Of a DNA stretch of 64,000 nt, positions 1 through 64,000 are shown piece after piece. Source of the DNA: Narthecium ossifragum (taxonomy: Eukaryota; Streptophyta; Magnoliopsida; Dioscoreales; Nartheciaceae). Both the position numbers and the translations under genes were made by a program. Positions within the stretch are counted from its first letter, which is position 1. Each line of letters opens with the position of its first letter. Under the pieces are notes generated by a model. That model was not told the origin of the DNA and did no database searches. It saw only the letters and a list, made by a program, of their open reading frames with translations. The stretch is from positions 24,942,145-25,006,144 of the forward strand of contig OY986971.1 of assembly GCA_963920575.1 (NCBI GenBank). The letters run 5' to 3'.

Positions 1-105
1 GTGTGAAATAAGTAGTGGATTCGATAATATTTCAAGAATATTCCGTCCCTTGACCGAGGTTAAGGGTTATTCCGTTTGATATTTCCATACCAAACGGGAT
101 CTTAG
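1..105. mobile_element. Possible end of a terminal-inverted-repeat element
   Basis: The first ~105 bases hold the words CCGTTTGATATTTCC and ACCAAACGGGATC. Read on the minus strand they resemble the ends of the two elements at 14.4 and 16.8 kb (CCGTTTGGTATGG, then a run ending in GGAATAACCC). The other end would lie outside the window. The call rests on similarity of short words only. Confidence 0.25.
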
Positions 106-744
106 CATGACTCCACATAGTAAGTTCAAACAATTAAGAACACTGACTCAAGCAAAAATAATATGGATTGAATACCTAAACCATGCCACTAGACTATCCA
201 ATTAATAACAATAAATAATAATAATCATATACTATTTTGAAAAAGATAGCACAAAACCTATGAAATTTATGAGAATATCATAGAACCACCGGAAATATTT
301 TATCGCGGTAAAAATACGTGATTAGGGTTTTTTTAAGGATGCGTGATTAAGTTATGAAATGACTAATATGTCCTTGGTCATATTGACTAAAGTCTAAAAA
401 TAGTGTTTTTTTAATATAAAAACACTATATTATCAGGAGATTCTATGATAAATATTATCGTCAGAATTTTAGATGATTTTCTGATATTAGCATTTTCAAA
501 TAAAAACATATTGGAAATAACTCAATAAAAACAAATAAATTAAACAAGAAATAAAAAAGGCTGTGACGTCAGTGGATGGACTCAACAGTGGTGTCCTCGC
601 TGTCATATGTTTGTTTCCCTTGATTACAAGACGACAAAACAAAATAATAGAAAAAAAAGCGTGAGAGACCCCAATAATTGACGTCCATATAATTTCATAA
701 CTACACCCCTTCCTTTTCCCCTTATTGCCAGCAAGCCCCTCCCG

Positions 745-771
745 CCCCCCCCCCCCCCCCCCCCCCCCCCC
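745..771. repeat. Poly-C tract of 27 bases
   Basis: An uninterrupted run of C occupies 745-771, between a C-rich lead and the G-box-like word CACGTG. Long C/G homopolymers are slippage-prone and are common sites of assembly error, so the exact length is uncertain. Confidence 0.9.
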
Positions 772-1080
772 TCACGTGCCGGCGTCATGCATTGCACGCT
801 TGCATGGGTCCACACGTGTGCAGACACGCATTAGCCGGTTAAAGTTAAAGCGCATCTCGTCTCGCGTTTCTCGTGCTGGTCGCGATATCTCGGCCGAGTA
901 ATCACTTTTGGTATAACATGACACGCAAGTACACAACCAGCTTGCATGTAAAAGGGGACTTAATCAATGAACAAAAACAACGCTTTTTTTGGTTCGTCGA
1001 GCGAGATTTGTGCACTTTCGGTTCATTCTGTTGTATCAATTTTTAGATTCGTGCTTCAAAACTTTGTGGGGGTGAGGGGA

Positions 1081-1095
1081 GGGGGGGGGGGGGGG
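1081..1095. repeat. Poly-G tract
   Basis: Fifteen G residues follow a G-rich lead (1067-1080). The tract has the opposite sense to the poly-C run 300 bases upstream. Confidence 0.9.
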
Positions 1096-2715
1096 AATCT
1101 GATAAGCTAGCATGGCTTATAAGAGCTCATGAGTAGTCTAAACATTAGGTCTTTGCTCAAGAATATGAGACGCCTTGAGACTTTTTTTTATTATTAATTA
1201 TTGTCGTTGATCAGTTGTTTTATTTTCTCTTGTAACCCTTACATAGCCTTTTGGATTAACTAATAAAAAAAAAACAATGCTTTTTTGAATACAATAAACA
1301 TGCAATCACATGCATCATCAAATATTTATATATGAATAGGGACTTAATCAAGGAACAAAATAACACCTTTTTTTTCCGGATACAATAAACATGCAAATGT
1401 CACGCAATCACATCATCAAGTATGTATACGTGTGTGTGTTTATATGTAAATATATTCCCCAAAAGTACCATACAAATTTTCTCGAAAACTAAAAAGGAAG
1501 ACCCAATTTCATGGTTTTGTACCCGTAGACGAGTCGTATTTCCTATGTTAGTAGAGAAGTTTTCATAGTTCTTATTAATCGAAAAAAAAATCATAATTAT
1601 ATCCAAATGTCTCAAATAATTACGAGCTCAAGTCAGTGGTTTACCATTTCCAGGCTCAAGAACAAAACAGACTGCTGGACCGGAGTACATTGTACTCCCA
1701 CCACAAACCCCGTCCGAGATGCTCCGCCACGTCACACGGCCCCTTTGTGGGCCAGGGCTATGACTCTTTATTCGCCTTTAAGAGGAGGCCCATGCGAGTC
1801 CACCACCAGCTCAAATGTTCCCGGGTAGCCATGCAATATTGGACCAAAAAGACATAAATGTATAATATTCCTTCTTCGCGGGCTCTTATAAGATCGATTT
1901 GTATAGGGCTCTTAAAAGGTGCATATGGACATTTACTCTTTGATCAATCAAATCTCTCAGAGTCTCGATCAAAGGGTACTGAGACGACTTGCAGTTTGTT
2001 CTTTGAATTGTTCAAGTTTTTTAGGCAATTGATCACCTGACTTGGAAACGACTTAACCCAACTTAAATACTCTGTCCAATCTTAGCCATTTCAATGTCCA
2101 AAATACTCGGAGTCATTTAACAAGTCTTAAATCATTACCAAGGTATAATTTGTAGAACAATTCACATGTGTTGACTGTTGAGGGTTGAAATACGAAAATT
2201 ATGGCGATTGTAGGGGTCGCATGTGATATTTAAGATATTTCGAGGGTGAAATATGAAATCTTTTGACCCTTCGATAGTTCGATGGATGACGGAATGGAAA
2301 GGATTCAAAGCGGAGATAGGTGGGGCCCACTAGCCGAGTTTGAGACGAGCGCACGTCCACGTGTCTACTCGAGAGACGAGACGGATCGACAGATGGCCAG
2401 GCGAGAACTCGTGGCGACCGGGACTGGTCGGTTGTCCCGGTCACCATCGCTTTTATGCCTTTCACCGTACGCAAGCGTCCACATAGTTGGGAAAAAATCA
2501 TGGGACACACGCTACACGACAAAACAACAACGACCCCCCTGGTTCCCCTCAAAACTTTTTAATTATCACCTTTTTCTTTTTATGAATAATTGAAATAAAT
2601 TAGAAAATTTTTTAGATATCTCATGCTTGCAATTTTTGGAATATCACATTTTCTGGTGCAATCTTAGCACATGTAGAAGTGAGATTATTTCAAACAAATG
2701 ATTACTATTCATATA

Positions 2716-2941
2716 TCATCCTTATATATATATAGCATGATGGTTATAAGTTAAGCATCATGTCGTCCTACGTGAAGTTTGCGTGAAAAAGTTATTCTAT
2801 GTGAAGTTTACGTGGAGGTGTGAATAGTTTGGAAGGGGGGAGTTAGTCAAGGAGAGGGAGGGTTTCGGGGAGTTATCGTGGGAGGGGGGGAGATAGGGGT
2901 AGTGGATGGTTATCCTGACAGGTGATAGAATGGCCCACTAG
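2716..2941 (+). mobile_element. Short non-autonomous Helitron-like element
   Basis: It begins with TC after an A and ends with CTAG before a T, which is the Helitron insertion pattern (A|TC...CTRR|T). A short hairpin-like CCTGACAGGTGATAG lies about 10 bases before the end, where Helitrons carry their 3' hairpin. The first bases, TCATCCTTATAT, are the same as those of the element at 30,271. There is no coding sequence. The unit is small (226 bp), so chance similarity cannot be excluded. Confidence 0.5.
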
Positions 2942-3431
2942 TTGACTATATATTCTTAATAATATAAGATGATGAGCTATTTGATGAATATTTTGGTGAC
3001 AAAAAAATCCTAATTTTCATATCCAAAGTACTTTTTAGGGTTTTAAAATTTAAAATAAATTATATACTATGATTAAGTCTAACCAAAGGCAAGTATGAAA
3101 GCGCCCCTCAAATTATACGAGAAAATATGCTATTTCAAATATATTTAGGGTTTTTGAAGGTGAGATGTAATACTAAAATGCAAAATTCAATTGTTTGGGC
3201 TTGAATTAATTTGTTATTTTTTTTCAAACCAAATATTAGAGGTAAATTGTTTTATAAAAAAAAAGTAAAGTAGATGAAAAATACCCCAAAAAGGGAAAGA
3301 ATATAGCAGCTGACGTGGATGCACAGATGGTGAGATTCTAACCAACGGTCCAGGTTCGTCCGTTCCATCTTTTATTACCACCTCCGACCTCCTCTCCTCT
3401 CTCACTCTTCCCTTCTCCTTCTCAAGTCTCA

Positions 3432-3434
<3 letters not shown>
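2942..3434. other. Upstream region of the FLZ gene
   Basis: This is AT-rich DNA leading into a pyrimidine-rich stretch at 3376-3425 just before the GA repeat. It probably holds the promoter of the gene at 3664, but I see no clear TATA box at a fixed distance. Confidence 0.4.

Positions 3435-3472
<38 letters not shown>
3435..3472. repeat. (GA)n microsatellite in the FLZ leader
   Basis: GA is repeated about 19 times on the plus strand. Shorter GA runs follow at 3533-3555 because the adjoining segment is duplicated. GA/CT tracts are common in plant 5' leaders. Confidence 0.9.
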
Positions 3473-3473
<1 letters not shown>

Positions 3474-3475
<2 letters not shown>

Positions 3476-3615
3476 GGAGGGAGAGGGGGAGGGAGAGGGG
3501 GAGAGAGATTTATATTGTGGAAGTGCTGTAGAGAGAGAGAGAGAGAGAGAGAGAGCTGGAGGGAGAGGGGGAGGGAGAGGGGGAGAGAGATTTATATTGT
3601 GGAAGTGCTGTAGAG
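3474..3615. repeat. Tandem duplication in the FLZ leader, 82-bp period
   Basis: A segment starting CTGGAGGGAGAGG and ending GGAAGTGCTGTAGAG occurs at 3474-3533 and again at 3556-3615. The copies are almost identical and are joined by a GA run. The duplication ends about 50 bases before the FLZ start codon, so it lengthens the leader without touching the protein. Confidence 0.85.
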
Positions 3616-3663
3616 GAGGAGGAGGAGGAGGGCGTTGTGGAGAGGGGAAGGGGAAGGAGGGGG

Positions 3664-5240
3664 ATGATGTTGGGGAAGAGGCCGCGGCCACCGATGAGGC
3701 GGACGACGAGCATGGCGAAATTGGCGGCGGAGCTCGGGGTGGCGGAGCCGCCGCAGAGGGCGGCGGCGGCGGAGGACTTGATGCAGCAGAGAAGCCACGT
3801 GGCAGGGGGGAGGCCGAGGGGCGGCGGTGGGAACAAGAGGAACTCCGGGGACTTCATGGCTGTGGAGACGGCGCCGTTCCTTAGGGCTTGTGGGCTTTGC
3901 AAGCGCCGGCTTGTGCCCGAGAGAGATATCTTCATGTATAGGTAGTTCTCCTCATGATTTCTTCTTCCTCGTTTGCGGAATTTTTTTTCTTCCAGTGGGC
4001 TTTTGGTTGGTTTTTTTTTGGGGTTTTGGGTGCGATTCAGAGGAAGCTGGATGATTTGTTTTAAGGTTTTGATTTCGGAAAAAGTGTGGATCTTTTGTTT
4101 GATCATTTGATGTTTCTATTTGTAATCGCATGTCATCTGTTTGCTTGTATCTGAAATTTTTTCATGTGTTTTTGGCTCATATTGGGATTTTGATGTCTTT
4201 TGTTAGTTACCCAGATGAGGGTTTAGCGATTTTGATTATAAAAGTTTCAATCTTTATTTTTTGCTTGGTTTTCTTTGTATAGTTTATAAATGGTTTTTTA
4301 GGGGGTTTTTGGTTGATTCATGGGTCAGAGGAGTGGTATTCAGTGGAAAAGTTCGATCTTCTCTTTGATTTGATTTATTTTTAGTTGTTAATCTCAGATT
4401 TTTGGGGGGTTTTAAAGTATCTAAATCGAATACCTTTTTATGGGTTTGAATAGAAAACTGGATTTGCTAGTTATATTTACATGACTTCTTTTTGGATTCT
4501 TGGATCATTATAAGCTATACTTATATACCCCAGATAGGATTTAATGGATTTGTTAAAAAAAAACTCTCAAGTTTCGTTTTGATATCTTTAAAGTAGTTTG
4601 CTAGATTTGCTTATGTTCTTCGGCATCTTCTCTTCAAGCATATGCCTGGATTTGTTCCTCTTGTGAAGGTTGTGCTGTTATGTGGTTATAATGGTTATTG
4701 TTTGGACCTTTATGAAAATTTTCAATTTTAAACTTCAGGATTTCTGTTGAGATTCTATGAGATATCTACTCTTTTTAAGTTCACATACTTATCTATTAAC
4801 TTAGTGATATAATCTAAAATTTAAACTTTCTTCAGTCCCAAATAAGATAATAGCTTAACAATCTCATGCTGCTCAGGAAAAATAGAAGGATCTCTACAAG
4901 TTCAAGAGATGTCGCTTATATTCACTGAAATGATTATTTAGCACAAATCTACAAGACTATTTTTAGGATCAGCCATCTTTTTCTTATTTGTTCGAGATCT
5001 TTAACATTAAGTTGAGTTGAAAACAACTTTAAGAACTATGTGATGCTGAAACATTAAAGGGTTGCATCTTTCTTCTTCAGGGGGGAGATAGCCTTCTGCA
5101 GCCTGGAATGCCGGCAGCAGCAGATGAACAACGACGAGCGCAAAGAGAAGTGCTTGATGTCATCGATCAAGAGAGACACGTCTCCGGTGACCTCCGGATC
5201 AGAGTCCTCCGGCAGCGGCGAGACAGTAGCAGCTGCCTGA
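3664..5240 (+). CDS. FCS-like zinc finger (FLZ domain) protein, two exons
   Basis: Exon 1 is 3664-3941 and exon 2 is 5081-5240. The intron has GT at 3942 and AG at 5080 and splits an arginine codon. The protein is 145 residues. Residues 1-70 are basic, Ala/Gly-rich and low in complexity. The FLZ domain spans about 72-116: paired cysteines C76/C79 and C99/C103, the FMYRGE block across the splice site, and FCS..EC followed by QQMNNDER. The tail is Ser-rich. FLZ proteins are plant-specific adaptors, several of which bind SnRK1 kinase subunits; that role is inferred from family. I chose ATG 3664 because the only upstream in-frame start is GTG at 3637. The leader is GA-rich and carries an 82-bp duplication. 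The exon 1 GC content far exceeds its surroundings, which is usual for such genes. Confidence 0.9.
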
Positions 5241-5697
5241 CAAGTGCTGATCTCAGCCTGAAGAAACTCTAGTTCCAGTTGGGTCTATAAATAGTGTAAA
5301 TGCCATGAGGCATATATGTAGTTGTGTTCTTTTCCAATTTCCAGCATCATTGGAGTTCACTTTCATCCGAAGAACTTGCTGGCTACTCTTCCAGAAAGTT
5401 TTGGGCATTTTTCTAATGAGAAGAAAATGGAAGATCTAAATAGCTTTCTACTTTGTCATATGGCATGCATGGTGTCTATGTGTTCAGATTCAACTCCTGT
5501 TAACACTCCCAACCTCTTTCATGTGATTGCTGTTCTACTGTGGCTTTAAAGTGAGGAGAGTTCCACAAGATCCTTGCTGATAATTACATATTTATAACCT
5601 GCCATTTATGTTGTTGTATGATTTGAATGAGTAAATTAACTCCTTTTTCATTATTTAAATTTTTTGAGCAGATTGTGGATTATTCAATATGAGTATA
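5241..5697 (+). other. 3' untranslated region of the FLZ gene and short spacer
   Basis: No coding signal is seen. The transcript probably ends before 5650, where the sequence turns AT-rich with several AATAAA-like words. The next feature is the LTR at 5698. A 75-codon open frame at 5322-5549 resembles no family. Confidence 0.45.
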
Positions 5698-6909
5698 CGA
5701 TAAGTCATATGTTATATATAATTAAACCCTTTAAATTACCTTTGTTAGCCCAAAAGTAGTTGTATTTGATATCATATTGTTTGAAGTTTACATATAATTT
5801 GAAAAAAATATAAGAAATTCGATAAAAATTATTAAATTAGATCTATGGAAGTTGAAATTAAGAAGAAGAAGAAGAAATCAATTAATGACGTGGCAGTCAA
5901 CCGACCCAGTGAATCAATCCCGACCGACTGATCGGTTTTGAGTCCGATCGATCGGTCGACTGACGTGACATGTGCAGAAAATAGGAAAATTTGAGTTTAA
6001 CTTTAGTTATGATTCCTAAGGCCTAAGTTAAGGGTCTATGTTATAAAAATGGGTTATTTATTTCGAAATTGATCATCTTTTGGATCACTTTTGGAAGAGA
6101 AGGTTATGGTTTTGAAGACGGCGACCTTTCCCTGGGGATCGACGGCTTCCTTCCCAACACCTATGAATCTTTCCTAAAAGATGAGTGGCTAATTCCTATA
6201 CGTAGGGATCTCATGAAAACCTAGTGTAATCTTTGATCTTTCTCTGGTTTGATTTTTGTAAATTTTTTCTCAACATGATCTATTGAATTTGATTTTAATG
6301 ATAAAGATTTGAAGGAGCATATCTCTTTTGAAGTACTTTGTCACATAAACTTTCTGTGATTGTTTGTTTAGATTTTTGAGATAGTTTTCATGTGGTTTTA
6401 TATTTGTTTTTGAGATAATCTACGCTAAGTGAAGATTAGTCATGCCAAGGTCCTTTGGAGTAAAATAATTTAAAGTAATCGTAGGACAAAAGAAGATTTA
6501 TGCTAAACAAAGATATGTTATATTGTTGGGAACTTAAACTTTATTTTAGGGATTCATGTGAGTTTGTAGACATATGATACATAATGTTGAGATAAGGGAA
6601 CAAGAGGATAACTAGAGAAGATTAAGGGTGAAGTCAGGGTGGATTGGGTAATTCCTAAGTAATTCTTAAATTAGTTCAAACCCGGTCACTTTACTTGTTT
6701 TCTTAGGTAATCTTTAGATAATTCCACATCCAACTTTGATCATCCTGCTTAGGACTTGCGTTTTGAGATTTGATTTCAGTTTCTAATGTTTTTTTGTGTG
6801 CATCGATTCTGAACTTCACTACTATTCTATACTGTAGTTTAGTGATTGAATAAGGAATAATCTGATTGAAGTTTGTTGTGTTTTAATGACATCGTTTTGC
6901 GAACGATCA
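5698..6909 (+). repeat. 5' LTR of the LARD-like element
   Basis: It begins CGATAAGTCATAT (canonical TG mutated to CG) and ends ACGATCA. Its body aligns along its length with 11191-12542. The word CCGATCGATCGG at 5944 and a related GACTGATC at 5926 link it to the palindrome arrays of other LTRs in this window. Confidence 0.85.
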
Positions 6910-6914
6910 ATTTT

Positions 6915-6930
6915 TGGCGCTGTTGTCGGG
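6915..6930 (+). other. Primer-binding site, tRNA-Asp type
   Basis: TGGCGCTGTTGTCGGG lies five bases after the LTR. It matches the usual plant tRNA-Asp site (TGGCGCCGTTGCCGGG) with two C-to-T changes, as expected of methylation decay. Confidence 0.8.
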
Positions 6931-7492
6931 TCTTCTTCTTCTGCACCTCCTCTAGAGCTGTCAGTTTTGTTGGATGATGAGGATGATGCTTAGTCTACAT
7001 GGTTTTGATTGTTATTATGGCGTGGATGCTCTATATGTTTGTTTTGTGTGGTTGGTTGGTCTTCTGATATAGGACTGCACTATATGCTTTTATGGATCTC
7101 ATTTATGTTTTCCAATGCTTTTTTAATTTGTTTTATGGATGGAATAACTGTACATGATGGATATGCTGAGAAATACAAAGGAGAATCTACCCGAATTTTT
7201 CCATGATTTTAGTGCCTTCTTGTGCTTTTATGGTAATTTTATTGGATATATATATATATATATATCTTAATCTTTTCGAAAGGTACTTCTTTTGTTGGCC
7301 GGGGGTTGATAACAATTGCAAGTTGGACAAGGTGTTTCTCTCTTACTTTTTGCGGAAGTCTCTAATTCTTGTACCTCATGATGGTCTCTAATTGAAATAA
7401 TTTTATATTGCTTCACTTGTTTAGCATTGAGGTACATGATATGTGTGGCAGGATCTTATTCAATGTTTTGTTGGCGGTTTATTCACTTTCAA
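6931..7492. other. Interior of the LARD-like element, no gene
   Basis: This is AT-rich sequence after the primer site. It has two overlapping frames of about 65 codons rich in Phe, Cys and Ile, without known domains, and a short TA repeat near 7250. Confidence 0.5.
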
Positions 7493-9435
7493 TTGCATTC
7501 ATAAATTTCATGGTCATATCTTTTTTTGATAACTGATATTATACACCTTTAAATTGTGTCATGAGGATGAAATTGTGATATTTATTGATGAAAGATGCTT
7601 CGTTTAGAGATATTTTATAATTTATTTTGATTCTCTTATGTGATATAAGAGTAGCTAAATTTCTGTTATGCATGATATTATTTCTATACTTCAACACTTT
7701 TGCTATGAATTAAGGAAGACTTGACATATCTTAATGCACTTGTTCATTTCCATATGTTGATAAGTTGATATTAGATTCTAAGCATAATGCTAGGTGCCTG
7801 ACAAGGTGTGTTGCTCGTGTAAAACAGTTGAAATTCTTGAAAAATGACTAGTTACGATTTGTAGCCTTCATGATTTGAGCATTAGAGTCCGAAGAGTGTT
7901 CTACACTTAGTGCTCTAAGGTTGTCTGGTTTGGGAGTCACTGATTTGAACATCGTTACATGGATCATGAAGAAAGTTTAAGAAATGCACAAGTCATACAT
8001 TAAAAAAAAAAGAAAAAAGAGATTGCAATGTGATAAATGAAAAATATGTACTTGGCTAAGTTAGCATTCATGAATTTCATGCTCATGATCTTTTTCTAAT
8101 AGCTGATATTATACACCCTTGAACTGTGTCATGAGGATGAAATTATGATATTTATTGATGAAAGATACTTGTTTTAGAGATATTTTATGATTAATTCTGA
8201 TTCTCATATGTGATATAAGAGACAACTTTATTTCTGCGATGCATGATATTATTTTTATACTTCAACACTTTTGCCATGAGTTAAGGATGGCTTGACATAT
8301 CCTAATGCACTTGTTCACTTCCACATATTGATGAGTTGATATTGGATTCTAAGCATGATATTATGATGGATTTATGAGTTTAGGCTATGTTACATGAAAG
8401 TATGCAATCATGTGAAAAAAAGGCTTTTTTTGAAATAAAAAAGGGTTTCATACTTAGTAACCGGGCAAGATGCCTAATAAAGTGTGTTGTTCACTTAAAA
8501 TAGTTGAAATTCTTGAAAAATGACTAGTTATGATTTGTAACCTTCACGGTTTCAACATTAAAGTCTGAAGGGTGTTCTACACTTATTGTTCTAAAGCCGT
8601 ATGGTTTGAAAGTCACTGGTTTCAATCTCATTACATAGACCATGAAGAAAGCTTAAAAAATCATAACATTGCAAAAGTCATACATACAAAAAATAAAAAT
8701 GAGTTTGCAATGTGATAAATGAAATACATGTACTTGGCTAATTAAGTTCGCATTCATGAATTTCATACTCATATCTTTTTCTGATAACCGATATCATACA
8801 CCCTTGAACTATGTCATGATGATGAAATCGTGATATTTATTGATGAAAGATGCTTGGTTCAGAAATATTTTATGATTTATTCTGTTTCTCATATGTGATA
8901 TAAAAGATAGCTAAATTTCTATTATGCATGAAATTATTTCTATACTTCAACAATTTTGGCATAAATTAAGGATGACTTGACATATCCTAATGCACTTGTT
9001 GACTCCTACATGTTGATGAGTTCATATTAGATTCTAATTAGTATGATTGTATGATGGATTTATGACTTTATGCTATGTTATATGAAAGTATGCAATCATG
9101 TGAAAAAAAAGCTTTATTTGAAATTAAAAAGGGTTTCGTACTTAGTAACCGGGTAATGTGTCTAACAATGTGTGTTGTTCGTGTAAAATAGTTAAATTTT
9201 TTGAAAGATGACTAGTTATGATTTGTAACCTTCATGATTTGAGCATTAGAGCCTAAAAGATGTTCTACACCTAGTGCCCTAAAGCTGTCTAGTTTGAAAG
9301 TCATTGGCATGAACATCGTTACATGAACCATGAAAAATGCTTAAGAAATCATAACATTACACAAGTCATATATAGAAAAAAAAGAGATTGCAATGTCATA
9401 AATGAAAAATATGTACTTGGCTAAGTTCGTATTCT
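7493..9435. repeat. Three tandem copies of a ~570-690-bp unit
   Basis: Units start near 7497, 8067 and 8752 with ATTCATGAATTTCAT and share the same order of blocks: a GATATTTATTGATGAAAGAT block, a TGACATATC block, a GAAATGACTAGTTA-like block, and an A-rich end before AGATTGCAATGT. Copies 2 and 3 carry an extra ~115-bp insert (near 8345-8460 and 9030-9150) missing from copy 1, so copies 2 and 3 share the more recent history. No coding frame persists through them. Confidence 0.8.
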
Positions 9436-9660
9436 TGAATAGTTAAAGTATTTGAATATAATTGATACTTTGAGATATGTGGAACCCTTTTCACACACAG
9501 GATGTGTTGGAGTTGTTTTTAATTATGATTAAATATATTAAAGTGTTGGAAATGTGTCTGGCATGTATTGATTTGCTATTGTTTTATCTTGGTATGGGTA
9601 GAAAAATGAATACATGCATATGATTTTTATTTCATGCATTGGAGTTAATGGATATTATGA

Positions 9661-11035
9661 TTTATTTCTTTTTCTTTTATTTTCTTTTATTTTTGATTAG
9701 TTAAGCCAGAATGGCTAGGGATGAAAGAGAGGATTATATGACAACTAGAGGGGGCTCGAAGGGGCTAACCCGGCCTGAGCCGGCGAGGCTATCCGCAACA
9801 AACAATACACAAGGAAAAGAGGAAGACAGACTCCAAATCGGACAAAGGATCCTAAGGAGGTCCCGAGGCCATGCAATCCTATTAGGAATAAAGTTAACGA
9901 GAAGCTTAGAGTCAGATTCAACTACCATATCCAAGACCCCCTTTCAACTTAGCTTCCGATAGACCACCCAAAATAGCTAAAAGCTCTCCTTCCACAACTG
10001 AAGAGGCTGTGTGGCAGGAGCTCCATCTCCAAGCTTCCATGCCAAAAGAAAAGAGAATTGCAGCCAGCCCAGCAACACCAGGAGAGAAGGCTGCATCTAT
10101 TCTAAGGAGTGGGACAGAGTGTGTAGGACGGGAGGTAGAAGGAGTTGGGGACGGGAAGAGCAGAACTCTCTAACCTGTCGAAAGATGACGCTCGAGAGCT
10201 GAGAAGGCGAGAGCATCTGATTATTGAAAACCATGGCGTTCCTTTCCTTCCAGAGCCACCACAGCGTAAATGCTACCTTCGACTTCTTTTCCTCTACAGC
10301 GGCACAGGCGGATTTTGAGAGGAGGAGCTAGCAGTCCCAGAAGGAAGAAGGGTGCTGCCAGCCTTGAGCGATGTGACTCCAGACATCTTATGCAAAGGTA
10401 CAACTGAAGAAGATGTGGGTCGGATCCTCCCACGCAGCTTTACACCTCATGCAAGTTGGGTCATCAAGGCATCCCCAACGCCACAATGTTTCAGCTGAGA
10501 GAATTTTACAATGGACAAGCTTCCAAAGGAAGAACTTCACTCTAGGGCCAGTTGAAATCTTCCAAAACTTCTGCCATCCTACACAGCGGTCCTCTCCTTC
10601 CCACTCCGGGCTCTCTCTGCTAAAAAGCCAGTGGTAAAGGGATGTGGAGGAAATGACGCCATCGCTGGAGAACATCCAAACGACACGATCCTTTGTCTCG
10701 CGGTGTGGATGAAAGCTCAGGATCCGCTGACAGAGCTCCGGAAGACGGAGGAAAGCTTCGCCATGTCCCATTCACCAGACTCCAGTAAGAGGTCACCAAC
10801 CACCAGATCGGTGGATGAGAAAGAAGAAAAAAGTGATGGAGAAGAGAGTAACGGAGAATCAAATAGTCAGTTATTAGAGACGACATTGACTTTGATGTGC
10901 GTTGAGGGGGTCCACCACAGCCCTGCCTGAAGTTCTCTTGCAGCGAGGCATATTCTGCGCTAGTGGCTTGAGCAGCGATAATGACATGATCGTTGTATAG
11001 ATGTTTGTGGGTATCATTACTGCAAACCCTCACAA
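9661..11035 (-). pseudogene. LINE remnant (RT end, zinc-binding and RNase H parts), antisense
   Basis: Minus-strand frames give, from right to left: the end of a LINE reverse transcriptase (11033 to ~10940), a gap, the zf-RVT domain that follows plant LINE reverse transcriptases (10771-10388, with GPRVKFFLWK and a CxxC...H...C set), and an RNase H piece (9934-9734, VVESDSKLLVNFI). The catalytic YADD box reads YNDH. Stops and shifts separate the blocks. The T-rich run at 9661-9700 is the poly-A tail seen from the other strand. The unit lies within the LARD-like element and is dead. Confidence 0.8.
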
Positions 11036-11180
11036 GACTATAACTCGTCCAATGGGGTAAACTAGGGGTTTAAAGGCTTGTTGCATATACTAAGTTCAAT
11101 TGTAAGACCCACGAAAGTGATTAGATAGATCTATTGCTTTCTTTTTATCTTTTCTTTGCTTGAGAACTAGCAAAGTGTAA

Positions 11181-11190
11181 GTTGGGGGTG
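11181..11190 (+). other. Polypurine tract before the 3' LTR
   Basis: GTTGGGGGTG sits directly before the TGATAAG start of the LTR. The same context (CTAGCAAAG...GGGGGTG) recurs before the LTR at 59,476. Confidence 0.75.
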
Positions 11191-12542
11191 TGATAAGTCA
11201 TATATTATACATAATTAAGCCCCTTAAATTATCTTTGTTAGCCCAAGAGTAGTTGTATTTGACATCATATTATTTGATTTCATGTTTAGGTATGATTTGA
11301 GAAGAAATACAAGAAATTCGGTCAAAATTACGAAATTCTGCAAAAAGACTACTTCGTCGACTGTTTGAAAATAAATCACCAAAATTCATAAAAGAATATA
11401 CAAATCATGAAATTATGGGAGATGAAAGAAGACTTGAAAAGTTACAACTTTCATGTTGAAAGCTTTGAGAGATTATGTATACATTGGTGCCAGTTTTGAA
11501 GTAAAGTCAGATTTATGAAAGTTGAAATTAAGAAGTTGAAGAAATCAATTAATGACGTGGCAGTCAACTGACCCAGTGAATCAATCCCGACCGACTGATC
11601 GGTTTTGAGTCTGATTGATAGGTCGGTTGATGTGGCATGTATGGAAAATAGGAAAATTTGAGTTTAACTTCTGTTATGATTTCTGAGCACGAGGAAAATT
11701 GATCATCTTTTGGACCACTTTTGGAGGAGAAGGTTAAGGTTTTGAAGACGGAGACCTTTCCGCGGAGATCAACAGCTTTCTTTTGAACACATATGGGTTT
11801 TTTCTCAGAAGATGAGTGACTAATTCCTACACTTAGGGATCTCATGAAACCCTAATGTAATACTTTATCTTTCTTTAATTTGATTCTTGTAAAGAGATTT
11901 TCAATATGATATATTGAATTTGATTTTAATGATTAAGAATTGAAGGAGCAGAGCTTTTTTGAAAAACTTTTCGTCACATAAACTTTCTCTGATTGTTTGT
12001 GTAGATTTTTTAGATGATTTTCATGTGATTTTTTATTTGCCTTTGAGATAATTTATACTAAGCGAAGATAAGTCGTACCAAGGTCATTAGGTATAGAATA
12101 ATTTAAGATAATCTTATGACCAAAGACGACTTATGCTAAATAAAGATAGGTTATGCCGTTGAAAACTTAAACTTTATTTTATGGATTCATGTGAGTTTGT
12201 AACCATATGATATATAATGTTGAGAGAAGGGAACAAGAGGATAACTAGAGAAGATTAAGGGTGAAATTAGGGTGGATTGAGTAATCTCTAGATAATTCTT
12301 AAATTGGTTCAAACGCTGATCACTTTACTTGCTTTCTTAGATAATTTTTAAATAATTCTACATCCAACTTTGATCGTCCTGCTTAGGACTTGAGTTTTGA
12401 AATTTGACATCAGTTTCCTGCGTTTTCCTTGTGAATTGAATCCGGACTTCACGACTATTCTACGCTGTAGTTTAGTGATTGAACGAAGATTAATTTAATT
12501 GAAGTTTGATGTGCTTTAATGACACCATTTTGTGAATTATCA
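11191..12542 (+). repeat. 3' LTR of the LARD-like element
   Basis: It begins TGATAAGTCATAT and ends ATTATCA. It is about 140 bp longer than the 5' LTR, mostly because of a segment near 11340-11510 absent from the first copy. Confidence 0.85.
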
Positions 12543-12674
12543 GTATCACATCAGAGGCGAAGATTTTGAACCTTTTAATTTTCCTCGAAGCAGGGCATGG
12601 TTGATCAAGGACCTTACATTGGGTGATATAGCATGCATATTTAACTGTATCATGCGATGCAACCGGTTCAGTGC

Positions 12675-12854
12675 GGGCATGTTTGGCTCCGACGGATCCG
12701 CAGGATGGGATCCGCGGAATCCGCCGGAGCGGATTCCAAATCGGACGCCGAAAATGGATCCGGCGTTATCCAAACGCCAGATCCCACTGTGTGGGATCCG
12801 CCCATCCACCGGATCCCACGAATCCATCGGGATCCGGCGGTGCCAAACGGGCCC
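12675..12854. mobile_element. 180-bp GC-rich MITE-like element
   Basis: The ends are an imperfect inverted repeat: GGGCATGTTTGGCTCCGACG on the left and, read from the other strand, GGGCCCGTTTGGCACCGCCG on the right. The body is built of GGATCC and GGATTC words. TGC flanks both ends, a possible 3-bp target duplication. It is far more GC-rich than its surroundings and causes several overlapping spurious frames on both strands. Confidence 0.55.
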
Positions 12855-12857
12855 TGC

Positions 12858-14406
12858 GTGAAGCACAGCCCCATGAATCAGCTGTATATTTATTTTGGAT
12901 AAGATTTGCAAGTTTGTGAGATATGTTATTAGATCGAAAAGATGATCACCACCTCCTAAGTCAAATTTTACATTGAAAAGTGACAACATGTGAAGTTAAC
13001 ATTGATGAAATTTATGGAAGATGACCACACAAACTTTACGATTGGTGTTGTCACAGCCACATTTTGTCAAGATCAAGTGGCTCTTTCATGCTTATTAGGA
13101 CTGATGGCTACAATGCCTCTCAGGTGTACTTCCAATCATCTAGTTGCAGTATAATGTTGGTGCTAATCACTTAATTAGGCACTTTAACCTATCTTTTTTC
13201 AAGTGTGTGGTGGTGGTGGAGGGGTATCTTCTAGGTGGAGAGGGTGTCATCTTGCATGGTGTGGGGTCCCCCATAGAACACAAGTGTGCTTGGAACCAAT
13301 TGTTCTAAGTTTTCTTAGCATTATATGGTGCTGTGGGCCTTTGATAAAGATGCACTGATAGTCACCCAAAGCCTTACAATCCTACATTCTTACTCCTCTC
13401 CTTTCCATGGTTTGGTTCAGCATACTTCATCAAAGAGTCACACTCTTTATGTCACTCTCATATTTTTCCTCTTTGATTGTAAACATCATAGAATTGGTAA
13501 GTTTTTGACTACACCTTTAAGATAATTTTTCCCCTTCCTTTTTTCGTGGTCATTATGACCTATATAAAATATTGAGTGCTATATTTTATGGGTTTAATTA
13601 CCTGTTCTTCTTGACTCAGTCATCTAGCATCATCTTGATTTCTTGATACTAGTCAATTGGGTTAAATTTTTAAGATGTTGTGAGACATGGAGATACTCAT
13701 GGTTCTCTTAATATGGACACATTCTAAAGGATTAATGCATATATTAGAACATTGCGGGAAGATACATGCAAGGGAAACTTAACTTTCATATTATTATTGA
13801 CATCAACCTGAAAATTAACTTTGATATTCGTTTTTCATGCTTTGACTTTTGTGCTCAAAATTTAGGAGTTATTAGTATTCTTATGCAAAGAAAGGAAGAA
13901 GTAGCGTTCAAGATGTCGTTGTTTTACTGATAAAATACCTAAGAAGCGTGGCTTTTCCGTCACAAATGTCCAATCTAAATTAGTCTTGATCGTAGGAAAC
14001 AATAGCTCAAAAATGAAATTGATGAAGATTTCTAGCTTTTACACTATTAGACTTTATAAAAAGTAAACTTCGGGTTGATTGGTGAAGCTAATTAACATGG
14101 TATCGTCTTAGAATAATTAAATTCAATATTCATGTGTGAGAACTCATGTTCACTTTATCCCGCACGTCAATTAAGAATGCTAATAAGTTCTTTTACATTT
14201 TCTTGTCCTTTTAAGATGTTTTCCACTTGTTTTTACCATATATATAATAACACTAATAAGAAAATTAAGTCATATGCATAATCCCTACTATTGTAGTAGC
14301 TGAAAATATAGAACAAGTAGGATGAAGACTCGGTCTAGCTATTTGTTTTGTTTCTATGAGAGCAATTTACCCCAGTTCAATAACATAATGTACTATAAAA
14401 ACAGTA
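12858..14406. other. Intergenic DNA, nothing recognised
   Basis: This is AT-rich sequence with frames under 70 codons. No repeat pair, splice-consistent gene or element end is apparent. Confidence 0.5.
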
Positions 14407-16151
14407 AGGTATCGTTTGGTCGCATGATAGACTATTCTGGAACTGGAGATGATAATTAAGGATTAGTATGTTGGGATAAGTAGTGTAATAAAATCATTTC
14501 ACTTGTAGTGTTTGGTTGAAAATGTGGAATAGGAAAAGAGATTGGTGAGGTGGAAAGTAAATTCTACTTTTGAAATTTTTATGCGATATATTGGTGATTT
14601 AATTAATAATATGATAATGCATATACTTTTCACTTGGCTTTAATAAATCACTTAATAATATGATAATACATATAATATGATAAAACATATAGTTTAATTA
14701 ATAATATTTTCTCGTTTTATTAATATTGTGATGCATATATTCACTTTTAACTTTTGAATAACATATTCGACATAATCAACCTGAATATCTTATAATAAAG
14801 TATAATATTACCACTCCGTCCTGTTCAATGCCTCCACCAGCTAATAATATTATTTTAATTTATATTATTAAAATAATATAAAATAAATAATAGATCAATT
14901 CAAACCAATCAAATTAATTCAAACCAATCAAATTAGAAATTATTCATTAATTAGATTAAAATTTATATGAAGTAATGACAAAATACTAGATCAATTAAAA
15001 CCGATCAAATTAACTCAATAGTGAAATTGGTCACCATCTTAGCCACCCCCTCCATCTCTCTCCTCTCTCCTAGCTCCACCAACACCATCCCTAACCTTCA
15101 TCCACCCTAGTTCCACTACCAAAGTCACCATCGCAGCCACCCCTTCGCCGGCTATCTCCACGTCCGACGAGCTCTTCAGTCTTCAGTTCCGGTGAACTCC
15201 ATCAACACCGGCCATCCAAGCTCCACCGTCCTCAACACCACCCTCATTCTCATCTCTCTCACCGATAGCCACCCCTCTCCTTCCTCCACCTGGCAGCCAC
15301 CCTCCGAAGCCGGTGAACCCATCACCTCCCTCGACTTTGGCATCAACACTATCTCCTCTCCTTCTCCATTAACCCCGGTGAGCTCACCCCCAACTGCGGC
15401 CACTTGCGACGCCCCCTCTCCCTTCAGTTTGCATTCGGACGCCCATAGCAACTCCACACTGCGACGCTGACTCAACACCATCGACCTCCCTGCTCGCCTG
15501 TACCCCGCACACTCCACCCCTTTCTCTCCAAGCTGGTGCCGCCACCTCTCTAACTCACCGTCTTAGACCACTATCTCTAACTCACCGTCACCTCCACAAA
15601 CCCGCCTCCCACAGACACCGCCTCACTAGATCTACCCTTTTTCCGATGAGCTCCACCTTTCCTTCTCCCGGTCTTCTTCCTCAATCTTTTCCTCCCTTCT
15701 TCTCCGGCGTCGACGATCCCCCTTCTTCCTGCCACTCCCTCTCCCTTCCCTCTTCTCTCCTCGTCTTTCTCTCTCCCTCAGATCCAGCCGGTGAGGTGAG
15801 GATGAAGAGAGAGAGGAAACTATCGGGATAGAAGAAGCAGAGAGGTAGGTGGGGTTTTTGCATAAAACCCTCCGCAATACCCTATTTTACGCAAAAAGTT
15901 CTTCTAATCCCGGTTTAGGAATCCCGGTATAGATCTTATCCTAACCTGAAATAAGGCACTGTTTGGATGCTATCCCGGGATTGGTTGCACCAATTATGGA
16001 ACCAAACGACCCTTTTTCCACACTTTATCCTCAAAACACTCATAAAAAGTTATCCCCATTCCACCTACTACTCCTCTCTATTTTTTTCTTATTCTAAGTA
16101 ATCATTACTATTTAACCCAGAATAACTTTTATCCCTGTACCACACGGGGCG
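14407..16151. mobile_element. Terminal-inverted-repeat element, copy 1
   Basis: The left end holds ATCGTTTGGTCGCATG. Inverted words occur at the right (CCAAACGACCC near 16002; the CCACACGGGGC edge near 16140). The block around 14790-14835 (TATAATAAAGTATAATATT, then a cytosine-rich word and GCCTCCA) is shared with the element at 16,800, which marks them as one family. A GC-rich Ser/Pro-coding stretch (15,030-15,830) fills the middle and matches nothing I recognise. End points are approximate. Confidence 0.4.
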
Positions 16152-16799
16152 TAAGTGACACTAACCAAATAGTTTGTGGCATTATTATTTGTAGACTACC
16201 GCATAAGACATGGAAAGAAATGCATCTCGTAGAGGTTTGTGTGTCTCTCTATTCACACCATACTTTGCCGGTGATTCGGAACCCGAATCCATTTTTTAAA
16301 TACTTACCCTGGTTGTCGACGAAAACCCGAGGTCCCATGGGTTTAGGGTTCGGCAGTTAGGTTCTTCCTTGTCTTTGATTTTTTATTCTTCCTATTTTTA
16401 TGTCTTGGGAGTGCTAATCACCATAAATTATGTGGATGACCCCATCCTGAAAGTGAAATCTAGTATTTCTTAAGGTTCACAGTGTTAAGTTACAATTGCA
16501 AGTTGATCTTATTTAATGAGCATTGTACTAAAAATTTTTGGTTGAGTGAAATATAATTAAGTCACATTTGCAAATGGATAAAACACCATTTCTGACTAAT
16601 TATCCTTAAGCAAGATTAAGTTTAGTAGTAAGTATGTTGGCAAGAACTGCACTTTTAGTTAAAGGGATGCTTTGATTTTTCTTAGTTTTCAATGAGCAAT
16701 TATTAAGAGAATATTATCTAAAAAAATGTCAAAATATTAGCATTATTAATATTTATATTTTTTTAAAAATTTGATCTATGTTCTTGAGTTGTTGCTGTA
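16152..16799. other. Spacer between two related elements
   Basis: This is AT-rich sequence with no frame above 60 codons and no recognised repeat. Confidence 0.45.
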
Positions 16800-18420
16800 G
16801 GGGTTGTTTGGTATGGGGATATGGAGTTGTTGCCACGGGGCATTTGGTACGGGAATAGTCTATTCCGGGTTAAGGGGTTTTAATGTTTAGTTGAAAAACA
16901 TGGATAAACTAATAATGATTGCTTGTAATGAGAAAATGGTGTTTTGTTGTAGAAGGTGGAATAAGGTTAGGAATTGTATTTATTATTAATAAATACCAAA
17001 AATGCCCTTAAATAGGGTACATTGAGAATTTGATCAAGAATAAAGAAAAGCTTGATATGCTTTGCGTCCAAGATTATAATATTTGAATAAATTATTAAGT
17101 TAATTTTTCGGTATTTGTGCGAAAACCGTACACAATTTATACTATTATATTATTGCGTAAAATAGACTAAAAATAAATTATAATAAAGTATAATATTTCC
17201 ACCCCACCCCATCCTGTTTGACGCCTCCATCCACGAATTTCTCTCTTATCAACACATGCTTATTTGCCATCGCCGGCAGACGCCCGCTCATCCGCCATCG
17301 CCGGCAGCGATGCCCTTCCGTCCTCCATCGGGTCGTTTGGCTCGGCAACGTTGAGAGCGTTCTTGTTTATGTCGTGGCTGCCTGCGACGAACACATGACC
17401 TCCACCTACAACGCACGCAAAGAAGGATCGCACTTGCATATGGTATGGCATGGTGACGTGGCATGGTCATGCACATCAATGCATATCCATACAGACCCAA
17501 TTTTATTAATATAATATTATTATTTTAATATATTATTAAACAATATAAAATAAATAAGTTTTTACACGATGTAAACCAATCATGATATGACACGTGGCAT
17601 GTGAGACTCACTTATATTAATATTTTATTATAATAATATATTAATAATATTATTTAATACACTATGCACAGGAAAAAGTTTTTGCGTGCTCAAAAGTTTT
17701 TATACGCTTATAAAAACGCATATAAAAATATTCATCCGTCACAAGAATGTTTGCACGTAGAAAAAAAACACGTAAAAAAAAAATGTTACTACGCACGCAA
17801 AACATTTTATACGCTCACAAAAATATTCTAGTGTGTTTTTAAAAGCGCATAAAAATATATACTAGTATAGAAACAATTTACTACAAGCAGTGTATTCAAT
17901 AATATATTATTATAATAAAATATTAATATAAGTGGGTCCCACATGCCATGTGTCATACCATAATTGCTCCACGTAATGTAAAAAGTATTATTTTTTTTAT
18001 TATTTTAATAAAATATATTAAAATAATAATAAATTATTAATATAAGTGTGCCTACATGAGGTTGCATTGATGTGCATGACCATGCCACATCACCATGACA
18101 TGCCCCAGGGCAATTTTGGAATAAATATTTTTATATCTTGCCTTGAAATGCCAAATTTTTGTTTTTATTCGGTGGGGATAGATAGAAATGGGGATAGAGC
18201 TCATGCCATGCTCCACTCGAGGAGGGCAATTTTGGAATAAATATTTTTATATTTTGCTTTATTTGAAACATCAAAGTATTCTTTTTTACTCGGTGGGGAT
18301 AGAAATCGGGCAGGATAGGATAAAGTTTATCCCAAAAGACTAGCTAATCCATCTTACCCTGTTTGGGGATAAAGACGAGGATAAGGGGTTATCCCCACTC
18401 TATCCGTAAACCAAACGGGG
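16800..18420. mobile_element. Terminal-inverted-repeat element, copy 2, with foldback core
   Basis: The left end reads GGGGTTGTTTGGTATGGGGA. The right end, on the other strand, reads CCCCGTTTGGTTTACGGATA. A second inner GTTTGG word follows on the left. The interior shares the TAAAGTATAATATT block with copy 1 and then holds a large inverted repeat (17,440-18,105). There is no transposase. The GTTTGG ends are of a kind common in plant MITE-like families; I cannot assign a superfamily and see no clear target duplication. Confidence 0.5.
17440..18105. repeat. Long inverted repeat (foldback) with ~215-bp loop
   Basis: The left arm (about 17,440-17,670) and right arm (about 17,885-18,105) are imperfect reverse complements. 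Matching words include GACGTGGCATGGTCATGCAC against GTGCATGACCATGCCACATC, and a long TTATTATAATAATATATTA core beside an ACACGTGGCATGTG / CACATGCCATGTGT pair. The loop (17,671-17,884) is rich in ACGC and AAAAA words. A transcript of either strand could fold into a long hairpin. Confidence 0.75.
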
Positions 18421-18738
18421 AGTCCTAAACTGAATAGCACATGAAACATTTGATATCAAGATAAAAAGTAGCTTCTAACCTCTCCGCAGCAGTGTGTCTC
18501 ACACTGCTCATACTTATGAAGCCATGAATCACAATTGAGGTTGTTGAATCCAACTGTAACATAAAAGTCATTTTTTAAAAGAGCTCAACTTGAAAGAACA
18601 GTAGAACACATAAGCTTTCTCTTCTCAAAAGTTATTCAGCATCACTGGAAACTCCTCAAATTGGTCATCAGCTGTCGTTTTTTTAAGGCAGCAACTGTAT
18701 GGTTGTAATTTTTGTAGGTGCACATATGTTATGGAAGA
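18421..18738. other. Spacer, nothing recognised
   Basis: There is no frame, repeat or element end here. Confidence 0.4.
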
Positions 18739-18743
18739 TCATA

Positions 18744-18782
<39 letters not shown>

Positions 18783-18971
18783 CAGTTTTTATGAGTCATA
18801 ATTTGATGCATCTATTTTCTCACACGTGGTAGCTGAGTCATAGAGATAAGAGAGGGGGACACGTGGTAGCTGAGTCATAGAGAGGGGAGGGGAGAGAGGG
18901 CACTAGGTGGGTGGTTAGGGGATAGTGGGGGTGAGTGGTTGCTCGTGTCAGCTGGCACAAGGCTCACCTAG
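18739..18971 (+). mobile_element. Helitron-like element, first of a tandem pair
   Basis: It starts TCATACCATATATA after an A and ends CACCTAG before a T. The hairpin GTGTCAGCTGGCAC lies about 11 bases before the end. A TA microsatellite (18,746-18,777) follows the start. The body carries two ACACGTGGTAGCTGAGTCAT words. The element abuts the next copy with no spacer. Confidence 0.6.
18746..18777. repeat. (TA)n microsatellite
   Basis: About 16 AT/TA units lie near the start of the Helitron-like element. Confidence 0.9.
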
Positions 18972-19170
18972 TCTATTATATAAGATCAGATTTTGTGAGT
19001 CACAATTTGACTCATTTATTTTCTCACACGTGGCAGTTGAGTCATCAGTTGAGAAGAAGAGAGGGGGACACGTGGCAGCTGAGTAATAGAGAGGGGGTAG
19101 TGCAAGTGGGTGGTTAGAGGGTAGTGGGGGTGGGTGGTTACCTGTGTCAGGTGGCACGGAGCCCATATAG
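18972..19170 (+). mobile_element. Helitron-like element, second of a tandem pair
   Basis: It starts TCTATTATATAAGATC right at the CTAG|T end of the first unit and ends CATATAG before a T (first C of CTAG changed to A). The hairpin GTGTCAGGTGGCAC sits at the same distance from the end as in the first unit. The bodies are about 80 percent alike by eye. Confidence 0.6.
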
Positions 19171-19339
19171 TATATATATATATATATAATAAGCTCATAT
19201 CTTGCTTTGTTTCAAGTATTGACTACTTTGTTCCTAAGGACTTTTGGGTATGGCAAAGGCCAGTGGTAGCGGCAATACTTGGAGCTTCCTTGAGTGGCAA
19301 GAAACAAGGTCAGTGACTTCTTCGCGTTATTAAACAAGT

Positions 19340-19986
19340 TGTCTGCTCATGTTCTAAAGTGGCAAGGGAAGCATATTTCTGAAGTAGGTTGAGTGGTGCT
19401 GATTAAGGCAGTCCTCCAAGATGTGCCTGCATTTGTGATGGCCACCACGCACATTCCTTCCTTTGTTATTACTTGTATTGAGAGGATTTGTCTGGATTTT
19501 TTGTGGCAAGGGAGGCATTCGGGCTTTGGAATTGTTGCTTGGGAGAAGGTTTTCTTGCCAATAGAATCTGGGGGTCTTGGACTACGGAATCTAGAAGTTT
19601 GGCAACGGGCTTCGAAGGCAAAGAGAATGGCATCCCTGCTGTAGGAGGAGTACTCTGTTTGGTCACTAATGGCGCGGGCTAAGTACACGTGGCGGGTAAG
19701 TTGTCGCCAGTCAAGGCAAAGAGATCTGCTTCGGTTCATTGGAAAGATTTATGTGAGGCGGCTGGGGAGCTTAGATATGGACTCTGGTGGTCATCGGGAA
19801 AGGATAACTCGGTCAGTGTATTGCAGAATGCATGGGTTTGGGACGAGCTGTTGGAGAGGCGCCCTGCGTTGTTTGTGGGAGATAGTGACTGTGAGGACAT
19901 GTTAGTTAGGAAGCTTATTGATGACGGTGGATGGCACATGGATAAGGTGGCCGAGGTGTTGGATACAAACATTGTTGCAGACGTGA
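19340..19986 (+). pseudogene. LINE ORF2 fragment, reverse transcriptase C-terminal part
   Basis: The frame at 19,393-19,644 carries the LINE block LIKAVLQDVPAF, then FLWQG and the GGLGLRNLEVWQRA motif that ends plant LINE reverse transcriptase domains. Reading then shifts into another frame (19,689 on), with VHWKDLC and WWSSGKDNS, typical of the linker before the zinc-binding domain. The solo LTR at 19,987 interrupts it. The catalytic YADD region lies upstream of the truncation and is absent. Confidence 0.8.
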
Positions 19987-22382
19987 TGTCGCGCCCCGAC
20001 CCGCAGAGCGCACCCGGGCCGGGAACCGCGAGGGGAAGACACCTACAACTACTAGCCTCGACTGGCGGAAACAGCCGAGACAAAGGCCCAGCTGGCGGAA
20101 ACAGCTGGACACCACAGAGAAAGAGCGAAAGCAGGAAACAAAAGCTAACAACATCTATTACAAACACATAATAGAGTTACAACAAGAGAAACCTAGATAC
20201 AACAGATCTAGAACAAGGGGGGTAAACAGTCCCCAAAAAAAGAAAGCAAGCCACACTGCCCACCGGGGTCTCCACGAAGGCGCAGACAAAGCCATCCTGA
20301 CCCTCAGACATGGTAAGGAGCCGGCGCGCTGCCATTGGACGACCGACGGGGCAACGGTTGGGAGAACCGGTCACCAGCACCTGCAACAAACACAGTCCAG
20401 GTAGGCATGAGCAACAGCTCAGCAGGGTCCCACTCCACAACCCCCACAAGAAAGACAAACCCAAAGACCAGCCCTGAAGCCAAGTGCTGAGGCTTGCCAA
20501 GGATCCCATAAATCCTATCGATAACCCGAAGGGTCCCTGTCCCGAGTACGTCTCCGACTGCCACTGTCTAGGGATGGACAAACTCCGACTGTCCCTGACA
20601 CAGGGTGGACATGACGCTACTGGTAGGACACCCTTCCCCAAGCGGGACCTCCACACTTGGCGGAATGACCGAGGTTACGACAACCACCTCCTAGCACTCC
20701 AAGCCACAGAGCCACGATCCCTGACTCCCGACCAGGCACTAAGTCTAAGGACTGCCAAGGTTCCATAACCCTATCGATGCCCCAAGGGCTCCCGACATGA
20801 ACCTTGCTCATCACCCTAAGCACCCAACAGGGGAAAAGGTTCCATGCGGGATCACCCTCTGCACCAACAGAGGGACGGAACCGTGCAGGACACCTCCACT
20901 TAGCACCTGGGTACGGAGTACAAGGGGGAAACACCCACCCAAACTAGCCTAACATGTCTAATGCACAGTTAAGAAAAACAGGGCAGATAGATATAAAGCT
21001 GTAAACAAGCAACAAGGCAAGGACACACCTTCGGCCCACTTATACTAAACACTCCCGAGGGTCATGACTCCCTCGGTTCACCACAAAGCGGTAAGGGCAT
21101 ACCGTCAGCCCATTTATTCTACACACCTGAGAGGCATCACCCTCCCAGTTCAACCACAAAGCGATAAACATTCATGCATAAATCACTACAGGATAAACCC
21201 CGAGGGTAAAACCGTAAAGACCATTACATGCGAAGCCCCGCGGGCAAAACCCTTGAAAACCCTCTCTGCTACTGAAGGATCGATCCTTCACCCAGGGAGG
21301 ATCGATCATTCAAGCAACAGTGAGCTTCCCTCACTGTCGAGCCAAAGAAGATCGATCACTCCTTCCAAGGAGATCGATCTTTTTGGTGACAGAGGGCACC
21401 CTTCCAGTCGCACCAAGGAAGATCGATCCTTCTCCCAGGAAGATCGATCATTCTCGGGACGAAGGGTAACCAGACTGACCCAGGCCCCGTGATCGATCTC
21501 CTCCCATAAGAAGATCGATCATGTGGCTGGGCGCAGCAAACTAACACCAGAGGATCGATCACTTCACCCAGGAAGATCGATCATGATGGGTTCCGATGTA
21601 CTTCCGACCGGGAAAACCGCCGGAATACACAACCAAACCCCACCAGACTTGGTGGGCTGGTAGATCCAAGAACCACGAAGCTCCTCAAGGCTTCAAAACC
21701 GGAAAAACACCAACTCCACAAGAGATCTAAAACGAAAACCAAAACCGGATTCAAAACCTCGGAAAACAACCGGAGTTTAGAATGAGAACCCTACCTCCTC
21801 AACGCAGCTTCGATCCACAAGTCCTATCCCAGGACCTTCCTCGACTTGCCACGAACCCAACGAGCCTTCAAGCTCCCAGAAAGATGGCCGGAGGAGGAAG
21901 AACGGAGGAGGAGAAGGAGCGGTCTCAACCGGGGAAGAAACAGAGCCGCGCGAGGGAGAAGAAGAAGAGAGGAAGAAAGGAAGGGGGGAAAGGGCGGGTA
22001 AGGCCGGGGAAAAGCCGGCGAACCCGGGGAAAAGCCGGGGGAGGGGAGGGAAAGTCTTCCCTCCCCTGACAGGGGAAGCGACGGCCACCGCGGTGGCCGT
22101 CCTTCGAAAGCCACCGACAAGGACTTCCAGGCACAGGAAGGATCGATCCTCCATGACCAAAGGATCGATCATCCCTGCCCAGAAGTGCAAACTTGGGCTG
22201 GAAAACGGGCCCAAGCCCAGAACACCCAAGCTAGGGTCCACCTAACCTTTCTAACAAACACAACCATCAAGCAAGGCCTGTGTGTGCACACCCAGTGTGA
22301 AAAACGACCGCCAAGGCGCAATTTCCCAAATTGCCCTTGGGATCAACCACCAGCTATAGGAATAGAGGGGCAGGTCCTCACA
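19987..22382 (-). mobile_element. Solo LTR of gypsy family A, antisense
   Basis: It begins TGTCGCGCCCCGACC and ends GGTCCTCACA. CGTGA flanks both sides (19,982-19,986 and 22,383-22,387), a perfect 5-bp target duplication. It is 2,396 bp and aligns with the LTRs at 46,856, 50,162 and 56,324. GATCGATC pairs 22 bp apart start at 21,278/21,300. No internal sequence remains, as after recombination between two LTRs. All frames within it are products of palindromic and GC-rich DNA, not genes. Confidence 0.9.
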
Positions 22383-22387
22383 CGTGA

Positions 22388-23400
22388 GCACTATGCCGGT
22401 TGGTAGTGAGGGTGATCGTTGGCGGTGGGCCCTTGATGCCAAGGGGGTAGTTACTAAGGCGTCGGTCTACTTCTCTGTTCTAAAAAAGAGATTTCCTGAG
22501 GTGTGATGGCCGGATGGTGAGGACTAGAGGCCACTTTGGCATCTATGAGCCGCTCCATGTGTGAGGCATTTTGTGTGGAAGGCTTGGCATGGTAGAATCC
22601 CCATCAGGGAGTTCCTATGGCGTGCACGTGTTTGTTCCGAACGAGAATGCCCGAGGTGCGGTACAACGGAGGAGACGATTGATCATGCCTTGGTGTAGTG
22701 CACGTTTACGCACCAGGTGCTTCATTGGTTGCAGGGCGATGTGAGGAGAAAAGAGCTTGGAGTCCAGTGGAGGTTAGGTCGAACTTGGTGCGTTTTCACC
22801 CTCACCAGACGCCAGCATGCTTAAATCTTACTTAGCCTACGGGATGTGGGAAGTATGGAAAGATAGGAACATGATCCTTTTTGCAGATGGTGGGGAGACA
22901 ACGACGGTTGTTGCCAAGAGTGCGTGTAGGCTGGTGGAGGAGCTGCTTAGTGTGCCGCGACGGTCCAGTGGGATCTATGCTCTAAGGCGGCTATGGTGGG
23001 GGTCGTGGGTTTGGAAGGTGATGGTGTTTTGCAATGGGCGGAGGGGGGAGGAGGTAGCCGCTACCTCTGTTCTCGAAGCGGAGTTGAATGCGATCCTCTT
23101 AGCGGTGCATATGGTGTTAAGTAAAGGTGGGAGAAAGGTTGTGGTGGAGTCCTATTGCATGATGGACATGGATATCCTCAACAGTGAGTAGTTGTGGCCG
23201 GATGAGGTTGCTTCGACATTGAGAGTCGTTTGGTCTATCGTCCACTGTTTTGAATATGCTCTGTTTTTGTATGTTCTTAGGTCTTGTAACGAGAAAGCTG
23301 ATGCTCTGGCGAAATGGTGTAGGGTTAACTCCTCGGGGTTTAGCTGGGTCCTTGGTGATGGACCTAGCGGGTTGGATGGGTTCCAGTAGTATGTTATGTA
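22388..23400 (+). pseudogene. LINE ORF2 fragment, zinc-binding and RNase H domains
   Basis: The fragment resumes at the target duplication. FVWKAWHGRIPIREFL and ERECPRCGTTEETIDHAL form the zf-RVT domain (about 22,565-22,700). The RNase H-like domain follows (22,817-23,389): EAELNAILLAVHM, VVVESYCMMDMD in place of the usual ES/CDS block, and LRSCNEKADALAKWC, the ADALAK signature. Several in-frame stops, including one inside the RNase H part at 23,189, make it non-functional. Confidence 0.85.
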
Positions 23401-23454
23401 TGTAAGCCTATGGGCTCAACTCCTCAAAAAGAAAAGAAAAGTATTAACTACTTT

Positions 23455-25064
23455 ACTTCCCCACGCAGGTGAAGTAGTTGGCCAACTGAGTGATAAATTA
23501 AAGCCTAACTTCTCGATGCAGGTTACTAAAAATAGACCGACCAAAATAAACACAGAGTGATACTTAAAAAGAGTTCTAGAGTTCTTAGCACAGACTGCAT
23601 GAATTCTATTTTAAGAACCTGAGAGGCAAGCTGTAAATTTTTTTTTTGTTTCTCTTAACCCAAAGAAGAGAGATAGATTTGAGGATATGATTCCTTTCCG
23701 TATCTTGCATTGATATTATACTGATGAGAGACAGCTGATAGGGTTCTGTATGTACTTTAATGAGCTAATGAAATGCTCAAAGTACTGAGGAAGGAAGCTG
23801 CATGGAAGCCTATTCAAGTTGCAAAATATTCTTAGTTTAATGAGGATAATATATATGATCAAATAGTATTGGATGTGAAATTGTTAACAATAAACAGCTC
23901 ATGCTTGGAGTGAATAAAGATTGCAAGTTGAGAGTATAAAGGCATATATGATGCTGTAAAAGAACAGCAACAGTTGATCATTAGCTCATTAAACTCTTGT
24001 TTATGTTGTGATTTGATCTTTTTAAGTTTAAGAATATTTCATCTGACTTTTTGCAACTATCAGGCAAATCTTATCTGCTCTTGATCTTGGAGATGCCATT
24101 TTCCAGCTCACAAACAGTGCTTAAAATGCAGTTAATTGTAAGATAATCGAAATCTAGTCTTCCGATGTACGTGTGCTTAACTGTTGTCAGTAATAAGATA
24201 CTTGCAGATCTATTATCCCCATAATATCTGGCTTTGTTTAGGGGGTACTATGTTTGATCTTTATATCTTCATGCTTATCTGTTTCATTGCAACTAGCTCA
24301 TAATCTATGGAAATTGGCACATGGATACTGCATGAAAGCATATTTTCTAGATGTTTATCTTAGAATAAGAAGCTGGAAATGGATCTTTACATCTTCATAC
24401 TCACCTTATCCATATGAATCAATTTGGAAGATAAATGCTGTCAAATTAGTTGAAAAAATGGAGCAGATTAGAGCTTTCTAAAAACATAACTGCTTAAGTT
24501 ACTTTGATCACACATGTTCCTGACTGCTTCAAATCATGTACCATCAGTGAAATCTATCAAGAACAAGCATTTCTGTTGTTCATCCAATAATTAATCAGAC
24601 CGGTTAAATCAGAAGACAGACCGAACAAGTGTAAAACTATACATTCTATGAAACTTGAAACCAGTGAAGCAAGGCAAGTGAGATCAGGAATGATAGTAGT
24701 TAACTCATCAGCCTATTCTGAATACTTAATTTATGAATTTGATCGGCTTTTATTTTGCAAATACCACCCAAACTACTGTATAGCTATATTGCAGAAAAAC
24801 CCCTGCTTGGTGGTATTTGCATTCTGAAACCTCTCTTGTTGGCTTTCGTTGCAAAACATTCAAGCCCAAATCCATTTGTCATGATCAAGTGAATGAATAC
24901 ATACTACACAAACAACAGAGTGTGCCAATATGAATTGCTTGTTACTGAACTCCCATCTATATACTTTACAAAAGAGTGCCTCATAGCATTACATGATCAG
25001 CGATGCAAAGTTGCAACCAATTTGAATGTTTCAGACTGGAAACTTTTCATTAGATTACAATAGA
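23455..25064. other. Intergenic DNA downstream of LHCB6
   Basis: This is moderately AT-rich with one 75-codon frame (24,254) of no known family. The part next to 25,064 is the 3' untranslated region of LHCB6. A short region near 24,750-24,870 has words often seen in decayed transposon ends, not enough for a call. Confidence 0.45.
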
Positions 25065-26294
25065 TTACAATCCCAAGGCACCAAGGGGTGTCTTCCCCTG
25101 TCCTGCCTCAAAGTAGAAGATGAGCATTGCTACCATGGCAAGCCTTGCATGCTTGATCTCTGCCACTTTGAGCCTCTCAAGCTTTTCGACGTCCGGCTCG
25201 TACAAGCCGTTCTTCAAAGTGCCGGCCAAGGACAATGGGTCGAAGAATTTGCCGCCGGGGTATCCTTGGTCGCCGGTGGCGTTAGCAAAGTTCTCGGCTG
25301 TCCGAGACCACGGCGTCGCCCACTCGACGGACTGTGACTCAGGATTGAAGAAGTCGACCCACCGCTTGCTCTCCACCCAGCCCATCAGTATCAGCTGAGT
25401 GCCGAGCAGTGAGCCGAAGGAGAAGGGCGCGATGGCGCCGGGGTCAGCCCCGGCTTCGAACCATGGCACGCCGCTCCATGCCTGTCCGACGAAGATGCCC
25501 ACCACTGCAGCCATCGCCCATCGACCGTGGATCAGCTCGGCTTCCCGGTACCATTTCAGGAATGCAGGGTCCTTTCCTAGGCCCAATGGATCAAAACCAT
25601 AGTCTCCTGGAAGCCTGAAATTAGAATCCTCAAACTCTCAGACACTAATACTATTTATGAAGTTCCAATCAAATTGGAACAAAAAAATACGACTGATCTT
25701 TTAAATCCGACTACAATTGGATTGTCATTGTAATTGAATATATCAGTGCAAAAAATCAAACACTTTCCTGTCAACAAACACCTAAGAAATTGAATCATTT
25801 TCCTAACTGATGAACATTACTATGGTTGCAAGTACACAGTAACATGAAACCACATTCTAATCTCTGACAACTGCTGATGAATCAGCATTCTAGTCACTTG
25901 ATTCCTTAAATAAATCATTACAAGATACCAAAGACTATTATATAGAAGACATTTCTATACTTTCTTTTGAAGTCCTTTTGATCCATGCCCAAGTATTCTT
26001 TCTGTTAAATTTTTTTTTTGTTAGTTAGATCAGCAATTCTCTAAGTATGCAAAAATTGGCCAAGACTTACGAGCCATCGAGCCATTCGGGGTCGACGAGG
26101 CTGCCGCCGCCCTTAACGGCGGGGATCCACGACTTCTTCGGTGCGGCCGCCGCCATGACTACTCTCCTTGGAGCAGCAACAGCAGCAGCAGCAGTAGTTG
26201 CAGGTCTGCCTCCTGATGGAAGAAGGGTCTTGCAGCTCCTGGAGCCGGACAAGAAGGGAGTGCCGAGGGCCGCAGAGGTGGCTGCCATTGCCAT
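25065..26294 (-). CDS. LHCB6: Chlorophyll a/b-binding protein CP24 of photosystem II, two exons
   Basis: Exon 1 is 26,294-26,071 and exon 2 is 25,614-25,065. The intron begins GTAAGT and ends CAG and splits a serine codon. The product is 257 residues. Residues 1-47 form an Ala/Ser/Arg-rich plastid transit peptide, then the CP24 start [28 protein letters not shown], the first helix motif [11 protein letters not shown] and the third helix motif EIKHARLAM carry the chlorophyll ligands. It ends [15 protein letters not shown], without the amphipathic C-terminal helix of other antenna proteins, which is diagnostic of CP24. CP24 links the trimeric antenna to the photosystem II core in thylakoids. 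Length matches the family and the frame is intact. A CT-rich leader lies upstream of the ATG. Confidence 0.97.
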
Positions 26295-26329
26295 GGCTCT
26301 TCAACAATCAGCAAAACCCTGTAACCTTT

Positions 26330-26334
<5 letters not shown>

Positions 26335-26367
<33 letters not shown>

Positions 26368-26370
26368 TCT
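26335..26370. repeat. (CT)n microsatellite in the LHCB6 leader
   Basis: CT repeats with one CA interruption lie 41-76 bases upstream of the LHCB6 ATG; on the gene strand they read as GA repeats, probably in the 5' untranslated region. Confidence 0.9.
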
Positions 26371-26690
26371 GTGGAGAGTAGAAGGTATAGTTTGTTATAT
26401 TGTTCTGTGTGCATGGATGAGTGGGGAGCCAATAGATCTTGAAGGAAATCTAAGATGCCATGGTGGATAGATTGCTGACCAATCAGAAGGAGATCTCCAT
26501 CCAAATTTCATAGGTTTATCTTCCTTACAGGTGGACACTCTCTTTGCCTCTACTTCCTTAATGGGCCAATTGCCCAATGAGTATAGTTGGGCTCATCTTC
26601 AAAAGTTTTGCTATTTAGTTCTATGTTGTAGATACTTTGGTCATTTCAGGCTATTTTTAGATTTTTTTACATATTTATCTTTAAAAAAAA
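26371..26690 (-). promoter_or_regulatory. Probable LHCB6 promoter region
   Basis: An inverted CCAAT word lies at 26,479. A GATAA-type I-box core, found in light-regulated promoters, is at about 26,514 on the gene strand. A GGCCCA/TGGGCC word lies near 26,564. An ATATAAC word near 26,395 is a weak TATA candidate. Light regulation is inferred from the family, not shown. Confidence 0.35.
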
Positions 26691-26975
26691 CTTTTAAATT
26701 ACACATTTATCCTTCATTGTTTCTGTTGGCCAAAATGATTATCCTAATTCTTAGAAAATGATATTGGGATTTTTTTAATATAAATTAGAGATATATATGA
26801 TAGTTGAAAGTTTTCTTTAAAATACTTTCAAATTACATATTTATCCTTCATTTTTTTTGTTGGGCCAAAACAAATATCCTCATTTTAAAAAATGATATTT
26901 GGATTTTTTTTATACAGAAATTAGAGATATATATGATATTTGAAAGTGTTGAAAAATAAATGTGCAATTTTAAAG
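26691..26975. repeat. Two adjacent copies of a ~120-bp AT-rich repeat
   Basis: Both copies run from TTACACATTTATCCTTCATT-like sequence through TTGG(G)CCAAAA and ATGATATT(T)GGATTTTTTT to TTAGAGATATATATGATA. A third, more distant relative lies at about 29,985-30,110. They may be decayed short elements. Confidence 0.6.
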
Positions 26976-27239
26976 TTTCAAATATAACAATATATATAAA
27001 AAATTTGGATAAGTGACGTTTAGTCTCCTTGTATGAAAATATTTGCGCCCAAGTCTGGATATATTTTTCTTAAGGTTTTTACTACTCTGACATACCGTTA
27101 TGGTTAGATGTAGTTTTTTAATGACCAAAATACCCTCCTTCCCAAATCGTGCTCGTAAGTCAGTGATGCTAGCTGGAATAACCGAATACTTCGCCTTCCT
27201 TGAATTTTTTGAAAGTCATGGGCGGTTATACTTTCCATT

Positions 27240-27720
27240 TTTTATCTTTGCATTACTTACAATCAGATTAGTTAATTTCCATTTGTTACTTTCCATTAGA
27301 TTAAATCAAATCACTTATTTTTGATAAGTTACTTACTTAACATATGTTACTTTCCATTAGTTAGTTTGCATAATTTACTTTCCAAATTACATTACTTACT
27401 TTCCATTAATTACATTCCATAAGTTACTAAAATGATAGATAATAGTTACTTTCCATAGTTCAATGCGGAAAGTAACTAAAATAATAGATCGTAGTTACTT
27501 TTCAGCCAGATGGTAATTACTTTTTATCTAGATGGTAGTTACTTTCCATGTAACTGGCATGGTAGTTACTTTCCATCTAGATGGTAGTTACTTTCCATAA
27601 TTCAATGTGGAAAGTTTGCTAGTTACTTTCCAGTTAGATGGTAGTTACTTTCAATAGAAATTAATGAGTGAAAGATGTGGAAAATAACTAAGGAAAATAA
27701 TCGAAAGTGACTCATGGTCA
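27240..27720. repeat. Irregular array of GTTACTTTCCAT words
   Basis: The word GTTACTTTCC or a close variant occurs about a dozen times, often after AGATGGTA, and sometimes inverted as GGAAAGTAACT. Spacing is irregular (about 20-40 bp). No coding frame spans it. Confidence 0.7.
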
Positions 27721-28477
27721 AGTAGCTAATGAAACCACTGTTTGTAAATAACAGTATTATGGAAAGTAATTGGTGCCTAGTTTTGCAAGTAAATTATGAA
27801 GAATACCAAAAAGTAACTATAATGTAAAAAATGTATGTAAACCTGTAAAGTAACTATCACCTCGAAACAAAAACAATAGTTTCCATAATATGAAACATCA
27901 TTCATGAACGATGATTAAGAAGTATACCATTTCCCCATTTTTCGATAAGATACGAATCAAATGAGCAAATAAATCCTGAAAAGTAACTCGTAAAGAAGTT
28001 TCGTTGCTCATGATCCGTCGAAATGTCGTGATTTAGAACGATGTCAGCGGAGATTTTGAAGGAAGGGAGGATGGACTGACGTAGGTTGTCAAGAGGGAAA
28101 AAAAAGGGAAGAAATGGTTTCAAATTTTTTGGATTGGGGAAGACGAACAGACTAGGGCGGAGATGGTGAAGTCATGAGCGGTTATATTTAGAGAAGGGTA
28201 TTTCGATATTTTTTTTAAAGATTTATCAACAAATATTCATTCTATTGGGCTAAAGCTGTATGGTATTTTTAAAAAAGATTTATCGACAAATCCCCTTTTT
28301 TGATTGGGTTAACATGGAAACCGAAATATTCATTCTGTTGGGCCACAAATCAGGACTACGACTATGCAAGTCCACATGAAGTCAGTAAGTTATGATTCTC
28401 CTAATAGAAATATGATATGACAACTTCCAAGCTAAAGAGAGAGACTCAACCATATATATGAGAGAGGATTATGCAAA
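27721..28477. other. Intergenic AT-rich DNA
   Basis: No gene is recognised. The 73-codon minus frame at 27,902-28,123 has no family signature. A short duplicated phrase (AAAGATTTATC.ACAAAT) occurs near 28,220 and 28,275. Confidence 0.4.
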
Positions 28478-28478
28478 T

Positions 28479-29805
28479 TGCTTCCCCCACCCTCACTGTC
28501 CACCCAATCATTTACTATTATACACCTAACCTTCTTTGTGTTCATTGTGTGTTTTTTTTTTCCTTCAGTTTTGTTTAATTCCCCTCCTCTTGTATGTGAG
28601 TTTTTTTTTTTTTCAGTTTTGTTTAATTTTTATTTAGGTTTTTTTTTGTTATTAGCTTTGTTTATTTTTTTAATCAGTTTTGTTTATTATTTCTCGGGGA
28701 AATGGATCGGGGTCCTTCGTTTGGACCCAATCCGGCAATTAGACCGGCTACAATAAGTTTCGGGTATTTGATCCATTTCAGAGAAAAAAAGTCCAACATA
28801 CTCTTTCCAAAACACCTCTTCATATTTCAATTTATTAAAACATTAAATCGTAAAAATTTCGAATTTCAAATTTCAAATCTTAAAAATTTCAAAATTTCAA
28901 ATTGTAAAAAATTCAAATTTTAAATCATAAAAATTCAAATCTTAGAAATTTAAAAATTCAAATTTCAAATCGTAAAAATTTGAAAATTTAAAATTTAAAA
29001 TTAAAAAAATCTCAAATTTCATTTGGTTTGAATGTTAGGAGTTGTTTTATACACTTGCCATTAAAGACTCATCCAGTTCCAAACCAAGAGCGTCGAGAAA
29101 TAACTATTGCTCATATTGGCAATCACTTCGTGCAAGTTTTCTTACATCCGCATTACTATGTTGCACCTATTTCAACGTGGTGGTGGCAACATTCATCGTA
29201 CGAAGCTAAAAGATGGGCCGCTAATTTGTGATACGAAATAATATGTACATCACCCAGCGCAACAGAAGCCGAATTTGGAGACAATGTTGATTAGAGTTTG
29301 TATTTTTATATATTTTTGTGTATATCTTTTTTTGTGTATTGTTACATGTACTCTTCCGTGAACATGGCTAAATCAATATTGGTTTAGGAGACTTTTCACA
29401 AAATACAATGCATTTTTTAACTGTTAGTATTTTTATTATATATATATACTTTTTATTTTGATTCATATTTTTATACTTATTTAAATTTTTACAAATAATG
29501 ACTCCCAAAATATACAACTAAAAAATAAACAAAAGATTACAAACATATAATAAAAAAAACTATTTATCTAGAAAGAAAAATAAAACTGATAAAAAAGGAA
29601 ATAAAATTGATAAAAAACGAATAAAGAAAACTGATTAAACAAAAACAAAACTACTGAGGAAAAAAGAAACAAAATAAAAAAAAAACACAAAATTGAGTAA
29701 AAAGAAGAAAGAAACCCGGGGAAAGAATGGCCGCGGGGGCATAAGGGGAAAAGAAGGGGGGTGTCAGAGGGGGACGGTGTTGGGGGTGGGAGAAGCGGCC
29801 CTCGA
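28479..29805. mobile_element. Possible Mutator-like element remnant
   Basis: The left edge GCTTCCCCCACCCTCACTGT resembles the reverse complement of the right edge, GCTTCTCCCACCCCCAACAC. T-rich TTCAGTTTTGTTTAATT blocks on the left mirror A-rich GATTAAACAAAAACAAAAC blocks on the right. Inside, 29,028-29,231 encodes a 67-residue piece (with IGNHFVQVFL and a WWW motif) that recalls the C-terminal part of Mutator-associated OTU-like proteins. That recall is weak, and no target duplication is seen. Confidence 0.3.
28855..29015. repeat. Short-period AAATTTCAAATTT repeat
   Basis: Words such as TTCAAATTTCAAAT, AAAAATTTCAAA and AAATCGTAAAAATT alternate over 160 bases, a degenerate array with a period of roughly 10-20 bases. 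Confidence 0.7.
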
Positions 29806-30270
29806 GGATTATTGTGAATTAACAGATTTTTTTTGTTTTTAATAGATAAGCACAAGGCTGGAAATGAACAGATTCCTAACAATAAATCCTCAGGATTAAA
29901 AAAAAGAAAACCATACGAATGTCTCATATTAAACAATGATTCTAAAAATACTAACCATGCAATAATCCTCTCTCACATTTATCTTTCAGTTTTCTCGTTG
30001 GGCTCATCCTCATTTTTTTAAAAAAATTATCTTTGAAAAATTGTGTTCACATAAATTAGAGATATATATGATACTTGAAGGTTTTGAAATATAAATGTGT
30101 AAAAGTTTTTTTTATATAAAAAATCTTCATTTTTTATTGGGCCACGATCGAAACCAAATCAATATTTCCTAACTTATAGCACAAATTAATCAGCAAGACA
30201 TGGTTTTTCTAATAGAGATATGATATAACAAATTAACAACTTCCAATCTAGAGAGAGAAACCCAAACATA
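29806..30270. other. Intergenic AT-rich DNA
   Basis: This holds the third copy of the 26.7-kb repeat (about 29,985-30,110) and nothing coding that I recognise. Confidence 0.45.
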
Positions 30271-30420
30271 TCATCCTTATATGAGGATGTGGTTAGTTAA
30301 TGGGGTTTAGTGAGAGGGAGTTATTGGATGATTAATGTTGGGTTTAATGGGAGGGAGTTATTGGGTGATTATTGGGGTGAAATTGGTGGTTACCCGGTCA
30401 TGTGGTATGGGCACAACTAG
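30271..30420 (+). mobile_element. 150-bp Helitron-like element
   Basis: It starts TCATCCTTATATGAGG after an A and ends GCACAACTAG before a T. The start matches the element at 2716. The body repeats GGGAGGGAGTTATTGG-type words. It has no coding capacity. Confidence 0.5.
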
Positions 30421-30827
30421 TATATCATCCCCCCACTAGTATATATACATGAGGAAAAAAGATTTGTGTACATGACATTTCAGTCATGTACATTGCACAT
30501 GGATGAGGTGGCCATGTATTATTGACTTACGTGATGGGGACCAGTGAATGTGAGTAGATCTGGACCGTTGAATGTGACCATGTACGATGCACATGCCTAT
30601 ATGACATGTACCCCAATCACTGGATATGAACATATTCATAACAATAGAATCTCCGGGATTTGAAAAGAAAAGAAAACCATACTAATGTCTCATATCAAAC
30701 AATGATACTAAAAATCCAAACCATACAACCAACTACATGAAACGTACGTGAAGCAACAAGATGTTGCAACTCTAACTAGTCAAACATAATATTGTACCTC
30801 TAAACCTAAACAATTAATCAAAACAAC
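30421..30827. other. Intergenic DNA downstream of the lipid-transfer gene
   Basis: GTACATGACATTTCAGTC and its partial inverse TATATGACATGTACC bracket about 150 bases (30,460-30,615), possibly a small foldback element. The last ~100 bases are probably the 3' untranslated region of the gene at 30,828. Confidence 0.35.
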
Positions 30828-32087
30828 TTATGAGAGCGTGGCAACTACTAGAGCAGCAACAACCGCCATGATCGGAGCCGAGAGCGAGCTAGAGCTGGAC
30901 GCGGCGGGCGCTGGCGCCGGAGCCGCTGACTTTGGTGGCGGTGGAGTCTGCTTACCCTTAGGTGGTGCTGGTGGGGGTGACTTGGGATTTGCCGGAGGCG
31001 GCGGGGAGCCGGTCCTTGGTGCCGGTGGGGAAGAGGCCTTTGGTGCCGGTGGGGAAGAGTTCTTTGGTGCCGGTGGGGAAGAGGCCTTTGGTGCCGGTGG
31101 GGAAGAGGCCTTTGGTGCCGGTGGAGGAGGAGAGGTCTTCGGTGCCGGTGGAGGAGAAGCCTTTGGTGCTGGTGGCGGAGAGACCTTGGGTGCCGGTGGA
31201 GGAGGAGAAGTCTTTGGAGCAGGAGGCGGTACTGGAGACGTCTTCGGTGGCGGTGGAGATGTCTTTGGTGCTGGCGGCGGCGGTGGTGAGGTCCTCGGTG
31301 CTGGAGGCGATGGTGTTGGTTGTACAGGTGAAGGTGTTGCCTTTGGTGGCGCTGGGGTTGATGCAGGTGGCGGCGGCGGTGGTGAGGTCTTCGGTGCTGG
31401 AGGCGGTGGTGTTGGTTGTGCTGGAGTCGGTGCAGGCGCCGGTGTCGGCGCCGGTGTTGGCGCAGGTGCCAAAAATTGATCTGGAGATCAATCATAATAG
31501 AACGGTCAAAATAAGTTAGAAAAATAAAACTATTTTGCGAACTATTTAAGAAAGGAAAGATTCAATCCTGCAAATCTTAATCCGAATTGAAACATAACTT
31601 GAGGATCAAAAACAAAAACCAAAATCAAATATCATCCATGCATGCATACATGCATATAGAACTACAAACTTCAAAAGTAAAAAAAGTTCACATGAAAAGA
31701 AGAAGTGTAGATCAAAGTTCACGTACCGCAGACTTTAGCTACGTCGCCGGGCACCTTAACGGAGCAGACATCGGCGATGATGTTCGCCCTGGTGGAGTTA
31801 ACATCGGTGTTCAAGTTCTTGGCCTCCTTGAGGGCCTGGCAGAGGCAGTAAGGGCTCACCTTCACCACTCCGACCACCCCCTCGCAGCAATCTCCGGTGG
31901 GCTTCGACTGGTTGCTCCCCGCCGAGATGTAATCCAAGCACGTGAACATGCCATAGACGGCATCCTCGCAGACGTTGGCCGGCGGCACTGGCGATGACTG
32001 GGGGGGCGCGGCGGAGCAGGTGACGGAGATGGTCCATGCAGCCATGACACACATGACCAACGTGAGCTTAGACATGGTTGGCAACAT
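30828..32087 (-). CDS. GPI-anchored lipid-transfer / xylogen-like protein with proline-rich tail
   Basis: Exon 1 is 32,087-31,727 and exon 2 is 31,480-30,828. The intron begins GTACGT and ends CAG. The protein is 337 residues. Residues 1-26 are a signal peptide. About 39-120 carry the eight-cysteine lipid-transfer motif (VCEDA, FTCLDY, DCC, YCLC, DVC, KVC) with two N-glycosylation sites (NQS, NST). A ~190-residue tail follows with repeated APKxSPPP and AP/SP dipeptides, typical of hydroxyproline-rich arabinogalactan/extensin modules. A hydrophobic end (IMAVVAALVVA) fits a GPI signal. Such proteins reach the outer plasma membrane and bind lipid; xylogens act in xylem differentiation. The tail is longer than in most LTPG proteins. 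Start choice: ATG 32,075 is a plausible alternative four codons in. A TATA box lies 64-73 bases upstream. Confidence 0.9.
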
Positions 32088-32150
32088 TAAAGCTAGGTAG
32101 CTTTGGAAGAGGAGATGGAGAAATGGAATGAAGAGAACGGGGTGTGGTGT

Positions 32151-32160
32151 GGATATATAG
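32151..32160 (-). promoter_or_regulatory. TATA box of the lipid-transfer gene
   Basis: CTATATATCC on the gene strand, 64-73 bases upstream of the ATG, is a good plant TATA element at a distance that leaves a short leader. Confidence 0.6.
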
Positions 32161-32377
32161 AGGGGAGAGGAGATTGAGAGGATAGAGATGAATGATCCTG
32201 ATAGGTTTTTTTTTTCGGTTGAATTCGATCTGAATCAATTCGGTTTTCTATTTTATCTCATTATTTTGTTGGCAGTTTAGATTTTTTAAGCTTGTTTAAA
32301 TTCAAAATGGATCAGATATGGATCCTATTCGGAACCAATAGGGTTCAAAGGGATATTGTAGGATAGGATCCGGAATT

Positions 32378-32660
32378 ATTTTTTTTATTTTTTTTTTATT
32401 AGATAAACAATAAGGCTGCAAGGTAAACCTGAATTACAAGCTAACTAACTATCAACATCCTCCACTAGACCTTGGTCACAAAGAACACCATCCAAGGCTC
32501 TAGCATCTTTCGTTATTAAATCAGCTTTACAATTAAACTCACAAGGAATAAAAATCAATGAGAAATCTGCAAAATTTCCTATCTTCCACCAACAGTCCTG
32601 CACAATTCTTGCATATGAATCCAACCAAGGAGCTCCGGTGTTAATGATGATAATTAAGGC
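32378..32660 (-). pseudogene. 5'-truncated LINE tail with RNase H remnant, antisense
   Basis: Read on the minus strand, a frame contains FIPCEFNCKADLITKDAR, a variant of the RNase H signature (HVPREANxxADxLAK) that ends plant LINE ORF2. Two stops and an A-rich tail (T-rich at 32,378-32,400 on the plus strand) follow. Only about 85 residues survive. It lies upstream of the lipid-transfer gene. Confidence 0.65.
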
Positions 32661-33384
32661 ATAATAAATATTAAATATATAAGAAGAAAGATTCCATGGC
32701 CGACTCGATCTAGCGGTCGGCCATGAGTTATACTTATGCCGAGGTGGTTGATTTATTTAACTGTTTTGATGTTATTTTTTTTAATTTTAGTTTTTTTTTT
32801 ATTACCTTTCTCTTCTCCCACTCTCTTAGCCTTCTCCTCTTCAATCCGCTCCTGGAAACTGAAGAGATAATTCAAGAAGAGAAGATGGAGAAACTTCGAA
32901 TAGAACTGGTCAATTACTTGATCAAGCTAGTCATCCAATCCATCCGTGATCTCCTTCCCTCATGCTCATGAAGGTAAGATAGACAGGGAGAGGAGGGCAG
33001 TGAGAAGTGAGATAAAAAGGTAAAAAATTAAATTGGAGATTAGCAAAAGAGACGATAGATAGTAGCAGTAGGTGACTTGGCAGTGGCATCGGGACGCCGC
33101 CATGAAGCAGCCAGAGTGAGAGATGATACATCTGGTGCTGTTTTTTTTCTGTCTTGAATGCTTCTTAAGGCCCATATTCTGTTTTTTCTTTGTTTGTCAA
33201 CTCTCCTTTCACTAAACTAACATGAGCTGCTTTATTTAATTTTTTTGGATGTTTTAAAAATTGCAAAGAGCCAAAATGTAAGGGAGTTATTCCAATTTGA
33301 ACAAAGTATACCTGCTCTATGGATTCAGGAATACAAAACATATCTACAAAGTAGTCAACCAAAAACTGCATCAAATGACATTGC
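32661..33384. other. Intergenic DNA, nothing recognised
   Basis: The frames here (up to 82 codons) are hydrophobic or low in complexity and match no family I know. Confidence 0.45.
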
Positions 33385-33495
33385 CTTCATGTACCTCCCT
33401 GCTTGCCTCATAAGCCAAACCAGAGGCCTTTCAATCTTTTCTCCATGAACAGCATTCAAGAGGAGTGGTGCAGCAACATTAGCTACTTTTGATTC
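33385..33495 (-). pseudogene. Uroporphyrinogen decarboxylase exon fragment
   Basis: About 37 residues in the frame 33,609-33,355 read as the N-terminal substrate-binding segment of plant uroporphyrinogen decarboxylase: [16 protein letters not shown], then the invariant [12 protein letters not shown]. This enzyme makes coproporphyrinogen III in plastid tetrapyrrole synthesis. Sequence after MRQAGRYMK does not continue the enzyme, and nothing else of the gene is visible within several kilobases. It is therefore a captured or left-over exon, not a working gene. The copia element begins close by. Confidence 0.75.
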
Positions 33496-33529
33496 TACGA
33501 CAACTTCTGAAAGAAAAAGTGCCATGTAA

Positions 33530-34121
33530 TGTTGAAGTTTTTCAAAATATGGTTTTGATTTTTTGTGAATAGACACTTTTTCATGAAGCATCCATTCATG
33601 AATATGCACCTATTCACAAGCATCTCTTCATGTTTAAACATGAAAAGACATGTTTTCATTAGTGTTCATACATATAAACAACATGAAGAAGTGTCTTTTT
33701 AAAGGCACCTCCTCATGTGATAACTACTTCACTCTATAAATAACCTTCATGTCAAATCCGAAAATGCCTTTTTGAAATTCAGTATATTTTCTTCTCATCT
33801 TCTATTTGAAGGTTTTCAAGTCTCTAAGTTGCTGGAATAGAATTCTCAATTAAGGGAGTTTGAGTTTGACTTTATTAGATAATCTTGTCAAACATCGATC
33901 TAAGATCGGGCTTCATTATATCCTGGAGGCGAATTTGCTACAACCATGGTGCACATCACTAGATTCTTTGTGGTGGGGGCAAATATCGTCTTAAGGAAAG
34001 CGACGACGTAACACGCCTTGAAGCATCTTCTTTCTATCGACATCGACGCTCGAGTTCTTTTGCCGGGTTCATTCTTCTACGAGGAGATCTACACCAACAA
34101 TCTTAAGACGATATTTCATCA
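33530..34121 (+). repeat. Probable 5' LTR and leader of the copia element
   Basis: A candidate start TGTTGAAG lies near 33,532. CTATAAATA at about 33,734 looks like an LTR promoter, followed by a leader to the gag start at 34,122. I do not find an obvious tRNA-Met primer site or a matching LTR downstream of 38,016, so the boundaries are unproven. Confidence 0.35.
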
Positions 34122-35423
34122 ATGGCACCTCAATCATTGAAGGAACTTGCTGCAGATTTTTATAAGCTTGAAAGATTTGATGGAACAAGTTTTAGAAAAT
34201 GGCAAAAGAAGATGCACTTCCTTCTCGCTGGACTAAAGGCCGCTTACGTGCTTGCAACTCCAAAACCTATGGAGTATGAACATGAAACTACCGCTAAAAA
34301 ACATGATAGAACGAAATGGGAGCAAGATGACTACATTTGTAAAGGGCATATTTGCAATGCTATGGTGGACTCTCTCTTCGATATCTATCAAAGCAAACCA
34401 ACGGCCAAAGATGTATGGGATGCTCTTGAATCTAAGTACCTTTTGGAGGACGCAACGAGTAAGAGGTTTCTTGCATCTAAATTTATGAATTACAAGATAG
34501 TTGATTCTAGGCCTGTCATAGAGCAATTCAATGAAATTTTGCACATCCTAGACCAATTCAATCAACATAATATGAAAATGGATGAAAATATTATTGTTTC
34601 ATCTATTATTGATAAGCTTCCTTCATCATGGAAAGAGCAAAGAAAACTTCTTAAACATAAGAAGGAGGAAATGCCCCTTGATCAACTGGGACAACATCTT
34701 CAGGTTGAAGAAGTATTAAGACTTAAGGAAAGTCTTAAGGAGCCTGGTCTCCAATCCTCAAAAGTGCTCGTGATGGAAGAAGATAAAGGCAAACATCCCT
34801 CTCATGCCAAGAAATCAAATCAAAAGAGGAAGAATTTTGGCCAAAATCAAGGTCAAAATAAGAAGTTCAAAGGTGCTTGTTATCATTGTGGCAAGCCAGG
34901 GCATTACAAGAGTGATTGTTGTTTTCTCAAAAAGAAACAACAAGAATCTGACTACAAGGCAAAGTTTGTTGCTATGATCTCGGAGATCAACATGCTTGAA
35001 GACTATGATTCATGGTGGATCAATTCCGGAGCAACAAGGCATGTATGCAAAGACAAGAGTCTTTTCAAGACTTATGAACCTGTTGAAGATGGTTGTATTC
35101 TCTACATGGGAAATTCATCTACTGTCGTAGTTAAAGGCAAAGGAATAGTTGAGTTAGAGTTTACTTCTGGCAAAATTCTTACTCTTACAGATGTTTATCA
35201 TGTACCTGATGTTAGGAAGAACCTTGTCTGTGGGGGTCTTCTTAATAAATTTAGGTTTAAATTAGTCTTTGAGTCGGATAAGTTTGTATTGACCAAAGGA
35301 GGTACATTTGTTGGGAAGGTTATACGTATGAGGGCATGTTTAAACTTAATATTAATAAAGTTGATGTTTCTAGTTATATGGTTGACTCCTTTTCTCTTTG
35401 TTATATTCGCTTGTGACATGTGA
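34122..35423 (+). pseudogene. Ty1-copia gag and protease region
   Basis: The first ~210 residues are copia Gag ([25 protein letters not shown]). The zinc knuckle [14 protein letters not shown] (CX2CX4HX4C) follows. The aspartic protease comes next, but its catalytic DSG reads NSG ([10 protein letters not shown]), so protease activity should be lost. Near 35,318 a one-base shift takes the frame out of register, and the normal frame carries TGA at 35,414 where the pre-integrase motif LWH needs tryptophan. The Gag part itself is still open. Confidence 0.9.
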
Positions 35424-36856
35424 ATACTAGAAAAATGCATGATATGATAGTCCTAGGTTTGATACCTAAGTTTGCTAATGATATGAATGAAAAATGTCAT
35501 ATTTGCATGAAAGCAAAAAAAACTAGAAAATCATTTCCTAAAATGACTAGAACTTCTTCTTTGTTACAACTTGTACATAGTGATGTATGTGAAATGCATA
35601 GTACTCCAACAAGAGGTGGAAAGAATTATTTTGTTACATTTATTGATGATTTTTCCAGATTTTGTTATGTTTACCTTATGCATGCTAAAGATGAAGTTCT
35701 TAGAAATTTTGAAGCTTATAAAATGGAAGTTCAAAATCAATGTGAAGCTAAGATTAAATGCTTAAGGTCGGACAGAGGAGGTGAATATCATTTTCCTCAA
35801 TATTGTGAAGATGTAGGCATTATACATGAGATATCTATTGCTTACACTCCACAACAAAATGGAGTAGCGGAGAGGAAAAATAGAACTCTAGTTGAAATGA
35901 TCAACTCTATGCTTGTAAATGCTGGGCTAAATAATAGTTTTTGGGGAGAAGCTCTTATGACAACATGTTACATATTAAATAGAGTACCCCTCAAGAATAC
36001 CAAAGTAACTCCATATGAATTATGGAAGAAAAGGAAACCCAACCTTAGTCATTTTAAGGTGTGGGGATGTCGAGGTATTGTCCGGTTACCTGAACCTAAA
36101 ATTAGAAAACTTGGACAAAAAGCTGTTGAATGCATTTTCTTGGGTTATGCTCAACATAGTAAGTGTTATAAGTTCTTAGTTATTGAACCCAATAGTTATG
36201 TTGATGTTAATACGGTAATTGAATCAAGAGATGCAGAATTTTATGAAAATAGGTTCAGTTCAATTCCATCTATTAATGATAAGATGGTGGAACCTATTAG
36301 AACTAAATATGAATATGGTGATCTAAGTGAGCCTCTTGAATTAAGGAGAAGCAAGAGACCAAGAAAGGAAAAGTCTTTAGGACCAGATTTTATAGTTTAC
36401 TTGGTGGAAGGATCAACAGATTCATGTTACAATCAATTAATGATTTTAGCAAGTATAGAATCTGATCCTTTAACATATGCAGAGGCTATGAAGTCTCAAG
36501 ATGCAGCCTTTTGGAAAGAGGCCATTAATGATGAAATGGATTCCATCATGGGAAATAATGTTTGGAAATTAGTAGACCTACCTCCTGGATCTAATCCAAT
36601 TGGGTGTAAGTGGATTTTCAAAAGGAAAAGGAAGGTTGATGGCACCATAGAAAAATTTAAAGCAAGGCTTGTTGCTAAAGGCTTCAAGCAAAAAGAATGT
36701 ATTGATTATTTTGATACCTATGCACCTGTTGCAAGAATTGCCACTATTAGAACCTTAATAGCTTTGACATCCATTTATAAATATGAAATTCATCAAATGG
36801 ATGTTAAGATGGCATTCTTGAATGGTGAGGTCGATGAAGAAATTTACATGGAATAG
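35420..36856 (+). pseudogene. Ty1-copia integrase and start of reverse transcriptase
   Basis: A pre-integrase segment with CHICMKAKKTR (zinc-binding HHCC end) is followed by the integrase core with its D,D,E set in HSDVCEM, RSDRGGEY and NGVAERKNRTL. The reverse transcriptase begins with FWKEAINDEMDSI and continues to MDVKMAFLNGEVDEEIYME. TAG at 36,854 replaces the glutamine codon expected before PEGF, a single C-to-T type change. The reading frame is otherwise well kept. Confidence 0.9.
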
Positions 36857-37594
36857 CCTGAAGGGTTTGTTATGCCCGGCCAAGAGCGTAAAGTTTGTAA
36901 ATTAATTAAGTCTCTTTATGGCCTAAAACAAGCCCCAAAGCAATGGCATGAAAAATTTGACCAGGCCATTCTTGCTAATGGATTCAAAATGCATGAATAT
37001 GATAAATGTGTTTATAGCAAATTTCATGGAAATAAAGGTATCATTATATGTCTATATGTTGATGACATGTTAATTTTTGAAACTGATAATGAAAGCATCC
37101 AAAATATAAAGAAATTTTTGTCATCAAACTTTAACATGAAGGACTTGGGTATTGCTGATGTAATTCTTGGAATTAAAATCATCAAAAATAATGAGGGTAT
37201 AATACTTACCCAATCTCATTATATTGAGAAGATTTTGAAAAGGTTTAATCATTTTGATTGTAAACCTGTAAATACCCCTTTTGACTCTAATATGAAACTT
37301 TATCCGAACACGGGTAGAGCTGTGGACCAATTAGAATATGCTAGAGTAATTGGTTGTTTAATGTATACTATGACATGCACTAGACCTGACATTGCTTTTG
37401 CGGTTGGAATGTTGAGTCGGTACACTAGTAATCCTAGTAATATTCATTGGAATGCAGTATACAGAATATTAAAATATTTGAAGAAAACCATTGATTTTGG
37501 TATTTGCTACAATGGTTATCCAACAGTGTTGGAGGGTTTCATAGATGCTAGTTGGATCACTGAAAGTGATGATTATAAATCTACAAGTGGATGA
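36857..37594 (+). pseudogene. Ty1-copia reverse transcriptase, catalytic part, and RNase H start
   Basis: It continues in the same frame after the TAG. SLYGLKQAPKQWH, LYVDDMLIF (the intact YVDD catalytic box) and TCTRPDIAFAVG are classic copia motifs. RNase H begins at DASWITESDDYKSTSG, where a one-base loss at about 37,590 creates TGA. Confidence 0.9.
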
Positions 37595-38016
37595 TATTCA
37601 CTTTTGGTGGAGGAGCTATTTCATGGGGATCTAAAAAGCAAACATGTATAACATATTCTACCATGGCGGCAGAATTTATAGCATTGGCATCATGTGGTAA
37701 AGAGGCAGAATGGTTGAGGAATTTATTATTAGAAATTCCTATTTGGCCTAAACCAATGCCTCCTATATCTATACATTGTGACAGTCAAGCAACATTGTCA
37801 CGGGCTTATAATAATGCCTATAATGGAAAATCTAGGCATATTGGGCTAAGACATAGTTATGTTAGAAATTTACTCATTGATGGAGTAATTACTATTGATT
37901 TTGTGAGGTCTTGTCAAAACTTGGCAGATCCATTAACAAAAGGACTTGCGAGGGATTTGATTTGGAAAACATCAAAAGGGATGGGGCTAAAGCCAATAAT
38001 GAATGATCACCTGTAA
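37591..38016 (+). pseudogene. Ty1-copia RNase H end
   Basis: A shifted frame carries on the RNase H domain: ISWGSKKQTCITYSTMAAEF, then CDSQATL and the KSRHIGLRHSYVRN and NLADPLTKGL blocks that close copia Pol. It ends with a normal stop after NDHL. Together the element has one protease active-site change, two frameshifts and two nonsense codons, a modest load suggesting middle age. Confidence 0.9.
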
Positions 38017-38571
38017 TGGAAACTCAACTCAACACTTGTAATTAACAAGTCTTGAGTTCAATGAGTCAAAGTACATTATATGTAGTGATCGGAAGCACTA
38101 TAAATATATATATCAAAATTAATTTATCATCCCAAAGTTGAAGTGCTTGGTACTGGAATGAATATTGTGGAGGTTGTGCAATTTGCACTTAATAGGCTTA
38201 TAACATGTTTGTTGAAGTATGTTAATTGCAGGACACTTCCAATAAGCTTAGCTATATGAGTGTCGAAGGTGGCGCCGCCTTCTATGAGACTTAGGGGGGT
38301 GGTGGAAACCAGTGGCTTTGGGGTTTTTCAGAAAAGAAAGCGGGCTAGGGGTTACATACAACTCTCTTAGTAGGCCCCTGCCATGGAGAATCCATAGGCC
38401 TCTCTTGGTAGGCCCACGACAGCCCCAGCCCCAACTTTTCTTTTATACATTCTCTCCCTGTTATATATTTGTAAATGTTTTATAATGTTTGTATATAAAT
38501 GTATTATATATCTGTGTGTGTATAAATCTATTGTCACATTATATATTTGTATATAAATGTCACAAAAAAAC
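38017..38571. other. Sequence after copia pol; 3' LTR not found
   Basis: The stretch has a TTGTGGAGGTTGTGC segment where a purine tract might be expected. I cannot align it with 33,530-34,121, so the 3' LTR is deleted, diverged or lies elsewhere. Confidence 0.4.
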
Positions 38572-38609
38572 ATATATATATATATATATATAAACAGAGA
38601 GAGAGAGAT
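38572..38609. repeat. (TA)n and (GA)n microsatellites
   Basis: TA repeats (38,572-38,592) are followed by GA repeats. A loose repeat of CCTAAGTTAG..TTTATATATA words continues to 38,820. Confidence 0.85.
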
Positions 38610-38829
38610 AGAATATTGTATGTATATTGGCTATATATATATTCTATAAATTAGAAGAATTAACCTTATAAGGAGTAAAAACGGTTACAACCGTTTCCCT
38701 TATTAAGGTTGTTTACATGTATATACTCCTAAGTTAGCTTTATATATATCCCCTAAGTTAGATTTACATATACATATTCCCTAATTTAGCTTTATACTAA
38801 GTTAGGTTTGCATGTATATTTCCAACAGT

Positions 38830-39460
38830 TCTGGGCAGCGATTTAGCAGTTGGTTACCGACGGTTTTTGGGAGAGAGGGGGTGGGGGTGGTTACGGGAGA
38901 CATTAAAAATATGAGAGAGAGAGTAGTGTGGGTTGGGACAGCGTTCACGGAGGAGAGATGAAGAAGGCGGAAGCGACGAGCCGGCGGAAGCGACGAGCCG
39001 TCGTTTACGGAGGACTCCAGTCTCGCGACGTTCAAGAGGTGAGGAGTCCAGTCTCGCGGCGCTGGAGGGTACGGGGGCTAGCGGCTTCTTCCGAGGCTTT
39101 GCCCGCGACTGGCACCGAGGAGAAGAGAAAGAGGTTGGAGCCGGCGTTGAAGGACGGAGGCGCGGAGTCAAGTCTCACGAGCCGGCGTTCACGGAGGAGT
39201 GGAGTGCAGTCTCGCGGCATCGTCGGCGGTGGAGGGAGGTTGGGTGGCCTGTGGCGGAGCTCGATGGCGAAGAGCAGCCGTGGCGTCCGGGCGTCGGGGT
39301 TCCGACGGGTGACGATATCGAAAGAGGAGACGCCATGGAAGAGAGACCCCAAGATGGGTTCCAGGCGGCCGGGGTCAGTGATGAAAGAGAGAGGTGGGGT
39401 GGGTGAGGGTGAAGCTCTAAGAGGGGGGGGGGGGTTATCTTAGGCTTTAAACAATGATCG
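38830..39460. other. GC-rich island without a recognised gene
   Basis: Long overlapping frames exist on both strands (up to 171 codons), all Arg/Ser/Gly-rich. They arise from repeats of CGGAGGA, GACGAGCCG and CAGTCTCGCGG. No domain, start context or splice pattern favours any one. A 12-base G run lies near 39,423-39,434. It may be an unrecognised element or a decayed first exon. Confidence 0.4.
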
Positions 39461-40142
39461 ATGAAGAAAAAACCTAGATAGGAGGAGTCTAATAACCTTG
39501 TATGCTTGTAAATGATATGAATAGATAATTAAGCAATTAAATAGAAGGATAGAGGAGAGTTAGAGAGATTGCACCAGAATTTTTATAGTGGTTCGGCCAA
39601 CTATGCCTACGTCCACTTCTCTCAAGGCACTCCTTGAGGTTTCACTACTTGCAAGACCTCTTACAAGCTTCCCACCAAGCTTACAGGTGATTGACAACCT
39701 ATCCACCAAGCTTACGGGTGCTTGGTAACTTTACAATCTCTCCAATCTCACTATTAGATCTCTCTCACAAAGTCTACTTCACACTTGAAGTAGTTTTACA
39801 AAGGTTTAGCTCACAAATAAAGAAAATAAAACTTGCTAGAATATTATCACAATAATCCCTTAGCTCCCCCTAAGTCCTTGGCAAGTTTGCTGGACTTTCT
39901 CTTTTATAGTTGAGCTTCCAACCCTTCCAAATAGCCTCCCAACGACTATTTCTTTCTCCTGCAACGGCTCTTTAACGGCTCTTTTCTGGGCTCACGGTCG
40001 ACCGTCGCATCCTCCGTCACGCCTCACGGTCGACCTTCGCATCATCCGCCAGGCTTTCCTTGAGCCACGGTCAATCCACCTATCAACCGTCACGCCTCAC
40101 GGTCGACCGTCCCATCGACCGTGACATCGTCCGTCAGGCTGT
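39461..40142 (-). mobile_element. SIRE-type copia 3' LTR, first piece (antisense)
   Basis: Read on the minus strand this matches the copy at 63.2-64 kb: the GAACCACTATAAA-type block, the CCTTGAGAGAAGTGGACGTAG block, and the palindromic ACGGTCGACCGT words (39,990-40,140). It continues at 53,460 after a 13-kb insertion: the CCGTCAGG/CTCTGT junction matches the unbroken order at 63,870. The outer (left) end is truncated near 39,461. Confidence 0.65.
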
Positions 40143-40401
40143 CGCGATCCAACTGCCCATCTCGATCCTCTCCGATCGAGCTCCGATCTTCCGATCGAGA
40201 ACGCCTATGAGAATCTAATCAAACACAAATTTCAATCAGAGGCCGTGTGTGTACATCGCGGGTGTGGAACCAACCGTCAAGGCGCAATTTATCAAATTGC
40301 CCTTGGGGTCTTCGCGATCAACCCGATCGCGGAACAAGGCCAAACGGGCTAGACCCTCGACCTAACGCGGTCGGACCGGGTTGGAGGAGCTGGTCCTCAC
40401 A
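40143..40401 (-). mobile_element. Truncated gypsy LTR (family X), antisense
   Basis: Minus-strand reading starts TGTGAGGACCAGC at 40,401 and keeps only the first ~260 bases of an LTR similar to families A, B and D (the AAGGGCAATTTG..AAATTGCGCC block). The rest is lost at the junction with the SIRE LTR. Confidence 0.65.
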
Positions 40402-40840
40402 ACCTATCACCCTTAAAGGAATTTCGTCCCGAAATTCGACAAGGGTAGGGTCGGAAATGAGAAAGCAAAAGCAACCACACCTGCACAAGACAAAAAGGTC
40501 AGCAAGCTCACTACCTGAGCGACCACACAAACAAAGGGCACCAACGCCCACAACAACTACAAAACATAGGAGACATGCCTGGGGGTGAGAACCACTTGGG
40601 ACACTGTGCACACGCGCCCCCAGCGCTCCCAAGTCACACTCCACAACACCTATGCACCTCTAGAGGACTGACACGAACGAAACTGTCTTGTCTCTTGAGA
40701 CTGGTCTCTCCTGTCAAGAATCTGAACTGACTGTTCTCTTGTGCAATGTATCTGGTCCGAGCTCAATCATCACCTCTGATGATTCTGGACGAAACTGAAT
40801 GACGTCTCCTTGGCACCTCCGCTGCCAAACTAACTGGACC
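40402..40840 (-). mobile_element. 3' interior of gypsy element X with purine tract
   Basis: Next to the LTR the minus strand reads GGGACGAAATTCC, then TTTAAGGGTGATAGG, the usual end of gypsy chromovirus interiors. A degenerate frame (about 40,840-40,318) with stops follows; I cannot place it within Pol. GGACC at 40,836-40,840 is the left target duplication of solo LTR B. Confidence 0.55.
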
Positions 40841-43800
40841 TGTGATAAGACTTGAAAAGTGTCGTAGTCTTAACAAGTCTGCTCAAAATTACAAATTTAT
40901 AATTAAACTACTAACTAACTACTTTAAGGGTAGATAGCAGTGAATCCGAGTCGAATCCACAGGGAATGAGTAGGAAGATAATTAAACTACTAAACTCAAT
41001 CTAAGTTTTCCTACCGATAAGTTGATAAAAGATTTAGGATTGAAATTAAATTAAGTTTATACTAAATGATTAATAAATACGAGAAAAGATACCATGGAGT
41101 TCTTAATCAGTAACGAAGGTTCTACCAAGTCTTCCTAAGATCAGGGCATGCAAACACGATGAATGGCTTTCTAATAGTTGATAAGTGAATGGCTAATTCT
41201 CCTTATCACTCAACAAGTTCTGTTTAGGATTCCTTGTTGGCAAAAACAATTATCTAATTATCAGTGACCGAATGATTAGTTACGTTCACTGCTAATGAAC
41301 CCTCTTATTAGGATGAGTTCATCGCAAGGAGTAGTGTTGATATGGATTTAGGTGTAAGATCAAGATGGGTTTAGCATCTTGATGGCCAAATCTACAAAAG
41401 TAGGATGCATGAAGGATTAGGGATGGAACGTAGTGGGACTAGCACTATACAATCCCTAACCACGAAGAAGATTTCATCCGAGATACCATGGGACTAGCAT
41501 GGTCCTCTTATTTGGATGAATCCAATCCAAGCCCTAGCATACACAAGCTCCGGAATCAAGTGCAAACAAGAACAATCCAAACATCTAGCAATAAATCGAC
41601 ACCAAGGTATAAAAGAAAATAAAAATCAATCCATATAAGCCAAACAATCATGTATACAAGCCCTAGATCTCATAAATCCATAATAGAAATCTTAGTTACA
41701 TCATAAGAATCCCATGGTAAAAAGTTAGCTACTCATCTTTAGGGTTTGATCCATAGATGAAGGTTGATGAAGCTCTTCCGCCATGGATTTCCTCCCAAAG
41801 ATCTATAAATAAAAGTTAAAAAGAAGAAAGAAATTGTTCTCCCTCTCCAAGAGAGAAGAAAGACCCTCAAAAACCCTAAAAGATGCCTATTTATAGCCTA
41901 GGTATCCACCTTAACTCGGATTAGATCTTGGCCCTTGATTTTGCTTGATAAATATCAAGGAAACGGTCATTTTCGAGTCCGATCGATCGAACTATGAGTG
42001 TCCGATCGATCGGGTGAATAAAAATCGTCAATTTCTCACTTTTCCCGAGTCCGATCGATCGAACTCTGGGTGTCCGATCGATCGGACTCCGTAGGAGGGA
42101 TAGCTGGATCGATCGGTAGGTGAATAGCTGAAAAAATATACTTCTGTGAGGTTTCTGCATAGTCCGATCGATCGGACCCTTCAGCGTATTTACTGCTTGC
42201 CATCCAGACTGCGCCATCAGTACTAAAATTGCCGTAACTTCCTCTAGGAAACTCGAAATCATGAACCGTAAAATTCTCCAGAAACTAGACTTCAAGAGCT
42301 TTCCAACCATATATGGCACACCATCTGGTTCTTCTGGAGCAGGTACAGGTTAATTTTTAAAGCCAATCCATTTTCATTCCTTTGCTCCTAGCATGTCTTT
42401 ATTTGTCCGTTTTAGCACCAAACATGATCTAATCGTCATTGAAGGCTCTTATACCTGAAATACATCATAGACTATCAAAATAGCATTGCTCGGAGACTAA
42501 CGAGACCTAGTTGAAAGGGTGATTTGTGCACTTTTCAAGTCTTATCAACCTGTCACACCCCGACCCAGAAAACCCATCCAGGACGGGGCGTGAGGGTTCC
42601 TATCACTATACATCTTCAAATCGGCGCGATACAAAGCGGAAAAGACGGATAAATTAAACAATTGCATTCCAGAGGCGAACAGATTCAGTTATAATATATC
42701 ATCAAGTTGTACAGTTCAGATTTAATACAAAAGCTCCCAAGAGACAGATTTATACAAAAATCCCAAAGGTTCTCAAAATGTTTATAACGTCACATATATA
42801 TATAAAAAATGTACAACGGATCATCCTCCAGCAACCTAAAGCGCCTCTGGATGTACTCGCGCCGCCCAAGGCCGATCCTGCCGGCTCCACTGACGAAGAA
42901 CTGCCGCCTGTATTTGCAAACGCAGCCCGGGTAGGAGTGAGTGATAAGCTCAGTAGGGTTCTACTCTACGGCACACTGAAGGGAGGAAAACAACAACAGT
43001 GTTGTCTCCCAGCTTAAGTCTAACGGATGCCACGGGTCCCATAACCCAGTTGATGTCCCAAGGGCTCCTGTCATGAAACCTCTCTCCTGAACATGTCACC
43101 AGGAGGCCAAGGAACAGTAACATGCAGAATCACCCTTACCCAAGCTGGAATACCAAGCCTTGGGGAACCACGTCGGGAATGTATCAACACCCATCCTTAG
43201 CACTTGGCTTTGGAAGACAACACGACCTCTAAACCTCAAATACTGATTCAAGTCAACTATCGCAATCCTCAATCACAAGAGATTCAAATGATACAAGATC
43301 ACACCCTACTCCTGACTACCCATCCACGGCCCTAAGGCTAGATCCGAGCTACCCGAGACCCTCGGATCGGCGACCCAAACCATCTCCCACCTAACCTCAA
43401 ATGCCTCTAATGCACACAATGCATGGGCCTAGGCAAACATCTATCCTAGATGTCTCTATATGCCACATCATCAGTTACAAGTCCAACAGATATACAATAG
43501 CCCTCGACACTCGCCGGCAAGAGGCTAAGGTTCCACAATTTCTCATTAACTAGCACTCATAGCTAGTTAATGGCTAAGCAATCAATTAAGCATCTAACTA
43601 CAATCGTACATGTATTTAAATGCAAACAAGCCGTAACTTCACCCAAAAAGGGGGTTACCCGAATCAATACTCAAACCTGATGAAAATCCTTTGAAAACTT
43701 CATGAAATCCACCTACATACTCCCCAACATATTTAGATACTAATCACCCATCAAAACCATCCAAGAAATACCAGAAAACCAAGTTCAAAGGGTCACGGAC

Positions 43801-44973
43801 GATGTCACGGTCGATCCGGAGATCGATCGTGAGACCACGGACGATGTCACGGTCGATCCGGCGATCGACCGTGAGACACATACGAAGAAAACCAAGGGCG
43901 ACGGTCGATCCACCCATCGACCCTGAGAAGCCCAAAACCGAACAGCGCCTGACGGTCGATGCGACGGTCGATCCAACGGTCGACCGTCAGGTAAAAGGCA
44001 AAAAGAAAAGATCCCACGGTCGATCCATGCATCGACCCTGGGAAGCCAAAATCGCGACAGAGCCCGACGGTCGATCCGACGGTCGACCGCCAGGCCCAGA
44101 AAGCGTAAAACAACACTCGACGGTCGATGCACCGATCGACCGTCGAGTCCTTGGCACAGTTCATCAGAACAGTGCCGAAAATCCATTTCCTTGAATTTCA
44201 AGGATCAAATCAAGTTGGAATAAGATGAAATTTTGCGAGCAATCGTATTTAGGAATGAGGAAGCTAATGGAATGAAGAAATCCAGCTTTTGACGGTTAAA
44301 TCTCCTATCTAGGTCCAAATGGACAAAAACTGACAAAACGGCGATAATACGGAAACCAACCGTTAGAATACGGAAAATGCGAGGTAGGAATACTTCAAAT
44401 CCTTCGTACTACATGCACAAAGAGTTACATAGCATTCTAACATGTATTCCTACAACGAAAGCACATAAAACCTATCCTAGGAGAACCCGATCCAAGGATC
44501 GAGATAGAAACACCTACTTGAGCAAGTAGGATAGCCCCTCCACGCGCCCCACCAGCCGAGCCGCCAAGATCCGAGCTCCGAAGACCAAGTCTCCAAACCC
44601 TAGCTCAGCCGAAGGAGAGAGAGAGAGAGAGGAGAAAATGACAGGAGAAGAAGAGAAGGAAAGAGAAGAAAGAGACAGGCCGTATATAGAAATTCCAAAT
44701 CTATCTCAGCCGTCCGATTCGATCTTTCCCGATCGAGCTCCGATCCTCCGATCGGATGCACCCTAGGGGTTCTAATCAAACACATACATCAATCAAAGTC
44801 TGTGTGTGGAACGCGGGTGTGAAACCGACCACCAAGGAGCATATTTACCAAAATGCCCCCGGGGTCCAAACATCCACACGATCGCCCGATCGTGCCCGAC
44901 GCGGAACCAAACCAACAGGAAACCGGCTCTCGACCCACGTGGTCGAGTCAGGTCTGAGGGACGGGCCCTCACA
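40841..44973 (-). mobile_element. Solo LTR of gypsy family B, split by another solo LTR
   Basis: GGACC flanks both ends (40,836-40,840 and 44,974-44,978). The LTR begins TG at 40,841, is interrupted after two bases by the element at 40,843, resumes TCACACCCCGACC, and ends GGGCCCTCACA. Net length is about 2,423 bp. It carries a run of hairpin-forming palindromes (43,807-44,152) and a GA microsatellite near 44,617. No internal gypsy sequence remains. Confidence 0.85.
40843..42547 (-). mobile_element. Solo LTR with 19-bp inverted ends (TGATAAG family)
   Basis: ACCTG flanks both ends (40,838-40,842 and 42,548-42,552). The left end TGATAAGACTTGAAAAGTG and the right end are perfect inverted repeats of 19 bases, much longer than the usual few bases of LTRs. 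On the minus strand it resembles the LTR at 59,476 at both ends (GATTTGTGCACTTTTC side; the wheat-like CTGTGGATTCGACTCGG side). It contains GATCGATC pairs 23 bp apart (41,981/42,004 and 42,053/42,076). Confidence 0.85.
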
Positions 44974-44978
44974 GGACC

Positions 44979-45545
44979 TTTGTGTCATGTCATCCGAAAG
45001 GGCACTCTGTCGCCAACTGCGAACTCCAATGGCTGTCACCTCTGATCTATGCAAACCCTCTGTCACCCCGACTTGATCCATGCTGATCCTCCGGGGATCG
45101 GGTGACGATATCTGGATCGATGTCTAACGTCTCTGCAAAGTCTGCCCAACAAGCCGGAGAACAACATGGGAAGTCATCATAGGCCTCAAATGGGGTAACG
45201 TCGATGCTGAGCTGTCAACTGCTGAAGTAGGCAAACTCCACCATTGAACGTGATCTTGCCATCTGACATCTGCATCAATGATACGTGCTCTAAGCACGTC
45301 ACCAGGGATCTGAATGGTCCTCTCTGACCGTCTGTCTATCTGTGCCGCGAGATCCTGTGCTAACAGCTAACAAAAAATGGCCATGGGCTCCTGAGAGTTG
45401 TACTAGAGTCTGTCTGTGAATCTGGAATTTCGATCTAAAATGATGGAAGTTGAACTATCATGCAATCTGATCACCTCTCTGAGGACTGTATGATGATATC
45501 TGAAATGGTGGGTGATGTCTCCACAGCCTCTGTCGAACAATCGGA
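44979..45545 (-). pseudogene. Gypsy integrase fragment of element X
   Basis: Minus-strand frames with stops and shifts contain degenerate versions of the chromovirus integrase: SIILDRNSRF, RRSERTIQI (normally QSERTIQ), LVEFAY, TPFEAY and SPACWA blocks in order, then a TAIGVRSWRQ-like piece of the segment after the core. It is the same element as 40,402-40,840, cut by solo LTR B. Many CpG-type changes indicate age. Confidence 0.7.
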
Positions 45546-46855
45546 TGCACGACGCGAACCGCTGTAATGCACCTCGGCTACTGTAGCTACAGTAACACCT
45601 TTAAGAGCCCCCATTCTCCTCTTCTTCTCTGCTGGTTTTTCTTCTCTTCCCCGGCTGCCGTGACCTTCCTCTTCCCTTCTTCACTTCCGTTCTCTCTTCT
45701 CCGGCCACCAAATCAAGTGCTTGAGGGCTTGTTGGATTCGTGGAAGCTTGAGGAAGATCTGTGGCATAATTTGGAGCTGGATTAGTGGCTGATTAGCGTG
45801 GTTTCAGCCGAGGAAAAGCGTATTAAGGTAGGTTTCTTATTTAAGGTTTGATTAGGGTTGTTAGTCTTTGTGTTTGATTGTTCTTGAGTTAAAATATGCT
45901 AGATGGTGTGTTATGGCTTGCTTGACACCTGATTGAAGTTTGGTAGGAATTGGATTTGATTTGATATGGATTTAAGCATGTTTTTCATCACTTGATTTCC
46001 GGATTTTCTGTTCTAGCAGAACAGTGGTGTTCTAGCTTATTTTCCAGCTTCTACGTGCATGATCTGAGTTAGATTTCTAAATGCAAGTTGTAGATCTATG
46101 TGTTAGCTTTCAGTGCCAACTGGTTTCATGATTTTTGGAGCAACGTATAATTTTTGGTGAATTAAGTAAGCAGACTGTACTGAAACAGGGCAGCTGGTTT
46201 AAAGTGAGGATTTAAGTGGTTTTTATATATTTAATTGAGCTGATTTTTGGAGGGGATGATCTTAGTGATATTTAGGCGTGATCTGGAAAGTTTGGTTTAA
46301 ATCCAATTTATTTTTGAAGGGATTTTAATTGGGTTTATCTAATCTGAGATTTAACCGAAATTATATGTTTTGATCTATTTTCGTTTATCCGATCGATCCA
46401 GTTTTTGGATATGTGATTCGGGGTATGTCGTTGAGTAGGTATCTCAAGTTTCACATCAATCGGACGGTTGGATTGAAAGATATGATTTTCTGAAGTTATC
46501 AAGATCATTTGCTTTAATATTGATAAATCTAGTTTTTCGATATTATCTTAGATATATTATTATTATATCTGTTTAAGCCCGTGCGTGGCTTGTGGTTGAA
46601 CCAGGGGAGCTGCGTCTCCCTTGGGATGTGTAGAATAAATGGGCTTTACGTTCGCCCTAAGCTTTGAATATAATATTATTATATTGCTATCATAGTTGTT
46701 GATAGTTTAGCTGGGGTTGCTTCCCATTGTAAGCATGAGTGCCCTTCTATCTGTTTTATTCTAGATTGATGCTATGCATACCCTTAGCCGGGCTGTGTGC
46801 TACGCCTGGTCCTGTGTAATGCTTGGCATATTGGTGCATGCCTGAACTGCTGTTA

Positions 46856-49319
46856 TGTCGCGCCCCGACCCGCAGAGCGCACCCGAGCCGGGACACGAGG
46901 GGGGAAAAAAACGAACACCACAACCACTAGCCTCAACTGGCGGAAACAGTTGAGACTAAGGCCCAGCTGGCGGAAACAGCTGGACAGCACAGAGAAAGAG
47001 CGGAAGCAAGCTACTAAACCACAACTATTAACATTTATTACAAAGACGGTAATAAAAGAGTTAACAGAGTTTAGTACAGCAAACCACAAGGGATCAACAG
47101 TCCCCAAAAAGAGACTGCAACACCCACCGGGGTCTCCGCGAAGGCACACACGAACCCATCCTGACCCTCAGACATGGTCAGAATCCGGCCCGCTGCCACG
47201 AGACGACCGAGGGGCTAACACTGGGACAGAGCGGACACCTGCACCTGCAACAAACACAGTCCAGGTAGGCATGAGCAACAGCTCAGCAGGGTCCTACTCT
47301 ACAACTCCCACACACACACGAGGGTAAAGCAACCGGACACACTCTGATGCCAAATGCCGAGGCTTGCCAAGGATCCCACAATCCCATCAATAACCCGAAG
47401 GGTTCCTGTCCTAGGTGCGTATCTCCGATAACGCCACTGCTCAGGGGTGGGCAACTCCGACATTCCCTGACACAGGGTGGACACGACGCAACCAGTAGGA
47501 CCCCCTTCTCCAAGCGGGATCTCCGCACTTGGCGGAACGACCGAGGTTAAGACTACCACCTCTCAGTACTCCAAGCCACAGAGCCAACAAGACCCCTAAC
47601 TCCTGACCCAAGGACTAAGTCTAGCCATGGAGTCCATCGATCCCATCGATGTCTCCCCCCCCCAGGGTTCCTGTCCAACGTACGTCCCTCCGATAACCAC
47701 TGCTCAAGGACTGGGCTACCTCCGACGGTCCTTGACACAGGGTGGGCCGGATGATACTTGTAGGACACCCTTACCGGGGTAACGGCATCCCACGCTTAGT
47801 CCTAGATCACCGGAGTCCACGGGTCAACCCCACCCAGTCTAACCTCGCATGTCTAATGCACAGGAAACAGGGCAGGATATTAAATAAAGCAGTAGCAAGT
47901 AACACAGCAAAGGCACACCTTCGGCCCATTTATTCTAAGCACTCCCGAGGATCATGACTTCCTCGGTTCACCATAAAGCGATAAAAAGGGCATAACCCAT
48001 GGCCCAGCTATACTAAGCATTCCCGAGGGTTCATTACTCCCTCGGTTAACCACAAAGCAGTAAACAAGAAGCATGATAGGCAGCATGTTAAGCCCCGAGG
48101 GCAAAACCGACAAAACCACTTGCAGGCGAAGCCCCGCGGGCAAAACTCTTGAAAACCCTCTCTGCTACTGAAGGATCGATCCTCACCAAGGGAAGGATCG
48201 ATCATCCAAGCAACAGTGAGCTTCCCTCGCTGTCGAGCCAAAGAAGATCGATCATTCCTCCCAGGGAGATCGATCTCTTTGGTGACAGAGGGCACCCTTC
48301 CAGTCGCACCAGGGAAGATCGATCCTTCCTCCCAGGAAGATCGATCATTCTCGGGACGAAGGGTAACCATGCTTACCCAGGCCCCATGATCGATCTCCTC
48401 CCATAAGAAGATCGATCATGTGCTGGGCGCAGCAAGCCCACACCAGAGGACCGATCCTTCCTCCCAGAAGGATCGATCACCCAAAGATGGGTTCCGGCGT
48501 GCTTCCGGCCGGAGAACCGCCGGAAAACACAACCAAACCCCACCAAACTTGGTGGGTTGGTAGATCTGAGTACAACGAGGCTACTCAAGGCCTCAAAACC
48601 GGGAAAGAACAACTCCACAAGGAGATCTAAGCAAAACAAAACCCGGCTACGAAACCCTCAAACAGCCGGAGTTTAGAAGAAGAACCCTACCTCCTCAGAG
48701 CAGCTTCGATCCACGAAAACTAGCCATGGATCTTCCTCGTCTCGCCACGAACCCAACGAGCCTTCAAGCTCCAGGAGAGGTGGCCGGAGGAGGAAGAACG
48801 GAGGAGAGAAAGGAGCGGTCGGAACAGGGGAAGAAGCAGAGCATTCGCGGGAAAGAAGAAGAAGAGGGGAAGGAAGGAGGGGGAGGGGAAGGGGGTGAGG
48901 CCGGGGAAAGCCGGAGAAACCGCGGGAAAGGCAAAGGAGGGGAGCAAAAGTCTCCCCTCCCCTGACAGGGGAAGCGACGGCCACCGCGGTGGCCGTCCTT
49001 CGAAAGCCACCGACAAAGACTTCCAGGCACACGCATGATCGATCATCCTTGCATGCGGGATCGATCTTGCTAGCCACAGGATCGATCTCCACCCATAGGT
49101 GATCGATCTTCTGAGCCCTGAAAGACAAACTTGGGCTGGGACACAAGCCCAAGTCCAGAACCCCCAACCTCGGGTCCTCCTAACCTTTCTAACAACCACA
49201 AGCACCAAGCAAGGCCTGTGTGTGCACAGCCAGTGTGAAAACGACCGCCAAGGCGCAATTTCCCAAATTGCCCTTGGGGTAAACAACAAGCCAAAGGGAT
49301 GGAGGGACGGGTCCTCACA
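46856..49319 (-). repeat. 3' LTR of the family A element
   Basis: It begins TGTCGCGCCCCGACC and ends GGTCCTCACA on the plus strand. GATCGATC pairs lie at 48,174-48,478 and a run of four cores at 49,037-49,108. Frames inside (for example 85 and 120 codons) come from the repeated motif and are not genes. Confidence 0.92.
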
Positions 49320-49401
49320 TCCTAAAACCCTTAAAAGAAATCTCGTCCTCGAGATTCGATCAAAGTAGGGCTCGGAAAAGAAAACAATGCCTAGCAAGAT
49401 G

Positions 49402-49806
49402 CTACAAAGCGGTAACTGTACCTCTGGAGACGGGTGGTGCTACGGTCACCGAGAGCGGGTGCTGAGACAGGTACTCCTGATAGGACGGCTGCACCTCGTC
49501 TGCGTAGGGGCGGTCAGGTAAGGCGAACACCTGACCTCCGCTGCGGCCTGGCCCGGCTCCACCTCTCTGACCCTGCCCAGCCCGGGACCCTCCGTCTCGA
49601 CCTCCTGATGGCGCCGCACCCCGTGCGTTCCATCGCGGACAGTCCCTGCGGATGTGCCCTGGCTGCCGGCAGTGAAAGCACAGCGCTGGCCCACGCTCGG
49701 ACTGCTGAACTCGGCCTCCCTCCCGAGAAGTCTGCTGTGCGGGCCCCGCCGTCAAAAGAAGCTGGTCACCCTGGAATGCGGCGATCAGTCTCCTGATCTC
49801 CTCTCC
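49402..49806 (-). pseudogene. Gypsy Gag fragment with zinc knuckle
   Basis: The minus frame includes EEIRRLIAAFQGDQ, a Gln/Gly/Arg-rich linker, CFHCRQPGHIRRDC (CX2CX4HX4C) and a Gly/Arg-rich basic tail. Only the C-terminal quarter of Gag is present; the matrix and capsid parts are absent. The frame is open for 148 codons, but its start lies in LTR-like sequence (49,808-49,912), so it is a fusion by deletion. Whether it is translated is unknown. Confidence 0.8.
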
Positions 49807-49807
49807 A

Positions 49808-49912
49808 AGTGGTACATGTCCAAGGTACGTCCCTCCGACAGCCACTGTTCAAGGATTGGACTACCTCCGACGATCCCTGACACAGGGTGGACAAGACGAT
49901 ACCAATAGGACA
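49808..49912 (-). repeat. LTR-derived segment inside the family A interior
   Basis: It closely resembles 47,680-47,767 of the LTR (CCGACAGCCACTG..CAAGGATTGG against CCGATAACCACTG..CAAGGACTGG, then the TGACACAGGGTGG block). It lies between the Gag piece and the primer-site leader. Confidence 0.75.
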
Positions 49913-50146
49913 CCACCTCTCTGAGAGCTCTGGCATACCGTGCCGCCATCAGCACCAACAAAAGAAACACGAGTACCACTCGTCACAAGCCGCAAAACAA
50001 GCAGCACAACAGAAAGCGGAAGAAGAAACAATCACATTCAGCGGAAAAGAAAGCAAGCAAACAGGGATGTTCTAACTCTAGAACTACCCCAACCCATGCA
50101 CGTCTCCGCAGAGACCCGATCCAACACCCTGGGATCTACAACCTAT

Positions 50147-50158
50147 GCTCTGATACCA
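50147..50158 (-). other. Primer-binding site, tRNA-Met type
   Basis: On the minus strand TGGTATCAGAGC lies a few bases after the 5' LTR, the standard initiator tRNA-Met site of plant LTR elements. Confidence 0.9.
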
Positions 50159-50161
50159 ATC

Positions 50162-52627
50162 TGTCGGGCCCCGACCCGCAGAGCGCACCCGGGCCGGGAC
50201 ACGAGGGGGGGAAAAAACGAACACCACAACCACTAGCCTCAACTGGCGGAAACAGTTGAGACTAAGGCCCAGCTGGCGGAAACAGCTGGACAACACAGAG
50301 AAAGAGCGGAAGCAAGCTACTAAACCACAGCTATTAACATTTATTACAAAGACGGTAATAAAAGAGTTAACAGAGTTTAGTACAGCAAACCACAAGGGAT
50401 CAACAGTCCCCAAAAAGAGACTGCAACACCCACCGGGGTCTCCGCGAAGGCACACACGAACCCATCCTGACCCTCAGACATGGTCAGAATCCGGCCCGCT
50501 GCCACGAGACGACCGAGGGGCTAACACTGGGACAGAGCGGACACCTGCACCTGCAACAAACACAGTCCAGGTAGGCATGAGCAACAGCTCAGCAGGGTCC
50601 TACTCTACAACTCCCACACACACACACGAGGGTAAAGCAACCGGACACACTCTGATGCCAAATGCCGAGGCTTGCCAAGGATCCCACAATCCCATCAATA
50701 ACCCGAAGGGTTCCTGTCCTAGGTGCGTATCTCCGATAACGCCACTGCTCAGGGGTGGGCAACTCCGACATTCCCTGACACAGGGTGGACACGACGCAAC
50801 CAGTAGGACCCCCTTCTCCAAGCGGGATCTCCGCACTTGGCGGAACGACCGAGGTTAAGACTACCACCTCTCAGTACTCCAAGCCACAGAGCCAACAAGA
50901 CCCCTAACTCCTGACCCAAGGACTAAGTCTAGCCATGGAGTCCATCGATCCCATCGATGTCTCCCCCCCCCAGGGTTCCTGTCCAACGTACGTCCCTCCG
51001 ATAACCACTGCTCAAGGACTGGGCTACCTCCGACGGTCCTTGACACAGGGTGGGTCGGATGATACTTGTAGGACACCCTTACCGGGGTAACGGCATCCCA
51101 CGCTTAGTCCTAGATCACCGGAGTCCACGGGTCAACCCCACCCAGTCTAACCTCGCATGTCTAATGCACAGGAAACAGGGCAGGATATTAAATAAAGCAG
51201 TAGCAAGTAACACAGCAAAGGCACACCTTCGGCCCATTTATTCTAAGCACTCCCGAGGATCATGACTTCCTCGGTTCACCATAAAGCGATAAAAAGGGCA
51301 TAACCCATGGCCCAGCTATACTAAGCATTCCCGAGGGTTCATTACTCCCTCGGTTAACCACAAAGCAGTAAACAAGAAGCATGATAGGCAGCATGTTAAG
51401 CCCCGAGGGCAAAACCGACAAAACCACTTGCAGGCGAAGCCCCGCGGGCAAAACTCTTGAAAACCCTCTCTGCTACTGAAGGATCGATCCTCACCAAGGG
51501 AAGGATCGATCATCCAAGCAACAGTGAGCTTCCCTCGCTGTCGAGCCAAAGAAGATCGATCATTCCTCCCAGGGAGATCGATCTCTTTGGTGACAGAGGG
51601 CACCCTTCCAGTCGCACCAGGGAAGATCGATCCTTCCTCCCAGGAAGATCGATCATTCTCGGGACGAAGGGTAACCATGCTTACCCAGGCCCCATGATCG
51701 ATCTCCTCCCATAAGAAGATCGATCATGTGCTGGGCGCAGCAAGCCCACACCAGAGGACCGATCCTTCCTCCCAGAAGGATCGATCACCCAAAGATGGGT
51801 TCCGGCGTGCTTCCGGCCGGAGAACCGCCGGAAAACACAACCAAACCCCACCAAACTTGGTGGGTTGGTAGATCTGAGTACAACGAGGCTACTCAAGGCC
51901 TCAAAACCGGGAAAGAACAACTCCACAAGGAGATCTAAGCAAAACAAAACCCGGCTACGAAACCCTCAAACAGCCGGAGTTTAGAAGAAGAACCCTACCT
52001 CCTCAGAGCAGCTTCGATCCACGAAAACTAGCCACGGATCTTCCTCGCCTCGCCACGAACCCAACGAGCCTTCAAGCTCCAGGAGAGGTGGCCGGAGGAG
52101 GAAGAACGGAGGAGAGAAAGGAGCGGTCGGAACAGGGGAAGAAGCAGAGCATTCGCGGGAAAGAAGAAGAAGAGGGGAAGGAAGGAGGGGGAGGGGAAGG
52201 GGGTGAGGCCGGGGAAAGCCGGAGAAACCGCGGGAAAGGCAAAGGAGGGGAGCAAAAGTCTCCCCTCCCCTGACAGGGGAAGCGACGGCCACCGCGGTGG
52301 CCGTCCTTCGAAAGCCACCGACAAAGACTTCCAGGCACACGCATGATCGATCATCCTTGCATGCGGGATCGATCTTGCTAGCCACAGGATCGATCTCCAC
52401 CCATAGGTGATCGATCTTCTGAGCCCTGAAAGACAAACTTGGGCTGGGACACAAGCCCAAGTCCAGAACCCCCAACCTCGGGTCCTCCTAACCTTTCTAA
52501 CAACCACAAGCACCAAGCAAGGCCTGTGTGTGCACAGCCAGTGTGAAAACGACCGCCAAGGCGCAATTTCCCAAATTGCCCTTGGGGTAAACAACAAGCC
52601 GAAGGGATGGAGGGACGGGTCCTCACA
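50162..52627 (-). repeat. 5' LTR of the family A element
   Basis: It begins TGTCGGGCCCCGACC (one change from the partner) and ends GGTCCTCACA. It is nearly identical to 46,856-49,319, with the same GATCGATC pairs. Confidence 0.92.
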
Positions 52628-53459
52628 TGTTATGTGTATGATCATACATCTCTTGTTGCACTAGATGCATTCCTAGGCTAGGCGTGGGCGATGGGTTGAT
52701 CGCCGATCCGTGGCTCTCGGGTAGCTCGGATCAAGCCTTAGGACCGAGGCTGGGTAGTCAGGTCTAGGACTTAATCTGTTATAATAATCTGATGATTTGA
52801 GGTGACTGTCTAGTTGGCTGCAATTTATGCTTGTTTGAGGTTTAGAGGTCGTGTTGGCCTCGAGCCGAGTTCTGAGGTGTAGCCGGTGTCTGGCGTTCTT
52901 GACTCTTGGGTAGAGGGGTTGCCTACTCAGCGGTGTCTTTTCCCGCCAAACAGTGTTCTGTGTCCTGTTGTGAGTCGGCAGTGTTGTAGCCTGCATTCTT
53001 GGACATCTGGTAGGGTTATGGGACTCCTGTATACACCTAGGCTTTGCTCGGGGGCGACACTGTTCTGTTTGCCTTCCTTGTTAGTGTCGTAGCATAGAAA
53101 CCTGCTGAGCTTATTGCTCACTCCTACCTGGGCTGCGTTTTGCAGGTGCAGACGTCATCTTTTCTTCTGTAGATCCCAACTGGACAGGTACATGGTGGCG
53201 CGTCGTCTTTGGAGGTGTTCGAGGACTTGGGGTTCATTCAATCTTGATGAATTATTTAATGTATAATTTCCTTTTGTAAGGATTTTGAGGATTTAATATT
53301 GTATCTGAACCTTGAATTATAATTGAATTTCTATATTGACCCGAGATCAATTGTTAGATTAGTTGTTTTTATTTTATTATAAATGCGCCAGTGATGATTG
53401 AGTAGAGTAGGAACCCTCACGCCTCGGCCTGGATGGGTTTTCTGGGTCGGGGTGTGACA

Positions 53460-53788
53460 CTCTGTCTGGAAAACCGTTTCCCACGGTCGATACATCGATC
53501 GACCGTCGCACCCTTTGAGCCAAGTCACATAGGCCACGGTCGATCGGTCCATCGACCGTTACATCGACCATCGCCTATTTTCCCTTGTTTAGCTTCCGCG
53601 GTCGATCCTTCCATCAACCGCCATATCCCACGGTCGATCCATGCATCGTCCGTCGCATCGACCGTCAGTACAAAAACTCATTAAATATGATTTTAATGCT
53701 TTCCAAATTAAGGGATAATAATATTAAATCATTATTTTATCATCAATTTTATATTGACATCATCAAAACAATATCTGGGCTAACAATC
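53460..53788 (-). mobile_element. SIRE-type copia 3' LTR, second piece (antisense)
   Basis: Read on the minus strand the LTR starts TGTTAGCCCAGATATTG at 53,788, directly after a purine tract CAGAGGGAGAT (53,789-53,799), the signature of SIRE-type elements. Four CGGTCGAT-N6-ATCG hairpins lie at 53,484-53,650. It joins 40,142 across the 13-kb insertion. Confidence 0.75.
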
Positions 53789-53883
53789 TCCCTCTGTTTG
53801 ATGATGGCAACCTTTTAAATTATGATGATAAAACCTTGAAGGCTCCCTCTTAATTTGTGCATCCATTTACCTCATAGAATATG
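53789..53883 (-). other. 3' interior of the SIRE-type element next to its purine tract
   Basis: The minus strand reads a short AT-rich stretch, then GCCATCATCAAACAGAGGG, the typical prelude to the SIRE LTR. It continues at 55,332 beyond the inserted solo LTR. Confidence 0.6.
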
Positions 53884-55326
53884 TGATCGCTCGCAAACGT
53901 CGTCGTTAAAACGTTGCAAACTCAATCAAATATTAAATTTATAATCCTTATTCAATCACTAAACTACTAGGTAGAAATAGCGGTGAAGTCGAGAGTCGAT
54001 CCACAGGGAAAACGTTGGAAACTGAAATCAATTCTCAAAACCCTAAAACTAAGGAGAATAATGAAAGATAGAATAGAGTTATCTAAACTAATAAAGAAAA
54101 GAAATAAAATGTTGATCAATTTAAATCAATGGATAAGTGACTTAGGAATTACTCAATCCGCCCTAGTTTCATTATTACTCTTCTCTAGTTATCATCTTGT
54201 TCCCTTCTCTCAACATTATGGATCATATGGCTACAAGCTCACATGAATCCCTAAAATAAAGTTAATGTTCCCAGCGGCATAACCTATTTTTGCTTGGCAT
54301 AGATTGTCATTGGTCCTACGATTACCTTAAATTATACTACTCCTAATGACCTTGGCACAACCTATCTTCGCGTAGCATAGCTTATCTCAAAGGCAAACCA
54401 ATAACTTCATGAAAACCATCTCATAAATCACAGAAATCATGTAGGACTGAAAATACGTCAAGGGAACTCTGTTCCTTCAACTCTATTAACAATAAAACCA
54501 TATTCATGAGATCATGTATCGAGAAGTTCACAAGAATCCAACTAAAGAAAAACCAAAACTACACTAGGGTTTCATGAATAATCCTAAGTATAAGAATTAG
54601 CAACTCATCTTTTGGATGAAAGCCATCGGGTTGGAATAGGAAGCTGTCACCATCCACATCCTCTCCTTCTTCTTCTTCCTCCTCCAAAGATTGACAAAAA
54701 GATGAGAAGTTTTGCTGGAATAACTCCTTTTTATAATAAAACCCCTTAATCCCGGAATTAGGGTTATGGCTAAGTTGAGTTGGACCTCTAGTGCAACTTG
54801 GAATTCCTAGTTTAATTCAGACAGTCTCTTCTGGTCGCGACTGGGTTCAACCCGTCGGGAATTTGGAAATGTGGTCAACAGGAAAGATGTAGATTAGGAA
54901 GTCTTATATCTTCCCCCGAAGATTTTATAATATTCAGACTTATGTGGAATATTTGACGAATATTCTCCTGAGCATCGACGGACCAGTTTTCCAGCAGCTC
55001 TGTATCTTGATCTTCTTCAAAACTGGAATCAATCCATCAGGAATCTCGTAAAGTGTCCAACATGAACATTGTAGTTCTTGAAGTCTTCTATCACGTACTA
55101 AATTTTCAGAATATTTGAAATTATACAGAATATCTAGAGAATATTCTCCTGACAGACGATGAAACAGTCTTTATGACATAAATTCCTCTTTTTAGCAGAA
55201 TTTTCTGTATTTCTTCTCAAATCATAATTAAACCTGAAATCAACTAACAAACTATTAAATACAAACACTCTAGGCCTAACAAAGCTAAGTTAAGGGGTTG
55301 AATCATGAATATTTAGTAACTTATCA
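53884..55326 (-). mobile_element. Solo LTR related to the LARD-like element, antisense
   Basis: ATATG flanks both ends (53,879-53,883 and 55,327-55,331). The minus strand starts TGATAAGTTACTAAATATTC and ends GTTTGCGAGCGATCA, like the LTR at 5698 (start TGATAAGTCAT, end GCGAACGATCA). Middle blocks with CATAACCTATTTTTGC also match it. It is 1,443 bp and lacks the dense palindrome array. Confidence 0.9.
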
Positions 55327-55331
55327 ATATG

Positions 55332-55884
55332 TACTAAAGTGAATTTCTCTGAGGCAGCAAGTCATATATCACTAAAAAGATACATTAGACTTGATTATAG
55401 GTCAAAAGATATGAAAGTGCAAAATATGACATATGTACCTCTTTGTATAGTAACATGAGATGTGATATTTGAGCATTATATTCTCATGAAATCACCAGTA
55501 AATCCTTTAAACATCAAAAGATTTTAAGTATGTAGAATATAAGGTTTTAAGAGCTTTTAAAAACTGATATCACAATACTTCTCCCTCTTTGACATTATCA
55601 AAAAGATTTGGTAGAGGGGGAAACAAGTTAAAAAAAATTCTTTAAGAGAACCAATAGAAGGTTTTTAAAAATCAACATTGAAGGGTTAAGATCACCTCAA
55701 AATAGGATACCAAATGAAGATTTTCAATAAAAACTGTCATAAAAAAATAATCAATTCTTCACATAAAAGACTTTCTTAAACCATTTTTAAACATGAAATT
55801 ACTTTAAAATGGAATAAGAAGATGTAATGGAGGAGACATATATCGAAAATTAAGACATAACTCCATTACCTTTTTCCCATATTG
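55332..55884 (-). other. 3' interior of the SIRE-type element, no pol
   Basis: The minus strand has GATAATGTCAAAGAGGGAGAAG (about 55,580-55,605 on the plus strand as its complement), characteristic of the untranslated zone between pol and the 3' LTR in SIRE-type elements. Gag lies directly upstream, so the whole pol gene is missing. Confidence 0.55.
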
Positions 55885-56323
55885 TTATCCTCCTTTAAAT
55901 ACCTTGCGCCTCCACTTGTCAATTTTATTTTCTTTTATATCGAAGGTAGTTAGACAAAGATGTGCAGTTTCTTTTTCTTCTTCTTCTTCGGAGGTGGAGC
56001 TCGAGTCACTTTCTTCCTTGGCCTTCTTCTTCTTCTTTGAAGTTTTCTTGAGCTTTGGACAATCCGACATGTAATGTCCGGGCTTCCTACACTCATAACA
56101 AGTAATTTTATTTAAGTAAGAAGAGGAGTTTCCTTTTTCACCTTTGGAATTTCTCTTTCCCTGATTCTTGATGATTCGTTGGATTCTTCTTGTGATCTTT
56201 TGCATCTCCTCATCATCATCTTCATCACTTGAGTCGGATGAATCCGTGTATGTTGACTTGAAAGCAATGGTTTTCTTTTTCTTCCTTTCTCCATCATTGC
56301 TCCTCTCCATGTTCATCTCATAT
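55885..56323 (-). pseudogene. SIRE-type Gag, C-terminal part
   Basis: The minus frame is rich in Lys, Ser, Asp and Glu. It has a coiled, charged stretch and the zinc knuckle CYECRKPGHYMSDC, then a poly-Lys and poly-Glu region. It joins 58,548-59,209 in sense and topic across the inserted LTR, with the two parts abutting at a tyrosine position. Confidence 0.8.
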
Positions 56324-58542
56324 TGTGAGGACCCGTCCCTCCATCCCTTCGGCTTGTTGTTTACCCCAAGGGCAATTTGGGAAATTGCGCCTTGGCGGTC
56401 GTTTTCACACTGGCTGTGCACACACATGCCTTGCTTGATGGTTGTGTTTGTTAGAAAGGTTAGGTGGACCCGAGGTTGGGGGTTCTGGGCTTGGGCCCGA
56501 GTCCCAGCCCAAGTTTGCCTTTCAGTGCACAGAAGATCGATCACCTTGGGGTGAAGATCGATCCTGTTGCTAGCAGGATCGATCATGCATGCAAGGATGA
56601 TCGATCCTACGTGTGCCTGGAAGTCTTTGTCGGTGGCTTTCGAAGGACGGCCACCGCGGTGGCCGTCGCTTCCCCTGTCAGGGGAGGGGAGACTTTTGCT
56701 CCCCTCCTTTGCCTTTCTCGCGGTTTCTCCGGCTTTCCCCGGCCTTACCCCCTTCCCCTCCCCCTCCTTCCTTCCCCTCTTCTTCTTCTTTCCCGCGAAT
56801 GCTCTGCTTCTTCCCCTGTTCCGACCGCTCCTTTCTCTCCTCCGTTCTTCCTCCTCCGGCCACCTCTCCTGGAGCTTGAAGGCTCGTTGGGTTCGTGGCG
56901 AGGCGAGGAAGATCCGTGGCTAGTCTTCGTGGATCGAAGCTGCTCTGAGGAGGTAGGGTCTTCTTCTAAACTCCGGCTGTTTGAGGGTTTAGTATCCGGG
57001 TTTTGTTTTGCTTAGATCTCCTTGTGGAGTTGTTCTTTCCCGGTTTTGAGGCCTTGAGTAGCCTCGTTGTACTCAGATCTACCAACCCACCAAGTTTGGT
57101 GGGGTTTGGTTGTGTTTTCCGGCGGTTCTCCGGCCGGAAGCACGCCGGAACCCATCTTTGGGTGATCGATCCTTCTGGGAGGAAGGATCGGTCCTCTGGT
57201 GTGGGCTTGCTGCGCCCAGTACATGATCGATCTTCTTATGGGAGGAGATCGATCATGGGGCCTGGGTAAGCATGGTTACCCTTCGTCCCGAGAATGATCG
57301 ATCTTCCTGGGAGGAAGGATCGATCTTCCCTGGTGCGACTGGAAGGGTGCCCTCTGTCACCAAAGAGATCGATCTCCCTGGGAGGAATGATCGATCTTCT
57401 TTGGCTCGACAGCGAGGGAAGCTCACTGTTGCTTGGATGATCGATCCTTCCCTTGGTGAGGATCGATCCTTCAGTAGCAGAGAGGGTTTTCAAGAGTTTT
57501 GCCCGCGGGGCTTCGCATGCAAGTGACTTTTTACGATTTTACCCTCGGGGTTTATCCTGTAATGAATTATGTATGAATGCTCATCGCTTTGTGGTTGAAC
57601 TGGGAGGGTGATGCCTCCCAAGTGTGTAGAATAAATGGGCTGACGGTATGCCCTTACCGCTTTGTGGTGAACCGAGGGAGTCATGACCCTCGGGAGTGTT
57701 TAGTATAAATGGGCCGAAGGTGTGCCCTTGCTGTGTTGTTTGTTTACGGCTTTATCATACTTATCCTGCCCTTTTTCCTGTGCATTAAACATGCTAGGAT
57801 AGGTTGGGTGGGTGTTGACTCTGCTGCTTAGAGTACCGAGTGATGGTAGTCTTAACTTCGGTTGTTCCGCCAAGTGCGGAGATCCCGCTTGGAGAAGGGG
57901 GTCCTACTGGTTGCGTCGTGTCCACCCTGTGTCAGGGAATGTCGGAGTTGCCCACCCCTGAGCAGTGGCGTTATCGGAGATACGCACCTAGGACAGGAAC
58001 CCTTCGGGTTATTGATGGGATTGTGGAATCCTTGGCAAGCCTCGGCATTTGGCATCAGAGTGTGTCCGGTTGCTTTACCCTTGTGTGTGTGGGAGTTGTA
58101 GAGTAGGACCCTGCTGAGCTGTTGCTCATGCCTACCTGGACTGTGTTTGTTGCAGGTGCAGGTGGCCGCTCTGTCCCAGTGCTATCCCCTCGGTCGTCTC
58201 GTGGCAGCGGGCCGGATCCTGACCATGTCTGAGGGTCAGGATGGGTTCGTGTGCGCCTTCGCGGAGACCCCGGTGGGTGTTGCAGTTTCTTTTTGGGGAC
58301 TGTTGATCTCTTGTGGCTTTTGTACTAAACTCTGTTAACTCTTTTATTACCGTTTTTGTAATAAATGTTAATAGCTGTGGTTTAGTAGCTTGCTTCCGCT
58401 CTTTCTCTGTGCTGTCCAGCTGTTTCCGCCAGCTGGGCCTTAGTCTCAACTGTTTCCGCCAGTTGAGGCTAGTGGTTGAGGTGTTCGTTTTTCCCCCCCT
58501 CGTGTCCCGGCCCGGGTGCGCTCTGCGGGTCGGGGCGCGACA
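56324..58542 (+). mobile_element. Solo LTR of gypsy family A, sense, inside SIRE gag
   Basis: CATAT flanks both ends (56,319-56,323 and 58,543-58,547). It starts TGTGAGGACCCGTCC and ends CGGGGCGCGACA, the reverse orientation of the copies at 46,856 and 50,162. It is 2,219 bp, about 245 bp shorter than those. The GATCGATC array is present (56,530-56,610 and 57,160-57,475). It splits the Gag frame. Confidence 0.92.
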
Positions 58543-58547
58543 CATAT

Positions 58548-59209
58548 GTCATGAGAGAACCCATTAGCTCATCAAGGGACAGCTTGGTTAGATCTTTAGC
58601 TTCTTCGATTGCCGTCACCTTGGGATCCCATGACTTAGGTAGACACCTAAGAACCTTTCTCACTTTCTCATCATTAGTATAGCTTTTACCAAGAGAATCA
58701 AGAACATTTATAATATTGGTAAAGCGAGTAAACATTTCATTTATATTTTCATCATCCTTCATAGAAAATAACTCATAGTCATTAACAAGCATGCTAATCT
58801 TAGACTCCTTTACTTGGCTAGTTCCTTCATGAGTTATCTCAAGCTTCTCCCATATTTCCTTAGCCGATTTACAAGCTGAAATTCTATTGAATTCATTTGG
58901 GCTAAGGGCACAAAATAAGAAATTTTTGGCTTTGGTATTGACTTGCAAATTTTTCAAATCAGTACGGGTAAGCTCACTCTTAGCCTTAGGCACTTCCTTC
59001 CCTTCATGAATTTTGGTAGGAATAGTTGGGTCATCCTCAATAACCATCCATGCTTCATAATCCATGGATTTTATAAATATTTCCATCCTATTCTTCCAAT
59101 ATGTATAGTTTGAACCATTGAAGTATGGTGGCCTATTTGTGGATTTTATAAATATTTCCATCCTATTCTCACTACACGGATCGCTTAGATGAGCTTTAAT
59201 CTTGTTCAA
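58548..59209 (-). pseudogene. SIRE-type Gag, N-terminal part
   Basis: The minus frame encodes the copia Gag (UBN2-like) domain: RPPYFNGSNYTYWKNRM near the start, then AKEIWEKLEITHEGT, INEMFTRFTNIINVLDSLGK and LSLDELMGSLMTY at the break. It is open over about 220 residues. A 29-bp direct duplication (59,066-59,094 and 59,141-59,169) repeats part of the N-terminal coding sequence. Sequence to the right belongs to a different element, so the promoter and 5' LTR are lost. Confidence 0.85.
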
Positions 59210-59475
59210 GTGCTTTGAAGTGTTTGAATGATGCTATTGATGGAATTATTCGCTTGCATTTTACTTGTGCTATGGGTTGATGGATGGAGCTATGCATTTG
59301 AATCTATGTGTGCATATGAATGAATTTTGATCGTATAAGAACCAAAGCTTTATGAGAAGTGACTAATTGTTGATGGGGGGATTGCTCTTTTTGAGTTTTT
59401 TATTTCTTCTCTTTCCCTTCTAGTTATTTTTCTTTTGCTTTGCTCGAGGACTAGCAAAGTTCAAGTTAGGGGGTG
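59210..59475 (+). mobile_element. 3' end of a TGATAAG-family element with purine tract
   Basis: A 3' interior piece, T-rich, ends CTCGAGGACTAGCAAAGTTC and the purine tract TTAGGGGGTG (59,466-59,475). The same arrangement precedes the LTR at 11,191. The rest of the element is missing to the left. Confidence 0.65.
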
Positions 59476-61031
59476 TGATAAGACGTGAAAAGTGCATAAA
59501 TCACCCTTTTAACTTGGCCTTGTTAGTCTCCGAGCAAGGCCTTACTGATGGGTTTTACCCTATTACAGGTACAAGTGCCCTCAACGAGGATTGAATCAAG
59601 TTCCGAGCTTAAACGATGTCATTCGGGCCAGTTTTTATGAAGAAGATCGATCCTGTATTGATGAAGGATCGATCCTTTGAAGTGCTTTAAGAAGGAGCCA
59701 ATCAGGACAACAAGGATCGATCCTATGGCATGAGAGGATCGATCATTTTTGCGTATTTTCCCAGTGACAGAACGCAAGTTCTAGAGGATCGATCTTCACA
59801 CACTGGAGGATCGATCTTCATCGGGGCGCAGCCAGAATTCAAGAAGTAAAAGATCGATCCTTTTCTTGTGGAGGATCGATCCTTCACGGGACCAGCGATC
59901 ACACGAAGCGCATGATCGATCCTCCACCCTATGAGGATCGATCCTTTGGTGCCAGCCGAGCAAAATCAATGGCCCAGATCTAATCCGAGTGGGGGAGGCT
60001 TGTTTACTATAAATAGACCCCTTAGGAGGGATTTTGGGGGGTCTTCTCTTAGTCTTCTCCAGCCCTTCTAGGTTCTTACCCAATTGAGAGGAGGACTTTT
60101 TGGAGGGAATCCATGGGAGGGGAGCTTCATCAACCTCCATCCATGGATCCAACCAAGATGAGTAGCTAACTTCCTATCTCTTGGGATTTCCATGTAGTTG
60201 TAGGATTCTTTTGTAGTTTTCCTAGGGTTTTTGATGTGTAATCTTTGGGATTGATCTATTGTATGGATTTGAGCTTTATTTTCTTATCTTTGTACATGGA
60301 TTTCATATGTTGAATGGATGAATGCCTTTCTTTGGTATGAGTTAGGACTTGTGCATGATAGGTGTTTGTTGTATTGCTCCAATGAGTTGGATGTGCTAGA
60401 AACACATCCAATGACATTGGGAGGATTACTAGCCCTAGATTAGAGATTAGGGATGCTAGAACCATCCCTATCTCTCTAATCAAAGGATCCATTCTATCTT
60501 TCTCTTGCATTGGATTCGAGGTGCTAGAACCATCTCGATCCAATGCCCGACTCCATGCAATATCTTTTTCTTGCGACGAATCGATCTTAATCGAAGGTTC
60601 GTTAGCGACGATAGAAGCTAATTACTCATTCGTCGACTTTGTGAATGTGATTATTTCCGGCGGATGATCCTAAACCGACTTCCGTTGAGCGATAAGTGAG
60701 GCTAACCACCCGCTTGTCGACTTCTTGATTTCGATCGTCCCGATTGGATTACACACCTTAATTCCTTAGGAGGCTACATTAGAACCTACAATGAAATGGA
60801 AATCCCAAGACCTCTCTATATTAGTTATCTTTCTTTTCACTTAGTTAATTACTTTAATAGTCATTAATCCAAAATCCAAATCATTTTAGCTAGTTGTTTG
60901 GAGTTATCTATCGAGTACGTTAGTCATTTCTAATTTCCCTGCGGATCGACCCGGACTCCCGCTAGCTACGTAGTAGTTAGTAGGATTCGGTATAAATTGT
61001 AATCTTTGACGCACTAGTCACTTTCAACGAC
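59476..61031 (+). mobile_element. LTR of the TGATAAG family, sense
   Basis: It starts TGATAAGACGTGAAAAGTGC. The 3' part has CCTGCGGATCGACCCGGACTC, as does the solo LTR at 40,843 in reverse. The end is truncated near 61,031 at the next LTR. Five GATCGATC pairs, each with exactly 22 bp pitch, lie at 59,645-59,943. The frame of 118 codons across them is an artefact of repeats. Confidence 0.75.
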
Positions 61032-61039
61032 GAGTGGTT

Positions 61040-63075
61040 TGGGTTGCGTCAGACCTGTCCCTCTACTCCTGGGTCGACCGGCTGGGTCGGACCCGTGGCT
61101 CGTTTGTTTGCTTCGCGTCGAGCGCGCGATCCGGTGGATCATATTATTTCTTGGACCGCAAGGGCAATTTGGTAAATTGCACCTTGGTGGTTTGTTTCAC
61201 ACCCGCGTGTGCACACACTGACCTTGTTTGTGTTAGTGCTTGATTAGAATGGTTAGGTGGATCCGGGATCTGAAGATCCCAGCTCGGGCGCGCAACAGCC
61301 CGTTTTTGGGCTGCTGGCGGCCCTCGAGCGATTGATCGCTCCTTGAAGCGATCCCTCCTTGGAGCGATCGATCGGACTCGTGAGCGAGTCGGTGGGTTCT
61401 TTTGACCCGTTCGGATCGATCCAAGTGTTTTGGATCGATCCAACCTGTCTCGGATCGATCCGACTTGGTGTTGGATCGATCCAACCTGTCTTGAATCGAT
61501 CCGACTTGGTGTGGGATCGATCCGAACTGGCTTTTCTTTCGCGAGCGATCGATTGCTCCTTGGAGCGATCGATCGTTCCTTGGAGCGATCGATCGGACTC
61601 GGCGTCGGTGGCTTTTCTGCTTCGAGAGGACGGTCGTCGTTGGCCGTCGCTCTCTCTTGTCAGAAGTGGAGGACTTTGCCTCCCCTCCTTCTCCTTTTTC
61701 CCCCTTCTCCCGGCTTTCCCTTCCCCTTTTCCCTCCTTTTCTTCCTCTTCTCCTCCTCCTCCTCCTTTCTTCTTCCTTCTTCTTTCTTCTCTCGCGGCTC
61801 TGTTTTCTTCCCCTATTTCCGGCAGCCATCTTCTTCTCCTCCGTTCTCCCTCCTCCTGCCACCGTTTTGAGTGTTCTAAGGCTCGTTGGATCTGTGGCAA
61901 CTAGAGGAAGATCCCTGAAGTAGTTTGGAACCTTGTTGCTGACCAATTCGCGGGGAATCAGCCGAGGAGTGTGTTTCGGGTAGGTTTCTATCTACTGATG
62001 TTGTTTTTGGGTTTTCTCTAGATCTAGCCGTTAAATCTTTGTGTTGTTAGATTCCTCATGCTTAGTAGAATTTCTGGTATAAATTTCATAAGCTTTGGTT
62101 GAGATCTTAGTAGGATATATGCATGATTAATCTCGGATTTTCCGATTTCTGCTGTTCTTGAAGAACAGCCGGCTTACGGCGCATTTTCCGGCCAGTACGT
62201 GCATGTTCTTGGGTTGTGATGAACATAAGAGTCGTAGATCTTGGAATCAACTCTTTAACCCAACTGATTTCATATTTTTCCGATTTTCCTAAGATTTTTT
62301 ATGAATTTATTACTGGAGGGCTGCGTTGCAGCAATTAATTGGTAAGTTAGTTTGATTAACGGTTTTGATTAGTGGTTTTCCGTTAATCCAACCGTTGGAT
62401 GATTATGGATTTTGGATATGTTGATTCGGGTATGTAGATCTACTGATGGCTAAGTTGGATCTTGAATCCGATGTCATTTGAATGTCGGATCGACGGGATC
62501 AATTAGCCTCTAAGTAGAGGTTTTGGGTGTTTTGAATATAATATTATATTTCGGATTATAATATTATATTGTTTACTGTTCATCATCATTTTCGGGGTTG
62601 CTTCCCGTTGCAGGAGTCCGCGGTTGACGGTCGTGGTACCGTCGTAATGCCGGGACTCGCTGCGGATCGGCTAGCAGCGGTTGGTTGTACCGCTGCAGCG
62701 ATCCGGTTGACTTATATGCTGCTTTGACATACTGTTGCATGCCTATCTCCTGTTAGTGTATGTTCATAGCATGCATCCTCTGTTGTGCATTAGTTGCATT
62801 GGTTAGGGCGTGGGTGATCTGTGGGTCGCCGTCCCGAGGCTGGAAGCTCGGATTTAGCCCTAGGACCGGGATTGGGTAGTTTGGACCCGGTTCGAATTGT
62901 GGTGTGCAGTCAAACTTGATGATAGGCTTAGATGACTGGTACACCTGTTGCTTGATGATTGTAGAGGTCGTGTCGGCCTCGAGTCGGATGCTGAGGTGTA
63001 GCCGGTGTTCCACTGTGTTGACTCTTGAGTGGAGGAGTTGCCTACTCAGCGGTGTCTTTTCCCGCCTGCAGTGGT
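61040..63075 (+). mobile_element. Truncated gypsy LTR, family D, sense
   Basis: It lacks the TGTGAGG start and the last ~390 bases, judged against 45,563-53,459. Shared blocks include AAGGGCAATTTGGTAAATTG, the CGTCGTTGGCCGTCGC zone and CCTACTCAGCGGTGTC. GATCGATC cores in tandem with 19-21 bp pitch lie at 61,414-61,522, and GAGCGATCGATC words at 61,330-61,600. Frames of up to 237 codons inside are low-complexity by-products. Confidence 0.65.
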
Positions 63076-64000
63076 GATACGAGTCGATCCGACTCGACCA
63101 ACTGGATCCGAACCCAGAAGAGGAACCAAACTGGTTCAGCCTCTTTCCTAGTTTGACTTGGACTTCCCTAGTTCAAACTAGAGTATTTAATTAGTATTTT
63201 GATGGTCCAAGAGGGGGGTGAATTGGACTCTTTTCGAAAAACTAGATTGATGAAAAATTCAGATAGAAGGGGATCTAACAGCTAGAATGCTTGTAAACAA
63301 AATGAAACTTAACTATAATAGCATGCAAGCATTAACTGAAAGAAGAGTAAGAGAGATGACACCGATTTATAGTGGTTCGACCCAACTCTTGGTCTACGTC
63401 CACTTCTCTCAAGGCTCCCCTTGAGGTTCCACTACTTGCAAATCCCTTACAAGCTTTTCCTCCAAGCTTTCTGGTGCTTGGTGACCTTACAATCACAGCC
63501 ACTTGCTGTTTGAACAACTCTCAAGATACTTCTTCACACTTGAAGAAGGTTTACAAAGGTTTTAGCTCAAGGAGAATAAGTAGAAATCTTTCCTAGAACT
63601 TGCTCAAATGATCTCAATAATAATGATAAAAGTTGTGGCAAGTTTACATGAAGAGACTACTTATAGATGGGCTTCAACCAGCTCAACAAGAAGCCCCAAC
63701 GGCTCCCTGCAACTCTCCAACGGCTAGTTTTTTTTACTCTGCGCGCTCCTGGCGGTCGATCCGTCCATCGTCCGTCACGTATAAAAAACTCAGCCTCTTT
63801 GGTCGACGGTCGATCCACGCATCGTCCGTCGCTTTCACGGTCGACCGTGACATCGACCGTCACATCGTCCGTGAGCCTCTGTTGAGAAGATCGCTTCCCA
63901 GGGTCGATGCTCCGATCGACCGTCGCTCCTTGAGTTTTCTTCATGTATGCGCCACGGTCGACCGCCGCATCGACCGTCGCATCGACCGTCGCATCGACCG
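63076..64000 (-). mobile_element. SIRE-type copia LTR, antisense, running off the window
   Basis: From about 63,195 it matches 39,461-40,142 (GGTTCGACC, CCACTTCTCTCAAGG, CTTGAAG..TTTACAAAGG blocks) and then 53,460 on (CTCTGTTGAGAAG..CGTTTCCC-like junction). Minus-strand CAATTCACCCCCCTCTTGG near 63,210-63,230 marks the usual 3' end of SIRE LTRs. Stem-loop palindromes fill 63,750-64,000. Sequence at 63,076-63,190 is unassigned. Confidence 0.6.

Follow-up and report, generated by a model that had tools for sequence, protein, structure and literature searches.

Arrays of TCGA-centred palindromes in gypsy and copia LTRs of Narthecium ossifragum, candidate regulatory DNA shared across retrotransposon superfamilies

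Introduction

Why do the LTRs of several retrotransposon families in a single genome carry dense arrays of the same short palindromes at set distances from each other? The question is raised by a 64,000-nucleotide stretch of the Narthecium ossifragum genome (contig OY986971.1, positions 24,942,145 to 25,006,144), referred to here as the window, in which a preliminary description had reported self-complementary cores in at least five LTR families and had proposed that they serve as a binding platform for a host factor, as a structured leader RNA, or as a target that attracts or deflects silencing. Palindromic LTR arrays were earlier seen as a peculiarity of Sireviruses (PMC2829016); here, two geometries are found over gypsy and copia elements in one genome.

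Results

Sites matching G[AG]TCGA[TC]C number 89 between positions 39461 and 64000, where 100 dinucleotide shuffles gave 1.69 on average and never more than 5, and 13 between positions 1 and 39460, against a mean of 1.02 and a maximum of 4 in the same number of shuffles; GATCGATC is the most frequent 8-mer of the window. Twelve of the 13 sites in the first part lie within a solo LTR of gypsy family A (19987-22382), and the remaining one, at 5946, is the one GATCGATC of an imperfect inverted repeat in a LARD-like repeat (about 5926-5957, arms read by eye). The most frequent gaps between sites in the window are 22 bp (25), 49 (9), 21 (8), 50 (5), 40 (4), and 12 bp (4). These peaks and the shuffle counts bear out the earlier claim of set pitches beyond composition, and base composition as the sole cause is ruled out by the excess of 89 sites over a shuffle maximum of 5. 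In a random 80 kb, consisting of the first 20 drawn positions, all within the initial 22 Mb of contigs C1-C13, 24 of 29 sites were inside or at most 150 bp from sequence matching the window LTRs, and site density at such matches was about 55 times that elsewhere. The arrays are thus located within LTRs, as had been described, and motif density is not equal outside them.

Two geometries were distinguished: pairs of GATCGATC 21-23 bp apart in gypsy families A and B and in the TGATAAG family, versus units of the form GGTCGA-N8-TCGACC in SIRE and gypsy family D. Among 126 GATCGATC pairs, a set limited to distances of 19-24 bp, the distance is exactly 22 bp in 67 and 21-23 bp in 115, and the spacing of the SIRE/D units, a set that leaves out the self-palindrome GGTCGACC, is kept in 30 of 31. 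Neighbouring pairs are separated by 49-50 bp, which is not a whole number of helical turns, and phasing of a whole array on one helix face is ruled out on this account. In the fetched loci L001-L024, gaps peaked at 22 (42), 23 (22), and 21 bp (17), and also at 14 bp (24), the last because the fetching pattern itself imposed it. Loci L001-L004 were cut at search matches; L005-L024 were 20 places hand-picked from 49 and are therefore biased towards motif-rich loci, as are the family A conservation figures given below.

As claimed before, at least five families carry these cores in the window, namely A (three insertions, four LTRs), B, D (copy D1), TGATAAG (R1 and R2), and SIRE (S1, S2, and S3). 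Family A comprises the solo LTR A1 (19987-22382, minus strand, target-site duplication CGTGA), with GATCGATC sites at 21278-21582 (10) and 22141-22170 (2); element A2, flanked by the target-site duplication TGTTA, with a left LTR (46856-49319, minus strand) bearing arrays at 48174-48478 and 49037-49108 and a right LTR (50162-52627, minus strand; taken from 50164 in the computations) bearing arrays at 51482-51786 and 52345-52416; and the solo LTR A3 (56324-58542, plus strand, target-site duplication CATAT; taken to 58545 in the computations), with arrays at 56535-56606 (4 sites) and 57164-57468 (9 sites, in hairpin units about 72 nt apart). The family B LTR (61052-63075, both ends approximate, plus strand) has its array at 61366-61594. 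Family D, assigned to gypsy from an SH3_Tf2-1 domain and a Ty3 PDB match upstream of the D LTR in locus L060, includes D1 (42551-44973, minus strand), with a GGTCGA-N8-TCGACC array at 43794-44150, and the D-like LTR D2 (45541-53459, plus strand), consisting of pieces at 45541-46855 and 52628-53459 with A2 between them, which has a single GATCGATC and no array.

Of the TGATAAG LTRs, R1 (40843-42547, minus strand, target-site duplication ACCTG) has a GATCGATC array at 41981-42173 and a TATA motif at 41887-41896, and R2 (59476-61045, 3' end approximate, plus strand) has five GATCGATC pairs of 22 bp each at 59645-59943 and a TATA motif at 60007. SIRE is present on the minus strand as LTR pieces S1 (39461-40140), with CGGTCGACCG-type sites at 39994-40110, and S3 (53460-53786), with a GGTCGA/TCGACC array at 53485-53667, and as the LTR S2 (63190-64000), which continues past the window and has its array at 63754-64000. 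S2 shows five sites before running off the window and S1 three complete G[AG]TCGA[TC]C sites, counts that cover non-degenerate copies. A gag domain of copia type (PF14223) lies at 55885-59233 together with a zinc knuckle on one strand, both left unassigned to an LTR.

The arrays of D, R2, and S2 were each matched together with their flanks at every one of the 40 loci to which scoring was limited, the window's own copy included, and in the case of S2 over 756-811 of 811 bases. For B, 21 of 40 scored matches cover the array and both flanks, at 72-83% (the window's own copy excepted). Among the scored loci, absence of the arrays from most members of their families is thus contradicted for D, R2, and S2, and for B the full span is found in 21 of 40. 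All 20 fetched D loci, one of which is the window's own, retain 4-7 unit pairs. In 19 D copies, fetched by similarity and not by motif and with the query's own copy left out, conservation was 0.926 (non-CpG) and 0.963 (CpG) in motif columns, the latter being the best-conserved class, compared with 0.704 and 0.652 in the array spacers, where misalignment may lower the values, and 0.814 and 0.828 in the flanks (p=0.0002 for the non-CpG columns). Ten aligned family A array copies each have 6-10 intact octamers, and with the near-duplicate row A3 left out (9 rows), their cores were conserved at 0.979 versus 0.808 in the spacers (second reference value 0.851). Gene conversion among array repeats could partly account for core conservation.

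With respect to the TATA motif, four arrays end upstream of it, at 84 bp in R1, 63 bp in R2 (38 bp if a stray later site is counted), 86 bp in S1, and 87 bp in S2. The D array, at about sense positions 824-1180, lies downstream of the TATA motif at 286, and the second array of A is also downstream of TATA; both probably sit in a leader intron predicted for A, B, and D (donor GTAGG, acceptor TTGCAG), whose acceptor motif is missing from D1 and from locus L048, the latter also being devoid of the donor. A pyrimidine-rich tract follows the B array and the first array of A, at comparable places.

Among the LTR families of the window, SIRE aligns to D alone, and within the array only. With the motifs masked, D1 reached 39 with S2 (maximum 24 in 40 shuffles), 47 with locus L043 (maximum 22 in 40 shuffles), and 40 with locus L023 (versus 24). 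The masked alignment is found in a single orientation only, with the D array inverted relative to SIRE. SIRE arrays hold internal repeats at about 116 bp, as seen in the S2 matches and in L043. The LTRs of A, B, and D have homologous segments in common, those of A and TGATAAG are alignable over just 34-35 bp, and for B and TGATAAG no alignment was obtained at E<=1e-5. The earlier notion of one module shared by all families therefore holds for SIRE and D; what A, B, and TGATAAG share is the site and the pair spacing.

Discussion

On balance, we lean towards reading the arrays as cis-regulatory DNA of the LTRs, composed of clustered sites with dyad symmetry around TCGA, to which one host transcription factor, or a few, would bind as dimers; both the factor and its effect on transcription are what we infer from sequence. 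Of the three roles first proposed, the binding platform appears to fit best, since conservation is higher in the cores than in the spacers and, in four arrays, TATA follows 63-87 bp after the last site. The GATCGATC pairs, mostly 21-23 bp apart, would span about two helical turns, and the 12 bp from TCGA to TCGA in GGTCGA-N8-TCGACC about one, so that the two sites of a pair would be exposed on roughly one helix face. Whether they stand upstream of TATA, as in SIRE and TGATAAG, ahead of the pyrimidine-rich tract, as in B and the first A array, or within the predicted leader intron, as in D and the second A array, the sites would boost transcription of the element, which suggests that several unrelated families exploit a shared host switch.

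Some features of the arrays speak against an enhancer: the sites of D and of the second A array are downstream of the likely start, the 49-50 bp between neighbouring pairs are not whole helical turns, D2 has no array, and D1 and L048 have no acceptor motif. On the other side, Sirevirus palindromes of the same type have been proposed as regulatory (PMC2829016).

An unlikely but not negligible alternative is that the arrays are tandem RNA hairpins, acting as structured elements of the transcript or as dsRNA substrates of Dicer-like enzymes that trigger small-RNA silencing, as suggested for the palindromes of maize Sireviruses. Windows of 72 nt with at least two sites fold better (mean z -3.3, 57% of 139 below -3) than motif-free ones (4.7% of 3,330 below -3), folding is motif to motif in 61 of the 76 pairs kept as non-redundant out of 126, and hairpins are known to be concentrated in maize Copia LTRs and to have more small RNAs mapped to them (PMC10760457). 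Orientation was unassignable for 19 of the 126 pairs, and two redundancy filters left 65 for the arm test and 38 for MFE. Outer arms of A and B match their own partner better than a foreign one (10.35 versus 6.31 and 9.31 versus 6.09), values reached in 0 of 300 permutations in either family; a plain dimer-site model leaves this complementarity outside the cores unexplained. The sense MFE was lower than the antisense one in 24 of 38 units and higher in 11, a count uncontrolled for composition and not relied on here.

Other tests of the hairpins point the other way. In SIRE/D, outer arms showed no preference for their own partner (p=0.75, with 15 units kept as non-redundant out of 31), for which reason the hairpin model was dropped for these families, and pair-specificity of the TGATAAG arms was not significant (outer 35/300; inner p=0.08); as a model for all families, hairpins fail. 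No sense-strand wobble excess was found, with 79 G.T versus 48 A.C mismatches (fractions 0.230 and 0.140, close to the foreign-arm values of 0.207 and 0.133). In one orthologous family A hairpin slot (8 of 10 listed sequences, 7 distinct rows after identical rows were collapsed), 1 two-sided pair was seen versus 1.3 in shuffles, and the covariation term was unfavourable (+3.84) when RNAalifold was run on the antisense strand of the ten family A copies; in the same ten-copy alignment, 10 of 97 pairs show a two-sided change somewhere, a figure without control. Rfam at gathering threshold had no match in 39461-64000, and structure by itself leaves one octamer across families unexplained. The structured leader RNA first suggested is unsupported, given arrays that precede TATA, the missing wobble excess, the non-specific SIRE/D arms, and two negative covariation checks.

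Rather improbable in our estimation is that the arrays have no present function and that template switching during reverse transcription makes and corrects quasi-palindromes, which tandem duplication and gene conversion then spread. The pair-specific arms of A and B without covariation in the orthologous slot fit templated correction, the repeats at about 116 bp in SIRE arrays are in line with duplication, and template switching has been reported in plant LTR elements (PMC1950507). However, one GATCGATC core is found in A/B and TGATAAG LTRs that otherwise have little or no alignable sequence, CpG columns are the best-conserved class in D motifs, and four arrays stop 63-87 bp short of TATA. Common descent of all arrays from one ancestral array, with the motif as a remnant and neither convergence nor transfer, agrees with the homologous segments of A, B, and D and with the comparable places of the first A array and the B array, but is very improbable in view of the short or missing alignments with TGATAAG, of SIRE aligning to the D array alone, and of a D array that is placed like the second array of A and yet aligns inverted to SIRE with motifs masked.

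Returning to arrays as binding sites for host factors, the masked homology suggests that an array was transferred between element classes, gypsy D appearing to carry a copia-type array, and the direction was probably from SIRE to D. A copia SIRE array would have been taken up by a gypsy D LTR, inverted, and then amplified with D; arrays able to act in either orientation could enter the D LTR in this way. A more tentative extension is that the arrays are portable enhancer cassettes that cross superfamilies, gypsy and copia elements having converged on or swapped arrays for one host dimeric factor, with the SIRE-to-D passage caught in the act. Many LTR elements would then share one transcriptional key. 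If this is true, superfamilies of retrotransposons exchange control regions as they evolve, and these regions converge on host regulators that they have in common. Since related arrays occur in two backgrounds and two orientations, they allow a direct test of transcription versus silencing.

Comparison with known systems

Repeated short sites that drive transcription are known from Tnt1, Retrolyc1, and the heat-shock sites of ONSEN, as tandem or palindromic U3 boxes upstream of the start; they are alike in their repetition and are set apart by different motifs and by their occurrence in single families. VANDAL transposons also have clusters of short motifs in their non-coding part, bound by the element-encoded VANC, which counters silencing.

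LTR palindromes of maize Sireviruses are small-RNA hotspots (Bousios et al. 2016, via PMC10760457 and PMC5311732), and attracting or deflecting silencing is a published idea for these elements (via the same two papers). They are similar to the present arrays in being clustered in the LTR control region and in folding well, but their core is CACCGGACNNNGTCCGGTG and they are copia elements; Ty3 elements are reported to have no obvious peak (PMC10760457). One palindrome common to maize Copia LTRs and Helitrons (PMC10760457) likewise recurs across unrelated transposon superfamilies in one genome and is a precedent for sharing, although it involves a DNA transposon and a different core, and the excerpt describes neither homology beyond the motif nor gypsy LTRs. 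A weak preference of insertions has been reported for palindromes (PMC6911290), a finding on single palindromes and not on arrays. Among the matches listed for GATCGATC with plant transcription factor, no title had an LTR theme. In the literature searched, partly as excerpts, no palindrome arrays common to gypsy and copia LTRs are described; the SIRE-type array is already published, and the gypsy-LTR arrays and the inverted, SIRE-homologous D array are not described there.

The closest relatives are the RM boxes of Sireviruses, dyad-symmetric repeats with a CGG-CCG signature that are clustered upstream of the TATA box in the LTR, number at least 8 copies per element, define CpG islands, and are described as Sirevirus-specific, being missing from the other copia elements compared (PMC2829016). 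Sirevirus hallmarks are the copia type, the PPT AGGGGGAG, the PBS, and an integrase signal; S3 has a PPT-like stretch that resembles, but is not identical to, this PPT. The Vitis RM consensus, CGGTCGACCG (PMC2829016), is found exactly in S1 and S2, and S3 has GGTCGA-N8-TCGACC; the CGG-CCG signature is present in S1/S2 and in D1 (ACGGTCGACCGT, GGTCGA-N8-TCGACC), and the S1 and S2 clusters lie upstream of TATA (86 and 87 bp), as RM boxes do. In contrast to RM boxes, the GATCGATC core of A, B, and TGATAAG is without the CGG-CCG signature, arrays are here also found in gypsy LTRs, and gypsy D carries one of the RM type in inverted orientation, located downstream of TATA.

Site arrays and their spacing

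The window (G000:C9:24942145-25006144) belongs to a genome of 379.4 Mb in 150 contigs, and its most frequent 8-mer is GATCGATC, with 78 copies. The interval 39461-64000 contains 89 G[AG]TCGA[TC]C sites, whereas 100 dinucleotide shuffles averaged 1.69 and never exceeded 5; composition alone does not explain the arrays. Positions 1-39460 hold 13 sites where dinucleotide shuffling predicts 1.02, and 12 of these lie in one solo LTR of the gypsy family A. The window scan found none between 22163 and 39996, a stretch that includes a further copia element (34107-37594, plus strand) with gag, integrase and reverse-transcriptase frames. At 25068-25637 on the minus strand lies part of a gene with up to 95% identity to CP24 (LHCB6), a chlorophyll a-b binding protein, from many flowering plants, which marks the DNA as that of an angiosperm.

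The preliminary description claimed fixed spacings that simple GATC-rich composition does not explain, and preferred gaps do exist: in the window the most frequent are 22 bp (25), 49 (9), 21 (8), 50 (5), 40 (4) and 12 (4), and at 24 loci outside it gaps peak at 21-23 bp, where an additional peak at 14 is an artefact of the pattern used to find the loci. Two geometries were distinguished. The GATCGATC sites of families A, B (gypsy) and TGATAAG occur as pairs, and 126 pairs, restricted beforehand to spacings of 19-24 bp, are spaced by 22 (67), 23 (24), 21 (24), 20 (8) or 19 bp (3). The arrays of SIRE (copia) and of the gypsy family D consist of GGTCGA-N8-TCGACC, with identical spacing in 30 of 31 units. 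From TCGA to TCGA these geometries measure 22 bp, about two helical turns, and 12 bp, about one turn; the pair-to-pair distance of 49-50 bp does not correspond to full turns. On balance, we favour the view that these are putative enhancer arrays of paired dyad sites in unrelated LTR lineages, moved once between superfamilies; a candidate dimeric host factor would bind the paired sites, and the arrays would act as enhancers.

Arrays across family copies and the genome

For family D, the best 40 of 3,822 first-look candidates all match 743 or more of the 751 bases over the array and its flanks, with the whole query matched in 38, and all 20 fetched loci, the window's own included, retain 4-7 GGTCGA/TCGACC pairs, 14 bases start to start. 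The best 40 of 2,546 candidates for R2, a TGATAAG LTR, match 584-585 of 585 bases, and several form pairs with 9.6-17.3 kb between members, the pattern that LTRs would give. For the SIRE piece S2, the best 40 of 3,875 match 756-811 of 811 bases. Identities, the window's own copies aside, are 87-91% (D), 95-98% (R2) and 97-99% (S2); the latter, together with 11 S2 pairs spaced 8.48-8.57 kb, one of them formed by the window's S2 and a copy just past the window, is as expected for young full-length elements. B is an older family (72-87% identity in the best 40 of 4,061, the window's own copy aside). Matches over the array and its flanks thus occur at all of the best 40 loci for D, R2 and S2; for B, 21 of the best 40 loci span the array and both flanks.

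Twenty random 4-kb stretches (80,000 bases, of which 2,061 N) contain 29 sites; 13 stretches have none, four have one or two, and three have an array. Twenty-four sites fall inside window-LTR-like sequence or no more than 150 bp from it (a zone of about 6,450 bases) and five in the remaining 73,550 bases, an unequal density, about 55-fold higher in a zone defined from the window's own LTR pieces alone, so that other LTR families are scored as outside.

Placement within the LTRs

On the sense strand, a TATA motif follows the end of the last site at a distance of 84 bp in R1, 63 bp in R2, and 86 and 87 bp in the SIRE pieces S1 and S2. ACCTG flanks the R1 LTR (40843-42547), whose terminal inverted repeats, TGATAAGACTTGAAAAGTG, are 19 bp long. 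Read by eye, a long pyrimidine-rich tract lies downstream of the B array and of the first A array. The second A array (sense 841-1145 in the solo LTR A3) and the array of the D copy D1 (about sense 824-1180) lie further downstream. CTATATAAG is found at about sense 286 in the four D loci printed, with an altered version in D1. Donor-like GTAGG and acceptor-like TTGCAG bracket this downstream part in B and in the three LTRs of A that were examined; both are present in three of the four printed D loci, with neither near that place in L048, and in D2 one lies on each of its two pieces. D1 has the GTAGG site and lacks TTGCAG. From these motifs, a leader intron is predicted in the LTRs of A (56324-58542), B (61052-63075) and D (42551-44973).

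Each of the window's four family-A LTRs has a perfect 22-bp palindrome, GACGGCCACCGCGGTGGCCGTC, beside its first array (22080-22101, 48976-48997, 52284-52305 and 56646-56667). A2 (46856-52627) is a short, probably non-autonomous element: its internal DNA, about 0.84 kb long with one zinc-knuckle piece, lies between two LTRs of about 2.46 kb each. A3 lies inside a copia-type gag region (55885-59233, minus strand) with PF14223 on one side and a zinc knuckle on the other, and has the target-site duplication CATAT.

A SIRE-type array inside gypsy family D

By sequence, D is a gypsy family, because at L060 a 135-aa frame upstream of the D LTR contains SH3_Tf2-1 (4.5e-25) and matches the Gag-Pol structure of Ty3 (1.6e-4). 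Read on the plus strand, the D1 array (43794-44150) can be aligned with SIRE arrays in their own sense orientation, and the alignment takes in the spacers. With motif letters masked, local alignment scores are 39 for S2 (maximum of 40 shuffles, 24), 47 for L043's SIRE copy (22, 40 shuffles) and 40 for a third array, in L023 (24). In reverse orientation, masked scores gave no signal beyond shuffles: 16 against 20, 24 against 24 and 21 against 23, respectively. Since the D1 sense strand is the minus strand, the array would have been taken in inverted. We infer SIRE as the donor because the motif has been published for a Vitis Sirevirus (PMC2829016), because three SIRE LTR pieces in the window carry it, and because D's relatives A and B bear GATCGATC instead. 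In L043 (1015-3204), a SIRE LTR starts about 0.5 kb past a D-type LTR match, not far from the position where D bears its own array, and such adjacency is a possible route for the transfer. At L014, a 78% match to the opening 370 bp of D1 is followed further along by a GATCGATC array.

Hairpin symmetry and core conservation

A rather unlikely alternative is that the arrays serve as RNA hairpins or in silencing. It draws on the complementarity of own arms: in 76 non-redundant GATCGATC pairs, letters beside the cores complement the own partner at 178 against 125 permuted (inner) and 150 against 113 (outer), with p=0.0005 in 2,000 permutations. Gapped 34-base outer arms score 10.35 own against 6.31 foreign in A (20 units) and 9.31 against 6.09 in B (21 units), each with 0/300 permutations, and inner arms give p=0.006 and p=0.001. 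TGATAAG arms showed no clear excess (outer 5.89 against 4.92, 18 units, 35/300 permutations; inner p=0.08). Folding z falls below -3 in 57% of windows with at least two sites against 4.7% of motif-free windows (shuffle-based), and A3 has strong hairpin windows in series at 57133, 57205, 57277, 57349 and 57421. Against it, SIRE/D outer arms showed no pair-specific complementarity (15 units, p=0.75). In one orthologous family-A slot (seven distinct rows), pairing holds for 92% of cells and drops to 41-59% on sliding, but the number of two-sided changes did not exceed that in shuffles. A ten-copy family-A alignment (antisense strand) gave two-sided change in 10 of 97 predicted pairs and an unfavourable covariation term of +3.84, and the 79 G.T against 48 A.C sense-strand mismatches, near foreign-arm values, revealed no wobble excess. 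The hairpin symmetry of A and B is therefore real, but the covariation and wobble checks do not support retention of RNA structure itself, and the leader-RNA role suggested earlier finds no backing here.

In 19 D copies retrieved by similarity, not by motif, motif columns are conserved at 0.926 (non-CpG) and 0.963 (CpG), spacers within the array at 0.704 and 0.652, and flanks at 0.814 and 0.828, with motif columns above both (p=0.0002, non-CpG comparisons). Methylated CpG usually decays fastest, which makes the conserved CpG columns in the motifs notable. In A, motif columns reach 0.979 against 0.808 and 0.851, with some bias, most loci having been chosen by motif. That the palindromes merely copy themselves and have no function seems improbable to us.

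Comparison with known palindromic arrays

In the literature examined, gypsy arrays, the GATCGATC geometry and SIRE-D array homology are not described. SIRE-type arrays are already known: 13 Sireviruses carry palindromic repeated motifs clustered upstream of TATA, called Sirevirus-specific (PMC2829016), and the palindromes have been called small-RNA hotspots (PMC5311732). In PMC10760457, hairpins are reported as concentrated in the LTRs of Copia elements, with Ty3 elements lacking an obvious peak; the authors connect them with small RNAs and with CHH methylation, and propose that regulation and silencing are in a tug of war. The same source describes one palindrome in both Copia elements and Helitrons, a precedent for a palindrome common to different superfamilies. 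Within these sources, therefore, the SIRE part of the putative enhancer arrays is known and their sharing between superfamilies has a precedent.
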